The notes beneath the pieces were generated by a model. That model searched no databases. It saw only the letters and a program-made list of their open reading frames with translations, and was not told the origin of the DNA. Made by a program: the position numbers and the translations under genes. Below are positions 1 through 64,000 of a stretch of 64,000 bases of DNA, one piece after another. Each line of letters begins with the position of its first letter. Positions within the stretch are counted from its first letter, which is position 1. Source of the stretch: Roseivirga sp. E12 (GTDB taxonomy: Bacteria > Bacteroidota > Bacteroidia > Cytophagales > Cyclobacteriaceae); contig NZ_JAGFMD010000005.1 of the NCBI RefSeq assembly GCF_017592825.1, positions 62,001 through 126,000 on the forward strand, given 5' to 3'.

Positions 1-43
1 CAGTCTTCCTCTTCAAACTCCAGTGTAGCGTGTTGAATATTCG
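1..43 (-). pseudogene. 3'-end remnant of a CDF cation exporter gene
   Basis: Read on the minus strand this stretch encodes NIQHATLEFEEEDC, nearly the same as the C-terminal NIKHSTLEFEEEGEDC of the intact CDF exporter ending at 4153. A two-codon indel (GE) separates the copies. An in-frame TGA lies a few codons upstream, so there is no gene body and this is only a displaced 3' end. It continues left beyond the window. Together with the 3' end at 4153-4213 it brackets the protease block. The match is short, so its significance rests partly on the two longer examples of the same pattern in this window. Confidence 0.6.
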
Positions 44-149
44 TCCCTCACAACTTCTCTTCCTCCCTAAACCCAGCACCCAGTAGCTGCACTATTACAT
101 TTTACTTGCATAGTACTTCGCATTTATGAGGTAAAGAAAAAAATGCTCG

Positions 150-2969
150 TCAATTGACGATTAACCTACCCGTTTTAATAATTTGATTGTTGACATCAAT
201 AAGTTGATATAAGAAAAGACCAGCACCTAGACCTTCTAGGGTAAAAGAATCTGTCCCAGAATCCACCTCCAAAACTTTTACTCGATTCCCCTGGCTATCA
301 ATAAAAACCAACCACTTGGCATCGAGATTTGAGCTCAATAGGTTCAAATCCTCACCTCGAGAAAGGGGATTAGGAAATAAAGAAGTACTCGAGGGTAGTA
401 TCACAGGCAGCTCGATGCTAGAAGTAGTTGATGATTTCAATCCATCTCCAATAGATTCTAGAAGATTGATTCTAGCTCGATAAACAAAATACCCCGAATT
501 CTCATTTACATCATTAAAGCTAAAAGATGTGTTGTCAGAAAGAGTCTCGGTGTGAATTGGCAAAAAGCTCTCTCCATCCCACTTCTCAAAAGCAATACCT
601 TCAATATTAAATATTGTCGAGAGATCAAGCCCTAAACTCACGGTCGCATCGCTTACCGAAGCTGTGAAGTTATTAAAGTAACAGCCTGTGCCGTTATTAA
701 TAAAATTAAGCGCCTGTGCCTGTGAGCCCAGTAGGCCATTAATTTTTGGGATAACAGTTAGAACATCAAGGTTCCAATCCTCAGAGTTCCTGTTTAAAAA
801 AATGGAGGTATCAGAAGTAGACATCACTTCTTCCAAAACACCGGATTCATCTATTCTATATAAACCGTAAAGGTCAGCACCATCGATAGGATTCCAGCTC
901 ACTAAAAACTCGTCATCGCATAAGAACTGCATATCAATGTCAACCGATTCAGTAATTAGAAAGTCATCCGACAAGTATGAATTTGTTCCGAAGTCAACTC
1001 TGAGCTGAGTTATTCCAATAGGTAATTCCGATTCAATAAGGTGCAACGATTTATTGTCTATAGTACCAATTCTATCCCATTCACCTAAACCACTTTTTAC
1101 ATATAACAGTCCCTCTGAATCATAAGTATTCTCAAACCTGGCAATTAATGATTCATCATACTCTACAACATCCGAAGCTGTTGGAAATACCCATTCGAAC
1201 TCATCATCAAATTCAAAGAGGTAAGAAATATGATATGGTTGAGGTAGATCTGCTGAGCTCCCAGTGGCAATACTAATATCAAAAGTACCTTCCATTGGCG
1301 TTTCCACTGTAATCAGCTCAACGTTGTTAAGGGTATCAACCTTTCTTGTAGGCGCAAGAGACAACTTGCTTAAGTCAGCCGTTGGATCAAGTACCCAAGG
1401 AAACCATTGGTCACCTGAGCCTACTTCCGTCACAGTCATATTCAAGTCATTCACCAATGCTTTGAAATCACCGGGATTAGCAGCGGGATCATTCCATACC
1501 AAAGCAATTCTAACACTTTTGACCCCTGATGGCACCTCTAAAGTATGAGACTGCACCTGGCTACCTTCAATTACCCCATTCAAGATTTGTGACTTTTCGA
1601 TTACTTCAAGTGACCTCTTAGCGCTCATCAAGCCAAACCCTGACGTGTAACTGATAACAGCAGAGTCGTCCAATGGTTGAGCTCCAGCGATTAGAATTGA
1701 CTTTAACTCTGACGACAATGAGGGTTTGAAGAATAAATCTTCATAGGCCTGATTCAATAGTATCGAAGTACCGGAAACAAGAGCAGCTGCCTCAGATGTA
1801 CCACCCTTACCGTATGCAACCAGTTCTGGTTTGACTCGACCATCATAGGCTGGCCCACGCGAACTTCGAGTACTAAGAACACCAAATTCGTCTACCGAAC
1901 CGATAGTCAGAATATTCTTGGCCATTTTTAATCCACCAGTAAGGTTAGCATAAGTACCCAGTCCAGCATACTCACCATTGTCTGGTACTAGAAAGCCAGA
2001 ATTCCCTGATGAAAAGACATGCAACAATTCTGGAAGAGACTGAGCCAATTCGTCATATGCTGCAGCAACTGCATCGTACTCGTTACTGATGGCTAAACCA
2101 TAAGAATGGTTTTGAATTCTTATGTCAAACCCTGTAAAATAAGTCATTGGGTCTGGAATGACTCTCTCAAAATCAGATGATACCAACTCGCTCTGGAATG
2201 CGACACCTCTACTGAGAGCTGAGGTATTACCAGCGCCCGCAGCGATACTTGCCATGGCATTGGCATGAGAAGAAACCTCAGGGTTTTCGACATTGGACAC
2301 AACTGTCCTTGGCCAGAGATCAATATCATTCACATCAAATGACATCTCTTTCAATGCCAGTGTAATACCACTCCCTGTCAAACTTGGCCTGTAATGATGT
2401 AGCCAATTCACTCCATTTACACTTAGGTCGTGAGAAGCAATGTTAGCCTCAACCTTTGGCCCTTCTAGTTTTTGAATAAAACTCACTTCCTGCCAAGTAA
2501 GAACCTCCTGAATTAAGTCCTCGTTCATCACAACACTTATCAAACCATAAGCACTCTCTTCGACCTCCACGTTCAAAAGCTCAATGAGTTTCAAACGAGT
2601 TAATTCAGCTTGATCACTTCTAATCAAAAAAGTAGATTCACCAATGGCCTGATTCCCGCGAATTGAAGAGGATAATTTCCAATCATCTCCTACCTCATAA
2701 ACTTGATCAACTACGGATATACCCGACTGAAACCCACCTTTCACGAGGTACTCATGATCCGATATTCTTCGAAGTATCAGGGGCTTATTAATGTCAAGAA
2801 ATCTTTCCATTTCATTTCTTTTGACTTTAATCAGGTACTCCTTATTTTCAGAGATAAGTGCTCTATCGGTCAATTCTTTCTTCTTGAAAAAGCCACGTGC
2901 ACTGTTCTGTGCTCTGCCTTGAGTCGCACCCAATATGATTGACAAGACTAAGATGACTACTGACCTCAT
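150..2969 (-). CDS. T9SS-exported subtilisin-like serine protease (S8)
   Basis: This is a large secreted protease of about 939 residues. The N-terminus is a signal peptide (hydrophobic stretch ending GATQGRAQ); I start at the ATG at 2969 because it places this signal at the terminus, whereas the longer frame opens with TTG. The subtilase domain follows at about residues 190-470, with FDVNDIDL near the Asp site, SSHANAMASI at the His site, SSGNSG at the oxyanion Asn and GGTSEAAALVSG at the Ser site. Beta-rich modules follow. The last 75 or so residues (LFPNPLSRGEDLNL ... GRLIVN) are a type A T9SS sorting domain, so the product should be exported through the type IX system and attached to or released from the surface. 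The catalytic blocks are divergent: the usual DTG and HGTH are missing. Substrate is unknown. Confidence 0.88.
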   Translation of the reverse strand: MRSVVILVLSIILGATQGRAQNSARGFFKKKELTDRALISENKEYLIKVKRNEMERFLDINKPLILRRISDHEYLVKGGFQSGISVVDQVYEVGDDWKLSSSIRGNQAIGESTFLIRSDQAELTRLKLIELLNVEVEESAYGLISVVMNEDLIQEVLTWQEVSFIQKLEGPKVEANIASHDLSVNGVNWLHHYRPSLTGSGITLALKEMSFDVNDIDLWPRTVVSNVENPEVSSHANAMASIAAGAGNTSALSRGVAFQSELVSSDFERVIPDPMTYFTGFDIRIQNHSYGLAISNEYDAVAAAYDELAQSLPELLHVFSSGNSGFLVPDNGEYAGLGTYANLTGGLKMAKNILTIGSVDEFGVLSTRSSRGPAYDGRVKPELVAYGKGGTSEAAALVSGTSILLNQAYEDLFFKPSLSSELKSILIAGAQPLDDSAVISYTSGFGLMSAKRSLEVIEKSQILNGVIEGSQVQSHTLEVPSGVKSVRIALVWNDPAANPGDFKALVNDLNMTVTEVGSGDQWFPWVLDPTADLSKLSLAPTRKVDTLNNVELITVETPMEGTFDISIATGSSADLPQPYHISYLFEFDDEFEWVFPTASDVVEYDESLIARFENTYDSEGLLYVKSGLGEWDRIGTIDNKSLHLIESELPIGITQLRVDFGTNSYLSDDFLITESVDIDMQFLCDDEFLVSWNPIDGADLYGLYRIDESGVLEEVMSTSDTSIFLNRNSEDWNLDVLTVIPKINGLLGSQAQALNFINNGTGCYFNNFTASVSDATVSLGLDLSTIFNIEGIAFEKWDGESFLPIHTETLSDNTSFSFNDVNENSGYFVYRARINLLESIGDGLKSSTTSSIELPVILPSSTSLFPNPLSRGEDLNLLSSNLDAKWLVFIDSQGNRVKVLEVDSGTDSFTLEGLGAGLFLYQLIDVNNQIIKTGRLIVN

Positions 2970-3076
2970 TCCAATTAACAATTCTGGATCAAGAATAATA
3001 AAAACACAGGGATTAGGGAAGATAAAGTTTAACCCTTAACATTTATTTTCTCAAAATTTCCCAAACCGCAATATTC

Positions 3077-3133
3077 TATATGTGAAATACACATATATGA
3101 TACAATCAATTACATTTTTCTGATATATCAGAA
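3077..3133. promoter_or_regulatory. Two palindromes between divergent protease genes
   Basis: An inverted repeat TATATGTG-aaata-CACATATA lies at 3077-3097 and a perfect 16-bp palindrome TTCTGATATATCAGAA at 3118-3133. Both sit just upstream of the promoter of the M57-type protease and between two divergently transcribed genes, a normal place for operators. The AT-rich setting makes chance palindromes more likely, so the regulatory role is an inference. Confidence 0.35.
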
Positions 3134-3139
3134 TATTTT

Positions 3140-3169
3140 TTTGATAATTAAATCAAAGTTCTATTTTTG
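3140..3169 (+). promoter_or_regulatory. Bacteroidota-type promoter for the M57-type protease
   Basis: A TTTG (-33 box, 3140-3143) is followed after 18 bases by TATTTTTG (3162-3169), a full match to the Bacteroidota -7 consensus TAnnTTTG. It ends 61 bases before the ATG at 3231. Confidence 0.6.
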
Positions 3170-3230
3170 AGCGGTCTTAATCTCATTTAATCGGTTAAGA
3201 CATTTTATCAACCAACCTTAAACAATTTTT

Positions 3231-4094
3231 ATGAAAAAGTTTTTATCAATTCTCACACTCACACTTTTATCAGCAGTATTCTTTTATTCCTGTGAAGAGT
3301 CCACCACGGATCAAGCACCGGTAATCGAAGATGAAATTTCACAAGCGGTTCTAGATCAATTGACTTCGGCAGGGTATAGTACTCAGGACGTCATTACGAC
3401 CACTTGGAATGGCCAAACAGGCTATGTAGTAGAATACGATCTATTCTTTTCTGAAGAGGACATCCTCAATTTAGAAAAGAACCCTAAAGTGCCAGGTACT
3501 GAGCAGTACCACACGACTAATCTTGTTACAAATTTACCAAGGGTAATAAAAGTAGGTATTGATCCTTCTTTCAGTGCTTCTGCTGTCACAGCTTTAAATA
3601 ATACCATCGCGATGTACAATGCAGAAAACCTTGACCTTTCACTTCAATTGACTTCGGTTACAATCACTGGAAAAGGAAAAAAACAAACCATCAATACTGA
3701 TGCCGATATCTATATCTCTGCATTCAGAGAAAGACCAAGAAGAGGGTTTATCACTCTAGGTATTGCTGCCGGATTCCCAACAGCTTCAGGAGACCCAGCT
3801 GACGGCTTTGGTCTGAATACGTATTGGATTGATAACTTCGGACCTTCTGTCGATGAGATTAAAGGAGTTATGGCTCACGAGATCGGTCATACTATCGGTT
3901 TCAGACACACAGATTATCAAACACGTGAGAGCTGTGGCTCTAATCAGAATGAAGGTAGTGCAGGTGTAGGAGCAATCTATATTCCAGGCACACCAACTGG
4001 ATCAGATGTTACTTCTTTAATGCAAGCTTGTGGCCCAGCTGACAGCTTCAATGGCAATGACGTTGTTGCATTAAACTACCTATACAAAAACTGA
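3231..4094 (+). CDS. M57-type (HEIGH) zinc metalloprotease lipoprotein
   Basis: A 287-residue lipoprotein: the signal peptide ends in FFYSC, giving lipidated Cys21, so it should be anchored in the outer membrane. The catalytic motif HEIGHTIGFRH at residues 216-226 supplies three zinc-binding histidines and the catalytic Glu217, the pattern of the dual-action HEIGH metallopeptidases (Pfam Peptidase_M57). The N-terminal part before about residue 105 (charged, DQAPVIEDEIS) may act as a propeptide. The gene stands alone, divergent from the T9SS subtilase, has its own promoter and ends in a strong terminator. Both genes belong to inserted block 1, which thus looks like a small secreted-protease cassette. 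Confidence 0.85.
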   Translation: MKKFLSILTLTLLSAVFFYSCEESTTDQAPVIEDEISQAVLDQLTSAGYSTQDVITTTWNGQTGYVVEYDLFFSEEDILNLEKNPKVPGTEQYHTTNLVTNLPRVIKVGIDPSFSASAVTALNNTIAMYNAENLDLSLQLTSVTITGKGKKQTINTDADIYISAFRERPRRGFITLGIAAGFPTASGDPADGFGLNTYWIDNFGPSVDEIKGVMAHEIGHTIGFRHTDYQTRESCGSNQNEGSAGVGAIYIPGTPTGSDVTSLMQACGPADSFNGNDVVALNYLYKN

Positions 4095-4113
4095 TAGATA
4101 GTTAATCTTGATA

Positions 4114-4155
4114 GAAAGCCACCCTTCCGCTTGGAAGGATGGCTTTCTTTTTTTA
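4114..4155 (+). terminator. Intrinsic terminator after the M57-type protease
   Basis: A hairpin with 14-base arms (AAAGCCACCCTTCC / GGAAGGATGGCTTT, one mismatch) and a GCTT loop is followed by a T-run. It overlaps the stop codon of the convergent CDF exporter gene and probably serves both directions. Confidence 0.8.
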
Positions 4156-5043
4156 ACACCCCTCACAGTCTTCCCCCTCTTCTTCAAACTCCAGGGTGGA
4201 ATGTTTAATATTCAGATCGGCCAGTAGAAGTTTAGACCTAGATTTAATATCCGTCAACTCTCTAAGCGAATAGACCTTATCAAGCACTACGTGAGCCGAA
4301 AGCACATGATAGGAACCATCCATTGACCAAACATGGCAATCATGAACGTCAATAATTTCTGGAATTGATCTTAGTCCCTCTTGAATAGCCGGAATATCCA
4401 CGTCTTGCGGTGTAGTTTGAAGTATAATCGAGAAGCTCTGTTTAAGATTTTTGATCACATTGTAAATAATGAAAACGCCAATTCCAACCGAGAGTAATGG
4501 ATCAATGAATTGCCAGTCAAGATACATAATCAGGAGGCTACCCAATAACACAGCAATCCAGCCTAATACATCCTCCAATAAGTGCAAGCGAATGACTTTT
4601 TCATTCATTGACTTTCCTTCCTTCAACCTGAAAACTGCTGCACCATTTACTATCACTCCGAAAATGGCAATGATCAGCATCCCCTTCTCATCCACTTCGC
4701 CCGGGTTCATGATTTGAGGGGCCGCTTGACTGATAATAACCACGGAACCCACTAAAAGAATAGCAGCGTTGATAATGGCGCCCAAGAGTGAATAACGCTT
4801 ATAGCCATAGGTGAATTTCTCGTTACTATCCTTATTATCAGACAGGTGCTGAAAGTACCAAGACATGCCGATACTCAAACTATCACCAAAGTCATGCAAC
4901 GCATCCGAAAGAATAGCTAAACTCCCTGTGATCAAACCACCAATCACCTCGACAATCGTAAAAGAGAGGTTAAGGAAAAAAGCAACTTTTAAGTTCTTAG
5001 AACCATGCCCATGCTCAGCATTATGATGGTGATGATGCCCCAT
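4153..5043 (-). CDS. CDF family cation (zinc) exporter
   Basis: A 296-residue cation diffusion facilitator, exporting Zn2+ or similar divalent cations from the cytoplasm by proton antiport. It has a His-rich N-terminus (GHHHHHNAEHGHG), six membrane segments, the TM2 metal site SDALHDFGD and the TM5 site HLLED, followed by a cytoplasmic ferredoxin-like domain with HDCHVWSMDG. The tail is acidic and Cys-containing (EFEEEGEDCEGC). The start is an ATG only 50 bases behind the displaced symporter 3' end at 5094, which suggests the two genes were once adjacent in one operon. A copy of its own 3' end lies at 1-43. Confidence 0.92.
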   Translation of the reverse strand: MGHHHHHNAEHGHGSKNLKVAFFLNLSFTIVEVIGGLITGSLAILSDALHDFGDSLSIGMSWYFQHLSDNKDSNEKFTYGYKRYSLLGAIINAAILLVGSVVIISQAAPQIMNPGEVDEKGMLIIAIFGVIVNGAAVFRLKEGKSMNEKVIRLHLLEDVLGWIAVLLGSLLIMYLDWQFIDPLLSVGIGVFIIYNVIKNLKQSFSIILQTTPQDVDIPAIQEGLRSIPEIIDVHDCHVWSMDGSYHVLSAHVVLDKVYSLRELTDIKSRSKLLLADLNIKHSTLEFEEEGEDCEGC

Positions 5044-5070
5044 ACCCCAAGATAACGAATAAAGGAACGC

Positions 5071-5159
5071 AATAGGGTTTCAAAAGATGGGCATTAGTCT
5101 GCTGAAGGAATTCTGATATCCTCCACCATTTCCTCTAGGGCCTCTGAACCACTAGGCAT
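5071..5159 (-). pseudogene. 3'-end remnant of the sodium/solute symporter gene
   Basis: Bases 5071-5143 match 8672-8744 with about 6 differences in 73. The match covers the last 16 codons of the symporter plus 23 bases after its stop. Read on the minus strand it still encodes EALEEMVEDIRIPSAD-stop against KAIEEMVEDIRIPSAG-stop in the intact gene; the stop is at 5094-5096. A possible ATG at 5159 would give a 21-residue peptide, but there is no reason to think it is expressed. This is a displaced gene end, left in front of the CDF gene when block 2 arrived. Confidence 0.8.
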
Positions 5160-5172
5160 GATGGGTAAATGA

Positions 5173-5811
5173 TTACTCAATTCCAGAATAAATCCCTGAA
5201 TACATCTTCAGTATTTGTTGATGACTGAATGATAGGTTTTCGATCAGTTTTTTCAATCTGTGAAGCGTATTTTTACTCAATCTTGTATCAAATGCCTCCT
5301 CGCTAACCAAAAGATTGGCAACAGCTGCTTGTTGCTGCTCAACAACTCTTTCCTGATAATTATAAAGGTCAGTCAGCTTATATAATGTCTTATAATCAAA
5401 GTAGTTTACCAGATTCGAAGTTTGCGCTGTTTCCCAGGTAGTTTCCTGCAACAATTCAACAGGCTGCTTTTGAGACACCAGTCTTTCCAACAACACGCCC
5501 TCTTCATTCACCACAGAATCAATACTAACTTCTCCCAAAAACACCTTGTCGATACCATTAACAAGAGAGTCATAGTAATCCTGCCAAAGTCGAATGACAA
5601 TGGTATTATTAATTGCCTCCAACTCCAAATTCTCGAGTACAACTTGGAGATTTTCCTTTCTCTTGCGTTCCTCATCCCAGTTACCAATCGCCAGAGCAAT
5701 CACAACTCCTAGTGTCAACAAAATAGATTGAAGTAAAAATTCGGGGAGCCTTTTTCGGAGTTTCCAAAAGACTGATATGAGCCCCCTCCACTTACTTATT
5801 TTCCTATCCAT
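5173..5811 (-). CDS. DUF6090-like membrane protein
   Basis: About 212 residues from the ATG at 5811; the frame extends three codons further to a TTG. One membrane helix near residues 25-45 (LLQSILLTLGVVIALAIGNW) is followed by EERKRKENLQ and a long helical region. This layout, a short cytoplasmic basic tail, one membrane helix ending in NW-EER and a coiled C-terminal domain, is that of the DUF6090 proteins common in Cytophagia and Flavobacteriia. Function is unknown. It is divergent from the FtsX-like permease and lies inside block 2. Confidence 0.65.
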   Translation of the reverse strand: MDRKISKWRGLISVFWKLRKRLPEFLLQSILLTLGVVIALAIGNWDEERKRKENLQVVLENLELEAINNTIVIRLWQDYYDSLVNGIDKVFLGEVSIDSVVNEEGVLLERLVSQKQPVELLQETTWETAQTSNLVNYFDYKTLYKLTDLYNYQERVVEQQQAAVANLLVSEEAFDTRLSKNTLHRLKKLIENLSFSHQQILKMYSGIYSGIE

Positions 5812-5960
5812 GCCGTTCAAATTTCATCAATGCAGGAATTAACCTCTTTACTTTGTTCAATAATAACAAAATTCAACCTCAGTCAGGTGTTCATTGGGAT
5901 ATATGACTCGTAAACAACTCAATTTTCGCAAATGAACTAAAAACACTCAAGTCTTGACAA

Positions 5961-6016
5961 CTAGGTTTCTAGGTAATAGTGTAAATTAAGGTGTAATGAA
6001 AATTAAAGTTCTAGGT
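5961..6016. promoter_or_regulatory. CTAGGT direct repeats before the FtsX-like gene
   Basis: CTAGGT occurs at 5961, 5969 and 6011; the last two sit within TTCTAGGT (5967-5974 and 6009-6016). They lie 58-113 bases before the permease ATG in the divergent intergenic region. They could bind a regulator, but none is encoded nearby and no other copies were checked. Confidence 0.25.
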
Positions 6017-6073
6017 CTTTAATTAGTATGGGCATTAAAGAACATTACTATTACCTCATTAAAACCATCCGAC

Positions 6074-8509
6074 ATGATCAAAAGCTATTTCAACACCGCA
6101 TTTAGAAACCTCACTCGCAATAAAATAAATAGTCTTATTAGCATCTTAGGTCTTAGCATAGGCATCGCCAGTTGTTTGATGGTCTACATATTTATCAGTC
6201 ACGAAATTTCGTATGACTCTTTTCATGAAAAAGCTGATAGGCTCTTTAGAGTTGAAAAACCCTACTATTCAGAAGATGGAGGTATATCAGGTATCAACAC
6301 GTCAATAGATCCTTCTGTAGGGCCTGCGCTGGCAGAGTTTTTCCCCGAAATCCAATATCAGACCCGCATACATTTATCCAGCGCTGATATGAAATATCAG
6401 AATACCGTTTTCAGAGAATCCATAACCCTAGTTGATGGTGATTTCTTAAAAATATTCTCATTCCCGCTATTTTCTGGAAACAAGGAAACCGCTCTGGAAA
6501 ATCAATACAGTATAGTTCTGACTAAAACTACTGCCAACAAGTACTTTGGAAAGAAAGATCCTATAGGAGAATCTATCCAGATGATCCAAAATGGAAAAAG
6601 ACAATCTTTTGTGGTCAGTGCCATTGCTGAAGATATGCCTGTAAACACGGACTTGGGCTTTTCCATGTTAATAGACATTCGCAACATCATTTGGATGACT
6701 GAGGATTCAAATTTTCTAGAGGAAAGGGACATCAATTCTCTTCAGGCCTATGTCTCTCTAAACAGCCCCTCGGAAAAGTCGGACATTGATAAGCGACTGG
6801 AGTCTTTTGCTTACTCTCATTACACAGGAGAGATGGAAAAAGCTCGGAAAAACCAAGGCTGGGAAAGCCAATCAATCCCCTTTGGCACCAGGCTACTCCC
6901 GATAAAGGACGTTCACTTTAGCGATACAAGTTTAAGAAGCGCCTATGACCCCAGTAGTAAGTCTAAAAAGGCACTGCAGACCCTTACTATAATTGCTATC
7001 GTCATTTTGCTGATTTCATCCTTTAACTACATCAATCTTACTATAGGAATGGCTTCTAAAAGATCCAAAGAGGTTGGCATCAGAAAGGTTATTGGTGCTC
7101 AAAAAGCCCAACTTACGGCCCAATTTTGCAGTGAAGCCATTCTTGTTTCTCTATTGGCTTTAGGAATGGGGATCTTTCTGACCTCAATTCTCATTCCCTT
7201 TTTCAATGATTTCTATGGGGTCAAATTGTCTATTGAAGGACTTCTTACAGGTAAGCACTTTATCCTTATCATATCTTTTGCATGTATCCTAGGTCTATTA
7301 GCAGGAATGTATCCAGGCCTCGTCATGTCTAATTTTCATACCCTCACTGTACTAAAAGGCAAGCTCAAAGTGGGGAAAAGAAATTTACTAACGAAAGGAC
7401 TCATGGTTATTCAATTCAGTGTGACCACTATCTTAATTGTCCTATCCATGGTCGCTACCAAGCAATTGGAACACCTTACTTCAAGAGATTTAGGGTATAG
7501 CAATGAAGGTCTCATTATTGTTCCCAGACCACGTAGTACACCTACAGCAAGTGCAGTATTCAGGAATGAAATTTCAAAGGATCCAAGCGTACTTGGTGTG
7601 GCATCATCTAACCTTAGACTTGGAACCAGCCTTAACTCGACCATTGGTGGCGATTATAGAACACACTGGACTGCCGTAGATAATAATTTTTTCAGAATGC
7701 TTAAGATAGAAATAACCAAAGGTCGCGATTTCTATACGGAGCAAAAGGAAAATAAGAAATCAGTAATTGTCAATCAAAAGCTCATTGATTTATACGGCAT
7801 TGAATCTTTTGATGAAGCAGATCTAGGTAGAATTTTTGAAGAGAGGGATGGTAGAAAGGCTCCAGAAGCATTTTATAACACCCGAATTGTTGGTGTCGTA
7901 AACGACTTTCATTTCGTAAAAGCTCAAGCAGCCTTACCTGCTTCAATATTTTTCCCCATAGAACAAAATGAAGCATATTACATGCTCATCAAATTAAAAA
8001 CAGATAAAATATCTGCAACTGTTGGTCGTCTAGAAAAAGCATGGCAAAAAATCTCCCCTGAAGAGCCCATTAATCTTCAGTTTCAAGATCAGATGTTAGA
8101 ACGGCTGTATGAGAACGAGAAAAAATGGAGTCTTTTGATGAGGTATACTTCAATCATCATCATAGTTATTACGGCCATGGGTTTGTTTGGGCTTTCCCTA
8201 ATTATGATCAGTGGTAGGATTAAAGAAATAGGCATTAGAAAAGTACTTGGCGCCAAAATTGGCCAGATAATGCTTCAAAATATAAAAGGAGTATCTGGAC
8301 TTGTTCTGATTGCCAATATTTTAGCCATACCCATGGCCTACTGGTTGGCTATGGAATTTCTCAAATCCTATTCATATCATATCGAGTTAGGTCCGAAGAT
8401 ATTTATCATTGCTGCTGTGTGTTCCATTTCGATTGCTATTTGTACTATATTTTACAATGTGTTCAAGACTGCCAACACTAATCCAGTTAATGCACTAAGA
8501 GAGGAGTAG
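6074..8509 (+). CDS. FtsX/MacB-like ABC transporter permease
   Basis: An 811-residue membrane protein with two FtsX-like halves. It opens with MIKSYFNTAFRNLTRNK and a first membrane helix (SLISILGLSIGIASCLMVYI), then a MacB periplasmic core domain (SYDSFHEKADRLFRVE ...), three membrane helices near residues 310-430 and a repeat of this plan with final helices after about residue 685. The conserved EVGIRKVIGA and EIGIRKVLGA segments mark the cytoplasmic coupling loops. This is the Bacteroidota type of putative ABC permease that is often found without a linked ATPase; none is present here. A paralogue of like size is at 52693-55092. The substrate is unknown. Confidence 0.88.
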   Translation: MIKSYFNTAFRNLTRNKINSLISILGLSIGIASCLMVYIFISHEISYDSFHEKADRLFRVEKPYYSEDGGISGINTSIDPSVGPALAEFFPEIQYQTRIHLSSADMKYQNTVFRESITLVDGDFLKIFSFPLFSGNKETALENQYSIVLTKTTANKYFGKKDPIGESIQMIQNGKRQSFVVSAIAEDMPVNTDLGFSMLIDIRNIIWMTEDSNFLEERDINSLQAYVSLNSPSEKSDIDKRLESFAYSHYTGEMEKARKNQGWESQSIPFGTRLLPIKDVHFSDTSLRSAYDPSSKSKKALQTLTIIAIVILLISSFNYINLTIGMASKRSKEVGIRKVIGAQKAQLTAQFCSEAILVSLLALGMGIFLTSILIPFFNDFYGVKLSIEGLLTGKHFILIISFACILGLLAGMYPGLVMSNFHTLTVLKGKLKVGKRNLLTKGLMVIQFSVTTILIVLSMVATKQLEHLTSRDLGYSNEGLIIVPRPRSTPTASAVFRNEISKDPSVLGVASSNLRLGTSLNSTIGGDYRTHWTAVDNNFFRMLKIEITKGRDFYTEQKENKKSVIVNQKLIDLYGIESFDEADLGRIFEERDGRKAPEAFYNTRIVGVVNDFHFVKAQAALPASIFFPIEQNEAYYMLIKLKTDKISATVGRLEKAWQKISPEEPINLQFQDQMLERLYENEKKWSLLMRYTSIIIIVITAMGLFGLSLIMISGRIKEIGIRKVLGAKIGQIMLQNIKGVSGLVLIANILAIPMAYWLAMEFLKSYSYHIELGPKIFIIAAVCSISIAICTIFYNVFKTANTNPVNALREE

Positions 8510-8694
8510 AATAATACAGGGCTTGTACTTTGTCATGGTTCCAATCTACAGTCTCCTCACATTCAATATCATAGGGAGATTTTTATTTCAACAATAGAGC
8601 TCGGGTTTAGATTTGTTACTCCAAATTCTATAAGCGCACACCTTTTCAAACACTATAAAGAACTCTTTGAAAATAGGGTTTCAAAAGATGGGCA

Positions 8695-10455
8695 TTAGCC
8701 TGCCGAAGGAATTCGGATGTCCTCCACCATTTCCTCAATGGCCTTTGGAGGGGCGGGTGTAAAGCGGCTAACAGTAAGTGCTACTGCAAAATTGATCAAC
8801 ATTCCAACGGTTCCAAAACCTTCTGGTGATATGCCAAACCACCAATCATCACTCGAAGTCGGTCCGCCAATCCAACCAAGTTTGTACCTCATCATATAGA
8901 AGACAGTAATACCTAGCCCGGCAATCATTCCAGATATGGCTCCCTCTTTGTTCATTCGTTTATAAAAAATACCCAGGAAAATAGCGGGGAAGAATGAGGC
9001 AGCCGCAAGACCAAAAGCCAAGGCCACTACAGCAGCTACAAAGTCTGGTGGATTAATACCGAAGTATCCTGCAACAATTACTGCTAACATTGCCGAACCA
9101 CGGGCAATCCAAAGTTCACCTTTATCACTCAGATCCGGCATTAATTGCTTTTTTACTAAATCATGTGAAACTGAGGTCGATATTACTAGAAGCAAACCAG
9201 CTGCTGTAGAGAGTGCTGCTGCTAGACCTCCAGCAGCAACCAAAGCTACTACCCAATTTGGAAGTTTAGCTATTTCCGGGTTTGCTAGAACCATAATATC
9301 ATTATCAATAAACAGCTCGTTCTGGCTACTTTGATCTATTTCATTATTCAAAAGTCTCTGCCCATACTTCCCTTTTCCTTCTTGGAAACTAGGACCCTTT
9401 TCAGAGAATAACTTCCCAGGCCGATATTGAATGAGACCATCGTCATTCTTATCGCTCCAAGCCAAAAGGCCTGCTTCCTCCCAAGTTCCAAACCACTCAG
9501 GAATTTCATCATAAGCTTTGTCATTCACCGTATCCATCAAATTAGTCCTGGCAAAAGCAGCGACTGCCGGAGCGGTAGTATAAAGAATGGCAATAAAGGC
9601 TAGAGCATACCCTGCAGATAGGCGAGCATCTCTAACCTTTGGTACAGTAAAGAACCTTACAATCACGTGGGGCAAGCCGGCAGTACCCACCATTAGCGCG
9701 GCAGTGATGAAGAAGACATCTATAGTAGATTTACTGCCGTCTGTGAAGGCCGTGAATCCCAACTCAGTCATCAAACCATCCAATTTATCTAACAGGGGCA
9801 TCTCGGTACCAGTGAGATTACTCCCAAAACCAAGCTGAGGAATTGGGTTCCCAGTCAATTGAATGGATATAAATATGGCGGGCACCATAAACGCGAAAAT
9901 CAACACACAATATTGTGCCACCTGAGTATAGGTTATCCCTTTCATTCCACCGATTACAGCATAGAAAAAGACAATAGCCATACCAATGAGAACACCATTG
10001 GTAATGTCAGTTTCCAAAAATCTGGAAAACACAACACCAACACCTCTCATCTGACCAGCTACATAAGTAAATGAAACAAACAGGGCGCTTATTACAGCAA
10101 CAGTACGTGCCTTATTGGAATAGTACCTATCGCCAATAAAATCTGGGACTGTGAACTTGCCGAATTTTCTTAAGTATGGGGCTAAAAGCAAGGCTAGCAG
10201 TACGTAACCTCCAGTCCAACCCATCAAATAGACTGAGCCATCATAACCTGAAAAAGCTATGAGACCCGCCATGGATAGAAACGAAGCAGCAGACATCCAG
10301 TCAGCTGCTGTTGCCATCCCATTGGCCAAGGGAGAAACATGACCTCCTGCAACGTAGAATTCCTTCGTTGAACTTGCTCTGGACCATAGGGCAATCCCGA
10401 TGTAAAGGGCAAAAGAAACACCGACAATAATATATGTCCAGGTTTGTACGTCCAT
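8695..10455 (-). CDS. Sodium/solute symporter, large subunit (VC_2705 type)
   Basis: A 586-residue SSS-family transporter (ActP-like) with about 13 membrane segments and the family's N-terminal FYVAGGHVSPLANGMATA region. The ATG abuts the stop of the DUF4212 gene, the usual pairing of the small and large symporter subunits. Near residues 333-344 an extracytoplasmic insertion carries DKNDDGLIQY, which looks like an EF-hand calcium loop. Substrate is probably a small carboxylate such as acetate, but sequence alone does not settle it. The last codons are duplicated at 5094-5143, and the intact gene may be a chimera whose 3' end arrived with block 2. Confidence 0.9.
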   Translation of the reverse strand: MDVQTWTYIIVGVSFALYIGIALWSRASSTKEFYVAGGHVSPLANGMATAADWMSAASFLSMAGLIAFSGYDGSVYLMGWTGGYVLLALLLAPYLRKFGKFTVPDFIGDRYYSNKARTVAVISALFVSFTYVAGQMRGVGVVFSRFLETDITNGVLIGMAIVFFYAVIGGMKGITYTQVAQYCVLIFAFMVPAIFISIQLTGNPIPQLGFGSNLTGTEMPLLDKLDGLMTELGFTAFTDGSKSTIDVFFITAALMVGTAGLPHVIVRFFTVPKVRDARLSAGYALAFIAILYTTAPAVAAFARTNLMDTVNDKAYDEIPEWFGTWEEAGLLAWSDKNDDGLIQYRPGKLFSEKGPSFQEGKGKYGQRLLNNEIDQSSQNELFIDNDIMVLANPEIAKLPNWVVALVAAGGLAAALSTAAGLLLVISTSVSHDLVKKQLMPDLSDKGELWIARGSAMLAVIVAGYFGINPPDFVAAVVALAFGLAAASFFPAIFLGIFYKRMNKEGAISGMIAGLGITVFYMMRYKLGWIGGPTSSDDWWFGISPEGFGTVGMLINFAVALTVSRFTPAPPKAIEEMVEDIRIPSAG

Positions 10456-10719
10456 TTAATCCTCGTCTACCTTGAATTTTTTGTCCAATCGATTCATCAA
10501 CCAGACGTATACGAATATGAGTATCACAAATGAATAAATTGATCCTTGTTGGGCAAACCAGAAACCAAGTTTAAATCCGCCAATCCGAATGGTATTGAGC
10601 TCATCTACTAGTAAAATCCCAAAACCGAAAGAAACAACAAACCACACCGCTAAAAGGATCAGTAGATAACGAAGGTTTTGTTTCCAGTAAGCGATACGAT
10701 TTTCTGAACTTGTCTTCAA
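10456..10719 (-). CDS. DUF4212 sodium/solute symporter small subunit
   Basis: An 87-residue protein with two membrane helices (YLLILLAVWFVVSFGFGILL and IYSFVILIFVYVWLM), the size and layout of the small subunit that accompanies VC_2705-type symporters. The start is TTG (10717-10719); no ATG lies in frame upstream of the first helix. It is the first gene of a two-gene operon with the symporter, and its stop directly precedes the symporter ATG. The ZIP 3'-end remnant stops 108 bases upstream. Confidence 0.88.
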   Translation of the reverse strand: MKTSSENRIAYWKQNLRYLLILLAVWFVVSFGFGILLVDELNTIRIGGFKLGFWFAQQGSIYSFVILIFVYVWLMNRLDKKFKVDED

Positions 10720-10827
10720 CTGATCAGTGCTTAATATTAGTTTTTAGAGCAACCCAAATAAGCAGAACTAATCATGAATTCCAAGCCCAAGGAGTATGTG
10801 TCCAAAGACCCAATGGAGTGAAAGCCT

Positions 10828-10915
10828 TTAAATCACCAACTGCGCCAACACAGCAGCCAATGCACCTAGAATAGAAATTGAGAAGCGTTTCCGGATTAAT
10901 TTATGATGAGGAAAC
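10828..10915 (-). pseudogene. 3'-end remnant of the ZIP metal transporter gene
   Basis: Bases 10830-10891 match 29990-30051 with only 2 differences in 62, and similarity fades out by about 10915/30075. Translated on the minus strand it gives PHHKLIRKRFSISILGAL and on through AAVLAQLVI-stop, against PHHKLNWKRFSISILGAL and AAVLAQLAI-stop in the intact ZIP gene. The similarity ends at the stop codon. The remnant lies in front of the DUF4212 gene, so it marks where ZIP ended before the 19-kb block intervened. The rest of the 10720-11093 gap shows no gene. Confidence 0.85.
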
Positions 10916-11093
10916 TCATACCCTAAAAAACCAAATACTGGAGTGCCAGGATTTCAACATTAACACGATTTTCTCAGCGAGAATACGCAGATTAACTTAT
11001 TAAAGATATTTATCAATGCCGTAAGAATAATCATATGAAAAATATATCTTGAGTCAACAACAGCCATTACACCGAAACATAAGTACGGGTAGC

Positions 11094-11966
11094 ATGAGTA
11101 AGCAGGGTATTTCAAAAGTAACTGTCTCTGTAGTTTTGTATAAAAACGAACCTGAGGTTATAAAGGAGCTCTGCAAAAGCCTATTACCTTCCCGAGCATT
11201 AATGGATATTCACTTCATTGATAACTCACCGACCAATATCTTAAAAAGGTCAATTGAGACTATTCTGGACTGCCAGTATACATGGACTGGAAAGAACATT
11301 GGCTTTGGGCGCGGGCATAATTCCGTGATAGAAAAACACCTCGACTCTGGCCAATACCATCTGGTGCTAAATCCAGATGTCTATTACGATGAAGGGACAA
11401 TGGAAAAAATTGTGAGCTATATGGACAGGCATGTAGATATTGGCCTTTTATTACCAAGAGTATTGAATCCCGATGGTAGTGAACAACCCCTTTATAAATT
11501 ACTGCCTAAACCTCAGGATTTGTTGTTCAGAAGATTCCTCCCAGAGATAGTCAAGAAAAACATCAAAACCCAACTTAATAAGTACAACATGTCCTTTGCA
11601 GATGAAAGGACGAGTTTTGATGCTCCGTACCTATCGGGTTGTTTTATGTTCATGAGAAAAGAGGCTTTGATGGAGGTTGGAGTATTTGATACAAACTTTT
11701 TTTTGTATTGTGAAGACATTGACCTTTCAAGAAGAATTCGAAGGAAGTGGAGGACCACATATTTTCCCAATACCTTTATATATCACCACTTCTATAAAGG
11801 GTCCTATAAAAAGCTTAAGTTACTTTATCATCACGTTGTTTCGGCAATCAAATATTTTAATAAGCATGGCTGGTTAATAGACCCAGAGCGAGACCAATTC
11901 AACGAAGAGACACTCGGTAGGTTTAAACTTTTAGAGAATGAATCTATTGAGTATTGTACTAAATGA
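11094..11966 (+). CDS. Family 2 glycosyltransferase (rhamnosyltransferase-like)
   Basis: A GT-A fold transferase of about 290 residues. Visible features: the N-terminal strand VTVSVVLYKNEPEV, the DNSP segment, GKNIGFGRGHN, the LNPDVYY metal-binding region and the acceptor-side motif LYCEDIDLSRRIR typical of dTDP-rhamnosyl and related transferases. I start at the ATG at 11094; an in-frame TTG at 11049 would add 15 polar residues with no conservation signal. The stop overlaps the next ATG (ATGA), so it heads the operon. It probably adds a deoxy- or other hexose to a lipid-linked glycan at the inner membrane. The donor sugar is not determined. Confidence 0.88.
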   Translation: MSKQGISKVTVSVVLYKNEPEVIKELCKSLLPSRALMDIHFIDNSPTNILKRSIETILDCQYTWTGKNIGFGRGHNSVIEKHLDSGQYHLVLNPDVYYDEGTMEKIVSYMDRHVDIGLLLPRVLNPDGSEQPLYKLLPKPQDLLFRRFLPEIVKKNIKTQLNKYNMSFADERTSFDAPYLSGCFMFMRKEALMEVGVFDTNFFLYCEDIDLSRRIRRKWRTTYFPNTFIYHHFYKGSYKKLKLLYHHVVSAIKYFNKHGWLIDPERDQFNEETLGRFKLLENESIEYCTK

Positions 11967-12910
11967 ATAGATCAAAATACGACATTTCACCCATTGAAAG
12001 AGCTGTAATTGAAGTACTGGCATACTATCACATATTTCGCCACCCTTTAAAAATAAGAGAGATAGCACTAAGGGTTAAAACCAGTTCATTGATTACTAGT
12101 TCAATAGACGAAACGTTGGACGACCTTGTCTTATCCGGTACAATAAAAGAAAGTGATGGTTACTATTTTCTAAAAGACTCTAAATTCATAGTTCAAAGAC
12201 GTAAAGAAGGTGAGATAAGGGCCAAGAAACTTCTAAAGGTGGCCAAACGAATGTCAAAAATAATCTACTGCTTTCCATTTGTAAGGGCAGTATTTATATC
12301 TGGTTCTTTGTCGAAAGGTGCCGTTCCTGAAGATGCAGACATTGATTATTTTATTATTACCAAAAAACATCGTCTTTGGATTGCACGTACCTCTCTGGTG
12401 ATATTCAAACGAGTCTTTCTTCTAAACTCAAAAAAATATTTCTGTACTAATTATTTTATTGATGAAGAGACGTTACAAATCCCTGATAAAAACATATTCA
12501 CAGCTACGGAAGTCAGCACTCTAATTCCATTAAGAGGACATGATTATTACGAGCAATTCATAGAAGCCAATGAATGGTATAAAGAGTTTTACCCCAATGT
12601 CATACTCCCCATCAAAGAGTACTGTAAGCCAAGCCTCCTAAAAAGATTTTCGAAGACAATATTAGAACCGCTGTTTTATCATAGATTGGCCGAAAAACTG
12701 GATAAGTTTTTCATGAAGAAGACCTATGAAAGATGGACTAAGATGTATGGACAAGGTTATTCAGATAAAGAGTTTGAGTTGGCTTTCCGATCACACAGAG
12801 GGACATCAAAAAATCATGATAAGAACTTTCAAAAAAGAGTACTAAGCAAGGTACAGGAAAATATTGATGAAGCGATAAGCAGTATAAATACAGAACCCAT
12901 TCATGGCTAA
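11963..12910 (+). CDS. Nucleotidyltransferase-fold protein
   Basis: A 315-residue protein. Residues 10-75 look like a winged helix (IREIALRV ... DDLVLSGTIKESDGYYFL). A pol-beta type nucleotidyltransferase core follows with GSLSKGAVPEDADIDYFII near residues 113-131, that is the GS motif and the acidic residues of the metal site. The C-terminal half is helical and unassigned. It overlaps the GT2 gene (ATGA) and the next radical SAM gene (8 bases), so it is co-translated with glycan genes. The role is unknown; it could activate or tag a small substrate for the pathway, or regulate it. Confidence 0.7.
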   Translation: MNRSKYDISPIERAVIEVLAYYHIFRHPLKIREIALRVKTSSLITSSIDETLDDLVLSGTIKESDGYYFLKDSKFIVQRRKEGEIRAKKLLKVAKRMSKIIYCFPFVRAVFISGSLSKGAVPEDADIDYFIITKKHRLWIARTSLVIFKRVFLLNSKKYFCTNYFIDEETLQIPDKNIFTATEVSTLIPLRGHDYYEQFIEANEWYKEFYPNVILPIKEYCKPSLLKRFSKTILEPLFYHRLAEKLDKFFMKKTYERWTKMYGQGYSDKEFELAFRSHRGTSKNHDKNFQKRVLSKVQENIDEAISSINTEPIHG

Positions 12911-14369
12911 AGTACTTGTTACCAATACTTATTTTTATCCTCTCGATGCCAAGCAATGGCATTTTAAAAAACCCTATCCTCCATTAGGTACTATTCAGCT
13001 TACCGCATTGCTCAGGGATGAAGAACATCAGGTGAAATTTTTTGATAATTGCCTAAATGATGATCCTTCTCGGATTAGAAAGGTGCTGGAAAAGTTTAAA
13101 CCAGATTACCTTCTTATTTACGATGATGGCTTTAATTATCTGACCAAAATGTGCCTCACCACCATGCGTGATGCTGCATATACAATGGCCGGACTCGCTC
13201 AGTCTGTAGGCGCCAAAGTAATAATCAGTAGTTCAGACTCAAGTGACCGCTACGATCAATATTTGCAAAATGGGGTGGACTATGTGATCATGGGAGAAGG
13301 AGATGCCACAGTAAAAGAACTCATAAACACCTTAGACCTAGGTAATGAGGTGGCCGATGTTCCAGGCCTATCTTATTTTGATGCAAATGAGAGAATTGCC
13401 CAAACTCCTAAGAGAGCAGTACTTCAAAAGCTGGATGACCTTCCACTAGCCGCCTGGGAATTGGTAGATATGGAAGCTTACAGGAATATTTGGCAATCGA
13501 ACCATGGCTATTTTAGCATCAATATTGCAACCACCCGAGGTTGCCCATATAAATGTAACTGGTGTGCTAAACCTATTTATGGTAATCGATACAATTCTAG
13601 ATCACCCGAGCATGTCATCAGGGAGATTGAAATGCTTACCAAAACCTACAAGGTAAATCACTTTTGGATGTGTGATGACATTTTTGGTCTTACCCCCAAA
13701 TGGGTTCAGCACTTCAATAAGCTGGTCAAAGAAAAGGAATTGGATTTCCAGTACATGATCCAGTCTCGTGTGGACCTGCTGTTGAAAGAAGATACTATAG
13801 ATGCTCTGGTCGCATCAGGGTTGGAAACTATCTGGCTGGGAGCAGAGTCAGGCTCTCAACATATATTGGATGCCATGGACAAGGGCATAACTGTAGAACA
13901 GATTCATGAGGCCGTACCTAAACTACAGAGAAAAGGGGTCAATGTAGCTCTCTTTTTACAGTTTGGCTATTTGGGCGAAACAGTAGAAGATATCTACAAA
14001 ACCATTGATATGGTATTAGATATTATGCCGGAAGAAATAGGCATATCCGTATCCTACCCACTACCCGGGACCAAGTTTTACGACAAAGTGAAAGACGACT
14101 TGCAGGCCAAGGCTAACTGGGTAGATTCAGATGATCTCGATTTGATGTTCGAAAACACTTACCCGCCCGCTTTCTATAAGAAATTGCATCGTTATGTGCA
14201 CAACCGTCATAAGTTAAGGAGAGGGCTCAATGCCTTAAAAAAAGGTCTTGGCTCTCCTAGTTCACTTAATAAAAAGACTGTGAGACATATACTCACCACG
14301 GGTTACCACCTGCCTATGGCCCTGATCAATGGCTCGCAGATCAAAAAGCTGGCTAAGACAAAAGCATGA
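12903..14369 (+). CDS. B12-binding-type radical SAM protein (1)
   Basis: A 488-residue protein with an N-terminal Rossmann-like cobalamin-binding-type domain (YPPLGTIQLTALLRDEEH ... VIMGEGDATVKEL, residues 20-145), then a radical SAM TIM barrel whose [4Fe-4S] cluster is bound by GCPYKCNWC near residues 213-221. The LGAESGSQHILDAMDKG segment is typical of this class. The C-terminal tail is basic. Such enzymes often methylate unactivated carbon or phosphinate centres, but some do other radical chemistry. It overlaps the previous gene by 8 bases and the next by 4, and so is part of the glycan operon; it is similar in design to the enzyme at 15157. Confidence 0.85.
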   Translation: MAKVLVTNTYFYPLDAKQWHFKKPYPPLGTIQLTALLRDEEHQVKFFDNCLNDDPSRIRKVLEKFKPDYLLIYDDGFNYLTKMCLTTMRDAAYTMAGLAQSVGAKVIISSSDSSDRYDQYLQNGVDYVIMGEGDATVKELINTLDLGNEVADVPGLSYFDANERIAQTPKRAVLQKLDDLPLAAWELVDMEAYRNIWQSNHGYFSINIATTRGCPYKCNWCAKPIYGNRYNSRSPEHVIREIEMLTKTYKVNHFWMCDDIFGLTPKWVQHFNKLVKEKELDFQYMIQSRVDLLLKEDTIDALVASGLETIWLGAESGSQHILDAMDKGITVEQIHEAVPKLQRKGVNVALFLQFGYLGETVEDIYKTIDMVLDIMPEEIGISVSYPLPGTKFYDKVKDDLQAKANWVDSDDLDLMFENTYPPAFYKKLHRYVHNRHKLRRGLNALKKGLGSPSSLNKKTVRHILTTGYHLPMALINGSQIKKLAKTKA

Positions 14370-15160
14370 GCGAGCACTTTGACATAGCCTCTAAAACCTA
14401 TGATCAGGATTTTACCGACACTCTTATCGGTCGACTACAAAGAGGACAGGTTTGGAAATACCTTGATCAGTATACAGGAAATGGTAAACCCCTCCACATT
14501 CTCGAACTCAACTGTGGTACCGGTGAAGATGCTATACACCTGGCTCAATCAGGACATATGGTTACAGCTACCGATATTTCAAAGGAGATGTTGTCCCGTA
14601 CCAAAGAAAAAATTAATGATAAAGGCTGTAGTCGCAAGGTTCGTTTAGAAAGGCTTGATGTTAAGAACATTAGCAAAAGTGAATGGTCTAATCAATTCGA
14701 CCTCGTATTTTCCAATTTTGGAGGCCTCAACTGTATTGGCAACGAAGACCTTGAACATTTCAAAAGTGATATTAAAAAACTTCTAAAGCCAGACGGGGTG
14801 CTTATCCTAGTAATTATGCCTGAATTCTGCATCTGGGAGAGTTTTTACTTTGTCTTCAAGTTGAAAATGAGTGAAGTCTTCAGAAGAAAGAAACCATCTG
14901 TGATGGCTGATGTATCCGGTGTAAAAGTAGAAACATGGTACTACTCACCCAAGAAACTTAGCAAAGCATTTACCCCTGAATTTACCAAGGTAAAAGTAAA
15001 ACCCATTGGGTTCTTTGCGCCACCTTCTTATATGGAAAGCCTAATCAGAAGAGTTCCGGCCTTGTTTAAATTCATTGAGTTTATGGAAAAGCGTTTTGCC
15101 AGGTTTAGCTGGCAAGGTCGTATGTCCGATCATTATTATATTGAACTTCAAGCTAGATGA
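14366..15160 (+). CDS. Class I SAM-dependent methyltransferase
   Basis: A 264-residue methyltransferase with SAM motif I LELNCGTGEDAIHLA and motif II acidic DIS after VTATDI; FDLVFSNFGGLNCIG is the post-II motif. The C-terminal half has helical, basic elements (ESFYFVFKLKMSEVFRRKK) that could associate with membrane or a lipid-linked substrate. The start and stop both overlap neighbouring radical SAM genes by ATGA junctions, pointing to tight co-translation and perhaps a shared substrate. Target unknown. Confidence 0.85.
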   Translation: MSEHFDIASKTYDQDFTDTLIGRLQRGQVWKYLDQYTGNGKPLHILELNCGTGEDAIHLAQSGHMVTATDISKEMLSRTKEKINDKGCSRKVRLERLDVKNISKSEWSNQFDLVFSNFGGLNCIGNEDLEHFKSDIKKLLKPDGVLILVIMPEFCIWESFYFVFKLKMSEVFRRKKPSVMADVSGVKVETWYYSPKKLSKAFTPEFTKVKVKPIGFFAPPSYMESLIRRVPALFKFIEFMEKRFARFSWQGRMSDHYYIELQAR

Positions 15161-16575
15161 GTGTACTCTTAACCCATGGATATTTCATCGCAGATGATGA
15201 GAAGGAGCAGCAGATCATGCGACCCTATCCTCCATTGGGTCTACTGTATATTTCTGCATTCCTGAATCAACAAGAAATCGAGAACAAAGTGTTTGATAGC
15301 ACCTTCTCAGATATGCAAAGTCTCTTTGAGCAAATCAGAACAGAAAAACCTAAAATACTGGCCATCTATGCTAATCTGATGACCAAATTGAATGTGCTGG
15401 AAATTGCCAAAGTCTGTAAAAAGCTATCTCCTAATACTTCAGTAGTTATGGGCGGACCCGATGTAACATATAATGCAGAAAACTATTTAAAAAACGGGGC
15501 AGATTATATTGTGATTGGTGAGGGAGAAAACACTATGTTTGAGTTGGTAGAACATCTACAAAAACACCCCGAACAACCACCCTCGGATATTGCAGGGCTT
15601 GCTTATCTCAATTCGGGTGAATTGACAAAGACAGCTCCGCGCACCAAAGTACGCGACATCAACGAGTTACCAATACCCAACCGAGAGGCAATAGATATTC
15701 AAAAATACCTTGATGCCTGGAAATCGCATCATGGGCAAAATGCACTAAGTGTTAGCACTCAAAGGGGCTGTCCCTACACTTGCAAATGGTGTAGTACCGC
15801 GGTATATGGACAGAGTTATCGTAGACGGTCGCCTGCAAAAGTGGTAGAAGAACTCAAAGAAATTAAGGAACGCTACAACCCTGATACTATTTGGTTTGTA
15901 GATGATGTATTTACTGTGAGTCACAAGTGGCTCAGAGAATTCGTAGGTGCACTTGAAACAGAAGGTGTCAAAATACCTTTTGAGTGTATCAGTCGGGCAG
16001 ACCGCATGAATGAAGAGGTAATTGGGCTCTTGAAAAAGGCGGGGTGTATCCGAGTTTGGATTGGTGCTGAAAGTGGTTCCCAAAAGATCATTGATGCAAT
16101 GGATCGTAGAGTCTCTGTAGATCAAGTCAGAAACATGATTATAGAAACTCGTAAACAAGGTATTGAAGCGGGGACATTTATTATGTTAGGGTATCCTGGA
16201 GAAACCGAAGAGGACATTGAGGAGACAATTAACCACCTCAAAATTTCAAATCCCGATCATTTTACCATCACTGTAGCCTATCCTATTAAAGGAACTTCTT
16301 TGTATGATGAAATAGAAACCAAGAAAACTATCGAACCAGAATGGCACTTAAGCACTGATAGAGATATAGATTTTGAAAGAACTTACAGCCGTAAATATTA
16401 TGACTATGCAGTTGTCAGAGTGATAAGCGAAGTAAACCATCACAAGATGAAACTTAAGGGTAAATATGGCTTGCAGTTTTTTAAATTGGGCCTGAAAAGC
16501 CTTTATGCTGGCACTATGATGAAATGGCAACAAAACGGTAAGAAACCACTTTCTCTCAATAGGAATAGCCGGTAA
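15157..16575 (+). CDS. B12-binding-type radical SAM protein (2)
   Basis: A 472-residue protein built like the enzyme at 12903: a B12-binding-type N-terminal domain (RPYPPLGLLYISAFLNQQ, GADYIVIGEGENTMFELVEH) and a radical SAM barrel with cluster motif GCPYTCKWC near residues 206-214, then IGAESGSQKIIDAMDRR. The two proteins share the PYPPLG and AESGSQ landmarks and are probably paralogues acting on related positions of the same product. The gene overlaps the methyltransferase gene (ATGA) and ends 9 bases before the ABC exporter. Confidence 0.85.
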   Translation: MSVLLTHGYFIADDEKEQQIMRPYPPLGLLYISAFLNQQEIENKVFDSTFSDMQSLFEQIRTEKPKILAIYANLMTKLNVLEIAKVCKKLSPNTSVVMGGPDVTYNAENYLKNGADYIVIGEGENTMFELVEHLQKHPEQPPSDIAGLAYLNSGELTKTAPRTKVRDINELPIPNREAIDIQKYLDAWKSHHGQNALSVSTQRGCPYTCKWCSTAVYGQSYRRRSPAKVVEELKEIKERYNPDTIWFVDDVFTVSHKWLREFVGALETEGVKIPFECISRADRMNEEVIGLLKKAGCIRVWIGAESGSQKIIDAMDRRVSVDQVRNMIIETRKQGIEAGTFIMLGYPGETEEDIEETINHLKISNPDHFTITVAYPIKGTSLYDEIETKKTIEPEWHLSTDRDIDFERTYSRKYYDYAVVRVISEVNHHKMKLKGKYGLQFFKLGLKSLYAGTMMKWQQNGKKPLSLNRNSR

Positions 16576-16584
16576 AGAACGACC

Positions 16585-18285
16585 ATGTTTGTTTTGAAAA
16601 CCATCGCAAAGAGCATTAAACTTCTGACTTCCCGTCAGCGAAGGCAGCTCACTACACATGTCTTGCTATTTGTTTTCAATACATTCCTTGAGCTTTTTAC
16701 ACTGGGCACCGCCATACCGCTGATTGTTTATCAAATAGGCCAATCACAAGGCAATGATGAGAGTTTTGGCGCCTTCAAATTTCTTGCAGACTCGATGCTC
16801 TTTCAAGTAGAGGTTATTCCCATGCTCCTAATACTATTTGTGCTATTGCTTCTAAAAAACTCTTTCGGGAGCCTGATTTCTGCCTATCAGATTAGAACTT
16901 GCTTTCAGGTGGCAAATGCACTTTGTAGAAGCTTAGTTGAAAAGTATTTTCTTATAGACTACCCTACTTATAGCCAGAGTAATACTGGCACTTTAACCCA
17001 GGAGATCAATTATCTACCAATCACATTCGCTCAAAAAATCTTAACCTCTATTATTCATTTGGCCAGCGAGTGTGTGGTAATCATCCTGATCAGCATTGTT
17101 TTACTAATACTTACTCCCGAAATATTCCTGCTTACCGCGGGATTTTTTCTATTGTGTACCGCTCTGGCACTCTATGCCAAAAACAAAATCACCAATAAAA
17201 TAGACATAGGGCTTAGGCATCAGCTAACCAAAACCACTAAAAATCTGATGGTGGCTCTCGACTCATTTGTTCAGGTGAGGCTCTACAAGCGAGAATCTTA
17301 TTTTTTAGAGACTTTCATGGATGAATACAAGATTCAAAACCGATTCTTTGCAAAGAGCCAGTTCTTGCAAACCATGTCGGTGAGGATCCTTGAAGTGGCG
17401 GCTTTTGCAGGTATTTTAATCGTGGTAGCTTGGTTTTTGTCAGGAGACTTTAAACCTGCTGAACTGGCTCTGAGCCTGGGGCTATACGCCACAGCAGCCT
17501 ACAGACTTATTCCTTCTCTCAATAGAATCATCAATGCCATTACCGCCATAAGTTCCAGTAAACATTCGGTTGAATTACTTCATGAAAGATTAGACGAAAC
17601 ACACTTTGATAAGATTAACTACAGCCCGATAGCCGACTGCATTGATAAAATTGAAGTACGCGAATTAAGCGTATATAATGGGGATCAAATACTTTTTAAA
17701 AACTTGAGTTTCACGGTAAACAAGGGAGAGGTTCTTGGTATTATGGGTCCATCAGGCTTTGGAAAAAGTAGTTTATTGAGAGTATTAAGTGGTTTATCAA
17801 AGACATATGACGGAGAGTTGTTGATCAATGATAAGCAAACGGGTTTGTACAACAATCCAAATTGGTTTTCACACATGGCCTATCTCGACCAACAACCACT
17901 TATCCTTGATACCAGTATTGCTGAAAATCTGACATTTGGTGGTGAACGAGACGAGGCCAGACTATGGGAAGTTTTGTCTCAAGTGGGACTAAAGACCTGG
18001 AGTCAATCAAAAAAACAAGGACTGGACAGTCAGGTAGGTGAAAATGGACTGATGATGTCGGGCGGTGAAAAAAGACGGCTTGCTTTTGCCAGAACGCTTT
18101 ATCATGACCCGGATGTGTACTTCATTGATGAACTTACCAACGATCTGGACATAGAAACGACCCAAATGATTCATGACCTGATAAGGAAACTCTCAGATCA
18201 TGGAAAGATAATCATCTGGGTTTCTCACGATCCCTTAACTAAAGAATTGTGCGATCAGGTTTTAGACCTGGGTAACAATATTTGA
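16585..18285 (+). CDS. ABC exporter, fused permease and ATPase
   Basis: A 566-residue half-transporter. Residues 1-330 form a six-helix type I exporter domain; the ATPase follows with Walker A GPSGFGKSS (near 386), a signature variant MSGGEKRR (near 490) and Walker B VYFIDELTND (near 511). In Walker B the usual Glu after Asp is present. It is the only transporter in the glycan block, so it probably flips or exports the lipid-linked product across the inner membrane, like PglK- or MsbA-type flippases. The substrate itself cannot be read from sequence. Confidence 0.88.
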   Translation: MFVLKTIAKSIKLLTSRQRRQLTTHVLLFVFNTFLELFTLGTAIPLIVYQIGQSQGNDESFGAFKFLADSMLFQVEVIPMLLILFVLLLLKNSFGSLISAYQIRTCFQVANALCRSLVEKYFLIDYPTYSQSNTGTLTQEINYLPITFAQKILTSIIHLASECVVIILISIVLLILTPEIFLLTAGFFLLCTALALYAKNKITNKIDIGLRHQLTKTTKNLMVALDSFVQVRLYKRESYFLETFMDEYKIQNRFFAKSQFLQTMSVRILEVAAFAGILIVVAWFLSGDFKPAELALSLGLYATAAYRLIPSLNRIINAITAISSSKHSVELLHERLDETHFDKINYSPIADCIDKIEVRELSVYNGDQILFKNLSFTVNKGEVLGIMGPSGFGKSSLLRVLSGLSKTYDGELLINDKQTGLYNNPNWFSHMAYLDQQPLILDTSIAENLTFGGERDEARLWEVLSQVGLKTWSQSKKQGLDSQVGENGLMMSGGEKRRLAFARTLYHDPDVYFIDELTNDLDIETTQMIHDLIRKLSDHGKIIIWVSHDPLTKELCDQVLDLGNNI

Positions 18286-18298
18286 ATTTTTGAACAAT

Positions 18299-19441
18299 AT
18301 GAAAAAGATACTGAGAAAATACCTCCTTAATTTGAGCTTGATATTTATAGGTATAGTCTTTGGTTTACTACTGGCAGAACTCACGCTTAGGATAGTAGCC
18401 CCCCATGATCTCTATTATGTCAGAGAACCCAATACGAATGCTCAAATAGATGTGCACCTGCACGACTTATTCCCCGGCCTTGACTCAACCATACAGCATT
18501 CCACAAATAGTGATGGTTACCGATCCAGACACTTATTTGAGAAAAGCAGGTATAACATTCTTGCGCTCGGTGGAAGTACTACAGAGTGCATTGGCTTAAG
18601 TGATAAAGACAATTGGACCTACTTACTCGAAGAGTTGATAAACACTGCTGACGACCTACCTCCTGTCACTATTGGCAATGTGGGACGATCTGGCCTAAAC
18701 TTAGCCCACCATAGCGTTCAGGTGGAGAAGCTATCTCAGCAAATGGAAAATATAGACATGGTCATTATGCTAGTTGGTATCAATGATTTTATGAGAGCAA
18801 TTCATTTGAATGAAAATTATTTACCGTATGATCCAGACCCAATGTTACTACGAAGGTCGTTTATACGGTTTCCTAGAAAAGAGGCTTCAGCCTGGTATCA
18901 AAAAACAGAGCTTTGGATGCACCTAAGAGTTATCAAACGCAATTATTTACATCAAAAAAACAGTGAAGACGATGACGTGAGAGCAAAGATTCTGGAAACG
19001 CGAAAAAAGCAAAAGGAAGCGGTGTTAAGCGAGCACCTGCCAAATCTTGAGTTGGCCTTGAAGGATTACTCCGATAAAATTGATGAAATCATCAAAATTA
19101 GCCAGAAACAATCAATAGAACTGGTTTTAATCACTCAACCAGTGCTTTGGAAGGAAGCTATGAGCCCTCAAGAAATCGACTATACTTCTCTTTCCGAGCT
19201 AATAATTCAGAATGCGGGATATGTCCCCGGAGCCTTGAAAGACGGCATGGAACAATTCAACGAGGTTTTAAGGCAAAAAGGGCAGGAAGACAGAGTACAT
19301 ATGATAGATCTGGAAGCGGTGCTTCCAAGCGATACTACGGTTTTCTTTGACCATTGCCATTTTAATAAAACCGGCACTATTCAGGTAGCAAAAATCATGC
19401 ATCAAGGATTATCAATGATATTAAAAAATCAGCTTAATTAA
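18299..19441 (+). CDS. SGNH/GDSL hydrolase-like protein, membrane anchored
   Basis: About 380 residues from the ATG at 18299; the frame runs three codons further to a TTG. One N-terminal membrane helix (LSLIFIGIVFGLLLAELTLR) places the domain outside the cytoplasm. SGNH block I appears as LALGGSTTECIG, block III as VGINDFM and block V as FFDHCHFNKTG, giving Ser, Gly, Asn, Asp and His. Such proteins add or remove acyl groups (often O-acetyl) on exported glycans. It follows the exporter by 13 bases, consistent with action on the product after transport. Confidence 0.8.
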   Translation: MKKILRKYLLNLSLIFIGIVFGLLLAELTLRIVAPHDLYYVREPNTNAQIDVHLHDLFPGLDSTIQHSTNSDGYRSRHLFEKSRYNILALGGSTTECIGLSDKDNWTYLLEELINTADDLPPVTIGNVGRSGLNLAHHSVQVEKLSQQMENIDMVIMLVGINDFMRAIHLNENYLPYDPDPMLLRRSFIRFPRKEASAWYQKTELWMHLRVIKRNYLHQKNSEDDDVRAKILETRKKQKEAVLSEHLPNLELALKDYSDKIDEIIKISQKQSIELVLITQPVLWKEAMSPQEIDYTSLSELIIQNAGYVPGALKDGMEQFNEVLRQKGQEDRVHMIDLEAVLPSDTTVFFDHCHFNKTGTIQVAKIMHQGLSMILKNQLN

Positions 19442-19530
19442 AGGCATATGGGTATATTAGTTCAATCGGGCTATAATCATAAGTTGCTTATTTATAAGGA
19501 ATCAATTATAAGGAAGATTGGAATGGAGCA

Positions 19531-20718
19531 ATGAATACAACAGACACACTTCACCAATTAGAGAAAGAACTGAATGTACTTCTAACGTCTAGAAAACATA
19601 GAAACCTGACAAATGAGCTTCATCTCGCAAGGAGGAGATGGGCCAAAAGTGTTGTTGACAAAGGAGTTACCGAGTCGCCATACGCCCCAAGTAAGCTGGA
19701 AATATCCAAGGCGAAAAAGTTGATCGCTAGTCCCATTTTTATAGGAGGTAACCCTCGAAGCGGCACTACTTTATTAAGAGACTTGATCGATGGCCATCCG
19801 GCAATCTGTTCGTTGCCCTGTGAACCCCTGTACTTCGAATTCCTATCTGCCAAAGTATCGGGATTAAACAAGGAGGATTCCTTCAGAATCCTTTGTTCTG
19901 ATTGGCTTGAAAAACTGATCGATCCTATGAGTCAACCCCCATATTGGATTTTAAGCAAGAATGAGCCTGATTCCCTAAGGTATCTTGAATATGTTCGCAT
20001 TTGTCGTGGATGGTGGAATTTGATGGGAGAGGTCCGTCCTGATTCATTGTATTATCGCCATGTTGTCCCATTTATGTTAGGGTATGCTACCTGTTTAGGA
20101 GGAGGAAAGATCAATACTGACACCCTGTATTGGATGGAAAAAAGCCCGGGACTCGAATTGAATTATGATCAATTGAAAAAAGAGTTTCCCAAAGCCCTTT
20201 TTGTGAATATGATTAGAAACCCGAAAGATAGTTTTGTTTCTTTAAAAGTTTCTTTGATGAACTCAGGCGTTCACCGAATCCCCCTTCAGTACTTTCTTAA
20301 ATCCTCATTGCGCTTCAACGCTTTGTTAAGGATTCAAAGTCATGATAACTGTTTGACGGTACGGTATGAACAACTGGTAGCCAATCGCAATGCCGTAATC
20401 AACTCAGTCTTCGCTTTTCTCTCTCTTGAACCGGAGGAAATTAATTTAAAGCAAACCATTAGATCAATGCTGGCTACTCCCAATTCTTCTATCGGCAAGA
20501 GCGAACGGTCAGAGATTCATTTGAGCAAAAAAGAGCTCCTGCTTTTGAGTTTTTCTGCAGATAAGGTATTACAACATTTCAGCTATCCGGTGGTAAAAGT
20601 CAATACGCTGCTGAGTTATATGTTAAGGCCTCTCTTTTACTTTATAAAATTCGCCTACAGCAGGCGTCATTCGTTTCTACAAAGTCCCTTAAGTCGCAAG
20701 GGTAATGCTATTAATTAA
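19531..20718 (+). CDS. Sulfotransferase family protein
   Basis: A 395-residue protein with the PAPS-binding loop GGNPRSGTTLLRDLIDGHP (5'-phosphosulfate loop, near residues 73-91) and the 3'-phosphate segment FVNMIRNPKDSFVSLK (near residues 226-241). These are the two hallmarks of the sulfotransferase fold. It would move sulfate from PAPS to a hydroxyl of a glycan, lipid or tyrosine. An 89-base gap before it suggests a possible internal promoter, but no consensus was seen. In this setting it most likely sulfates the cluster product. Confidence 0.85.
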   Translation: MNTTDTLHQLEKELNVLLTSRKHRNLTNELHLARRRWAKSVVDKGVTESPYAPSKLEISKAKKLIASPIFIGGNPRSGTTLLRDLIDGHPAICSLPCEPLYFEFLSAKVSGLNKEDSFRILCSDWLEKLIDPMSQPPYWILSKNEPDSLRYLEYVRICRGWWNLMGEVRPDSLYYRHVVPFMLGYATCLGGGKINTDTLYWMEKSPGLELNYDQLKKEFPKALFVNMIRNPKDSFVSLKVSLMNSGVHRIPLQYFLKSSLRFNALLRIQSHDNCLTVRYEQLVANRNAVINSVFAFLSLEPEEINLKQTIRSMLATPNSSIGKSERSEIHLSKKELLLLSFSADKVLQHFSYPVVKVNTLLSYMLRPLFYFIKFAYSRRHSFLQSPLSRKGNAIN

Positions 20719-20821
20719 CTGAAAACCGATTGACAAAGCATCTTTTAATCAATTTATCCAGTATTAAGACAGAAGTTTAAAGCTTCAAAAGAGTATTTGA
20801 ATTAATTGTATATTGTAAGAA

Positions 20822-21862
20822 ATGACTAAAAATCTTGTTGTTATAACCCCTGGCTTTGCATCCGGTGAACAAGATACCACCTGCATTCCACCACTACAGG
20901 ATTTTATGGTTACCCTAAAGCAAAGTGGGTCAATTAAGCTTACCATTCTTTCGCTGCAATATCCAAACACTACCACTTCTTATGATTACCATGGAATCCG
21001 TGTAATTCCATTCGGCTTGAATGGTAGATATGTTAAACGTTTGATCATTTGGATAAGAGTATTACTTAAGTTGAGAAAACTCAACAAGAAAGAACGTATT
21101 ACACATATTCATAGCTTCTGGCTCAACGAAAGCGCATTGATCGGGCATATTTTCTCAAGGCTCTACCCTGTCAGACACCTAACTACCTTAATGGGGCAGG
21201 ACGTACTACCCACCAATCTTTTTGCCAGATGGTTACCCCTTAAAAAAATGACCCTCATTACAGTTTCCGATTTTCAGAAAGCACAACTCAACCATAATTT
21301 TGGGGTTAGTTCGGAGGTAATTCACTGGGGTATAAAAAGACAAGTTGAGTTCACAAATAATATGAGAGAGATAGATGTTTTGGGAGTTGGCTCACTTATA
21401 AAACTGAAGCGTTTCGATCTTTTTATCGAATCCATAAATCTCCTTAAAAAGAGCTTTCCGAAAATGAAGGCTGCGATAGTCGGCAAAGGAATTGAAGAAG
21501 ATTTTCTTAAGAATATGGTGAAGGAGCTAAATTTAGAAAATCACGTTTTTTTTTATGGCGAAGTAGCGAGGCCAAAGGTATTAGAACTTATGTCAACTGC
21601 GAAATTGCTTCTACATACAAGTGAGTTTGAATCTTATGGAATGATATTCACTGAGGCCCTTGCCCAGGGAATGTCAATCGTCTCCAGAAAGGTTGGAATT
21701 GCCAAAAAGAGTATGAACTGGTTGATCTTTGAAAAGGATGGTGCCATTGTTGAATCTTGTACTGCCTTGTTAAACAGGGTGCATGAGAATGAGCATACTG
21801 ATCCAATTCATAGTATCCATGACACCGTAGAATCTTACTTAAACTACTATCAAACTAATTGA
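20822..21862 (+). CDS. Family 4 glycosyltransferase
   Basis: A 346-residue GT-B fold enzyme. The C-terminal nucleotide-sugar domain has VLGVGSLIKLKRFDLFIES, AAIVGKGIEEDFLK, HVFFYGEV and the EX7E-type motif FESYGMIFTEALAQGM. The N-terminal half has HIHSFWLNES and TLMGQDVLP acceptor-side segments. It should transfer a hexose, with retention, from a nucleotide sugar to the growing glycan at the cytoplasmic face. Its TGA overlaps the next ATG by one base. Confidence 0.88.
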   Translation: MTKNLVVITPGFASGEQDTTCIPPLQDFMVTLKQSGSIKLTILSLQYPNTTTSYDYHGIRVIPFGLNGRYVKRLIIWIRVLLKLRKLNKKERITHIHSFWLNESALIGHIFSRLYPVRHLTTLMGQDVLPTNLFARWLPLKKMTLITVSDFQKAQLNHNFGVSSEVIHWGIKRQVEFTNNMREIDVLGVGSLIKLKRFDLFIESINLLKKSFPKMKAAIVGKGIEEDFLKNMVKELNLENHVFFYGEVARPKVLELMSTAKLLLHTSEFESYGMIFTEALAQGMSIVSRKVGIAKKSMNWLIFEKDGAIVESCTALLNRVHENEHTDPIHSIHDTVESYLNYYQTN

Positions 21863-22716
21863 TGCTCTGCCCTCGTTGTTCAAGCAAACTAAATGATCAC
21901 CTGACTTGTGAAAGTCATCATTCATTTCAATTGCACAATGGTGTGCCTGCATTGGTAACACCAGAGTTTAAGCAAAGACTGGATGTTTTCACTGATAATC
22001 TGGTAAAGTATCGCCAACAAGAAGAAAACAGAAAAATCAAGGAATCTCTTTTCGATGAGCTCCCTTTTACCAGAGATGTGCCCCAGGCATATCTCTGGAA
22101 TGCCAAGCAACTCGACCTTGAGTTTATAGAACAGTTCACTGCCGACAAGAAAGGGTTAAGAATTCTGGAAGTTGGAGCATGGAATGGATGGCTTAGCAAT
22201 CGGCTATCAAAATCAGGTCATCAAGTATGGGCCATCGACTATTTAAATGATGAATATGACGGATTAGGAGCTCATAAACACTACACCAATCAAGAGTGGA
22301 GGCCTCTACAGGTAGACCTAAATGACTTAAGTTTATTTAAAGATGAGAAATTTGATCTGATCATTGTAAACAGATGTTCCATATTTTTCACCAATCCGTT
22401 TTCCACTTTTGACTTTCTGAAAACATTACTCTGCGACCAGGGCTCCTTGTTAATTACTGGTCTTCAAATCGTCAAAAATTGGAAGAGAGAAAAAGAAAGA
22501 ATAGAAACCATGAAAAAAGTCTTTTTTGCAAATCATGGTTTTGAAATGTTCATGTTCCCAATCAAGGGGTATTTCAACACGGACAATTTAAAGGAACTAC
22601 GTGTATCCGGGTTTCGGATTGTACATTTTCCTCATAATTGGAAGAATTGGGTCAAACGCAACTTGTTACCCAACTCTCATTTCAATTGCCTTGCAATTTA
22701 CTCCTCGAAACCATAG
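21862..22716 (+). CDS. SAM-dependent methyltransferase with N-terminal zinc ribbon-like motif
   Basis: About 284 residues from the ATG at 21862, which overlaps the previous stop. Residues 2-15 hold CPRC and a further Cys/His pair (CPRCSSKLNDHLTCESHH), like the Trm112-type zinc-ribbon heads seen on some methyltransferases; the body has SAM motif I LEVGAWNGWLSNRLSKSGH and motif II AIDYLND. The VNRCSIFFTNP region follows. The C-terminal segment (HNWKNWVKRNLLPNS) is basic. The head may be a cryptic rubredoxin-like knuckle and not catalytic. Substrate unknown. Confidence 0.8.
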   Translation: MLCPRCSSKLNDHLTCESHHSFQLHNGVPALVTPEFKQRLDVFTDNLVKYRQQEENRKIKESLFDELPFTRDVPQAYLWNAKQLDLEFIEQFTADKKGLRILEVGAWNGWLSNRLSKSGHQVWAIDYLNDEYDGLGAHKHYTNQEWRPLQVDLNDLSLFKDEKFDLIIVNRCSIFFTNPFSTFDFLKTLLCDQGSLLITGLQIVKNWKREKERIETMKKVFFANHGFEMFMFPIKGYFNTDNLKELRVSGFRIVHFPHNWKNWVKRNLLPNSHFNCLAIYSSKP

Positions 22717-22742
22717 TTCTCCGATACAAAAGTGTTCAACTA

Positions 22743-23798
22743 TTGAAAAAAAGTACCCCCAAAACGGCTCCAAACCTTGAATCTGACGACCTGCGTTTCA
22801 GTCCATGGAAACGAAAGGAATCACCCAGGCGTATTCTGATAATCAGGTTACAAGCCATTGGGGATGTGGCATTGACGCTGGGTTACTTACAAAGTCTTAG
22901 AGAAAACTATCCTGACTGCCAGATTGATTTTTTATCACGAAAAAAAATCAATGCTACCGCAACAAGTGTGATCCTCTTTGATCGGGTTTACTCTCTGAGC
23001 TCATCTCACGATGCCAGAAAAATCGCATGGAGTATTCTTCCTGTACTTCCAACACTTTGGAGACAACAGTATGATATTGTTATCGACTTACAGCACAATA
23101 GAATCAGCACACTCATCAGAAGGTTGTTAAGGCCTTATTCATGGTCTGAATTCGATAGATATGGCAGAAAACATGCTGGAGAAAGGTATCAAGAGGCAAT
23201 CAATGCTCTTGGGCTTAAATCTGTGATTCTCAGGCCGGTTCAACATAAGAATGCTGAAAGAGGCAAATCAACTCTCATGGAAAATGGGTGGGATGGATTA
23301 AACGAACTGGTCTTACTCAATCCTGCCGGATACTGGAAAACCAGAAACTGGCCTTTGGAGAATTATGTAGAGTTTGCCAGAATCTGGCTAAGGCGAAAGA
23401 ATTCTAATGCCAGATTTGTTTGTATTGGAGACAAAAGAATCGAAGAAAAAGCAGCTTATTTGGAACAGGAGCTTGGTTCAGATCTGGTGATAAACCTGGT
23501 TGGGAAGACTACATTGATAGACGCATATGCCGTACTATTTCATATTCAGCTAATGCTGTCAGAAGATTCCGGACTTATGCATATGGCCTCAACCACTCCC
23601 ATGGCCATCTTTGGCTTAATTGGTAGTACCCCATCATATTCTGTTCATCCAATTGGACCAAACAGGGGTTATCTGGATTCTTCTGGTTTGGCATGTGCAG
23701 ACTGTCATCAACCAGAATGTCAGTTTGGTGATGTACGCTGCTTAACAAGGCATAAACCGGAATTCGTTTTCGAGCAGGTAATACGATCAATGAAATAA
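22743..23798 (+). CDS. Family 9 glycosyltransferase (heptosyltransferase-like)
   Basis: A GT-B enzyme of about 351 residues. Landmarks: RRILIIRLQAIGDVALTLGYL at the N-terminus of the fold, VIDLQHNRISTLIRRLL, LLNPAGYWKTRNWPLENY, and the donor-site region LSEDSGLMHMASTTPM with IFGLIGSTPSYSVHP. The C-terminus has CADCHQPECQFGDVRC, a Cys cluster seen in many GT9 proteins. I use the TTG at 22743, since the longest frame (TTG at 22638) would overlap the previous gene by 79 bases. It usually transfers heptose to lipid A-core; here it may act on the cluster glycan. Confidence 0.85.
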   Translation: MKKSTPKTAPNLESDDLRFSPWKRKESPRRILIIRLQAIGDVALTLGYLQSLRENYPDCQIDFLSRKKINATATSVILFDRVYSLSSSHDARKIAWSILPVLPTLWRQQYDIVIDLQHNRISTLIRRLLRPYSWSEFDRYGRKHAGERYQEAINALGLKSVILRPVQHKNAERGKSTLMENGWDGLNELVLLNPAGYWKTRNWPLENYVEFARIWLRRKNSNARFVCIGDKRIEEKAAYLEQELGSDLVINLVGKTTLIDAYAVLFHIQLMLSEDSGLMHMASTTPMAIFGLIGSTPSYSVHPIGPNRGYLDSSGLACADCHQPECQFGDVRCLTRHKPEFVFEQVIRSMK

Positions 23799-23808
23799 GA
23801 AAGCCTAT

Positions 23809-24636
23809 GTGTTTTTCGGTCAAATACTTCATTCAATAAACGCCAATTTTATTTTACCACTTCAACAAACCCATTTACATGTTCCAGATATAAAAGATTA
23901 TATTGAGCAAACTATTCTGAGCAGGTTGGGCAATCGTAGATTTCATTATTCAATATTCAAATCACTGCAGCCAATACTCGGCAAGTTTTACAGGATATAT
24001 ACTTCCAAAAAGCGCATTTATAGCTACAGGGGCATCAAAGTTGTGATATATCCCGGTGTTTTTCACCCGCGATTTACCTTCAGCACCAAATTCTTTGTTG
24101 ATCACTTTCTCAATTTGAACTTAGAAGATAAGAGGGTCCTGGAATTGGGTTGTGGAAGTGGCCTCATCAGTTTTCATGCTGCAGCCAAAGGAGCTACTGT
24201 TACGGCCACCGATATCAATCCCCAAGCTCTTCATGGCATCGAAGAAAGTGCACTTATCAATCGACTCGCGGTAGAAGTCCTTCATTCTGACTTGTTTGAG
24301 AATGTGCGTCCTGAAGATTTCGATTACATTTTTATTAATCCTCCCTACTACCCCAAGAAACCAGATTCTTTAGAAGAAGAAGCATGGTATTGCGGGCAAG
24401 ACTTTGAGTACTTTAGAAAATTGTTTTCACAAATAGAGCACGTGGCGGCCACTATACTTATGATTCTCTCTGAGGACTGTCAGATCGAAAAGATAAGGTC
24501 AATATCTTCAGGGGCTGGTTTTGATCTGGTGAAAGTAGACGAAAAACGCATTTTTACAGAGTTGAATTGGATTTTTAAAATCACCCGGAACTCAAGTGCA
24601 AAAGAAGACAAACTCAGCAGTGCAAATACCCATTAA
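23809..24636 (+). CDS. Methyltransferase with NPPY motif (HemK/TrmN6-like fold)
   Basis: A 275-residue class I methyltransferase with SAM motif I LELGCGSGLISFHAAAKG, DINPQAL, and the IFINPPYYPKK motif typical of enzymes methylating planar nitrogen. The start is uncertain: GTG at 23809 is the only early start codon in frame; an overlapping ATG at 23807 is out of frame. It begins 10 bases after the GT9 stop. In other contexts NPPY proteins modify Gln, adenine or guanine; in this operon it may modify an amino-sugar nitrogen or act as a plain SAM-binding partner. Confidence 0.78.
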   Translation: MFFGQILHSINANFILPLQQTHLHVPDIKDYIEQTILSRLGNRRFHYSIFKSLQPILGKFYRIYTSKKRIYSYRGIKVVIYPGVFHPRFTFSTKFFVDHFLNLNLEDKRVLELGCGSGLISFHAAAKGATVTATDINPQALHGIEESALINRLAVEVLHSDLFENVRPEDFDYIFINPPYYPKKPDSLEEEAWYCGQDFEYFRKLFSQIEHVAATILMILSEDCQIEKIRSISSGAGFDLVKVDEKRIFTELNWIFKITRNSSAKEDKLSSANTH

Positions 24637-24669
24637 TCTAACATTCCACCTTGTTTAAAGACATTTGCC

Positions 24670-25407
24670 TTGAAGTTCATCAATCATCAGAACGCACCCA
24701 ACGGATTTGAACGACTCTACAATGAGATCAGAGGTGAGGAGGAAAGAATACTCTCTCTGGAGCAAATTCAAAAACTACCTTACACCGCCAAGGGTTTCAG
24801 ACACCATGGTGAATGGAATAAGAGAATCAGATCTACCAGTCGCTTTGAAAACTACATCACCGATAAAAAAACGCGGACCTTGCTCGATATCGGTTGTGGA
24901 AATGGTTGGCTGCTATACAAGCTCGCCAGAAAACTGCAACGTGCCGATGGTATCGAAATTAACAAACTCGAACTGGAGCAGGCTACCACGCTTTTAGCTC
25001 ATTTTGATAATGTAGAACTACACTATGGAGATATTTTTTCTATGGATCCTCAGCCTGTATACGACATTATTTTGCTCAATGCCTGTATTCAATACTTTGA
25101 CGACATAGATAGGTTAATGGGCAGGCTCAGGCAATTTCTTTCTGAAAGTGGCGAGGTTCATATACTGGATTCACCTATATACAAGGATAAAACGAGTGCC
25201 TTGGAAGCGAGCACACGTACAAAAGATTACTATGCCAGACACACTATCCCGGAAATGGCCAAATTCTATCATCATCATTGCTTTGAAGATTTTGCAAACT
25301 ACAACTACCAAATACCCTTTGACCCACGAAAAATTACTCATAGAATAAAAAGGAAATTCGTAAGCGAAAGCCCTTTCCCCTGGCTAAAAATCCAGTTATC
25401 TCGCTAA
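24670..25407 (+). CDS. Class I SAM-dependent methyltransferase
   Basis: A 245-residue methyltransferase: motif I LLDIGCGNGWLLYKLARKL, then ADGIEINKLELEQA and DIILLNACIQYFDDIDRLM, the last typical of small-molecule and sugar methyltransferases. The start is TTG at 24670, the only start in frame before the domain. The C-terminus is basic (HRIKRKF). It is the last of four methyltransferases in the block and lies 109 bases before the second pair of radical SAM genes. The target is not known. Confidence 0.82.
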   Translation: MKFINHQNAPNGFERLYNEIRGEEERILSLEQIQKLPYTAKGFRHHGEWNKRIRSTSRFENYITDKKTRTLLDIGCGNGWLLYKLARKLQRADGIEINKLELEQATTLLAHFDNVELHYGDIFSMDPQPVYDIILLNACIQYFDDIDRLMGRLRQFLSESGEVHILDSPIYKDKTSALEASTRTKDYYARHTIPEMAKFYHHHCFEDFANYNYQIPFDPRKITHRIKRKFVSESPFPWLKIQLSR

Positions 25408-25516
25408 ATATCCTGCACCATGCAGCCTTTTACAAAACAAAGCAGTATGGGCATAGTAAAAGACTGATTGACTATATTGGAAATTCTACTCTCACTAATT
25501 GACACCACCAAGTACT

Positions 25517-27028
25517 ATGGATAAAATCTTACTCTTTAATCCTCGGAGCTCTACGAATGGTCGATATAGAGTTCCTAACTCTATATTGCAAGTTGGCGCC
25601 TCGGTTCATGGTTTGTACGATTATGTTTTTGTAGATGGCAATCGTGAAGATGACCCATGGAGTACCATTGAAGACTATCTGAAAACCGGTGAGTTTAAAT
25701 ATTTCGGTTCAACCGTAATGCCGGGTCCGCAACTCAAGCAGGCAATTCCTTATACCAAAAAGATCCGAGCACTCTTTCCCGAGATTATTAACATCTGGGG
25801 AGGGTATTTTGCCTCAAATCAATACAAGGTCTGTCTTGACAGCCCTTTCGTTGATTTTGTGATCAACGGACCGGGAGACAAGGCCTTCCCGCGACTGCTA
25901 AAAGCCCTGGAACAACAGGAGGAGCCCCTGGAGCAAATCGAGAACCTGATCTTTAAAAATGATAAAGGGGAAATCATAAAAAACCGGATCGAAACACTTC
26001 TTAATCAGGATCTTCTGCCCAGGTTACCATACGAGCATCTCGATAAATTCTATAGTCTTGATCAATATTTCTTCAAAACTTTTCTTGGCAAAAAAACACT
26101 CGGCTACCACTCCAGCTTTGGCTGTCCTTTTACCTGCTCTTTCTGTGCGGTTGTCCCCATTTATAATGCCCGGTGGAAAGGCAAATCGGCTCAGGGTATT
26201 TTTGACGATATCAAAAAACTGAAAGACTCACATGGCATAGATGCGGTAGAATTCCATGACAACAACTTTTTTACCTCACGCAAAAGAGTCGTAGAGTTTG
26301 CAAACCTTATGCTCAATAAAGGCATTGAATGGTGGGGAGAAGGCCGCATTGATACACTCGATCAATACAAGGATGATGAATTAGAACTCATGAGTGAGTC
26401 TGGTTGTCGCATGATCTTTTTCGGAGCTGAGAGTGGTGATGACGACATGCTCAAGCAAATGGATAAAGGAGGTAAACAGAGTGCCGCACAGATTTTGAGC
26501 TTCGCAAAAAGGTTGAAGCAATTCAATATTGTACCTGAGTACTCTTTTGTGCTGGGTTTTCCGGGTCCGGATGAACAAACAGTGATGCGACAAATTGACA
26601 AGGACATTGCATTTATTAAAAAGGTAAAGGAAGTCAATCCTGATACAGAGATCATCATATATACCTATAGCCCGGTGCCTACTGAAGGTTCTGACCTTTA
26701 TGAACAAATAACCAAAGCAGGGTTTCAATTCCCTGAGGCACTTGAGGATTGGCTCAACCCTGCCTGGGAAAACTTCGATCTGCGGAAAAACCCGCTGACT
26801 CCATGGCTAACTCCTGCCATGGTGGATAAGATTCAGAATTTTGAAACCGTACTAAACGCCTACCACCCTACAGCCTCCGACTTTAAAGTGACCAAGGTAC
26901 AAAAACAGGTAATGCGCACCTTGTCGGCAATTCGCTATAAGTGGAACATTTTTCGATATCCTTATGAACTCAAGGCATTGCAAAAGTTTTGGCTCCAATA
27001 CCGACAACCTGAAATTGAAGGTTTTTAA
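25517..27028 (+). CDS. B12-binding-type radical SAM protein (3)
   Basis: About 503 residues from the ATG at 25517. The N-terminal domain (ILLFNPRSSTNGRYRVPN ... FVINGPGDKAFPRLLKALE) is of the cobalamin-binding type. The cluster motif is GCPFTCSFC near residues 203-211, followed by EFHDNNFFTS and FFGAESGDDDMLKQMDKG. The C-terminal region is long and aromatic-rich (DWLNPAWENFDLRKNPLTPW). It is translationally coupled to the next gene (TAATG). The N-terminal sequence differs clearly from the pair at 12903 and 15157, so this is a second subtype with likely different chemistry. Confidence 0.85.
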   Translation: MDKILLFNPRSSTNGRYRVPNSILQVGASVHGLYDYVFVDGNREDDPWSTIEDYLKTGEFKYFGSTVMPGPQLKQAIPYTKKIRALFPEIINIWGGYFASNQYKVCLDSPFVDFVINGPGDKAFPRLLKALEQQEEPLEQIENLIFKNDKGEIIKNRIETLLNQDLLPRLPYEHLDKFYSLDQYFFKTFLGKKTLGYHSSFGCPFTCSFCAVVPIYNARWKGKSAQGIFDDIKKLKDSHGIDAVEFHDNNFFTSRKRVVEFANLMLNKGIEWWGEGRIDTLDQYKDDELELMSESGCRMIFFGAESGDDDMLKQMDKGGKQSAAQILSFAKRLKQFNIVPEYSFVLGFPGPDEQTVMRQIDKDIAFIKKVKEVNPDTEIIIYTYSPVPTEGSDLYEQITKAGFQFPEALEDWLNPAWENFDLRKNPLTPWLTPAMVDKIQNFETVLNAYHPTASDFKVTKVQKQVMRTLSAIRYKWNIFRYPYELKALQKFWLQYRQPEIEGF

Positions 27029-28446
27029 TGATGAAGAAGAAGGTAGTATTATACAATCCAACAGCCGTCTTTTTTGACATGCCATTGGCCCTTTTAGCCA
27101 TTGGCTCCTGTCTAAATTTCGAGCTTTTTGAGGTAATTATTGTAGACGCAAGAGTAGACGAAAATGCTGACAATAAACTCCTGGTGGCCTGCGAGGATGC
27201 TCTGTGCCTTGGAGTGACAGCCCTTTCCGGGGCTCCTTTAAAAGATGCACTCAGGGCTACCCGGCTCGTAAAGCAGAATCACAAGGAACTCCCCGTTATT
27301 TGGGGAGGCTGGCATCCTTCGCTCTTCCCGGTAGAATTACTGGAAGAAGAACCTATCATAGATATAAGTGTTTATGGCCAGGGAGAGACTACCTTCAAAG
27401 AGCTTGTTACGGCATTGAATAATGGAGAGGGAATTGACCAGATAAACGGTATAGCCTATCGAAAAGACGGAAAAGTAGTAAAGAGACCCGCACGTTTGAT
27501 GCAGGATATGGACGAGCTGCCTGCGGTGAATTATGACCTCATAGATGTAGAAAAGTACTTTTCAGCCAAAGGCCAAAGACAATTCGACTATATTTCCTCC
27601 ACGGGCTGCTTTTTCCGTTGCACCTTCTGCGCAGACCCCTTCGTATTTAAGCGCAAATGGACAGCCATATCGCCTGAGAGAATGGGAAAAGAACTGGCCC
27701 ATTGGCACGAGAAGTTTCAGTTTACAGATCTCAACTTTCAGGATGAAACCTTCTTCACTTACAAAAACAGGAGCATCGAAATAGCCAATGAGCTAATAAA
27801 AATGGGCTCCAGGTTTAGCTGGGCCGCCACAATGCGTGCCGATCAGGGTATGAGGTTGGAAGATGAAGACTTTGTGTTCCTGAAAAATTCCGGGTTGAGA
27901 CGTGCCCTGATCGGAGTCGAATCCGGCTCACAAGAAATGATGGATTGGCTCAAAAAGGACATTAAAATTGAGCAAGTGCTTGGTTGTGCCGATCGTTGTA
28001 AAACTCATGGTATTGCCGTGATTTTTCCTTTTATCGTAGGTTTTCCGGGAGAGTCAGACAAGAGCGTTAAAGATTCCCTCAACTTCGTGAAAACTTTGAG
28101 GAAGAAGAGCCATATGTTCCAAACTCCCATTTTTTACTATAAACCCTATCCCGGATCCGAAATCACTCAAAAGGCAGTCGAAGAGGGCTATCAGCTACCC
28201 AATACCCTCGATGCTTGGTCAGATTTTGATTATGTAGATTCAAAAGGAGGGCCATGGGTGAGTGATGAAAAGTATCAGTTGATAGAGAATTTCAAGTTCT
28301 TTTCAAAACTCGCATGGAGCAAAGCCAATTTCTTTTTATTTCCACTTCAAAAACTGGCTCAATGGCGCTGCGAAAATAATTTCTACAAATTGCCCATTGA
28401 AAAGATCTTGTCTGATCGGCTCTTCATTAAGGTCGAGCTGTCATAA
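27028..28446 (+). CDS. B12-binding-type radical SAM protein (4)
   Basis: A 472-residue protein with MKKKVVLYNPTAVFFDMPLA at the start of a B12-binding-type domain, WGGWHPSLFPVELLEEEP and YGQGETTFKELV, then the radical SAM motif GCFFRCTFC near residues 194-202 and IGVESGSQEMMDWLKKD. It is the last plus-strand gene of the operon and is coupled to the previous one. The N-terminal start resembles that of the enzyme at 25517 (LLFNP / VLYNP), making these two a pair. It may work in sequence with it on one substrate. Confidence 0.85.
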   Translation: MMKKKVVLYNPTAVFFDMPLALLAIGSCLNFELFEVIIVDARVDENADNKLLVACEDALCLGVTALSGAPLKDALRATRLVKQNHKELPVIWGGWHPSLFPVELLEEEPIIDISVYGQGETTFKELVTALNNGEGIDQINGIAYRKDGKVVKRPARLMQDMDELPAVNYDLIDVEKYFSAKGQRQFDYISSTGCFFRCTFCADPFVFKRKWTAISPERMGKELAHWHEKFQFTDLNFQDETFFTYKNRSIEIANELIKMGSRFSWAATMRADQGMRLEDEDFVFLKNSGLRRALIGVESGSQEMMDWLKKDIKIEQVLGCADRCKTHGIAVIFPFIVGFPGESDKSVKDSLNFVKTLRKKSHMFQTPIFYYKPYPGSEITQKAVEEGYQLPNTLDAWSDFDYVDSKGGPWVSDEKYQLIENFKFFSKLAWSKANFFLFPLQKLAQWRCENNFYKLPIEKILSDRLFIKVELS

Positions 28447-28470
28447 CTACTTAGTGCCTTCAATATAATG

Positions 28471-28731
28471 CTAAGCCATAAACTGATCCAGCTGGTTGAC
28501 CACTACCTTTGCACCCCACATATTGAAATGGTGATCATGATAAAAGGCATTTGTAGTTTTTCGGAACGACCTAGGCAAGGTCAAAGCACAATTCCACTTT
28601 ATCATTACATATTTTCAGTAGAATATTATTGAGCTGTTTCATTACGCTGGCGAGAGTTCCTGTTGAATAGTAGATAACTTATCAGGATTGTCCTTCTGAT
28701 AACACCGATCATTTAATAGCCAACGACTCAT
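28471..28731 (-). pseudogene. Decayed SGNH hydrolase, C-terminal part
   Basis: Three pieces in different minus-strand frames read as one SGNH C-terminus: MSRWLLNDRCYQKDNP ... TIQQELS, then TLASVMKQLNNILLKICN ... ELCFDL, then PRSFRKTTNAFYHDHHFNMW ... NQLDQFMA-stop. The DHHFNMWGAK segment is SGNH block V with the catalytic Asp and His. At least two frameshifts separate the pieces and the N-terminal GDS half is absent. It lies directly behind the intact SGNH gene. It fills the 295-base gap otherwise without genes. Confidence 0.7.
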
Positions 28732-28741
28732 TCTGGATCTT

Positions 28742-29761
28742 TTAGTCAACATCTGCTTTATCCAACTTAAGATTTCTTAGAAGATACTGACCAATGGCCT
28801 CTTGACCGACAGGATTTAAATGACTGTCATTGTGGAAATACAGGTTACCAACCTGACTTTCCATTTCCTGCAAAAAAGAAATAGGGTTTAAAACAGTTAC
28901 TCTTTGATCATTTTTAAAATGTTTTATAAAACGATCACACAATGGATAACTAGTACTTCCTGATTCAAAGTCATTTGAGAATAATGCACCTAATTGCTTG
29001 GTTCTATTATAATACCGCTTGTTTACCTGTGAGCAGTGTGGAATCATCAGAAGGAAAATTTGGGTGTCATCGGTAGCGTAATCAAAAAGCTTCTGAATTC
29101 GATCCAAATAAGGCCTAAGGTCATTTTCCCTCCCTCCTTTAAGATAAGCTGTATTTTCCACCAATCCCGGCTCTGACTTGAAATAATATTTATCCCTCAT
29201 TGAATACTGGTCAGGATTAAAAGGGCTTTCAGCATATTTCACGGTACTGTCCCTTTTAATTGTAGCCCCGAAAGTGCTCAATTGATGATTTAAATAACCC
29301 AAAGACCAAATATGTTCAGAAAGTTTCCAGTAGACATTCCTAGCAGCAGACAGTTCTTCCCAATTGAGTTGATGTCGCCACCCGAGGAAGTCATTTCCCA
29401 CATAAAATTGAAAAACGATTACATCGGGTTGCTCCCTCTTAATATGATACCTTCCAAAAAGGAATTGCTCGATAATTGAAGTACCCGGTACGCTAATGTT
29501 ACGCACTCTGTAATGAGGTAGGGTGTCATGTAACGTTTGTGGATAGCCACCTTTAAAAGCCGAAAAAGAATCTCCAACAATCAACAAAGTTGGTTTATCC
29601 ATTCTACTCTCCATTTGATTATTCAAGGAATCAAACGTATCAGCATAAAAGTCAATGACATAAATACGAAAACACAGCTCGAAGAGCAGCAAAGAAAGAA
29701 GTCCAACAATCAAAACCTGACCTGTAAACCTATATAGCTTTTTGAATACTGACTGTTTCAT
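28742..29761 (-). CDS. SGNH hydrolase-like acyl-modifying protein, membrane anchored
   Basis: A 339-residue protein with an N-terminal membrane helix (GQVLIVGLLSLLLFELCFRI), block I LLIVGDSFSAFKGG with the nucleophile Ser, FYVGNDFLGW as block III with Asn, and HNDSHLNPVGQEAIGQYL as block V with Asp and His. The domain should face the periplasm. It begins 6 bases after the stop of the DUF5989 gene, so the two form an operon. A DUF5989 - SGNH pair next to a carbamoyltransferase is common in other bacteria; no carbamoyltransferase is present here. It may acylate or deacylate the glycan. Confidence 0.82.
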   Translation of the reverse strand: MKQSVFKKLYRFTGQVLIVGLLSLLLFELCFRIYVIDFYADTFDSLNNQMESRMDKPTLLIVGDSFSAFKGGYPQTLHDTLPHYRVRNISVPGTSIIEQFLFGRYHIKREQPDVIVFQFYVGNDFLGWRHQLNWEELSAARNVYWKLSEHIWSLGYLNHQLSTFGATIKRDSTVKYAESPFNPDQYSMRDKYYFKSEPGLVENTAYLKGGRENDLRPYLDRIQKLFDYATDDTQIFLLMIPHCSQVNKRYYNRTKQLGALFSNDFESGSTSYPLCDRFIKHFKNDQRVTVLNPISFLQEMESQVGNLYFHNDSHLNPVGQEAIGQYLLRNLKLDKADVD

Positions 29762-29767
29762 CAGTAT

Positions 29768-29905
29768 CTAAAACAGAGAGTATATAAATGGTGATAAAGC
29801 AGACCCCCCGCCAAAAACAATTAAGAAGCCAAGTAGCAGCAGCACAATAACAATCGGCATCAACCAATACTTTTTTCGTTGCATTAAAAATTTAAAAATC
29901 TCCAT
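29768..29905 (-). CDS. DUF5989 family membrane micro-protein
   Basis: A 45-residue protein starting MEIFKFLMQRKKYWLMP, with one membrane helix (IVIVLLLLGFLIVF) and the tail GGGSALSPFIYSLF. This matches the DUF5989 pattern: basic RKK-W start, a single helix and a conserved SALxPFIYxLF end. It is upstream of and nearly contiguous with the SGNH gene. In other genomes DUF5989 proteins accompany carbamoyltransferase and SGNH genes; the role is unknown, perhaps anchoring or recruiting the partner enzyme. Confidence 0.8.
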   Translation of the reverse strand: MEIFKFLMQRKKYWLMPIVIVLLLLGFLIVFGGGSALSPFIYSLF

Positions 29906-29987
29906 GGGTTAGTGGTTAAGGGCTTCCAGGTTGATACAGCTACTCCGTTCAATAAGAATATCAAATAAACGATTTCGATGTTAAAAC

Positions 29988-30734
29988 TCAAATCGCTAAC
30001 TGCGCCAACACAGCAGCCAATGCACCTAGAATAGAAATTGAGAAGCGTTTCCAATTGAGCTTATGGTGTGGGTCCGTCTCGATGAAGATTGTTGTAGATA
30101 TCTGTAGAAACCCACCAGCAACAACCGCAAAGAAAATAATCAAGTATCGCTCTGGTAGCACATCAGAATGCCCGAAGAACTCAGAGAATATCAAGCCTAA
30201 TGGAGAAGCCAAGGCAAAAGTCAGCATCAAAAGAATAGCTCTCTTCTTATTCTTCATCTGACTTACTAAAAGCGCCATTAGTGCGAAAGCAGCAGGTATC
30301 TTATGCATCACAATTCCCAAAAGAATTTTTGGCGAACTGCCATGACTATAAACTGAATCAGGAGTGTGATTTGAGTGTATAGCATCCGTCATAATGCTTC
30401 CTTCTAGAAATGAGTGTAATCCTAGGGCGATTAACAGATAGGGTACAGAGTAGGCCCCATGCGCATGAACATGCCCATGCTCCACTCCATTGGAAAAGTT
30501 TTCTAGTACCTTTTGAACAAAGAAGCCAATAAGAATGTATAGGCCCAACATAAATGGGTCTTCACCACTCAGAAACAAATCCGGAATCAAGTGGATTACG
30601 GTCATCGAGAAGAGATACGCCCCGGCAAACACCAAAAAGTAACCAAGTTTTTCTGGCTTTACAGATTCCCTGCTTAGCATCAGTGCCCCTGGAATGGCTA
30701 CACTTAGAAATAATATAATGGCATTGATGATCAT
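29988..30734 (-). CDS. ZIP family metal transporter
   Basis: About 248 residues from the ATG at 30734; a TTG eight codons upstream is less likely. Eight membrane segments, a His-rich cytoplasmic loop (HGHVHAHG) between TM3 and TM4, and the TM4/TM5 metal site HSFLEGS and HKIPAAFAL identify a ZIP importer of Zn2+ or related ions. It follows the ApbE gene on the same strand. The last 30 or so codons are duplicated at 10828-10915, and the whole 19-kb block lies between the copies. The intact 3' end may thus have come with the insert. Confidence 0.9.
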   Translation of the reverse strand: MIINAIILFLSVAIPGALMLSRESVKPEKLGYFLVFAGAYLFSMTVIHLIPDLFLSGEDPFMLGLYILIGFFVQKVLENFSNGVEHGHVHAHGAYSVPYLLIALGLHSFLEGSIMTDAIHSNHTPDSVYSHGSSPKILLGIVMHKIPAAFALMALLVSQMKNKKRAILLMLTFALASPLGLIFSEFFGHSDVLPERYLIIFFAVVAGGFLQISTTIFIETDPHHKLNWKRFSISILGALAAVLAQLAI

Positions 30735-30824
30735 CTTGTCTAGAAGCTCTTTTTGCAACAGGATTGCAAATATCTAAAAGAAAATGATATTTCGGCAAAA
30801 AAGGTTCAGCCGATCTCAATGAAA

Positions 30825-31847
30825 TTACTCAGCTACCGTCTTCCCCTTCAAACCTGGAGAAAGATAAGTCACCATTTCACCCTTGTCATCGGCATAAATA
30901 AGGTAAGCTTCAAGAGTAGGATCTGACTCAATAAGACTAATGCTTTCTTCTAATCCCAAAACCATACAGGCTGTAGCAAAGCCATCGGCTAACATGCAAC
31001 TTGGCGCAAATACAGTTGCACTTAATAGTGTCTGCATTTTAGGAAAGCCAGTTCTTGGATCAATGGTATGAGCAACCTTTCGTCCATCCTGCAATACTCG
31101 AAAGTTGCGATAATTACCACTGGAGGCCATCCCTCTATCTTCGAGATATACCGCATCAAATATTCCCCCAATTCGGGCTTCGTCTGGTACTTCTATGGCA
31201 ATGGTCCAAATCTCACCTGCTAGATTTTGACCGCTTGCTCTTACTTCTCCACCGATCTCGACCATGAAGTTCTCAATTCCTATAGAAGTCAACCAGTCCG
31301 CAACCACATCAATTGCTTGACCCTTCGCTATAGCAGAAAAATTGAGTTTGATCTCCGGTATCCTTTTAGAAACTCGGGTAGTGTCATAAACCAGTTTCTT
31401 AAAACCTACAAAGCTCAAAAGTGAATCTACTCTTGAAGAGTCTAAGTCGAGTGTTTTTCCATCGCCAAAGCCCCATGCATCAATCAATGGGCCCAGAGTC
31501 GGGTCGAAGGCACCACCAGAAGCATTATAAACCTCTGAGCTGGCATTGAGTACATCATAAAAGTATGGGAGTTTAAAATCGATAGCCCCTTCCCTATTAA
31601 ACACCGAAATCTCAGAATCAGGAATATAAGTTGAGAGCGATTGATTGAAATCTCTCAAGAGTGAATCTATTTCGGCCTTATAATTACTGAAATCAGTATC
31701 GAGATACTTGATGTTATACTGAATTGTGCCCATGGTCACTCCCTGCACATAGATTTCTTTAGGTTGTTGCTCTCTATACTTCCAAACCACAAAAATGGCA
31801 ATCACCAAAACGATGAGATAGACGCGAGACCTGACATTCTTATTCAT
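30825..31847 (-). CDS. apbE: FAD:protein FMN transferase (ApbE family)
   Basis: About 340 residues from the ATG at 31847, chosen because it places a membrane helix (VYLIVLVIAIFVVW) at the N-terminus; the longer frame opens with TTG. Landmarks: GVTMGTIQYNI, LNFSAIAKGQAID, VEIGGEVRASG and DPRTGFP, the FAD and Mg2+ binding elements of ApbE. The enzyme links FMN to Thr/Ser of flavoproteins such as the NqrB and NqrC subunits outside the cytoplasm. It is divergent from ruvB and may be co-transcribed with the ZIP gene, 90 bases downstream. Confidence 0.92.
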   Translation of the reverse strand: MNKNVRSRVYLIVLVIAIFVVWKYREQQPKEIYVQGVTMGTIQYNIKYLDTDFSNYKAEIDSLLRDFNQSLSTYIPDSEISVFNREGAIDFKLPYFYDVLNASSEVYNASGGAFDPTLGPLIDAWGFGDGKTLDLDSSRVDSLLSFVGFKKLVYDTTRVSKRIPEIKLNFSAIAKGQAIDVVADWLTSIGIENFMVEIGGEVRASGQNLAGEIWTIAIEVPDEARIGGIFDAVYLEDRGMASSGNYRNFRVLQDGRKVAHTIDPRTGFPKMQTLLSATVFAPSCMLADGFATACMVLGLEESISLIESDPTLEAYLIYADDKGEMVTYLSPGLKGKTVAE

Positions 31848-31966
31848 ACCGAAATCTTTAACCCAAAGATAGTCCAAAACCATCGGCAAAGAATTGCTAA
31901 AGGATTAAACTTGATCGATGAAAGCATCATCTATCTGAATCTTTTATCTTGTGAAAAATTTCGAGC

Positions 31967-32995
31967 ATGCGTGAGGATTATTTGAATGGCAGTGATGATG
32001 AATTGAGTTCAGCAGAACGAGATATCGAGCGTGCACTTCGGCCACTCAGTTTTGAAGATTTTACTGGCCAGCATAAGATTGTTGAGAACATCAAAGTCTT
32101 TGTAATGGCGGCTAAGCAACGGGCCGAGCCATTGGATCACGTTCTGCTACATGGTCCTCCTGGACTTGGTAAGACTACCCTTTCTCACATTATCTCAAAT
32201 GAATTAGAATCAGAGATCAAGGTGACTTCAGGTCCGGTGCTTGATAAACCAAGCGATTTGGCCGGACTACTGACTAATCTTGAAGAAGGAGATGTTCTTT
32301 TTATAGATGAAATCCATCGACTTAACCCCATTGTAGAAGAGTACTTATACTCAGCAATGGAGGATTACAAAATTGATATCATGCTTGATTCTGGTCCAAA
32401 TGCCAGAACTGTACAGATTAATTTGAATCCTTTCACACTGATTGGCGCCACTACGCGATCTGGCTTATTGACTTCCCCATTAAGAGCGCGATTCGGAATA
32501 AATGCACGGCTCGAATATTACGATTCAAAGCTGCTGACTCTAATTGTATTGCGCTCATCAGAGATCCTTAATACCCCGATCGATGAAGATGCAGCTTACG
32601 AAATTGCTCGAAGAAGTAGAGGCACCCCGCGAATAGCTAACAACCTGCTGAGAAGAACTCGAGATTTTGCTCAGATTAAGGGTACAGGAACCATTACCAT
32701 TGACATTAGCCAAATGGCACTCAATGCTCTGGATGTGGACTCCCATGGCCTGGATGAGATGGACAATCGCATTCTTACCACCATCATCGAGAAATTTAAA
32801 GGTGGACCAGTGGGAATATCCACTATCGCCACGGCCGTTTCGGAAGAAGCGGAAACGATCGAGGAAGTTTATGAGCCCTTCTTAATTCAGGAAGGTTTCT
32901 TAAAGCGAACTTCTCGTGGTAGAGAGGCAACAGATTTAGCTTATGAACACCTAAAGCTTAAAAAGCCAGGTCAGTCAGGGACTTTATTTGGGTAA
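31967..32995 (+). CDS. ruvB: Holliday junction branch migration helicase RuvB
   Basis: 342 residues, the standard length. Walker [11 protein letters not shown], Walker [10 protein letters not shown], sensor 1 GATTRSGLL and the arginine finger region LRARFGI are all present, followed by the C-terminal winged helix ([17 protein letters not shown]). The N-terminal [14 protein letters not shown] is typical. It works with RuvA and RuvC in recombinational repair. ATG start at 31967; no ruvA or ruvC lies next to it, as is usual in this phylum. Confidence 0.97.
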
Positions 32996-33006
32996 AGAAA
33001 TAAGTT

Positions 33007-33039
33007 CCCCTTTGGGGAAATGTCCGCAGGACAAAGGGG
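33007..33039. repeat. REP-like GC-rich hairpin between ruvB and queG
   Basis: CCCCTT and AAGGGG arms enclose a second stem TGTCC-GCA-GGACA. The element fills the gap between the ruvB stop and the queG ATG and is much richer in G+C than its surroundings. It resembles dispersed palindromic repeats of Bacteroidota genomes, but only one copy is in the window. Confidence 0.5.
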
Positions 33040-33041
33040 CT

Positions 33042-33977
33042 ATGAACCACCAAATCTCACATAATACAACCACAGTCAGGAACATTGCAAAAGCACTGGG
33101 ATTTAACTTTTGTGGGATTTCCAAAGCCGAGTTACTAGCAGATGATGCTCCAAGATTAGAGAAATGGCTGAAAAACAAAGCTCATGGAAAAATGAGCTAT
33201 ATGGAAAACCACTTCGATAAGAGGCTCGACCCAACAAAGTTAGTTCCTGGAGCAAAGTCGGTCGTCTCCCTCCTTTATAATTACTATCCAGAAAAGGATC
33301 TTGCTTCAGAAGTTCCTGACAATGATAAAATTGCCAAGTATGCTTATGGCAAAGACTACCACTTTGTAGTTAAGGACAAGTTGAAGGAATTTATGCACCG
33401 GCTGGAAGAACAGGTCGGTCAGGTGGAAGGTCGTGTGTTTGTTGACTCTGCACCAGTGATGGAACGACAATGGGCAGCAAAATCGGGATTAGGATGGATA
33501 GGAAAGAATACCTTATTAATTAATAAAGACCAAGGCAGTTTCTTCTTCTTAGCAGAGTTAATTATTGATCTGGATTTGGAAGCAGATGGGCCAATCAAAG
33601 ACTATTGCGGCACATGTACCAAGTGCATTGACGCATGCCCAACGGATGCGATCACTCCCTATAACTTAGATGCCTCTAAGTGTATCTCATATTTGACCAT
33701 TGAACTGAAAGATGAGATCCCTTCTGAGTTCCAAAACCAGATGGAAGGATGGGCTTTCGGCTGTGATATTTGTCAGGACGTCTGTCCTTGGAACCGCTTC
33801 TCCAAACCACACAATGAGCCCGAATTTCATCCGAAAGATGAACTGGTAGAATTATTTAACAATAATTGGCAAGATTTAACAGAGGAGGTTTTCAGGTCTA
33901 CTTTTAAAGGATCGGCTGTAAAAAGGACCAAATTTGGAGGCTTAAAACGTAATCTAGATTTCCTTAAAAAAATTTAA
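33042..33977 (+). CDS. queG: Epoxyqueuosine reductase QueG
   Basis: About 311 residues from the ATG at 33042. The longer frame begins inside the ruvB stop region and reads through the REP-like hairpin, so it is unlikely. Two [4Fe-4S] motifs are seen: [16 protein letters not shown] and [10 protein letters not shown]. The N-terminal cobalamin domain includes [12 protein letters not shown] and [19 protein letters not shown]. The enzyme reduces epoxyqueuosine to queuosine in tRNA, the last step of Q synthesis. It ends in a strong hairpin terminator. Confidence 0.95.
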
Positions 33978-34014
33978 GCCCATCATTTCTGATGGGCTGG
34001 TTAATGATTTTTTT
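33977..34014 (+). terminator. Intrinsic terminator after queG
   Basis: A perfect 9-bp stem AGCCCATCA / TGATGGGCT with a TTTC loop is followed closely by a T-run. It sits at the queG stop and faces the convergent 62-residue gene. Confidence 0.75.
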
Positions 34015-34201
34015 ACTGTGTTAACACAAATTGACGATCTATGATTGGGCCATAGACCTTTCCAAACTGCGCATAACACCACTTTTTCAGCTCATTCAAT
34101 TCATCTTCCACGAGTGACTTGATGGCTTTTCTTAACTCTCTCTCAAATAATTTCTTATCAAAGCTAACCTTCGAGAGGATAATTTTGAAATACTCCAACA
34201 T
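34013..34201 (-). CDS. Small conserved-looking protein of unknown function
   Basis: 62 residues from the ATG at 34201. The sequence is charged and helical (FDKKLFERELRKAIKSLVED, ELNELKKWCYAQFG) with no membrane segment or signal. It is convergent with queG and divergent from batD. The composition and clean start suggest a real gene, and I have the impression of similar short proteins in other Cytophagales, but I cannot name a family. A role is not proposed. Confidence 0.55.
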   Translation of the reverse strand: MLEYFKIILSKVSFDKKLFERELRKAIKSLVEDELNELKKWCYAQFGKVYGPIIDRQFVLTQ

Positions 34202-34299
34202 GTTAAGAACGTTTAGGGTTATGAATCTAAATTCCGGTATCGGTCGTACCATTCATACGAACGAATGGTTCCAATGGTTATTCCTTTTAAAAATGAAAT

Positions 34300-34307
34300 T
34301 ATATTTG
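34300..34307 (+). promoter_or_regulatory. -7 promoter element for batD
   Basis: TATATTTG matches TAnnTTTG and lies 40 bases before the batD ATG. No clear TTTG -33 box is at the expected distance. Confidence 0.4.
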
Positions 34308-34347
34308 AATTAGATTTCCACCGGGACATTCAAAATACGAAAACTTT

Positions 34348-35799
34348 ATGAAAAAGTCTAACGCCCTTTTATTCCTCTTAGCCTTTATGCTACTCCCTTT
34401 GGCTTCATTAAAAGCACAGGACATTTCAATCCAATTGGGTAAGGATGAAGTAGGGCTCAATGAACTTTTTACGATTACGGTTACATTGCAAAATGGCTCT
34501 ATCAAAAGCTATTCTGATTTCCCTGAAATCGAAGGGTTTGCCAAAAGAGGCACCTCTTCTTCAAGTAAGACCAACATCGTCAACGGACAAATCACCTCAT
34601 CACAGAGTATCATTCAAAGATATTTACCCCTCGAAGAAGGTTCTTACACCTTGGATGCCTTCACAATGGAGCTCAATGGAACATCTGTTAGGTCTAATGG
34701 TAAAACAATTAAGATCACTCCCCCTGTTGAACGTAGAAGAAATACCAGACGTAACAGGTTTGACCCTTTTGACGACCTCTTCGGTCGAAATGAGACAAGA
34801 AAAGCTCCTGAATTTGTAGATGTAAAGGAAGATGCCTTTCTAGCTTTGACTACCGATAAGGACGAAGTCTATGTTGGCGAAGGATTTACAACCACTTTTG
34901 CCTTTTATGTTGCAGATGCCAACAGAGCCCCTCTACAATTCCACGAGGCCGGAAAACAGCTTTCTACCATTTTGAAAGACCTTAAGCCGGAAAACTGCTG
35001 GGAAGAAAACTTTAACATAGAGAACATCTATGGAGAGCGAGTTACAATTGGCGGAAAGAACTATACACGATATAAAATCTACCAAGCGGCATTCTATCCA
35101 TTGAATCTGGAGCCAGTGGTTTTCCCATCGGTTCCATTTGAGATGATTAAATACAGGGTGGCCAAATCGCCTTCTTTCTTTGGTCGCGATAGAGAAGAAG
35201 ATTTCAAAACTTTCAATACCAGAGAAAAAACGGTTAAAGTAAAAGCATTGCCTCCTCATCCATTAAAAGACGCTGTGGCCGTGGGTGATTTCGAGTTGGA
35301 TGAAAAAATTGACAAGACTACTGTAGAGACTGGTGAAAGCTTTGAATACACCTTTAACATTTATGGCGAGGGTAATATTGCCGGTATTCCTGACTTGAAA
35401 ATTCCAGCTACTAAGACTATCGACATCTATCCACCGAACGTTAGTCAAGACATTAACAGAGGTTCGGGTAGAGTTACTGGATCTAAACAGTATAGTTACT
35501 TCGGGATTCCAAATGAGCCCGGTGATTATGACTTAAAAGATTACTTTGGATGGGTCTTTTTCAACCCAGAAAAAGAGACATACGATACGCTAAAATCCAC
35601 TGTCAAACTCAAAGTGACGGGTGAGAGTAAAAAGAACGTTTCTATATCATCTTCAGACCTGGGCTCATTCTATGACAACATAGAGGTTGCCTCTAACAAA
35701 TTAGAAAGTCTGAAAGAGGATAAAACTGCCCAGATTATTGCCAATCTGCTAATTATAGCTATGTTAGCAGGCGCAGGATATATGTTCTTCAAAAAGTAA
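34348..35799 (+). CDS. batD: BatD family protein (aerotolerance-related)
   Basis: A 483-residue protein with a signal peptide (LLFLLAFMLLPLASLKA), a BatD beta-sandwich start (ISIQLGKDEVGLNELFTITV), further Ig-like domains (ISIKDK-type ETGESFEYTFNIYGEGNIAG) and a C-terminal membrane helix (IIANLLIIAMLAGAGYMFF). BatD works at the cytoplasmic membrane with VWA proteins BatA and BatB in oxidative stress tolerance. The other bat genes are not adjacent; instead the stop codon directly abuts aroC. This may be a second BatD paralogue separate from the main bat operon. Confidence 0.82.
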   Translation: MKKSNALLFLLAFMLLPLASLKAQDISIQLGKDEVGLNELFTITVTLQNGSIKSYSDFPEIEGFAKRGTSSSSKTNIVNGQITSSQSIIQRYLPLEEGSYTLDAFTMELNGTSVRSNGKTIKITPPVERRRNTRRNRFDPFDDLFGRNETRKAPEFVDVKEDAFLALTTDKDEVYVGEGFTTTFAFYVADANRAPLQFHEAGKQLSTILKDLKPENCWEENFNIENIYGERVTIGGKNYTRYKIYQAAFYPLNLEPVVFPSVPFEMIKYRVAKSPSFFGRDREEDFKTFNTREKTVKVKALPPHPLKDAVAVGDFELDEKIDKTTVETGESFEYTFNIYGEGNIAGIPDLKIPATKTIDIYPPNVSQDINRGSGRVTGSKQYSYFGIPNEPGDYDLKDYFGWVFFNPEKETYDTLKSTVKLKVTGESKKNVSISSSDLGSFYDNIEVASNKLESLKEDKTAQIIANLLIIAMLAGAGYMFFKK

Positions 35800-36876
35800 A
35801 TGGGTAGCACTTTCGGTAAGATTTTCAGAATTCACACCTATGGTGAATCACACGGACCAGCGTTGGGAGTAGTCATTGATGGATGCCCTGCTGGTTTGGA
35901 AATTGATGAGTCTTTCATTCAAATGGAATTGGACAGGAGAAAACCTGGTCAATCGAAAATCACAACTCAGCGTAGAGAAGCCGATGAATTCGAGATTCTT
36001 TCTGGTGTTTTTGAAGGAAAGTCTACAGGTACTCCGATCAGCATTCTGATTAGAAATGAAGACCAAAAGAGCAAAGATTACTCTCATATAGCCGATAAAT
36101 TCAGACCATCGCATGCCGATTATACCTTCCAAGCCAAGTATGGCATTAGAGATTATCGGGGTGGAGGAAGAAGTTCTGCGCGTGAAACTGTAGCTCGTGT
36201 TGCTGCAGGTGCTATCGCAAAGCTTTTACTCAAACACTATGGAATCACTTGCGACTCCTACGTATCACAAGTTGGATCGCTCAAACTAGAAAAGAGTTAC
36301 AAAGAACTTGATCTCAGTAAAACCGAAGATAACATTATCAGGTGTCCAGATGCACCCACCGCTGAGGCGATGATTGAGTTGATAGATCAAACACGAAAAA
36401 ACAGAGATACTATTGGGGGTGTAATCACCGGGGTCATCCAAGGCACACCCACAGGCTTGGGCGAACCTGTTTTTGACAAGTTACACGCAGAACTAGGCAA
36501 AGCCATGCTCAGTATCAATGCCGTTAAAGGCTTTGAATTTGGAAGTGGCTTTGAAGGAATAAAACTTAATGGTTCAGAGCACAATGACGCCTTCTATACT
36601 GAAGGTGATGTGGTAAAAACCAAAACCAATTACTCCGGTGGTATCCAAGGAGGCATCTCTAATGGACAGGATATTTACTTTAATGTCGCCTTCAAGCCAG
36701 TTGCCACCATTATGCAAGACCAAGAGAGTATCAATGAGGCCGGTGACAGCGTTACTGTATCAGGCAAAGGCCGACACGATCCTTGCGTAGTACCTCGAGC
36801 GGTGCCTATCGTTGAAGCAATGTCAGCTTTGGTAATTGCCGATTATTTGCTAATTAGCAAGGCTAATCGATTGTAA
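35800..36876 (+). CDS. aroC: Chorismate synthase
   Basis: 358 residues with [18 protein letters not shown] near the N-terminus, [17 protein letters not shown] and the [17 protein letters not shown] region that binds FMN and EPSP. It makes chorismate from 5-enolpyruvylshikimate-3-phosphate, the final common step of aromatic amino acid synthesis. The ATG follows the batD stop without a gap, so it depends on read-through or coupling from batD. Confidence 0.96.
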
Positions 36877-36895
36877 CTAAATCCATTATTCTGTT

Positions 36896-38290
36896 ATGAA
36901 AAAACTTCCTCTGCATGTCAAAATCATGATTGGACTAGTAGCCGGTATCATTTGGGCATTCGCTTCAAGTGCTATGGGCTGGAACCAGTTTACAATTGAT
37001 TGGGTAGACCCATTCGGTCAGATATTCATCCGCATGTTGAAATACATAGCCGTACCGCTTGTATTATTTTCAATCATTAGCGGTATCTCAGGACTCAAAG
37101 ACATGTCCAAGCTTGGCCGTATGGGAGGAAAAACACTCGGTTTCTACCTGGTTACCACTGTCGCAGCCGTTGGTATTGGTCTTCTTTTGGTCAATGTTGT
37201 CAAACCGGGAGCACTGGTAGATGAGGAGTCTAGAATTAAAAATCGATTGAGTTATGAAGCTTGGGCCAATTCAAATGGGATTGAAATTTTGGATGGTAAG
37301 AACTTCACGAACGACCCAGCCTATGCTAGCTACGATCGTGCAGAAGAGATGACAGAGGCTCAAAAGAAAATGGTGGCCGATAAGCAAGCCGCAGCTTCTG
37401 AAAACAAAGATGCTGGACCACTCAAGTTTCTTGTGGATATGGTTCCACAAAACATCATGCTGTCATTAAGTAATGACAAACTCATGCTTCAAGTAATATT
37501 CTTTGGCATATTCTTCGGTATATGTATGGCTGCCTTACCTGATGATAAAGTGGCTGGGCTTTCGGCTTTTGTAAACGGAGCCAATGAGGTATTCTTGAAG
37601 ATGGTAGACTTTGTTATGAAAGCTGCTCCATTCTTTGTTTTCTGTCTCCTCGCAGGTGTTGTCGCAAAAATGGCAGATACTCCAGGCGAAGTTTTCGAAA
37701 TCTTTAAAGGGCTTGCCTCCTATTCCGTTACGCTTGTTGTCGGTCTACTATTTCTAATTTTTGTATTCTATCCTACAATTGTTAGGGGCTTTGTTAAATC
37801 ATTGACTTATCGAAAATTCTTTAAGAAAATCGCTCCAGCCCAATTCCTGGCATTCTCAACAAGCTCGAGTGCTGCTACCCTTCCTGTTACTATGGAAGTG
37901 GTTGAAGACAACTTAGGAGTATCAAAAAATGTATCCAGTTTCGTTCTGCCTATTGGTGCAACGGTAAACATGGATGGCACTAGCTTGTATCAAGCAGTAG
38001 CAGTAGTCTTCATGGCACAACTACACATGGTGGACCTATCAATAACACAGCAACTCACAATCGTTTTAACAGCGACTCTGGCATCAATTGGCAGCGCAGC
38101 GGTGCCTAGTGCTGGATTGGTTATGATGGTAGTTGTACTACAGTCTGTAGGACTAAACCCTGCATGGATTGCCATTATATTCCCAGTTGACAGACCTTTG
38201 GATATGTTGCGAACAGTGGTGAACGTTACAGGAGATACCACAGTTTCTACTATTGTGGCAAAATCCGAGGGAGAATTAAGAGAAGACTAA
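36896..38290 (+). CDS. Dicarboxylate/amino acid:cation symporter (DAACS)
   Basis: 464 residues with the fold of GltP/DctA transporters. Hairpin 1 has FSTSSSAATLPVTME, TM7 has GATVNMDGTSLYQA (the NMDGT cation site) and TM8 has FPVDRPLDMLRT with substrate-binding Asp and Arg. It imports glutamate, aspartate or C4-dicarboxylates with Na+ or H+. A hydrophilic insertion at about residues 110-175 (acidic, EMTEAQKKMVADKQ) is longer than in E. coli GltP, a feature also seen in other Bacteroidota. It follows aroC by 19 bases. Confidence 0.92.
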   Translation: MKKLPLHVKIMIGLVAGIIWAFASSAMGWNQFTIDWVDPFGQIFIRMLKYIAVPLVLFSIISGISGLKDMSKLGRMGGKTLGFYLVTTVAAVGIGLLLVNVVKPGALVDEESRIKNRLSYEAWANSNGIEILDGKNFTNDPAYASYDRAEEMTEAQKKMVADKQAAASENKDAGPLKFLVDMVPQNIMLSLSNDKLMLQVIFFGIFFGICMAALPDDKVAGLSAFVNGANEVFLKMVDFVMKAAPFFVFCLLAGVVAKMADTPGEVFEIFKGLASYSVTLVVGLLFLIFVFYPTIVRGFVKSLTYRKFFKKIAPAQFLAFSTSSSAATLPVTMEVVEDNLGVSKNVSSFVLPIGATVNMDGTSLYQAVAVVFMAQLHMVDLSITQQLTIVLTATLASIGSAAVPSAGLVMMVVVLQSVGLNPAWIAIIFPVDRPLDMLRTVVNVTGDTTVSTIVAKSEGELRED

Positions 38291-38302
38291 GAACTTATAG
38301 GC

Positions 38303-38310
38303 TAACTTTG
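38303..38310 (+). promoter_or_regulatory. -7 promoter element for the Nfu gene
   Basis: TAACTTTG is an exact TAnnTTTG match 28 bases before the ATG at 38339. A TTTG -33 box is not evident, so strength is uncertain. Confidence 0.45.
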
Positions 38311-38338
38311 CAGTTATAGATTCTAATTCAATAGAGAA

Positions 38339-38908
38339 ATGAAAGCTGTAAATATATACATGGAGGCCAACCCTAATCCAAACTCTATGAAGTTCGTAGT
38401 GAACTTTATGTTGTTGCAGGATGGTGTTAGCTTCGATTATCCAGATGCAGAAGCTGCTGCAGATTCACCTTTAGCCCAAGAATTATTCAAGTTGCCGAAC
38501 GTTGAACGTGTATTTTACATGAGCAATTTCGTTACGGTTACGAAATCAGAAGGAGTTGACTGGATTGAAATCCAAGATTCAATTCGTGATGTAATCAAGC
38601 CTTACCTTGAGGCTGAGAAGCCTTTAATTCTTGAAGAATTGGACAAGGATCCTTTGTTCGATGAGAATGATTCGGAAGTGGTTAAAAAAATCAAAGGTAT
38701 TCTTGACGAGTACATTCGTCCAGCTGTTGAGCAAGATGGTGGAGCTATTGGCTTCTCGTCATTCGAAGAAGGCGTGGTAAAAGTAAACTTACAAGGTTCA
38801 TGCAGTGGATGCCCGGCATCAGCTGTGACATTAAAATCAGGTATTGAAAACCTATTGAAAAGAATGCTACCAAATGACGTGACCGAGGTGGTTGCTGAGG
38901 GTGTATAG
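38339..38908 (+). CDS. NifU family Fe-S cluster carrier (Nfu type)
   Basis: 189 residues. The N-terminal Nfu_N domain starts MEANPNPNSMKFVVN and contains SPLAQELFKLPNVERVFYMS; the C-terminal NifU domain has IRPAVEQDGGAIGF and the cluster-binding CSGCPASAVTLKSGIE. The two Cys of CxxC in a dimer hold a [4Fe-4S] cluster for delivery to apoproteins. The gene has its own promoter and is convergent with the next gene. Confidence 0.92.
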   Translation: MKAVNIYMEANPNPNSMKFVVNFMLLQDGVSFDYPDAEAAADSPLAQELFKLPNVERVFYMSNFVTVTKSEGVDWIEIQDSIRDVIKPYLEAEKPLILEELDKDPLFDENDSEVVKKIKGILDEYIRPAVEQDGGAIGFSSFEEGVVKVNLQGSCSGCPASAVTLKSGIENLLKRMLPNDVTEVVAEGV

Positions 38909-38921
38909 CTCCGGATTGTGG

Positions 38922-39707
38922 TCATTTGTAGTACTGATAACTGACCCGCATAAATTCGCTTTTGTGTTCTCCATCTTGTCTCTGCCAAAGTTCCTCGATC
39001 CTACGCCCCCGATTGTCCAGGACCAGGTCGTAATTCACAAATTCTGACCACGCGTTACTTTCCCAGTTAAAGCGTGTGGTCTGAATGTGATTGCTTTGAT
39101 CATCATAGATAAGAACCATTTTTCTGGCTGGGTTCCAAGCATTGTTTTGCCATATAGGGAACTCCTTTACTACCGCAAGATCTCGTTCATTGTACTGATA
39201 TACCACCTTGCTCTTGTTGGCCCTTTTCTCATACTTAACTGTCCGACTGACCTCTTCCTTGAGCCGACCTTTTTCGTCATACACATAGGTTACATCCAGT
39301 AGTGAAAGTGCCCCGTTTAGTAATGTGGAGTCCATCCGAGAAATTACCTTTCCTGACACATAACGATATCGGAATCGCATAGCAAACTGCCATTCCTCAT
39401 CCACCCATACCTCTCTGGTCATTGTGGAAATATCGCCTGTTTTGTTATAGGCCCAAAGCATCCTGACCTGGGGCACAAGGCCATTCGCAGACACCCTGGA
39501 AGTTTTTTCTTCAACTAGTCGTTCTTGTTCATCATAGCGGTATTCCACCTTGCGAAATCGCTGCCATTCCTCCCCATTCTTGCTTTCCCAGGATTGCACC
39601 ATGGGTTTATGCTTCCTGCTTCCCGACTGGGCAAGAACATCTACCTGGAGAAGGCAAACAAACATCAAACTCAAAATGAAGCGACTAATCAGACTGGAAC
39701 CATTCAT
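38922..39707 (-). CDS. Secreted protein with YD-like repeats
   Basis: About 261 residues from the ATG at 39707, which opens a signal peptide (FILSLMFVCLLQVDVLAQ). The rest is built of repeated Tyr-Asp units such as YRYDEQERLVEE, YVYDEKGRLKEE, YQYNERDLAVVKE and LVLDNRGRRIEEL, about 40-50 residues apart. This resembles the strands of RHS/YD-repeat proteins and of small Bacteroidota secreted proteins of unknown role. No sorting domain or lipobox was seen. Function is not proposed. Confidence 0.65.
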   Translation of the reverse strand: MNGSSLISRFILSLMFVCLLQVDVLAQSGSRKHKPMVQSWESKNGEEWQRFRKVEYRYDEQERLVEEKTSRVSANGLVPQVRMLWAYNKTGDISTMTREVWVDEEWQFAMRFRYRYVSGKVISRMDSTLLNGALSLLDVTYVYDEKGRLKEEVSRTVKYEKRANKSKVVYQYNERDLAVVKEFPIWQNNAWNPARKMVLIYDDQSNHIQTTRFNWESNAWSEFVNYDLVLDNRGRRIEELWQRQDGEHKSEFMRVSYQYYK

Positions 39708-39881
39708 GATATGAAGTTTAAGGTGTAGCAAGGTCTATACTAACAGGACAGGATAATATCTTATAAAGTTGTAATTATCAAACAATTAGTTCTCGGAACC
39801 TCCCCTTTCCGTTATAGAAAAATTCAATCGATTGCACAAATTAATGCCTACTACCCAGCGAAGAGTTCTGAGTTAAAAACC

Positions 39882-39889
39882 TATTTTTG
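39882..39889 (+). promoter_or_regulatory. -7 promoter element for pfkA
   Basis: TATTTTTG matches TAnnTTTG 19 bases before the ATG at 39909. It also shows that the in-frame TTG at 39891 is too close to be the start. Confidence 0.5.
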
Positions 39890-39908
39890 ATTGTTTTACA
39901 ATCTAAAA

Positions 39909-40892
39909 ATGAGCGCTTCGATCAAAAGAATAGGCGTGCTGACCTCGGGAGGTGATGCGCCAGGAATGAATGCTGCGGTACGAGCTGTGGTAAGGGCTTG
40001 TATCTACTACGACATTGAAATCTTCGGCATTTACAAGGGGTATGACGGACTGATTAATGGAAACATTGAACAACTTTATGTAAGGTCTGTATCCAACATT
40101 CTCAGCAGAGGAGGTACTTTTTTACTTTCCGCAAGGAGTCAAGAGTTTCGCACTAAAGAAGGCCGTGAAAAAGCCTATGAGAATTTCAATAAATTTGACC
40201 TCGATGCCCTTGTTGTTATCGGTGGAGACGGTTCATTTACCGGAGCTGACATTTTCAGCCAAGAATTCAACGTACCAGTGATCGGTATTCCAGGAACCAT
40301 TGACAACGATCTGGCCGGTACCGATTTCACAATAGGCTTCGATACGGCATGCAATACGGCAAGAGAAGCAATTGACAAAATTAGAGATACAGCCTCATCT
40401 CACGAAAGACTATTCTTTGTAGAAGTTATGGGACGCGATGCAGGGTTTATTGCGGTAAACTCAGCTATTGGTGGTGGTGCGGTAGCCATGGTCATACCTG
40501 AGCATAATTGGACTGTTGAAGCCCTTATCAAACGTCTCCGAAAAGGAGCTGACAACAAAAAGGCTTCCAACGTGGTGGTAATTGCCGAAGGTTGTCAACT
40601 TGGTAATGCTTACGAGGTAGCTGACCAAGTAAAAGCTGAGCTCGATTACTTTGACATTCGAGTAACTGTTTTGGGTCACTTACAGCGTGGTGGTTCGCCA
40701 ACCACAATGGATAGAGTGCTGGCCAGTAGACTCGGAGTTGCCGCAGTTGAAGGTCTTAAAAACGGAGAATCTAAGGTGATGGTAGGTATGATCAACAATG
40801 AAGTTGTCTACACGCCAATTGGACAAGCGATCAAGACCGAGAAAAGAATCGGAGATGAAGAATTTAGAATCGCTAAGATTCTATCGATATAA
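39909..40892 (+). CDS. pfkA: ATP-dependent 6-phosphofructokinase
   Basis: About 327 residues from the ATG at 39909. Motifs: GVLTSGGDAPGMNA, the ATP-binding VIGGDGSFTGA, the catalytic PGTIDNDLAGTD, FVEVMGRDAG and VTVLGHLQRGGSP for fructose-6-phosphate binding. Gly in GGDGS marks the ATP-type enzyme, not the PPi type. It catalyses the committed step of glycolysis. Convergent with the class II aldolase gene, with which it shares a terminator. Confidence 0.95.
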   Translation: MSASIKRIGVLTSGGDAPGMNAAVRAVVRACIYYDIEIFGIYKGYDGLINGNIEQLYVRSVSNILSRGGTFLLSARSQEFRTKEGREKAYENFNKFDLDALVVIGGDGSFTGADIFSQEFNVPVIGIPGTIDNDLAGTDFTIGFDTACNTAREAIDKIRDTASSHERLFFVEVMGRDAGFIAVNSAIGGGAVAMVIPEHNWTVEALIKRLRKGADNKKASNVVVIAEGCQLGNAYEVADQVKAELDYFDIRVTVLGHLQRGGSPTTMDRVLASRLGVAAVEGLKNGESKVMVGMINNEVVYTPIGQAIKTEKRIGDEEFRIAKILSI

Positions 40893-40920
40893 AAAAAGGA
40901 GGCAATTGCCTCCTTTTTAA
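40893..40920. terminator. Bidirectional terminator between pfkA and fbaA
   Basis: AAAAAGGAGGCAA / TTGCCTCCTTTTT form a perfect palindromic hairpin. A-run and T-run on the two sides let it act in both directions. Confidence 0.85.
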
Positions 40921-40938
40921 TTTCTCTTTAGTCAAGCA

Positions 40939-42003
40939 CTAGTTTCTGTTGATAGCGTTAAGCTCTTCAAAAGCTTGCTCCAAACGCTTCACAATACTTT
41001 CCTCTCCTTTTCTTAACCAAACCCTAGGGTCGTAATTCTTCTTGTTAGGAGAATCCTCTCCATCAGGATTACCAATCTGCGCCTGAAGGTAGTCCTTCTT
41101 CTCTTTGTAGTAGCTATGAACGCCATCCCAGCAAGCCCACTGAATATCCGTATCAATATTCATTTTGATAGAGCCATATGAAGTAGCCTCCTCGATCTTA
41201 GAAGCCTCAGAACCAGAGCCACCATGGAATACAAAGAATACTGGCTTCTCTTCCGTTCCGAATTTCTCTTGGATATAAGTCTGAGAGTTTTTCAAAATCT
41301 CAGGTCTCAATTCAACATTACCTGGCTTATAAACACCGTGAACATTACCGAAAGATGCAGCTACAGTAAAGATATCACCGACTTGTCTTAAAGCATCCCA
41401 AGCAGCTGCTACCTCTTCAGGCTGAGTATATAGTCTCGATGAATCAACATCGGTGTTATCAACACCATCTTCTTCACCACCTGTGATACCCAATTCAATT
41501 TCGATACCCATTTCAATAGCGTTCATACGTTTGAAGTATTCGCAGCTAATCTCAATGTTCTCTTCCAAAGTTTCTTCAGAAAGGTCAAGCATGTGAGTAC
41601 TGAAAAGTGGTTGTCCATGCTTTTTGTAATAAGCCTCACCTGCATCTAGCAAGCCGTCAATCCAAGGCAATAGTTTCTTTGCAGCATGGTCTGTGTGTAG
41701 TACAACAGGCACACCATAGTGCTCCGCCATTTGATGTACGTGCATTGCACCAGAGATAGCACCCTGAATTGATGCATTATAGTCAGCGTTATCAAGCGAC
41801 TTACCTGCATAGAAAGCAGCGCCACTCACTGAAAACTGAACCATTACTGGAGAGTTTACTTTACTAGCAACTTCTAATACCGAATTGATACTGTTAGTGC
41901 CAATCACGTTGATGGCAGGTAAAGCAAACTGATTCTCTTTGGCGTAGTTCAGGCAATCTTTAAGTTCCTGACCATAAAGCACACCGCTTCTGAATTTTCC
42001 CAT
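40939..42003 (-). CDS. fbaA: Class II fructose-bisphosphate aldolase
   Basis: 354 residues from the ATG at 42003 (MGKFRSGVLYGQEL). An upstream TTG extension would run through the likely promoter and is rejected. Zinc and substrate motifs are HTDHAAKKLLPW, GIEIELGITGGEEDGVDN, FVFHGGSGS and NIDTDIQWA. Length and the GGEEDG loop fit the class IIA (E. coli FbaA) type. It works next to phosphofructokinase in glycolysis and gluconeogenesis. Confidence 0.95.
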   Translation of the reverse strand: MGKFRSGVLYGQELKDCLNYAKENQFALPAINVIGTNSINSVLEVASKVNSPVMVQFSVSGAAFYAGKSLDNADYNASIQGAISGAMHVHQMAEHYGVPVVLHTDHAAKKLLPWIDGLLDAGEAYYKKHGQPLFSTHMLDLSEETLEENIEISCEYFKRMNAIEMGIEIELGITGGEEDGVDNTDVDSSRLYTQPEEVAAAWDALRQVGDIFTVAASFGNVHGVYKPGNVELRPEILKNSQTYIQEKFGTEEKPVFFVFHGGSGSEASKIEEATSYGSIKMNIDTDIQWACWDGVHSYYKEKKDYLQAQIGNPDGEDSPNKKNYDPRVWLRKGEESIVKRLEQAFEELNAINRN

Positions 42004-42104
42004 GTTAATCTTTTGTAGATGAGTTGATAAATCGTGGTGCAAAGAAAACAAAAAATAGTTTCTGAGCGAACTCAAAACTACTTCAAATCTAAACCCCTAA
42101 AACA

Positions 42105-42133
42105 CTTATAGCGCAAACAAGTTGCGCTATAAG
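42105..42133. promoter_or_regulatory. 12-bp perfect hairpin upstream of fbaA
   Basis: CTTATAGCGCAA and TTGCGCTATAAG are exact reverse complements around a 5-base loop. The element lies 102 bases before the aldolase ATG. No T-run follows on the fbaA strand, so it is more likely an operator or leader structure than a terminator. Nothing else of note was seen in 42134-42297. Confidence 0.4.
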
Positions 42134-42297
42134 CAAAGTAAACTATAATAGAAATGGAGGAAATTACTGACAATAATTCAGAACAATCGTTCCCACAAAT
42201 GGTTCTTAAACCGTTCCTAGCTTATTGCTAAGACCAAAGTAGGGATTATAAAATCAATTATCAATCTAACTCACTCAAGGCCAATACAATACCAGCC

Positions 42298-42316
42298 TTT
42301 TGCAAACGATTGAAAC
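42298..42316. promoter_or_regulatory. LacI-type operator-like site upstream of the LacI gene
   Basis: TTTTGCAAACGATTGAAAC has the core CAAACGATTG (42303-42312), close to the half-palindromic CAAACGTTTG found before GH31. It lies about 125 bases before the regulator ATG and may serve autoregulation. Confidence 0.45.
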
Positions 42317-42333
42317 CCCCTATACTGCTCGTT

Positions 42334-42369
42334 TTCGCAAATTAATTTTTTTCAAAAAAATTTTGCGAA
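42334..42369. promoter_or_regulatory. Long inverted repeat with TTCGCAAA arms
   Basis: TTCGCAAA (42334-42341) and TTTGCGAA (42362-42369) flank an A/T-rich centre with T7 and A7 runs that can also pair. The arms include GCAAA as in the operator-like site just upstream. It lies 70 bases before the LacI ATG and may be part of its promoter region. Confidence 0.35.
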
Positions 42370-42439
42370 CAACTGATTAGTCAAAAGATATGAACATATT
42401 TAACCTCCAATACGATAGATTATTTTAGAGTAGCACCAG

Positions 42440-43459
42440 ATGAAGAGCGGGCAGGTAACAATCAAGGATATTGCGAAAGAATTGAACATCTCATGTTCAA
42501 CAGTCTCACGTGCTCTAAAAGACTTCCCTGGCATTAGCCCAACTACAAGAAAGGCTGTGGTCGAACTCGCCAATAAATACAATTATAGACCAAATGCTAT
42601 TGCATTAAGCCTTAGAAATCAAAAGACCAACGTCATTGGTGTTGTTATTCCAGAAACGGTTCATTTCTTCTTTTCAACTGTAATTAGTGGTATCGAAGAT
42701 GAGGCCATGAAGGAAGGCTATAATGTAATGATATGCCAGTCCAATGAACAATATGAGCGGGAGGCAGACAGCATTGATGCACTGATGGGCGCTCGCGTAG
42801 ATGGACTACTGGTCTCAATTTCTCGAGAAACCTCCGACTTGCAGCATCTGGAAAAAGTGGTGAAAGAAGGAACGCCAATGGTCTTTTTCGATCGACTGGT
42901 TGAAGGCATGAATGCTTCAAGCGTTATTGTGGATGACTACCAAGGTGCGTATGATGCCGTAGAACACCTTATCAAAAAAGGATGCAAGCACATTGTACAT
43001 TTGGCTGGACCTGACAATCTCATCATTTGTCGAAAAAGAAAAGAGGGCTATATCTCAGCCTTGGAAGATCATGAAATACCTCTCGATGAGAGTTACATAG
43101 TGGAATGCAGATTTGGAGAAGAGGCTGAGGCCGAAAAAGCAATGACTCATCTTCTAGAAAGTGGTATGGCCATTGATGGTGTTTTTGCCAATAATGACAT
43201 GGCAGGCCTTGGAGCTATCAGCGCCATTAAAAAAGTAGGCATTCCAATCCCAGAAGAGATTGCAGTCGTTGGATTCAGCAATTGGCAGTTTTCCTCGTTG
43301 GTCAACCCTAGTCTTTCAAGCATCTCTCAACCTGGCTATGAAATGGGAAGAGAGGCGGCTCGTCTAATTTTGGTCGAAATTAACTCCAAAGAACCAAGTA
43401 AAAGAGAAGTCACCATTCTAGACACCGAGCTTATTGTCCGCGATTCTTCAAATCGCTAA
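42440..43459 (+). CDS. LacI family transcriptional regulator
   Basis: 339 residues. The N-terminal helix-turn-helix reads VTIKDIAKELNISCSTVSRA, followed by the hinge helix (NAIALSLRNQKT) and a periplasmic-binding-protein-like sensor domain (GVVIPETVHFFFSTVISGIE ... VVGFSNWQFSSLVNPSLSSI). It stands directly before, and in line with, the GH31, GH13 and MFS genes, so it most likely controls maltodextrin or glucose-polymer use, with the sugar as ligand. Operator-like sites are at 42303, 43477 and 43599. Confidence 0.93.
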   Translation: MKSGQVTIKDIAKELNISCSTVSRALKDFPGISPTTRKAVVELANKYNYRPNAIALSLRNQKTNVIGVVIPETVHFFFSTVISGIEDEAMKEGYNVMICQSNEQYEREADSIDALMGARVDGLLVSISRETSDLQHLEKVVKEGTPMVFFDRLVEGMNASSVIVDDYQGAYDAVEHLIKKGCKHIVHLAGPDNLIICRKRKEGYISALEDHEIPLDESYIVECRFGEEAEAEKAMTHLLESGMAIDGVFANNDMAGLGAISAIKKVGIPIPEEIAVVGFSNWQFSSLVNPSLSSISQPGYEMGREAARLILVEINSKEPSKREVTILDTELIVRDSSNR

Positions 43460-43476
43460 AAATCATTCATCCTTTG

Positions 43477-43511
43477 CAAACGTTTGATTTCGCCTCATTG
43501 GGCTAAAGTTG
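43477..43511 (+). promoter_or_regulatory. GH31 promoter with overlapping LacI-type operator
   Basis: The palindrome CAAACGTTTG (43477-43486) covers the TTTG -33 box (43482-43485). After 18 bases TAAAGTTG (43504-43511) is a one-mismatch -7 box. A repressor bound here would block the polymerase. Confidence 0.55.
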
Positions 43512-43591
43512 TCCTATCCAGCAATTAAGACAAGTTTTGGGCTACCTAGACTCCCGTTTTTTAGCTAATATAGAAGGCTTTTTAACCAGCA

Positions 43592-43610
43592 GTCAACGCA
43601 AACAATTGAC
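43592..43610. promoter_or_regulatory. Second operator-like site at the GH31 start
   Basis: GTCAACGCAAACAATTGAC has GTCAA/TTGAC arms and a CAAACAATTG core (43599-43608), matching the other two sites at most positions. It ends 6 bases before the GH31 ATG, so binding could block early elongation or loop to the site at 43477. Confidence 0.45.
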
Positions 43611-43616
43611 TATTTC

Positions 43617-46022
43617 ATGAATTTCAGAAACGAATCAGTCGGCCCTATTTCATCCTTTAGTGAGCATAATAATACCATAGAAGGACGCGCTGACAATCGC
43701 AATTTTAGATTGACTCCTTACAATCATAGCATTATGAGGGTACAGGTTTCCAAATATGACACCTTCGATCAATATCCCTTTTCAGTGGTGATGAAGCCTG
43801 AAGACATTGTTGCTGATGTATCGGAGAATCAACAGGACATTGTTTTAACCACAGACAGCCTTGAGATGAGAGTCTCGAAGTCGCCATTCAGGCTTAGTTT
43901 CTATAATTGCAATGGTGACTTACTAAACGAAGACGATCCGACCTTTGGAATCAGTTGGCTCGGTGAAGAGGTTACCAACTACAAGTCGCTCGCTCAGGAT
44001 GAAATATTCCTCGGTATGGGCGAAAAAAGTGGTGGTTTAAACCGTAGAGGTTCTTCTTACGATAATTGGAATTCAGATGCCTTCGGCTTCAACAACGATA
44101 CTGACCCACTTTACGTAAGCACACCGTTTTTCATTGGGGTAAGAGAGGGAAAACCATACGGCATTTTTCTTGATAACACCTACAAGAGTCATTTCAACTT
44201 CGGCACATCCAACAATGACCGCTTTAGTTATTTCAGTGCCTCAGCAGGTGATTTGAACTACTACTTTATCCAAGGCGATACTGTAAATGATGTTATTCAA
44301 CAGTATGCCAAACTAACGGGAACGATTCAAATGCCGCCAAAGTGGAGTTTGGGTTTTCAGCAATGCCGTTACAGTTATTATCCGGATCATGAGGTGTACA
44401 ACATTGCAGATACCTTCCGCGAAAAGAAGATTCCTGCCGATGTCATTTATCTAGACATCCATTATATGAAGGATTACATGGCCTTTACTTTTGACAAGGA
44501 AAGGTTCCCTAATCCTAAAGCGCTCATAGACAAACTCACATCACAAGGCTTTAAAGTTGTTGTGATTCTTGATCCGGGGATTGCCACTAAGAAAGGTTAT
44601 GGCACCTATGATAGGGGAATCGAAAAAGACGTCTTTGTCAAGTATCCCGATGGTTCGGCCTATGAGGCAAGTGTTTGGCCTGGAAATAGCCATTTCACAG
44701 ACTTTACTGATAAGAAAGGAAGAGACTGGTGGGCCGATGAATTAAAATTCTATACCGATCTAGGTCTGGAAGGCTTTTGGAACGACATGAACGAGCCGGC
44801 CTGTTGGGGGCAAGACATTCCAGACATGGTTGAATTCGACTATGAAGGTCAACAGGTAACCCACAAGAAAGCTCGAAACGTTTATGGCTTCCAAATGGTG
44901 AGGGCCACTTATGAAGGTGCAAGAAAACAGATTGGCAACAAGCGTCCATTCACATTAACACGTTCGGGATTTTCTGGTGTGCAACGATATTCAGCTGTGT
45001 GGACGGGAGACAATGTAGCGGGTGATGATCATATGCTTTTAGGCGTCCGCCTAGTCAATAGTCTGGGTATGGCGGGTGTGCCAGTCGCAGGATATGACAT
45101 TGGCGGGTTTGTGGAAGAAAGCAGCCCACAGTTGTTTGCAAGGTGGTTGGCAGTCGCCACTTTCGCACCATTCTTTAGGGTACACAGTATGGTCAATGTA
45201 AGAGATTCTGAACCATGGGCCTATGGCGAAGAAGTTGAAGAGATATCTAGAAATTACATCAACCTACGCTATAAAATGATGCCTTACTTGTATTCTCTGT
45301 TTTACAGAGCGTATCAAAACGGCACACCAATTAACAAATCACTGGCGGTTGACTATACCAATGATCCTGAAATTTATCATGGCAATGCGCAAGATGAATT
45401 CACATTGGGAGATTGGTTATTGGTATGCCCAACAACCAGCCAGCAACAGTATTCTAAAATTTATATTCCAGAAGGCAACTGGTATAGATTCTTCACCGAT
45501 GAAAGAGTCAAAGGCAGTCAGCACCTTGTGATAGAAACCAGTATGGAAGACCTACCTGTATATGCCAAAGAAGGAGCCATCATTCCATTGCAAAGTGTGG
45601 TTCAAAACACCCATGAGACACACGATGGAGAGATGAAACTTCATATCTATCATGGTCAGGTTAAGACTTCCCAACAGTACTTTGAAGATGATGGCGAAAC
45701 CTTCGACTTTGAACATGAAGACTTCTATAGAAGAGAGATTGTTTTTGACGGCAATGCAAGACAGATTACGCTTTCCGAGAAAGAAGGAAGCTTTAAGAGC
45801 GCTTTTAAAAACTTAAAAATCTACCTCCACGGTTTTGAGGCAACTGACTTTAAAATCAACGGACAAGACACCAACATATCTACAGAAGACATCAGGCTTA
45901 TCGAACCGGTGACAGAGTTTGATCCACTTCCGCAAAGAGACAAGAAGAACTACCTTATCTCAGATATTAAATTTATAGAAACAGAATTGATTGATTCAGA
46001 AATTGAAATCGAATGGAGCTAA
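43617..46022 (+). CDS. GH31 family alpha-glucosidase
   Basis: 801 residues. An N-terminal beta-sandwich is followed by the catalytic barrel, with the nucleophile in EGFWNDMNEP (near residue 388) and the acid/base in WTGDNVAGDDHM (near 464). C-terminal domains end after about residue 790. The enzyme releases glucose from the non-reducing end of alpha-glucans or related glycosides. No signal peptide is visible, so it is probably cytoplasmic and acts on imported maltodextrin. It overlaps no gene, and the GH13 gene starts 11 bases later in the same unit. Confidence 0.93.
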   Translation: MNFRNESVGPISSFSEHNNTIEGRADNRNFRLTPYNHSIMRVQVSKYDTFDQYPFSVVMKPEDIVADVSENQQDIVLTTDSLEMRVSKSPFRLSFYNCNGDLLNEDDPTFGISWLGEEVTNYKSLAQDEIFLGMGEKSGGLNRRGSSYDNWNSDAFGFNNDTDPLYVSTPFFIGVREGKPYGIFLDNTYKSHFNFGTSNNDRFSYFSASAGDLNYYFIQGDTVNDVIQQYAKLTGTIQMPPKWSLGFQQCRYSYYPDHEVYNIADTFREKKIPADVIYLDIHYMKDYMAFTFDKERFPNPKALIDKLTSQGFKVVVILDPGIATKKGYGTYDRGIEKDVFVKYPDGSAYEASVWPGNSHFTDFTDKKGRDWWADELKFYTDLGLEGFWNDMNEPACWGQDIPDMVEFDYEGQQVTHKKARNVYGFQMVRATYEGARKQIGNKRPFTLTRSGFSGVQRYSAVWTGDNVAGDDHMLLGVRLVNSLGMAGVPVAGYDIGGFVEESSPQLFARWLAVATFAPFFRVHSMVNVRDSEPWAYGEEVEEISRNYINLRYKMMPYLYSLFYRAYQNGTPINKSLAVDYTNDPEIYHGNAQDEFTLGDWLLVCPTTSQQQYSKIYIPEGNWYRFFTDERVKGSQHLVIETSMEDLPVYAKEGAIIPLQSVVQNTHETHDGEMKLHIYHGQVKTSQQYFEDDGETFDFEHEDFYRREIVFDGNARQITLSEKEGSFKSAFKNLKIYLHGFEATDFKINGQDTNISTEDIRLIEPVTEFDPLPQRDKKNYLISDIKFIETELIDSEIEIEWS

Positions 46023-46033
46023 AATTGATCAAG

Positions 46034-47389
46034 ATGAAAAAGTATTGGACTATTGCTTTGGCAGCTTTGATACTGACAGCATGTGGAGAAGGCACCGAAA
46101 CAAAGGAAGAATCCGTAGCAGTAACTTCTAATGTCAAACATCCTGACTGGAGTAAAGATGCGGTCATTTACGAGGTCAATATAAGGCAGCACACACAGGA
46201 GGGAACCTTCAAAGCCTTCACCAAAGACATCCCAAGATTGCAGAAGATGGGAATCGATATTCTTTGGCTTATGCCCATTCACCCAATAGGTGAAAAGAAT
46301 AGAAAGGGAACAAAGGGAAGCTATTATGCAGTGAAGGATTATAAAGGCATTAACCCTGAATTTGGTACGGAAGAAGACTTTAGAAACCTTGTAAAAACTG
46401 CTCATGACAATGGTATGAAAGTGCTGATCGACTGGGTAGCCAATCATACGGCATGGGACCATATTTGGACCGAGTCTAATCCAGAATTCTATAATAAGGA
46501 TGAGGCTGGCAACTTTATGCCGCCAGTGGCCGATTGGGAAGATGTAATCGATCTCAATTACGACAACCAAGAACTAAGATCGGCAATGACCGATGCCCTC
46601 AAATACTGGGTGGCTGAATTCGATATCGATGGGTATCGATGTGATGTCGCGGGCATGGTACCGACCGATTTTTGGGACAATGTCCGAGAAGAACTTGATG
46701 CCATTAAACCTGTTTTCATGTTGGCCGAGGGAGAAGAGACCGAACTTCACATGGATGCCTTTGACATGTCTTACTCTTGGGAACTGATGCATTTAATGAG
46801 AAAAGTGGCCTCTGGGGAAGAAAACCCACAGGCCATTAAAGACATGTACAACAGAGATTTCCTGAGATACCCGAAGGGGTATTATAAGATGAATATCATC
46901 ACCAATCATGATGAGAACAGTTGGAACGGAACGGCCGATGAATTCTTCGGACCAAGTCAGGAAGCTTGGTTTGTATTTGCAGCTACCACTTACGGTATGC
47001 CGCTGGTCTATTCCGGCCAGGAAGCCAACAATAAGAAGCAAATAGAATTCTTCGAAAAAGATCCTATCGACTGGTCTGGAGGTTACACTTTTAGCCTCCT
47101 CTACCAAACCCTCTTCTCAATTAAAGAAGCAAACCCTGCCTTATGGAATGGAGATTTTGGGGGAAGTCTGGAATGGATAGAGACAAGCGCGGACGATAAG
47201 GTACTTGCCTTCAAACGCGTTAAAGACGATCGTATGGTCATTGTTTTGATTAATCTGACAAACGAAAAATTAGAATTTGAAATAGATCAGGATTATCTGG
47301 CTATGCAGAGAGTCTTTGGAGGTGGCGTATTCACTGTGAGTAAAAATCAAGTGATTGCCCCCTATCGCTATAAAGTCTTTATGAAGTAA
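46034..47389 (+). CDS. GH13 alpha-amylase family lipoprotein
   Basis: About 451 residues from the ATG at 46034, which opens a lipoprotein signal (TIALAALILTAC), so it is likely membrane anchored. GH13 regions: DWVANHT (I), GYRCDVAGM (II, nucleophile Asp), LAEGEE (III, acid Glu) and NHDENSW (IV, transition-state Asp). The C-terminal beta domain is short. It would cut alpha-1,4-glucans outside the cytoplasm and feed the MFS transporter. The longest frame adds seven residues before the signal and is rejected. Confidence 0.9.
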   Translation: MKKYWTIALAALILTACGEGTETKEESVAVTSNVKHPDWSKDAVIYEVNIRQHTQEGTFKAFTKDIPRLQKMGIDILWLMPIHPIGEKNRKGTKGSYYAVKDYKGINPEFGTEEDFRNLVKTAHDNGMKVLIDWVANHTAWDHIWTESNPEFYNKDEAGNFMPPVADWEDVIDLNYDNQELRSAMTDALKYWVAEFDIDGYRCDVAGMVPTDFWDNVREELDAIKPVFMLAEGEETELHMDAFDMSYSWELMHLMRKVASGEENPQAIKDMYNRDFLRYPKGYYKMNIITNHDENSWNGTADEFFGPSQEAWFVFAATTYGMPLVYSGQEANNKKQIEFFEKDPIDWSGGYTFSLLYQTLFSIKEANPALWNGDFGGSLEWIETSADDKVLAFKRVKDDRMVIVLINLTNEKLEFEIDQDYLAMQRVFGGGVFTVSKNQVIAPYRYKVFMK

Positions 47390-47394
47390 TTGCT

Positions 47395-48879
47395 ATGACA
47401 AAAAAGCCTCGCCTCAGTTTTGCCCAAATCTGGAACATGAGTTTCGGATTTCTGGGTATTCAAATGGGATTTGCCCTTCAAAATGCAAACACATCCCGAA
47501 TCTTTGAAACCCTTGGTGCAGACACTAAAAATCTCGCCATTTATTGGTTAGCCGCCCCTGTCACGGGACTCATAATGCAGCCAATTATCGGCTATTATTC
47601 TGACAGAACCTGGAGCATGCGCTGGGGTCGAAGGAGGCCTTATTTTGCCATAGGTGCGGTTTTAGCAACTATAGCACTATTGCTCATGCCTAACTCTCCT
47701 ACCCTTTGGATGGCTGTTGGCGTGCTTTGGATAATGGATGCTTCCATCAATATCACAATGGAACCCTTTAGGGCCTTTGTTGGTGACTTGTTGCCTGACG
47801 AACAACGAACCTCAGGTTTTGCCATGCAGAGTTTCTTCATCGGTATCGGTGCACTTGTAGCTTCTTTTATGCCTTGGATATTTACCAATTGGCTCAATAT
47901 TCCAAACACTGCTCCCGATGGTGAGATCCCGCCATCGGTTAAGTACGCTTTTTATGTCGGTGCTATTATGTACCTAATCACCGTGCTCTGGACAGTTTTC
48001 ACAACCAAAGAATATCCGCCTGAGCCCGATGAAAATCATGATGCCCCAGCTATGGAAGCTTCAGAAGAACCATTCTTCAGTAGCAAGTTTATGAGAGTAG
48101 GTTTGATTCTTACTGTGATCGGAATTGCATTCTCAGCTTTCGTTTACAATGCGGAAATTGACCCTCAGCTTCACGTGTTAGGAGGCGGCTTCGCCTTTTT
48201 CGGCATTATTCATCTAATCGGTGGACGACTGGTCAAGGCTCGGAAAACTGCAATGGCGCTTGTTCATATTGTTAAGGACTTTAATACCATGCCCAAGACC
48301 ATGATTCAGCTGGCTGTTGTGCAGTTCTTCTCATGGTTTGCTCTTTTTTCTATGTGGATTTACTGTACACCAGCAGTCACCTCTCATATTTATGGCTCTT
48401 CGGATACAACGTCCGCTGCCTATAATGAAGGGGCAGATATGGTAAGTAATCTCTTTGGAGGCTATAATGGCATTGCAGCGATAGCTGCCATCTTTATTCC
48501 ATTTATTGCCCGTAAAACGAGTAGAAGGTTCACTCACCTGATTGCACTTTGTTTGGGAGGCTTGGGACTGATTTCAATGTATTTTATTTCGGATCCACAA
48601 CTACTTTGGGTTAGTATGATTGGAGTGGGAATTGCGTGGGCCAGTATACTCTCGGTACCCTACGCCATCTTATCTGGTGCTCTACCATCGGACAAAATGG
48701 GATACTACATGGGCGTATTCAACTTCTTTATTGTCATCCCTCAGATTGTAGCTGCCTCACTCCTTGGCTTTATTTTGAACACCTTTTTTGGAGGAGAAAC
48801 CATTATGATCCTGGTAACCGGAGGTGTTTCAATGATCATTTCAGGGTTTCTTACTTTGAGGGTAAATGATACTCATTAG
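47395..48879 (+). CDS. MFS sugar transporter (SLC45/maltose type)
   Basis: 494 residues, 12 membrane segments. The N-terminal half has MSFGFLGIQMGFALQNAN and IIGYYSDRTWSMRWGRRRPY, the loop 2-3 signature of SLC45-like sucrose/maltose transporters; GLGLISMYFIS and SVPYAILSGALP lie in the C-terminal half. It is 5 bases after the GH13 stop and is the last gene of the unit, so it probably imports maltose or maltodextrin by proton symport. No SusC/SusD pair is in the window. Confidence 0.88.
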   Translation: MTKKPRLSFAQIWNMSFGFLGIQMGFALQNANTSRIFETLGADTKNLAIYWLAAPVTGLIMQPIIGYYSDRTWSMRWGRRRPYFAIGAVLATIALLLMPNSPTLWMAVGVLWIMDASINITMEPFRAFVGDLLPDEQRTSGFAMQSFFIGIGALVASFMPWIFTNWLNIPNTAPDGEIPPSVKYAFYVGAIMYLITVLWTVFTTKEYPPEPDENHDAPAMEASEEPFFSSKFMRVGLILTVIGIAFSAFVYNAEIDPQLHVLGGGFAFFGIIHLIGGRLVKARKTAMALVHIVKDFNTMPKTMIQLAVVQFFSWFALFSMWIYCTPAVTSHIYGSSDTTSAAYNEGADMVSNLFGGYNGIAAIAAIFIPFIARKTSRRFTHLIALCLGGLGLISMYFISDPQLLWVSMIGVGIAWASILSVPYAILSGALPSDKMGYYMGVFNFFIVIPQIVAASLLGFILNTFFGGETIMILVTGGVSMIISGFLTLRVNDTH

Positions 48880-48900
48880 GGCATACAGAACTATCCACAT

Positions 48901-48927
48901 AAAAGCAGCTTAGTCGCTGCTTTTTTA
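48901..48927 (+). terminator. Intrinsic terminator after the maltodextrin operon
   Basis: AAAAGCAGC / GCTGCTTTT arms with a 6-base loop and following T-run, 21 bases after the MFS stop. Confidence 0.8.
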
Positions 48928-48957
48928 TTTTTATCTTCATGCTCCTTAAACAAGATT

Positions 48958-50421
48958 ATGAAGAAAATATTTTTACTCCCCCTGATTTCATCTCTACTAC
49001 TTTTTAATTGTACTCCTAAAGAGACCCTTGACGAGACTTTTCAAAAAATCAATTCCGAAGTGCTAGCCAACTCAAAGGCATATGCCACCTTAGGCGAAGC
49101 GACTTCTACCATTGGACATAGGCTCACTGGTTCAGAAAATGGAGCAAAGGCCGAAGAGTATACCTATGATCTATTGAAGTCATACGGACTTGATGTTAAA
49201 TATTTCCCTTTTGAAGTGGAGACGTGGATGCGAGGCGATGTAGAAGTTCAAATCGGCAATCTGAACAAAAGGAATTACGAAGTGTACTCAGCAGTGAGTC
49301 TGGCGCATTCACCTGTTTCGGCCGATGTTGACTTGGAAATAGTAGACATGGGTAATGGTTTAGAAGCTGACTACGCTGCAAAACCCGGAGCTGTCGAGGG
49401 TAAAATTGCTTTGGTCTACATTGGAATACTGCCGGGCTCTCCTGAGGGCACCTCCAACCTGCACCGTTCGGAAAAGACGGCCTTGGCGACAGACAATGGG
49501 GCAAAGGGCATTATTATTATTAATCAAGTAGATGGCGGTGTCTTATTAACGGGAACCGCCTCTGTAACTGGAGGGCTTATAGATATTCCTGCCGTTTGTA
49601 TCGGCAAGGAAGATGGCCTAGCCTTGAAAGAAATACTCAAAAAGTCGAAGAAAAGAGCCAAGATCACAATGACTAATACTTCTGATCAGATTAAAGCGAG
49701 AAATGTGATCGCGACTATTAAAGGCTCTGAATTATCTGATGAAAAAATCATTGTCGGAGGACATTTAGATTCTTGGGATTTGGCCACAGGAGCTATCGAC
49801 AATGGAATCGGTTCGTTTGCCGTACTGGACATGGCAAGAACTTTCAAAGCCTTAAACCTAAAACCCAAAAGAACCATTGAATTCATCATGTTTATGGGTG
49901 AAGAGCAAGGTTTACTCGGCTCCAGAGCCTATGTAGATGCAGCACTGAAGGATGGTTCCATCGATAATATCAAGTATGTGATGAATCAGGACATGTCTGG
50001 TAATCCTAGAGGATTCAACGCTGGCGGACAAAAGGGAGCAGATGGATTCTTTGACAAGGTTGGTGAACACATCAAAGCAATTGATTCAGTTGCCTTCACC
50101 AATCAAAACAGTAACTCTGCAGGGCTGCATAGTGATCATCAATCATTTATGATTCAAGGGGTACCATACACATCACCAAACTCGAATTTAGATCGTTCTA
50201 TTTATGGATGCTATCACTCTGATTGTGATGACTTCGATCTTGTGAATGAAGAGCACATCAGAAATAATGTGAGGTTCTCTTCTATGATGCTTTATGCCTT
50301 AGCTGATACAGATACGTTACCTGCGCGAAAACTAAACGATGCGGAAACAAAGGCATTCTTAGAAGGAAATGGTCTCAAGTTGAAGTTGAAAATTGGTGGT
50401 GACTGGCGTTGGGAGGATTAG
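48958..50421 (+). CDS. M28 family metallopeptidase lipoprotein
   Basis: 487 residues. The signal ends LLLFNC, giving a lipidated Cys. A PA-type domain (near residues 130-240) is inserted before the catalytic domain. Zinc ligands and catalytic residues appear in GGHLDSWDLATGAIDNG, FMGEEQGLLGS, NQDMSGNP and CYHSDCDDFD. Such enzymes are di-zinc aminopeptidases or carboxypeptidases (PSMA/Q type) acting at the envelope on peptides. It ends 4 bases before the TauE/SafE gene. Confidence 0.9.
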   Translation: MKKIFLLPLISSLLLFNCTPKETLDETFQKINSEVLANSKAYATLGEATSTIGHRLTGSENGAKAEEYTYDLLKSYGLDVKYFPFEVETWMRGDVEVQIGNLNKRNYEVYSAVSLAHSPVSADVDLEIVDMGNGLEADYAAKPGAVEGKIALVYIGILPGSPEGTSNLHRSEKTALATDNGAKGIIIINQVDGGVLLTGTASVTGGLIDIPAVCIGKEDGLALKEILKKSKKRAKITMTNTSDQIKARNVIATIKGSELSDEKIIVGGHLDSWDLATGAIDNGIGSFAVLDMARTFKALNLKPKRTIEFIMFMGEEQGLLGSRAYVDAALKDGSIDNIKYVMNQDMSGNPRGFNAGGQKGADGFFDKVGEHIKAIDSVAFTNQNSNSAGLHSDHQSFMIQGVPYTSPNSNLDRSIYGCYHSDCDDFDLVNEEHIRNNVRFSSMMLYALADTDTLPARKLNDAETKAFLEGNGLKLKLKIGGDWRWED

Positions 50422-50424
50422 TAC

Positions 50425-51171
50425 TTGGACCTCTTAAACATCCTTATCCTTTTTGTAATTGGCCTTTTAGCTGGGGTAATTAATACATTGGCAGGAGGTG
50501 GCTCATTGCTTACCCTACCGGTCTTGATTTTTATGGGGCTTCCCCCAAACGTAGCTAATGCTACCAATCGCATTGGCATTTTCTTTAATGGAATCTTTGC
50601 TATAAAGGGCTTTCAGAGCAAGGGAAGTAAAATTGACAAGTATAGCATTTGGCTAGGAATTGCTGCTTTTTGCGGAGCCATCATTGGCTCTCTGATAGCA
50701 GTGGACATTAAAGGAGAAACCTTTAATAGAATTTTGGCATCTGTCATTATTCTGGTGGTAGCCTACATGCTATTTGGCACGAAGATCTCTTCTAACGAAG
50801 CAGAAAGAGTAGATCCAAAAGCGAAAGTTTTTGGAGTGATTGCCTTCTTCATTATCGGAATCTATGGCGGATTTTTGCAAGCTGGCGTGGGTTATTTAAT
50901 CATGGCTGCACTTACCTTTATTAACCGATTTTCTCTGCTCAAAACCAACGTCACTAAAGTCATTGTTGTGCCCATTTATACACTGGCATCTTTGGGTGTA
51001 TTCATTTACAATGACCTGATCGATTGGGAGCTAGGTATTGCATTGGCCGTTGGTAGTGCCCTTGGTGGCTGGTTAACGAGTCGATGGAGTACAAGAGTCA
51101 ATGATCAATGGATTCGATACTTTGTAATGCTTACTGCTTTTGCCTTTGCAATCAAGCTATTTTTCTTTTGA
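50425..51171 (+). CDS. TauE/SafE family sulfite/anion exporter
   Basis: 248 residues, TTG start at 50425, right after the peptidase stop. It has about 8 membrane segments, with GLLAGVINTLAGGGSLLTLP at the N-terminal repeat and a second copy IGIYGGFLQAGVGYLIMAAL in the C-terminal repeat, the twin G-rich motifs of the family. It may export sulfite, sulfoacetate or related organosulfur anions; the substrate cannot be read from sequence. Confidence 0.88.
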   Translation: MDLLNILILFVIGLLAGVINTLAGGGSLLTLPVLIFMGLPPNVANATNRIGIFFNGIFAIKGFQSKGSKIDKYSIWLGIAAFCGAIIGSLIAVDIKGETFNRILASVIILVVAYMLFGTKISSNEAERVDPKAKVFGVIAFFIIGIYGGFLQAGVGYLIMAALTFINRFSLLKTNVTKVIVVPIYTLASLGVFIYNDLIDWELGIALAVGSALGGWLTSRWSTRVNDQWIRYFVMLTAFAFAIKLFFF

Positions 51172-51249
51172 ATCAGCTCTAAAACTCTTTGGTAGATATA
51201 ATCTGGTCAAAATGATTCCCATTTAAAATGGCAATCAGTATTTTCAAGA

Positions 51250-51831
51250 ATGGACGACAAGATTGCAGGTCTTAAAGCTTCTTTTGAAAAGTATATCACT
51301 CTAACTGATGAGGAATTCGAAGTCCTGTCGGCATCTTGGAAGCCCTTCTCTTTTGACAAGCAAGAGGCCATTACCGGATTTGGCCAGACCGAACGCTACT
51401 TTTACTATGTCCACAAAGGCCTTATGCGAGGCTTTTTTCTTAAAAATGGAGTAGAATATAATATTGGGTTTTCCTACGATGGAGAATACAGCGGAGTGTA
51501 TGACTCATTCATCTCTCAGCAGCCAAGTACCTGGACTTTGGAAACCATTAGCCCATCTGTGGGCTTAAAAATTGAATACAAAAAGTTGATGCAGCAATTG
51601 GACGAGCATCGTTCAATGGAAAGATGGCTCCGCCTATTTTACCAACAAGTACTGGTAGGCTTCGGCATTTTTACCAAAAGCATACTAGGAGACTCAGCAG
51701 AGGAGCGGTTTAATCGCTTGATGAAGCAAAGTCCGCATGTATTGCAAATGATACCTCAAAAACACCTCGCTTCGTACTTAGGCATGACGCCAGAAACTTT
51801 TTCTAGAATGAGAAAAAAGACCATGAAGTGA
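51250..51831 (+). CDS. Crp/Fnr family transcriptional regulator
   Basis: 193 residues. A cNMP-binding-like beta-roll (residues 20-110, YFYYVHKGLMRGFFLKNGVE) is linked by a dimer helix to a short C-terminal helix-turn-helix (HLASYLGMTPETFSRMRKK). The typical cAMP-contact motif is not conserved. In Bacteroidota many such proteins act without cAMP. No target is indicated; the DinB gene follows after 66 bases. Confidence 0.88.
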   Translation: MDDKIAGLKASFEKYITLTDEEFEVLSASWKPFSFDKQEAITGFGQTERYFYYVHKGLMRGFFLKNGVEYNIGFSYDGEYSGVYDSFISQQPSTWTLETISPSVGLKIEYKKLMQQLDEHRSMERWLRLFYQQVLVGFGIFTKSILGDSAEERFNRLMKQSPHVLQMIPQKHLASYLGMTPETFSRMRKKTMK

Positions 51832-51897
51832 TTTCTTGATACAGATCAACTTCGGTGTCAAACTACTTGCTGTACTTTGTATCATAAACAAAGAAAA

Positions 51898-52467
51898 ATG
51901 GTCTTAGAAGCATCAAAACATATCGATTCATGTCAGAAGGATTTACAGTACATCCTTGACGAAGTAAGAGTGACGATAGAAGGGCTGGACGAAACAACAC
52001 TAAATTGTCAAGAAGGAGAAGGAAAATGGAGTATGCTGCAGTGTCTAAAGCATATGTCAATTGCGGTAGGAGTTTATAATAATAATACTCACAGTGCACT
52101 GGAATCAGGGAATCACAGTACGCCTTCGGTAGATTATAAATCCCATTGGAAGGGGGACATGTTTGTAAAAATGATTGCACCAAAAGAGAATGGTAAGGTT
52201 AAAAACAACATGAAAACCATGAAAACTATGAACCCTGATCATTCGCTCAATCCACAGGAAACCATTGAAGAATTTTTCTCTCAGCATAAAGAATACTTGA
52301 GGCTTATGGAAAAGTCTCGAAGCTTTAACCTTAATCGTGTGAAGGTAAATACAGCTATTGGTCCCCTGGTAAAACTCAGGCTCGGTGACGCCTATCGGTT
52401 TATTGTAGCTCACGCACATCGACACTTAATTCAACTAAAAAGAATTAAGGCAGCGGTAAGCGGATAA
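51898..52467 (+). CDS. DinB family protein
   Basis: About 189 residues from the ATG at 51898; the longer frame starts at TTG. A four-helix DinB bundle is indicated by KWSMLQCLKHMSIA and the C-terminal AHAHRHLIQLKRIK, which hold the His residues of the metal site. These proteins bind Ni2+ or Zn2+; several are thiol-dependent transferases or damage-induced proteins. Biochemical role here is unknown. Confidence 0.8.
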   Translation: MVLEASKHIDSCQKDLQYILDEVRVTIEGLDETTLNCQEGEGKWSMLQCLKHMSIAVGVYNNNTHSALESGNHSTPSVDYKSHWKGDMFVKMIAPKENGKVKNNMKTMKTMNPDHSLNPQETIEEFFSQHKEYLRLMEKSRSFNLNRVKVNTAIGPLVKLRLGDAYRFIVAHAHRHLIQLKRIKAAVSG

Positions 52468-52495
52468 ATATCTATTTCCTAACTTGTCATTACTA

Positions 52496-52690
52496 ATGGC
52501 AGATCAGGAAGAAAACAACGAGGAAGACTACTACCCAAGGCGAAAAGGGTTTGGTAGTATCGGAACCGGAATCGCTATCGGTATTGGCATCGGGGTAGCC
52601 ATGGATAACATCGCCATTGGCATTGGTGTTGGCATTGCCATGGGGCTTGGTTTCGAAATGATCAACCGAGCCGCTAGAAAAGGCAAATAA
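52496..52690 (+). CDS. Glycine-zipper micro-protein
   Basis: 64 residues from the ATG at 52496 (MADQEENNEEDYYPRR). After an acidic head come two hydrophobic GxGxG segments (GIAIGIGIGVAM and AIGIGVGIAMGLG) that fit glycine-zipper membrane helices or a small amyloid-like packing unit. It has no signal peptide. It sits between the DinB and permease genes and ends 3 bases from the convergent permease stop. Function unknown. Confidence 0.65.
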   Translation: MADQEENNEEDYYPRRKGFGSIGTGIAIGIGIGVAMDNIAIGIGVGIAMGLGFEMINRAARKGK

Positions 52691-52692
52691 GA

Positions 52693-55092
52693 CTACTCAT
52701 CCCTCAAACGATCTGAAGGATTTGCAAAAGCTGCTTTAACTGTTTGCATACCAATCGTCATAACGGCAATGAACAAGGCAATTCCGCCTGCAATCACAAA
52801 AGGTAGTATACTGAGGTTTATTCTGTAAGCATATCCGTCTAACCAATCATTCATAAAATACCAAGCCACTGGCACTGAAATGATCAAAGCCAAAGTCACC
52901 AAAAGAACGAATTCACGACTCAGTGTCGTAACAATTTGCTGTATAGATGCTCCAAGGACCTTTCTTATACTAATCTCCTTTCCTCTTTGAGCAACTGTAA
53001 AAGAGGCCAAACCAAACAGCCCTAAACAAGCCAAGAAAATAGCCAAACCGGAAAAAATGGTAAACAATTGACTACGTTGCGTTTCTGACTGATAAACGTT
53101 AGCAAATCGATCGTCTAGAAAGTTATAAGCAATTGGTGTATCGGGGGAAAACTTGGCGTACAAAGCCTCGACTTTTTCAACTGTCTCCCTAAGTCCACTC
53201 CCTTCAATCTTAATGGATAATGCCCGCATGCTGTTCGGCCTGTTAACTAAAATTATTGGAACAATCTCGCTTTGTAGTGACTCAAAGTGAAAATCCTTGA
53301 CTACACCAATGACTTTACCTCTTACTCCTGCATACACCATGTTCTTTCCAACGGCATCTTGAGCATTTTCCCATCCAATGACTTGAACGGATCTTTCGTT
53401 TAATACAAAGCTGGCAGAATCAGTGGCAAAATCCTTGGAAAAGTTTCTTCCTCCAGCCATTTCCATCTGATAGTTTGGTATAAAGTCCGGGTCGACACTC
53501 AATACTTTGATAACAATTTGTGTTGCTGTCATTTCACCATCAACCTCCGCCATGGCTCCTTGAGAGTCTAGCAGTTGACCAGAAGGAACTCTACTCGAAC
53601 CACCAGTTGATTTAACTCCGGAGATATTCAGCAATTCATTTTTAAAAGTCTCATAATCGCTTCCTATTTGGCTGCTAACGTTAAGAATCATCATTTGATC
53701 CTTATCGTACCCCAAGTTTTTGTTCTGGATAAAATTCAATTGCTGAAAAACTACAACAGTTGAGATAATCAGAATGACGGAAATAGAGAACTGGACTACC
53801 ACCAGTAGTTTTCTCAAAACTCCACTTTTAGCTCCCGAACTCAATCGCCCTTTTAGAACTCCCAGGGGTTTGAATGCTGATAAATAAAATGCAGGGTAGC
53901 TACCTGCTAGAATTCCAACTCCTATTGCGGCAAAGAAAATAATCAGAAGAATATCCCAATTAGCCAAGAGGTTAAACTTCAATTCTAGACCCGTGAAATC
54001 TCTAAAGAATGGCAATATCAGTAGTGCGGCTACAATAGAAATAAGCACAGCTATAAAGACAAGCACTATTGATTCTACCAAAAATTGATTCATCAGACTT
54101 CCTTTTCCTGCACCAAATACTTTTCGCATGCCCACCTCTTTCGCTCTGTTGGCAGAACGAGCCGTAGCTAGATTCATATAGTTGATACATGCGATCGTAA
54201 GAATCAATGCAGCAATGGACATGAAAATATAGATGTAGGTGATGTCGCTGTTTTGTCCTTGCTCATCTGAAAGGCTAGATTTCAAATGAATATCAGTGAG
54301 TTTTTGGGTATGCAATCGGGTAAACCCAGGAGCATTCTCACCAATGTGAGCAATCAAAAACTCTTCCATCCTTCTAAGAATTTCCTCATTTCTACCCGTC
54401 TCGGTGAGCGTATAAAGCGTGGTGAAATTGTTGCTTCCCCAGGCTCTTAGCATATTCTCTTTCCCCCCATAGAAAGACTCTACCAGTGAAAAATCAGCCA
54501 TCATATCAATCTGAAATGAAGAATTTCTAGGCATCTTCTTGTAAACTCCCCTTACCATAAGGTCTGCCTGAGATGAGTAGTTGATTGTTTTACCTATTGG
54601 GTCTTCAGAACCGAAATACTTCGTGGCCATTTCATCGGAGATGATAATCGAACCCGGTTGTTTCAGAGCTTCAACCAAGTCTCCTTGCAAGGTCTCGAAA
54701 GTGAGTATTTCTACAATCTCTGGGTCGGCAAACCCAAAATTGTTCTCCTGGAAAAGCTTGTCTCCATACTTGGCTGTCCCTCCAAAGACAGCAAAACGAC
54801 CAATTTTGTCAATTTCCTCTTTATAAAATTCCCTTAAGAAATGGCTAAATGGAGGAGCCAAACGAGACAGATGTAGTGATGTGGAGCCATCCTGACTCAT
54901 AAACTCTCTAGTAAAACGATGAATCTCATCAGAGTTTTCATGGTATTGATCATAGCTCGTCTCTTCATTGATGTAAACACCAATGAGAATACAGCAGGTG
55001 AGCCCAACCGAAAGTCCAAGAATATTGATGATGGAAAAGCCCTTATGCTTTTTTAAGTTTCGGAGTGCAACTTTGATATAACTTTTAATCAT
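52693..55092 (-). CDS. FtsX/MacB-like ABC transporter permease
   Basis: 799 residues, a paralogue of the permease at 6074-8509, with the same two-half layout: MIKSYIKVALRNLKKHKGFS, first helix, MacB-type periplasmic domain, three helices around residues 290-440, a second periplasmic domain and three helices at the end. EVGMRKVFGAGKGS and EISIRKVLGASIQQ are the coupling loops. No ATPase gene lies next to it. Expected in the cytoplasmic membrane; substrate unknown. Confidence 0.88.
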   Translation of the reverse strand: MIKSYIKVALRNLKKHKGFSIINILGLSVGLTCCILIGVYINEETSYDQYHENSDEIHRFTREFMSQDGSTSLHLSRLAPPFSHFLREFYKEEIDKIGRFAVFGGTAKYGDKLFQENNFGFADPEIVEILTFETLQGDLVEALKQPGSIIISDEMATKYFGSEDPIGKTINYSSQADLMVRGVYKKMPRNSSFQIDMMADFSLVESFYGGKENMLRAWGSNNFTTLYTLTETGRNEEILRRMEEFLIAHIGENAPGFTRLHTQKLTDIHLKSSLSDEQGQNSDITYIYIFMSIAALILTIACINYMNLATARSANRAKEVGMRKVFGAGKGSLMNQFLVESIVLVFIAVLISIVAALLILPFFRDFTGLELKFNLLANWDILLIIFFAAIGVGILAGSYPAFYLSAFKPLGVLKGRLSSGAKSGVLRKLLVVVQFSISVILIISTVVVFQQLNFIQNKNLGYDKDQMMILNVSSQIGSDYETFKNELLNISGVKSTGGSSRVPSGQLLDSQGAMAEVDGEMTATQIVIKVLSVDPDFIPNYQMEMAGGRNFSKDFATDSASFVLNERSVQVIGWENAQDAVGKNMVYAGVRGKVIGVVKDFHFESLQSEIVPIILVNRPNSMRALSIKIEGSGLRETVEKVEALYAKFSPDTPIAYNFLDDRFANVYQSETQRSQLFTIFSGLAIFLACLGLFGLASFTVAQRGKEISIRKVLGASIQQIVTTLSREFVLLVTLALIISVPVAWYFMNDWLDGYAYRINLSILPFVIAGGIALFIAVMTIGMQTVKAAFANPSDRLRDE

Positions 55093-55235
55093 GATATGAT
55101 GAGGTTTCTTCTAGAGACTTTTAAAAATCAACTTGGTTACATAATAATATTAAACAGGCTTTTGACCCGTAAAAAGGTGAGTTGGTAAAATACTCTCATC
55201 AAAGAGTAGACAAATTGATAACAGGTTGCACGAAG

Positions 55236-55274
55236 GGGGTCAAAATCACCACCATCCCTTTTGAATTTGACCCC
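55236..55274. promoter_or_regulatory. Inverted repeat before the EEP-family gene
   Basis: GGGGTCAAA (55236-55244) and TTTGACCCC (55266-55274) are exact reverse complements 21 bases apart, ending about 20 bases before the downstream start. It may be an operator or a 5' leader hairpin. The rest of the 55093-55294 gap shows nothing recognisable. Confidence 0.4.
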
Positions 55275-55294
55275 TTTATTTTGCATTTTTGGGC

Positions 55295-56128
55295 GTGCGC
55301 ATTGTGTTTTCATGTTTAATTGCTGGCCTACTCTGGCTAAGCCCAAAGGCTTATGCACAAGAAACCTTTGAATTGGTCTCCTTCAACATTCGCTATGGAA
55401 CACCTGGGGATGGCGAGAATAAATGGAAAAGCCGAAGAGATAGAGTCTTCAACATTTTCAAAAAATACAAAGAGGGAATTATAGCCACCCAAGAAGCCCT
55501 GCCCTTGCAAATCGATGAAATTCTTGAAGAAGTTCCACAACTCGATGTAGTGTATCGTTCAAGGACAGAGAGGGACAAAGAAGGTGAGTCCAATGCGATT
55601 TTCTATAATAAGAAAACTTGGCGGGTTGTTACTCACGAGACATTTTGGCTTTCAACCACTCCTGAAAAGCCAGCCTCTAAAAGTTGGGGTAACACTTTAC
55701 CTCGAATTAGTACACAAGTGGTTTTTCAGCACAGAGCCAGTGGAAAGACGGTCAAAATATTAAATACACATTTGGATCGGTCATCTAATAACAGTCGGGT
55801 CAGAAGTGTGGAGTTGATCTTAAGAACGTTAATGACCGAAACGGTTGCCACACCAACTGTCCTTTTAGGCGATTTCAATGCCGAATATGATGATGATATT
55901 ATTGTTCGAATCAAAGAATTTTTCAACGATGCATATCAGGGTGATGAGTTAGAGGGCTGTACTTTTCATGGATGGAATGGGGGAAGCCATTGTCCACGAA
56001 TCGATTACATATTCTATGACAATTCTCAAAAACTCAAGCTTCAGAAATTCAAGATAGACCAATGGAAGAGCAAGCAACTTTACCCATCTGATCACTATCC
56101 GCTGGTCGCTACTTTTGAGTTGGACTAG
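55295..56128 (+). CDS. Secreted endonuclease/exonuclease/phosphatase family protein
   Basis: About 277 residues, start GTG at 55295 (a TTG two codons upstream is an alternative). A signal peptide (FSCLIAGLLWLSPKAYA) leads into an EEP fold: SFNIRYGT, IATQEAL, NTHLDRSSNNSR, LLGDFNAE, RIDYIF and SDHYPLVATF supply the Mg2+ and catalytic residues. Substrates could be nucleic acid, sphingomyelin or phosphoinositide; not resolved. Convergent with, and overlapping by 20 bases, the EamA gene. Confidence 0.88.
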   Translation: MRIVFSCLIAGLLWLSPKAYAQETFELVSFNIRYGTPGDGENKWKSRRDRVFNIFKKYKEGIIATQEALPLQIDEILEEVPQLDVVYRSRTERDKEGESNAIFYNKKTWRVVTHETFWLSTTPEKPASKSWGNTLPRISTQVVFQHRASGKTVKILNTHLDRSSNNSRVRSVELILRTLMTETVATPTVLLGDFNAEYDDDIIVRIKEFFNDAYQGDELEGCTFHGWNGGSHCPRIDYIFYDNSQKLKLQKFKIDQWKSKQLYPSDHYPLVATFELD

Positions 56129-57017
56129 TCTTGGGTAGTTTTTTCCGATTGGTTATAAATACTCCCACCAGTATTGCCGCGATTCCCGCAATTTGACCAG
56201 ATGCCAATATCTCTCCATCCAAAATACCCCAAGTCAATGCAACAATGGGAATCAAATAAGTCACCATGCTGGAAAAAATCGGGGTGGTGATTTGCACTAA
56301 CCTATTAAATAGAATTAAAGCAATAGCTGTACTCATTACACCTAATAAGCTAATGTAGCCTAGGGCCTCCAGGGCACCTGGTGCGGTAGTAACAGTGTTA
56401 GAAAAGTCAGTCCCCAGCAATAAATAGATCAGAGCAAAGGGTCCTACTAACAGTATACTAACACTTGTGATGACGACTGCATTTAAGTCTGCGAGATAGT
56501 ATTTGATGATGTTCAAATTAGCCCCATAGCACATAGTAGCGATTACTATAAAAATGGCGTAATAATTAAATCCTGAAAAGCCTGTCTCTCCAGCACCCGC
56601 AGTCAGAAGAATAGCTGTACCGATAAAAGCCAAGGCAACACCAATGTATTTACTCTTTTCAAACTTTTGCTTGAACATAGTAGCCCCCATTAGCAACACA
56701 AAAATGGGTGTCAGTCCATTCATAACACCTGTAATACCGCTATCAAGTCTAGTCTGTCCCAGCGCAAAAAGAAATGCAGGAAAAAAGCTACCGAGCATAC
56801 CTATACCCAAGAGCATTTTGAGATTTCGAGAAGAAAGCTTCTTTAGTTTGGGTAAGCTCAGGGGCATCAAAAACACACAAGCCGCTAGTATTCTTAGGGC
56901 ACCTACTTCGCCCGCACTATAGACTTCAAGCCCTCTTTTGATCAAAATAAATGAGGTACCCCACACCAATGCCAGTATTATGAGAATGGTCCAGGCAAGA
57001 ACTTTCGTGTTTTTCAT
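56109..57017 (-). CDS. EamA family (DMT) transporter
   Basis: 302 residues with ten membrane segments in two EamA repeats: LALVWGTSFILIKRGLEVYS starts the first and NYYAIFIVIATMCYGANLNI the second. Members export metabolites such as amino acids or threonine; this one is unassigned. Its 3' end overlaps the end of the EEP gene by 20 bases. Confidence 0.88.
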   Translation of the reverse strand: MKNTKVLAWTILIILALVWGTSFILIKRGLEVYSAGEVGALRILAACVFLMPLSLPKLKKLSSRNLKMLLGIGMLGSFFPAFLFALGQTRLDSGITGVMNGLTPIFVLLMGATMFKQKFEKSKYIGVALAFIGTAILLTAGAGETGFSGFNYYAIFIVIATMCYGANLNIIKYYLADLNAVVITSVSILLVGPFALIYLLLGTDFSNTVTTAPGALEALGYISLLGVMSTAIALILFNRLVQITTPIFSSMVTYLIPIVALTWGILDGEILASGQIAGIAAILVGVFITNRKKLPKTSPTQK

Positions 57018-57072
57018 GGGCTGATACTAAAGCCCAAATGTAGAATTTTTGTAATACAATCCGAGCCTAATT

Positions 57073-58068
57073 TTAGGCCATCTCGAAAGCGTTTTCGAAG
57101 GTAGCGGAAATCTCCTCAAGCAAATCGAACAATTCTTCAGGATTCTCAGATTCCACCAACTTAGTTCTAAAAGGTTTGAAATTTGGAATACCTCTAAAAT
57201 AGTTGGTGTAATGCCTTCTCATTTCAAAAATACCCTGACGATCTCCTTTCCACTCTAATGAGAATTTCAAGTGTTTTGTTGCAACATTGACACGTTCAGC
57301 CATATCGGGCGCAGCAAGTATCTCTCCAGTTTTCATGAAGTGCTTTATCTCATTGAATATCCAAGGATAACCAATAGCTGCCCGGCCAATCATGATACCG
57401 TCAACTTCGTATTTGTTCTTATAATCCAGAGCCTTTTGTGGTGAATCAATATCACCATTTCCGAAAATTGGAATATGAATATCAGGGTGGTTTTTTACCT
57501 CAGCGATTTTAGTCCAATCGGCCTCTCCCTTATACATCTGCTTTCGGGTTCTGCCGTGGATGGTAAGCGCTTGTATACCTACATCTTGAAGTCTTTTGGC
57601 GACATCCACTATCTGTATGGTGCTATCGTCCCAACCCAAACGGGTCTTTACAGTTACCGGCAGAGAAACTTGCTTGACAATCTCCTCTGTCATTTTCTGC
57701 ATTTTGGGAATATCTAGTAGTATACCGGCACCAGCGCCTTTGCAAGCTACTTTTTTGACAGGACAGCCATAGTTAATGTCAACAATTTCTGGCTGAGCAG
57801 CTTCAGCGATGGCTGCCGCCTGGCGCATAGACTCAATCTTATCACCAAAGATCTGAATACCTATAGGTCTCTCATAGTCATAGATATCCAACTTTTGCAC
57901 ACTCTTCTCCGCATTACGAATCAATCCTTCAGAAGAGATAAATTCCGTGTACATCAAATCCGCACCATTTTCTTTGCACACTGCTCTGAACGGTGGATCA
58001 CTCACATCTTCCATTGGTGCTAACAACAACGGAAAGTCTCCAAGCTCTATATTTCCTATTCTTACCAA
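57073..58068 (-). CDS. dusB: tRNA-dihydrouridine synthase DusB
   Basis: 331 residues, TTG start at 58068. Motifs: LLAPMEDVSDPPFRAVCKE, VDINYGCPVKKVACKGAGAG (catalytic Cys), TVKTRLGW, LTIHGRTRKQMYKG and FGNGDIDSPQ. It reduces uridine at specific tRNA positions with FMN and NADPH. It is divergent from the CPBP gene; a palindrome lies between. Confidence 0.92.
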   Translation of the reverse strand: MVRIGNIELGDFPLLLAPMEDVSDPPFRAVCKENGADLMYTEFISSEGLIRNAEKSVQKLDIYDYERPIGIQIFGDKIESMRQAAAIAEAAQPEIVDINYGCPVKKVACKGAGAGILLDIPKMQKMTEEIVKQVSLPVTVKTRLGWDDSTIQIVDVAKRLQDVGIQALTIHGRTRKQMYKGEADWTKIAEVKNHPDIHIPIFGNGDIDSPQKALDYKNKYEVDGIMIGRAAIGYPWIFNEIKHFMKTGEILAAPDMAERVNVATKHLKFSLEWKGDRQGIFEMRRHYTNYFRGIPNFKPFRTKLVESENPEELFDLLEEISATFENAFEMA

Positions 58069-58085
58069 ACCCTATTCTAAAATTC

Positions 58086-58099
58086 GCGTAAATTTACGC
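58086..58099. promoter_or_regulatory. Perfect 14-bp palindrome between dusB and the CPBP gene
   Basis: GCGTAAATTTACGC lies 18 bases from the dusB start and 5 bases before the CPBP ATG. In a 35-base divergent gap it could be a shared operator. No regulator is tied to it. Confidence 0.4.
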
Positions 58100-58103
58100 C
58101 ATT

Positions 58104-59042
58104 ATGACGAGAATTGACAAAGGTATAGATGTCACGGGCGGAAGATCAGCTAGATCTTCTTTTCTTATTATTCTGGGCTTAGTATTCGTAGGCTTTTTTA
58201 TAGGTCAGTTTGTAGGAGCTATTGCCTCATTTGTTTTTGCCATGGCGAATGGAATGGGGATAGATGAAATGACCGATGACCCAAATGTCTTATACGATTA
58301 TATGGGCTTGGGTGAGGTACTTACCACTCAGATGCTCTATACTCTTGTATTCACTTTCTTAACTCCCTGGTTTTATCTAAAGCTCATCGCGAAGCAGCCA
58401 CTATCCTCTATTTCCAACGAAACAAAGCTCGACCCTAAATTAGTCCTCGCTACGATTATAGGAACATTCAGCTTTCTCTTTGTGAACGCATACTTTATAG
58501 AATGGAATGCCAATATTGAATTCCCTGAATTCTTATCTGGATTCGAAGAGTGGGCTCGAAACCTTGAGGAGCAGTTAGCCGAAACCACTGAAAAATTTAC
58601 CACATTCAACAATTTCACCCAGTTCCTTTTTGGCTTCCTAGTCATTGCCATACTGCCGGGCATTGGTGAAGAGCTTTTATTCAGAGGGGTTCTTCAGAAC
58701 AGCTTGCACAAGCTGACCAAAAATGCTCATGTTGCCATTTGGGTATCTGCGTTCATATTTGCAGCTATTCACTTACAATTCTATGGCTTAGTTCCGCGGA
58801 TGCTGCTAGGAGCAGTTTTCGGGTATCTGTACGTTTGGTCAGGCAATATTTGGTATCCAATAATTTCACACATTGCTAATAATGGCATTGCAGTGATCAT
58901 GTCATATACGATATCAGATGTGAACTTAGACGAAACCGAGGCCGTTCCTGTAGCCTATCAGATCATTGGTGTAGTAGTGTTTATCGCCTTCATGTTCCTT
59001 TTCAGAAATTACTATCTTCGACCAAAACATTCCCTTGAGTAG
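58104..59042 (+). CDS. CPBP family intramembrane glutamic protease
   Basis: 312 residues, about eight membrane segments. The catalytic motif GIGEELLFRGVLQ (EExxxR) is at about residues 190-202, and the His motifs are in AIHLQFYGLVPRM and ISHIANNG, as in Abi/CAAX (Rce1-like) proteases. Role could be cleavage of membrane proteins or prenylated peptides. It overlaps the DUF2007 gene by 8 bases, starting a run with lipid genes. Confidence 0.88.
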   Translation: MTRIDKGIDVTGGRSARSSFLIILGLVFVGFFIGQFVGAIASFVFAMANGMGIDEMTDDPNVLYDYMGLGEVLTTQMLYTLVFTFLTPWFYLKLIAKQPLSSISNETKLDPKLVLATIIGTFSFLFVNAYFIEWNANIEFPEFLSGFEEWARNLEEQLAETTEKFTTFNNFTQFLFGFLVIAILPGIGEELLFRGVLQNSLHKLTKNAHVAIWVSAFIFAAIHLQFYGLVPRMLLGAVFGYLYVWSGNIWYPIISHIANNGIAVIMSYTISDVNLDETEAVPVAYQIIGVVVFIAFMFLFRNYYLRPKHSLE

Positions 59043-59247
59043 TTGGCAAACTGTATATCAAAGTGCAAATCCTCATCAGACGGAAATTGTCAAAGATGTT
59101 TTGATCAATGCGGGTCTAAAGGCGATCGTTTTTAACAAACAAGATCACGCTTATAAGTTCGGTAATATTGAAGTGAAGGTAGACCCAGACTCTGTCATGC
59201 GAGCCATTAAAATCATAGAGGAAGAAATTAATTTTAACCATGAATAA
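59035..59247 (+). CDS. DUF2007 domain protein
   Basis: 70 residues, TTG start at 59035 overlapping the CPBP stop. It has the ferredoxin-like DUF2007 layout: VYQSANPHQTEIVKDVLINAG, then a strand pair ending VEVKVDPD-type (IEVKVDPDSVMRAIKII). These are called putative signal-transducing proteins; true role unknown. It overlaps the cdsA ATG by 8 bases. Confidence 0.82.
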   Translation: MSSWQTVYQSANPHQTEIVKDVLINAGLKAIVFNKQDHAYKFGNIEVKVDPDSVMRAIKIIEEEINFNHE

Positions 59248-60052
59248 CCTTGCCGTCAGGGCCATAACGGCAATCATCGGAGTCGCCATTATCATCTCAG
59301 GAATTGTATTTAGTTCGTGGACATTTGCCTTGGTGATGCTGACCATAGCCCTACTTACCTTAAGGGAATTTTATGGGCTAGCGAGAAAAGGTGGAACCAA
59401 ACCTTACGAGGTTTGGGGTTTGGTATTCAGCATTGCTTTATTTGGCCTCCTTTTTCTCAACTATCAGGATCAATTGGAAAATGATACCTTCTGGATGCTT
59501 CCAGCTCTCTTTTCGACAGTCTTCCTCTACCCTTTGATTCGTCATGGTCAAGGACATGCTATCAACTGCCTTGCACTTTCCATCTTAGGTATATTTTACA
59601 TCACTTTGCCGTTTTGCTTGTCAATCCCAATCGCCTTCGTTTCAGGGGAATTTCAATACGAATTGATCTTAGGTGTTTTGTTTGCCCAGTGGGCAAATGA
59701 CACGGGTGCTTATTTTGCAGGTAAAGCCTTCGGTAAAACAAAATTATTTGAGAAGGTCTCCCCTAAGAAAACATGGGAGGGTTCCGTTGGAGGGCTTCTA
59801 CTGGCTGTTGGGGTATCTCTGACGTTCTGCTATTTCTTTGGTACTATGAGTTATCTAGAGTGGACAGGACTTGCCATCGTAATCAGTCTATTTGGAAGTC
59901 TAGGCGATTTAGTTGAGTCGGCATTCAAGAGAGCATTAGCGATTAAAGACTCTGGAAGCACAATTCCAGGCCATGGAGGCTTTCTAGATAGATTTGACGG
60001 CCTCATTCTTGCATTACCATTTGCAACCACCTACATTCACTTCGTCATATAA
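59240..60052 (+). CDS. cdsA: Phosphatidate cytidylyltransferase
   Basis: 270 residues, about seven membrane segments. The C-terminal family signature is complete: SAFKRALAIKDSGSTIPGHG followed by GFLDRFDGLI. It makes CDP-diacylglycerol from phosphatidic acid and CTP, the entry to phosphatidylethanolamine and phosphatidylglycerol. The psd gene of the same pathway is two genes downstream. Confidence 0.95.
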   Translation: MNNLAVRAITAIIGVAIIISGIVFSSWTFALVMLTIALLTLREFYGLARKGGTKPYEVWGLVFSIALFGLLFLNYQDQLENDTFWMLPALFSTVFLYPLIRHGQGHAINCLALSILGIFYITLPFCLSIPIAFVSGEFQYELILGVLFAQWANDTGAYFAGKAFGKTKLFEKVSPKKTWEGSVGGLLLAVGVSLTFCYFFGTMSYLEWTGLAIVISLFGSLGDLVESAFKRALAIKDSGSTIPGHGGFLDRFDGLILALPFATTYIHFVI

Positions 60053-60100
60053 GGAGAAAATAAGCTGTTTCCTCTTGGATGTATTCGCTTAAAATTTCCT

Positions 60101-60108
60101 TAATTTTG
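60101..60108 (+). promoter_or_regulatory. -7 promoter element for the glutamate dehydrogenase gene
   Basis: TAATTTTG is an exact TAnnTTTG match 30 bases before the ATG at 60139. The -33 region has only a weak CTTGG. Confidence 0.45.
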
Positions 60109-60138
60109 GCACAGTCTTAAAACAATATTAAGCTCCCT

Positions 60139-61416
60139 ATGGGTTACATTGAACCGGCTCCGATTAAGGACAAGGCAAATCCTTTCGAGTCAATGATGTC
60201 CAGATTCAATATCGCTACAGAAGCACTGGGTCTAGACGAAGAAGTTTACAACGTTTTAAAATCTCCATCTAAGCAAGTTTCCGTTTCCTTACCCGTCACT
60301 ATGGACGATGGTTCTATCAAGGTATTTGAGGGTCACCGTGTGATTCACTCTAATATTTTAGGGCCTTCCAAGGGTGGTGTTCGTTACGCAATGGATGTGA
60401 ACATTGACGAGGTAAAAGCACTTGCTGCTTGGATGACTTGGAAATGTGCCGTGGTAGATATACCATATGGCGGTGCAAAAGGTGGCATTAGATGTAATCC
60501 TAGAGAGATGTCTGCCGGTGAAATTGAGCGATTGACAAGGGCATACACCCAATCAATGACTGGTGTTTTTGGCCCAGATCGCGATATTCCTGCACCAGAC
60601 ATGGGCACTGGCCCCAGAGAAATGGCTTGGCTAATGGATGAGTACTCTCGTTCTATGGGTACTACTGTTAATGCCGTGGTTACCGGTAAGCCATTGGTAC
60701 TTGGAGGTTCGCTCGGTAGAGTTGAAGCAACAGGCCGTGGTGTTATGGTTTCTGCTTTAGCAGCTATGGAAAAATTAAAAATTAACCCTTACCATGCATC
60801 TATAGCTGTACAAGGGTTTGGAAACGTGGGATCTTATGCCGCGCTGCTAATGGCAGAACGTGGCTGTACTATTGCTGCTATTAGTGATATCTCGGGCGCT
60901 TACTACAATGAAAATGGTATCGATATCAATAAGGCCATTGGATATCGTAATAATAATAACGGTACGTTAGAAGGTTTTGATGGGGCTGAATTGATGTCTG
61001 ATCCCGCAGACCTTTTGATATTAGATGTTGACGTACTCGTCCCTGCTGCTGTCGAAGACGTAATTCACTCTGGTAATGTCGATGATGTAAAAGCAAAGTT
61101 AATTGTGGAAGGAGCCAACGGCCCTACGTCTGCAGAAGCAGATGCAATTATCAACGAAAAAGGAATTATGGTAGCACCAGATATTTTGGCGAATGCCGGT
61201 GGTGTGACAGTATCATATTTTGAATGGGTACAAAACAGATTAGGCTACAAATGGACTCGTGAAAGAGTGAACCGTAGATCTGACAGGATTATGAAAGATG
61301 CCTTTGACAAAGTCTACAAAGCCTCTCAAAAGTATAACGTACCTATGCGAATTGCGGCTTACATTGTTGCAATAGACAAAGTATCCGAAACCTATAAATA
61401 CAGGGGAGGATTCTAA
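60139..61416 (+). CDS. Glu/Leu/Phe/Val family dehydrogenase (glutamate dehydrogenase)
   Basis: 425 residues. The catalytic Lys lies in WKCAVVDIPYGGAKGGI, PDMGTGPREMAWLMDEY follows, and the Rossmann NAD(P) domain has VQGFGNVGSYAALLM. Length fits the hexameric GDH-2 type rather than leucine dehydrogenase (about 360). It interconverts glutamate and 2-oxoglutarate plus ammonia. It sits between cdsA and psd but has its own promoter. Confidence 0.92.
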   Translation: MGYIEPAPIKDKANPFESMMSRFNIATEALGLDEEVYNVLKSPSKQVSVSLPVTMDDGSIKVFEGHRVIHSNILGPSKGGVRYAMDVNIDEVKALAAWMTWKCAVVDIPYGGAKGGIRCNPREMSAGEIERLTRAYTQSMTGVFGPDRDIPAPDMGTGPREMAWLMDEYSRSMGTTVNAVVTGKPLVLGGSLGRVEATGRGVMVSALAAMEKLKINPYHASIAVQGFGNVGSYAALLMAERGCTIAAISDISGAYYNENGIDINKAIGYRNNNNGTLEGFDGAELMSDPADLLILDVDVLVPAAVEDVIHSGNVDDVKAKLIVEGANGPTSAEADAIINEKGIMVAPDILANAGGVTVSYFEWVQNRLGYKWTRERVNRRSDRIMKDAFDKVYKASQKYNVPMRIAAYIVAIDKVSETYKYRGGF

Positions 61417-61426
61417 TCGAAAATTG

Positions 61427-62092
61427 ATGATTAAAATTCATAAAGAAGGAAGAGTACTTTTAACGGTACTCTTTCTTGTTCTTACAGCCCTCAACTTAGG
61501 TCTCTTCTATTTACTGGAGATCCAAGAAGATATATTCTTGGCTGTAGCTGGGTTCAGCCTTCTTATTTTTATTTTCTTCTTACAATTTTTTCGCAACCCA
61601 AGAAGAAAGATTGAAATCAATGACAAGCATGTTCTTGCTCCAGCTGATGGTAAAATTGTGGTTATAGAAACGACAGAGGAACATGAGTATTTCGGAGGTA
61701 AAGAAAGAATTCAGGTGTCAATATTTATGTCACCGTTAAACGTTCATGTGAATCGGAACCCTGTTACAGGACTGATCAAATATTTTAAATATCACCCTGG
61801 TAAATACTTAGTGGCTTGGCATCCAAAATCGAGCACTGAGAATGAACGGACTACCATTGTTTATGAGATTCATAAAGGAGTGGAAATTCTAGTAAGACAG
61901 ATTGCAGGAGCTGCCGCCAGAAGGATCAAATGGTATATTGACGAGGAGCAGAGTGTGATCCAAGGAAAAGAGTTCGGCTTTATAAAGTTTGGATCACGCG
62001 TGGATTTATTCTTCCCAATCGGGACTGAAATCAATGTACAAAAAGGTCAAAAGACCAAGGGCGGAGAAACAGTTATTGCAACGCTAGAGTAG
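61427..62092 (+). CDS. psd: Phosphatidylserine decarboxylase proenzyme
   Basis: 221 residues, ATG at 61427; a TTG one codon earlier is an alternative. Two N-terminal membrane helices, FFRNPRRKIEINDKHVLAPA, FMSPLNVHVNRNPV, HPKSSTENERTT and the autocleavage site FGSRVDLF, where the Ser becomes the pyruvoyl group. The short length and GS (not LGST) site fit the archaeal/Bacteroidota PSD-A type. It forms phosphatidylethanolamine. Its 3' end overlaps the convergent reductase gene by 9 bases. Confidence 0.93.
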   Translation: MIKIHKEGRVLLTVLFLVLTALNLGLFYLLEIQEDIFLAVAGFSLLIFIFFLQFFRNPRRKIEINDKHVLAPADGKIVVIETTEEHEYFGGKERIQVSIFMSPLNVHVNRNPVTGLIKYFKYHPGKYLVAWHPKSSTENERTTIVYEIHKGVEILVRQIAGAAARRIKWYIDEEQSVIQGKEFGFIKFGSRVDLFFPIGTEINVQKGQKTKGGETVIATLE

Positions 62093-62566
62093 GTTCTCAA
62101 TAATTCGCATCAGGCCTTCAAGGCATTCTCTATCCACATCATCAAAATCATTCAATTGATCTGAGTCTACATCGAGAATTAGGGCTACTTCTGAATTCTT
62201 AAAAGCTGGAAGTACAATCTCCGACTTAGAATCCGAGCTGCAGGCAATATGTCCTGGAAACTCATCAACATTTTGGACAACCAAAGTTTTGCCTTCAGCC
62301 CAAGTGGTACCACAAACACCACGACCTTTTGCTATACGAGTGCATGCAATTGGCCCTTGAAATGGCCCTAAGACTAATTCATCATTCTTTACGATGTAAA
62401 ACCCTACCCAAAAATATCCCATGCCGAATTTCAAGGCAGAAGCAATATTGGCCAGGTTGGCAACTAAATCAGTCTCTCCTGTAACCAATGCCTCAATTTG
62501 AGGGATCAACGATTTATATCTTTCCGCCTTCGTAGCGCTGTCTTCAATGAATAATTCTTCAGCCAT
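62084..62566 (-). CDS. GAF-domain free methionine-(R)-sulfoxide reductase
   Basis: 160 residues, a single GAF domain. Cys residues in RGVCGTTW and HIACSSDSKSEIVLP match the catalytic and resolving cysteines of fRMsr enzymes. It repairs free methionine-R-sulfoxide in the cytoplasm. It follows ribD by 17 bases on the same strand, so the two are probably co-transcribed. Confidence 0.9.
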   Translation of the reverse strand: MAEELFIEDSATKAERYKSLIPQIEALVTGETDLVANLANIASALKFGMGYFWVGFYIVKNDELVLGPFQGPIACTRIAKGRGVCGTTWAEGKTLVVQNVDEFPGHIACSSDSKSEIVLPAFKNSEVALILDVDSDQLNDFDDVDRECLEGLMRIIENLL

Positions 62567-62583
62567 AAGTTCTACTAACTACT

Positions 62584-63627
62584 TTATAAAATAGATGGTT
62601 CCGGATTTAAGTAAATGCTCAAATTGTCATTGCCTATCTGCAATGAATCCAGCATTTGACCTTCAACAATCGGAGCGGCAATTCCTTTCTCAAATTCCAT
62701 ATTAGCCGTAAAGATTCTGGCTTCGTCCCAGAGTCCCTGTTCAATGAATGAACTCAAGAGTGCACTGCCTCCCTCTATGATAATAGACTGAATTTTACGA
62801 TCGTATAGGTCTTTGAGAATAAAGGTCAGGTAATTCTCCTCCCCAACATTAATATACTCGAGATTGTGTGCGGACTGACTCTTTTGTGCATTATAAACCA
62901 GTGTTCTTTGTTGACCATCGAATAGCTTTAGTTCGCTTGAGAGTGTCAGGTTCTTATCAATCACTACTCTCACGGGGTCATCACCATTCCAATTTCTGAC
63001 GTTGAGCTGGGGATCATCATATTGTGCTGTTCGAGTACCTACCATAATAGCATCTTCTTCTGCTCTCCATTGGTGCACCATATTTCTTGATGCCTCCCCG
63101 CTGATCCATTTAGAATCGTAATTTTCTCGAGCCACGAAACCGTCAGCAGTCTGTGCCCATTTCAAAATCACATAGGGTCTTTTCTTTTCAATAAAAGTGA
63201 AAAACCTGCGGTTCAAAGCTCTGGATTCTTCGGCCAAAAGACCATCACTGACATCTATACCGGCATCGATCATACGTGCTATTCCCTTTCCTCCAACCAG
63301 AGGATTGCTATCAACAGCACCAACGACCACACGTTTCACTCCTTTGCTTACCAATAGATCAGCACAAGGAGGAGTTTTGCCATGATGGGCGCATGGTTCT
63401 AAGGTAACATAGGCTGTAGCCTCTTTAAGCAACGATTGTTTCGATACATCATTTATTGCATTCACCTCCGCATGCCCCTCACCATATTTCCTGTGCCATC
63501 CTTCCCCTATAACCTGTTCCTCATGAACAATCACGCATCCGACCATGGGGTTTGGACTCACCTTGCCCCTGCCTAATTCGGCTAGTTCAAGTGCGCGTTG
63601 CATGAAGAAGGAATCCTGATCGCTCAT
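62584..63627 (-). CDS. ribD: Riboflavin biosynthesis bifunctional deaminase/reductase RibD
   Basis: 347 residues. The N-terminal deaminase has the zinc motifs HAEVNAI and PCAHHGKTPPC; the C-terminal reductase has KWAQTADGFVARE, WRAEEDAIMVGTRTAQYDDP and EGGSALLSSFIEQGLWDE. It performs steps two and three of riboflavin synthesis. Divergent from prmC, with a 50-base gap. Confidence 0.95.
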   Translation of the reverse strand: MSDQDSFFMQRALELAELGRGKVSPNPMVGCVIVHEEQVIGEGWHRKYGEGHAEVNAINDVSKQSLLKEATAYVTLEPCAHHGKTPPCADLLVSKGVKRVVVGAVDSNPLVGGKGIARMIDAGIDVSDGLLAEESRALNRRFFTFIEKKRPYVILKWAQTADGFVARENYDSKWISGEASRNMVHQWRAEEDAIMVGTRTAQYDDPQLNVRNWNGDDPVRVVIDKNLTLSSELKLFDGQQRTLVYNAQKSQSAHNLEYINVGEENYLTFILKDLYDRKIQSIIIEGGSALLSSFIEQGLWDEARIFTANMEFEKGIAAPIVEGQMLDSLQIGNDNLSIYLNPEPSIL

Positions 63628-63677
63628 TGGAGTCGCAAGTTAGCCAAAGCCACTAATTATTTCACTTATTTTGTAGC

Positions 63678-64000
63678 ATGCCCTTAGTGAGACCAAAGGA
63701 AATATTTGTACGCATAAAAAGCACACTGACAGAGGTGTATGACGAACGTGAATCTACTGCTATTGCAAAAAACTATCTGGCCGATCGCTTCCACATAGAT
63801 AGCATCAAGTTAGCAATCAATAGTCCTTTTTCAATTGATGAGAGTCTTCTGACACATGATCTCAGGCGGTTAACCCATGGCACTCCTTATCAACACATTG
63901 TGGGCTTTACTGAGTTTTATGGGAGGAAATTTCTGACCAACCAGCATGCACTAATTCCGAGACCAGAGACTGAGGAGTTAGTCGATTGGATTGTTAGGGA
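63678..64000 (+). CDS. prmC: Release factor glutamine methyltransferase PrmC, 3' truncated by window end
   Basis: The first 107 codons are present; the reading frame runs off the window. The helical N-terminal domain ends in [18 protein letters not shown] and [17 protein letters not shown], the classic PrmC linker and motif leading into the methyltransferase fold. It methylates the GGQ glutamine of release factors. The ATG at 63678 is the only sensible start. Confidence 0.9.

Follow-up and report, generated by a model that had tools for sequence, protein, structure and literature searches.

Diverged gene-end remnants beside three foreign gene blocks in Roseivirga: a hypervariable locus with probable traces of one-sided homologous capture

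The window, a stretch of 64,000 nucleotides, comes from a marine Roseivirga bacterium. It contains three foreign gene blocks, each with a complete transporter gene on one side and, on the other, a short piece left from the end of a second version of the gene (Table 1), which raises the question of how the blocks entered and what the leftovers record. Many genomic islands carry no recombinase, and their route of entry is usually left open. A probable origin for the remnants seen here is one-sided homologous capture, with other Roseivirga-like chromosomes as the source of the DNA; the locus, which runs from ApbE-ZIP through CDF to nrdA, is hypervariable.

Table 1. Features of the locus, with positions in the window
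Feature	Position	Strand	Extent or content	Basis
ZIP zinc transporter, intact	29988..30758	(-)		Pfam Zip, E 9.8e-16
ZIP duplicated part	29990-30071		last ~82 nt of the gene	Repeat search
Block A, surface-polysaccharide-type cluster	10916..29987		16 main ORFs: GT2, four radical SAM genes, methyltransferases, ABC exporter, GDSL, sulfotransferase, GT group 1, GT9	Pfam
Block A ORFs without Pfam match	11963-12910; 28742-29761		28742-29761 SGNH-like	By eye (SGNH-like)
ZIP 3'-end remnant	10828..10915	(-)	open over 27 codons, then stop; block A on one side, DUF4212 on the other	
DUF4212 gene	10456..10719	(-)		Pfam PF13937, E 3.8e-36
Sodium:solute symporter (SSS), intact	8695..10455	(-)		Pfam SSF, E 3e-55
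SSS duplicated part	8672-8747		gene 3' end + 23 nt past stop	
Block B	5147..8671		MacB/FtsX-type permease (6074-8509 +); 215-aa protein (5173-5820 -), no Pfam match	
SSS 3'-end remnant + 3' flank	5071..5146	(-)	extends into CDF leader	
CDF cation efflux transporter, intact	4153..5043	(-)		Pfam Cation_efflux, E 9.7e-42
CDF duplicated 3' end	4147-4213			
Block C	43..4146		M57 metallopeptidase (3231-4094 +); S8 subtilase (150-2981 -)	Pfam
CDF 3'-end remnant	1..42	(-)	continues outside the window to C31:61982	

A search for direct repeats of at least 30 nt (seed 12) in window positions 1-34000 found three families, which are the ends of the ZIP, SSS and CDF genes; none of at least 40 nt was returned for positions 30000-64000. 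The repeated ends lie 19.2 kb (ZIP), 3.6 kb (SSS) and 4.2 kb (CDF) apart, past unrelated genes. The ZIP pair (10830-10911 and 29990-30071) covers 82 nt at 88% identity, with 97% over the inner 63 nt; the SSS pair (5071-5146 and 8672-8747) covers 76 nt at 91%; the part of the CDF pair inside the window (7-42 and 4178-4213) is 83% identical, and the full CDF remnant (C31:61982-62042) shows 79% identity over 67 columns, an in-frame 6-nt gap included. Beyond it, outside the window, follow a 95-aa ORF and then nrdA. The remnants are in frame with the ends of ZIP, SSS and CDF (tBLASTn E 4e-10, 9e-5 and 1e-5, respectively), so that both searches confirm the displaced second copies described in the first-pass annotation; to be corrected there are the CDF remnant, which runs past the window edge, and the SSS copy, which runs past the stop, and its figure of 3% difference between the ZIP copies applies to the inner 63 nt but not to the full repeat. 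The SSS duplication includes 23 nt beyond the stop, of which the last 11 agree with the first bases of the CDF leader; since these 11 nt also follow the intact SSS gene, ahead of block B, both SSS copies derive from an SSS-CDF arrangement.

ZIP matches number one per genome in 17 other genomes of the genus (none was found in G009, an incomplete genome) and two solely in the window's genome, the second being the remnant. Likewise, for each of the three transporters ZIP, SSS and CDF, the C-terminal end gives one match per fetched relative where found (E 0.001) and two only in the window's genome; the duplications are therefore not attributed to chance. In the near relative G006, ApbE, ZIP, CDF and nrdA follow in succession, the blocks are absent and SSS matches are only distant; in G010 the order is ZIP-(158-aa ORF)-DUF4212-SSS-CDF, with SSS directly before CDF. 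These two genomes support an insertion between once-contiguous neighbours; the ancestral order first drawn (ZIP, DUF4212, SSS, CDF) stands in G010 from DUF4212 onward but not behind ZIP, where the 158-aa ORF intervenes, nor in G006.

Block A is partly common to G016, G013, G005 and G004 at the same site, and ZIP is followed by an SGNH-like gene of like orientation, at less than 250 bp in the window's genome and G013 and at a distance of about 2.4 kb in G016 and G004; no alignable common intergenic sequence was found on the ZIP side of the block. The M57 and S8 subtilase genes behind CDF also occur in G016 and, across a contig break, in G011, and the CDF-stop-M57 junction aligns at the sequence level in all three genomes, which indicates that this junction is old and fits an anchor in CDF. 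G016 has related block A genes and block C yet a single ZIP end and a single CDF end, so exchange can leave no remnant. Block B was not seen behind SSS in relatives among the loci fetched, and no donor strain was found. Rather than an acquisition mode used three times in a row, as initially proposed, the arrangement more plausibly reflects a single hypervariable locus of the genus at which exchange is frequent.

The phylogeny of block A differs from that of its surroundings. Its proteins group the window's genome with G013, and concatenations of 5, 7 and 9 of them reject a grouping with G016 (AU p 0.0006, 0.0009 and 0.0013); the proteins of the five-protein tree were picked after their identities had been seen, and the seven- and nine-protein checks agreed. 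The flank RuvB-ApbE-ZIP places the window's genome with G006 and rejects a grouping with G013 (4e-10); on these trees block A is phylogenetically discordant with its flanks. Single-gene trees are mixed: rSAM1, rSAM2 and rSAM3 recover the grouping with G013 (bootstrap 85, 84 and 100), while GT2, nt and MT1 give other groupings (56, 45 and 75). A ten-gene set including rSAM4 places the window's genome with G004 and also rejects G016; the rSAM4 matches in G016, G013 and G005 are probably paralogues.

The differences between the copies are of a coding type. For the trio of pairs in the window, differences fall at 13 of 38.3 silent sites and at 9 of 135.7 replacement sites (pN/pS 0.20); across seven cases in the genus the counts are 53 of 126.5 (pS 0.42) and 59 of 494.5 (pN 0.12; pN/pS 0.29), with five rows edge-trimmed, the C11 and G008 rows untrimmed, and a 148-kb match in G006 that belongs to an intergenic repeat family left out. 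A match at C31:268827, with only 12% of the repeat in an ORF, was not taken as a case. Because the copies differ mostly at silent sites, the remnants look like the ends of second, once functional alleles, which supports the earlier claim that the two gene ends at each block would be alleles of different origin. The 10 differences in the 81 nt of the ZIP pair all lie outside one identical stretch of 55 nt, which has diverged sequence on either side; this pattern was equalled in 8 of 200000 random placements of the differences. An identical core between diverged flanks is the pattern expected of a single reciprocal crossover, although later gene conversion could be another source. At the remnant borders, which were set by hand, block and intact gene share 0 identical bases in 3 of 3.

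The direct basis for one-sided capture consists of the three duplications, the block-free relatives, the absence of recombinase families from the Pfam matches, the coding-type divergence, the ZIP core and the discordance of block A. A donor fragment matching the recipient solely at a gene 3' end would enter there by homologous crossover, and its other end would be joined without homology; in the simplest form, a single crossover would take place between the chromosome and a donor fragment closed on itself, and the product would read as a complete gene, then cargo, then the truncated end of a second allele. A mirror event, in which the donor carries no cargo and recombines one-sidedly from an anchor in the far flank, would give an identical picture. 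From this we infer a circular or rejoined intermediate, the involvement of RecA, a transfer route and a role of selection; it is proposed that selection would keep cases at 3' ends because the gene is left whole with its promoter in place. ComEC was found in the 18 other genomes of the genus but not in the window's own assembly, where DprA was found; going by that assembly, natural transformation is thus not supported for this strain.

Homology-facilitated illegitimate recombination as first drawn would have a linear cargo donor anchored in the transporter, its far end joining the recipient inside the recipient's own 3' end, so that the remnant is the recipient's allele and the intact 3' end the donor's. 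The old, shared CDF-M57 junction, set beside a remnant side seen only in the window's genome, is consistent with this, as is the CDF remnant, which is slightly nearer the gene of G006, a genome without block C (pS 0.57 vs 0.79), and has its TGA stop in common. Against it, the sister genome is closer to the intact copy, with the remnant as outlier, both in G006 (intact vs the window's genome 201/240, remnant vs the window's genome 177/240, intact vs remnant 185/240) and for a crp-like gene in G002 (intact vs G001 35/36, remnant vs G001 32/36, intact vs remnant 33/36); on either side of the ZIP core, remnant and intact copy are diverged; and in an E. coli test, by the available text of the report, such recombination gave 4 of 60 clones, all with deletions (PMC3240628). 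No identity jump was found at the intact gene ends in 100-150-nt windows, which are too coarse to resolve a donor tract. The first-pass annotation was right in kind, as to one-sided homology, but the intact ends may or may not have come from donors, as it suggested, and the scheme as first drawn is considered unlikely. An insertion that copies 43-243 bp of target to both sides, one copy then decaying, is very unlikely. Insertion with long target duplication was reportedly described by Nobusato et al. in 2000. The anatomy agrees with that mentioned, in the portions available, for restriction-modification genes in H. pylori (PMC1643837, PMC3031569), the SSS repeat crosses a gene boundary, which would also be expected of a true target duplication, and the seven remnants include one premature stop (C11) and one indel (the G002 stub). 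The mainly silent differences disfavour such decay: with dN/dS of 0.1 assumed and the silent sites of the intact copy taken as neutral, a neutrally decaying duplication gives P 0.014 for the trio and about 0.0004 for the seven cases. The G006 remnant, moreover, is diverged beyond the split between G006 and the window's genome, and the ZIP differences are unevenly spread.

In the classic form of att geometry, a restored gene is followed by a displaced end. This geometry, together with several cases at one locus, would suit an undescribed site-specific element, which the first-pass annotation had considered; such an element would aim at the 3' ends of genes, its linked recombinase lost or not needed. 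However, no recombinase or transposase was found among the 20 main block ORFs (Pfam, E 1e-5; three match nothing) and ARAGORN returned no tRNA in the window, as had been noted before; the three duplicated segments have no motif in common (longest shared k-mer 5, equalled by 600 of 1000 shuffles), and across cases the repeats vary from 43 to 243 bp, the cargos are unrelated and cases occur also elsewhere in the genomes. With neither motif nor recombinase family, such an element was rejected as extremely improbable. The remnants could also be the ends of decayed full-length extra gene copies, for which the coding-type divergence would speak; this is hardly credible, as it needs three lost paralogues at one locus, each cut near its end, and was rejected since neither a second full-length ZIP gene nor a second CDF match (E 1e-20) was seen in the genus genomes searched. 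Finally, the blocks may be integrase-free mobile cassettes that arise by recombination between intact end and remnant, the cargo circle homing into the same gene of relatives, which is decidedly unlikely; were it true, the excised circle would bear the end of a housekeeping gene and re-enter by single crossover, and ordinary gene 3' ends would be genus-wide addresses for cargo exchange with host recombination as the driver.

One-sided capture as favoured here is a known process, but to find it used repeatedly at the ends of ordinary genes is unusual. As far as the available parts of the reports go, one-sided homology in E. coli conjugation gave a PCR product diagnostic of partial gene-end duplication in 56 of 60 clones, with 14 duplications sequenced at 109-950 bp, and its authors inferred a single crossover of re-closed molecules (PMC3240628). 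Those products resemble the present locus in that foreign DNA is flanked by a partial gene-end duplicate (109-950 bp vs 43-243 bp here); they come from an engineered plasmid and a selected lac locus, whereas here the alleles are diverged, the setting is natural and the cargos reach 19 kb (PMC3240628). Displacement of rhs C-termini, for which the accessible text proposes a single crossover with a circle, likewise moves 3' ends one after another to positions downstream of an intact gene; what is displaced in that system are exchangeable C-termini, whereas here the genes are ordinary transporters with a hardly altered product and unrelated cargo (PMC2935791). In the excerpts on V. cholerae T6SS effector-immunity modules, homology-facilitated illegitimate recombination is proposed for a foreign module that settles behind an anchor and moves the old end downstream, the events following one another at one locus; that system keeps its immunity genes, while the stubs here are short and have no evident function (PMC5361080). 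Insertion with long target duplication, as cited in parts of PMC1643837 and PMC3031569, also places a block between long direct repeats; unlike its copies, those here diverge as two alleles and not as gene and decaying duplicate. Literature searches on homology-facilitated illegitimate recombination, long target duplication, gene-fragment islands, circular intermediates, Bacteroidota hotspots with comEC, and Roseivirga returned nothing closer than these systems among the papers listed.

The suggested search for other gene-end duplications found further cases in relatives, for example in G006 and G002. A relaxed scan returned 10 pairs of a gene 3' end with noncoding sequence, 2 of a gene 5' end and 2 of an internal segment; two more 3' matches lie at C11:13776 in the window's genome (72%, 100 bp) and in G012 (98%, 561 bp), and the excess of 3' over 5' is not significant (8:2, P 0.11; 7:2, P 0.18). 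From a scar of diverged gene-end stubs one can read off which gene was the anchor, where the far border lies and what the second allele was; if such stubs are common, one-sided capture could be counted genome by genome. In this Roseivirga chromosome they point to a locus where a surface-polysaccharide-type cluster is exchanged.

The first 34 kb of the window, from a 4.70 Mb assembly, yielded three direct-repeat families of at least 30 nt, and these are the displaced ends of the transporter genes ZIP, SSS and CDF named in the first-pass annotation; all three pair an in-frame gene end with a stub. Beyond the CDF stub, past C31:61982 and outside the window, lie a 95-aa ORF and then nrdA. The reported absence of integrase, transposase and tRNA is borne out; a tRNA search of the window found none, and no recombinase or transposase was matched in a Pfam scan (E 1e-5) of the 20 main block ORFs, three of which lack any Pfam match. 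Further gene-end duplications, which the annotation had proposed to look for, were sought in 2.35 Mb (1,261,569 bases of Roseivirga sp. E12 itself, 400,000 of the near relative G006 and 691,102 of other loci) as repeats of 40-400 nt with at least 78% identity and copies 0.5-60 kb from each other, one of them at an ORF and its partner in noncoding DNA. The output comprised eight pairs at gene 3' ends, two at 5' ends and one internal, an excess of 3' over 5' ends that is no more than suggestive (P 0.11 to 0.18); after filtering there are seven cases, the three of the window and one each from E12 contig C11, G006, G008 and G002. A 3' pair at 148 kb in G006, considered as a displaced gene end, belongs to an intergenic repeat family and was dropped. 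In the G008 case a different species has employed a further gene end at this locus. The G002 cargo is likely, by eye, a RelE-type toxin-antitoxin pair; in the sister genome G001 a different cargo takes its place.

Gene-end duplications, related repeats and block features
Feature	Location	Length	Description
ZIP stub	window	27 codons	in frame with gene end
SSS stub	window	~18 codons	plus 23 nt beyond stop
CDF stub	window, extending outside it to C31:61982	~19 codons	in-frame 6-nt gap
DUF6058 gene end	E12 contig C11	140 nt	copies 9.7 kb apart
151-aa gene	G006	243 nt	TolB-like, SRPBCC-like and HxlR-like genes between copies (by eye)
nrdA 3' end and terminator-like sequence (L072)	G008:C9 1201497-1202592	93 nt	around a single 213-aa ORF, no Pfam match
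Displaced crp-like gene end (L067)	G002:C5 13475-14165	43 nt	between crp-like gene and CDF
Intergenic repeat family	G006:C1 148350-149931		G+C-rich, recurring short peptides
Weak gene-end repeat	G000:C11 13776-16767 (E12)	100 bp	72%, 2.9 kb apart
Polysaccharide-type cluster (block A)	window 11049-29761		a sulfotransferase and four radical SAM genes, of which three match B12-binding domains (one under Pfam cut-off); related clusters occupy this site in four further Roseivirga genomes, middle genes differing
Block ORFs without Pfam match	window 5173-5820, 11963-12910, 28742-29761

The duplications, the alleles and the junctions are probably explained by one-sided homologous capture, in which cargo would enter by homology at the 3' end of a gene. 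Duplication of the target, with a stub that decays freely, is an improbable alternative; intact end and stub differ mainly at silent sites (pS 0.34 and pN 0.066 silent and replacement differences per site in the window trio; 0.42 and 0.12 over the seven cases), and over the seven cases this excess departs from free decay with P 0.0004 at an assumed intact-gene dN/dS of 0.1 (0.001 at 0.05; 0.00008 at 0.2). Most of the divergence seems to have built up while both copies were functional genes; signs of decay in the stubs are a premature stop in the C11 case and an indel in that of G002. The annotation took the intact 3' ends to be donor-derived, which looks reversed in G006 and G002, where the stub is the outlier. 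In G006 the intact end matches E12 at 201/240 positions, the stub matches E12 at 177/240 and the two copies match at 185/240, placing the stub outside the split of G006 and E12; the G002 stub, compared over just 12 codons, likewise falls outside the split of G002 and G001. By these comparisons the intact gene of either genome looks vertically inherited, and its stub is the stranger. For the window trio either copy may be the foreign one, since each differs more from the compared species than from its partner (pS 0.62-0.98 vs 0.30 for ZIP, 0.55-0.94 vs 0.33 for SSS, 0.57-0.92 vs 0.44 for CDF). The ZIP copies are identical over a 55-nt core and diverge to its left and right (8 of 200,000 random placements), the trace expected of a reciprocal crossover between two alleles.

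Eighteen other genomes of the genus were searchable; of those compared, G006 is nearest by RuvB (98.8% identity), nrdA (97.5%), ApbE, ZIP (90%) and CDF; the incomplete assembly G009 is equally near in nrdA (97%). The expectation of a contiguous, block-free relative holds in that G006 carries ApbE-ZIP-CDF-nrdA without blocks A, B and C, but DUF4212-SSS is missing there too; G010 carries ZIP, DUF4212, SSS and CDF in succession, although a 158-aa ORF intervenes between the first two. In G016, 29 kb holding relatives of many block A genes separate DUF4212 and ZIP, an M57-S8 pair stands behind CDF as in E12, and the ZIP and CDF ends are single. Related clusters lie inside the ZIP-CDF interval of G013, G005 and G004, and G002 and G001 have identical crp-like proteins yet different cargos between crp and CDF. 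Judged by these arrangements, the locus is a hot spot of exchange, so that three events in a row, for which an undescribed site-specific element had been one suggestion, need no special device.

Block A is considered to be of horizontal origin, its protein trees being discordant with those of the flank. E12 groups with G013 in block A, and grouping with G016 is rejected (AU p 0.0006 with five proteins, 0.0009 with seven, 0.0013 with nine); for the flank RuvB-ApbE-ZIP, E12 groups with G006 and grouping with G013 is rejected (4e-10). Single-gene trees are mixed: rSAM1, rSAM2 and rSAM3 join E12 and G013 (bootstrap 85, 84 and 100), GT2, nt and MT1 give other, weaker groupings, GT2 identity favours G016 (62.1 vs 59.0%), and a ten-protein set including probable rSAM4 paralogues groups E12 with G004. 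The CDF-M57 junction appears old, an alignment of E12, G016 and G011 running through CDF with its stop codon and into the end of the convergent M57 gene. An SGNH-like gene behind ZIP, in one orientation throughout, is near ZIP in E12 and G013 and ~2.4 kb off in G016 and G004; the intergenic sequence between them fails to align across these genomes, and stub-side junctions were found in none of the relatives searched. Between the intact SSS and block B come TAATGCCCATCTTTT and, directly after it, 11 nt matching the start of the CDF leader. This leader also precedes CDF in G006 and G010; an SSS-CDF junction therefore predates block B and is carried by both copies.

Such capture has precedents. 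In E. coli conjugation with DNA homologous at one end, 56 of 60 recombinants had part of the homologous gene end duplicated, which the authors explain by molecules that lost some of their homology, closed up again and entered by a single crossover; the other four were homology-facilitated illegitimate recombination (HFIR), with deletions (PMC3240628). Sequential 3'-end displacement via circular intermediates has been proposed for rhs genes (PMC2935791), HFIR for T6SS effector-immunity arrays (PMC5361080), and homology-assisted illegitimate recombination was invoked for variable segments in three species (PMC2884548). No donor strain was found among the genomes compared. ComEC (PF03772) is present in 18/18 other genus genomes, G006, G009 and incomplete ones included, and was not found in the E12 assembly, where DprA was; the assembly may have a gap there, or the strain may truly have lost DNA uptake. 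Insertions at 3' ends would be the ones favoured by selection, since they neither break the gene nor part it from its promoter. Compared with the conjugation, rhs and T6SS cases as described in those sources, the setting is unusual: ends of ordinary transporter and housekeeping genes, multi-gene cargo, and several species of the one genus Roseivirga.
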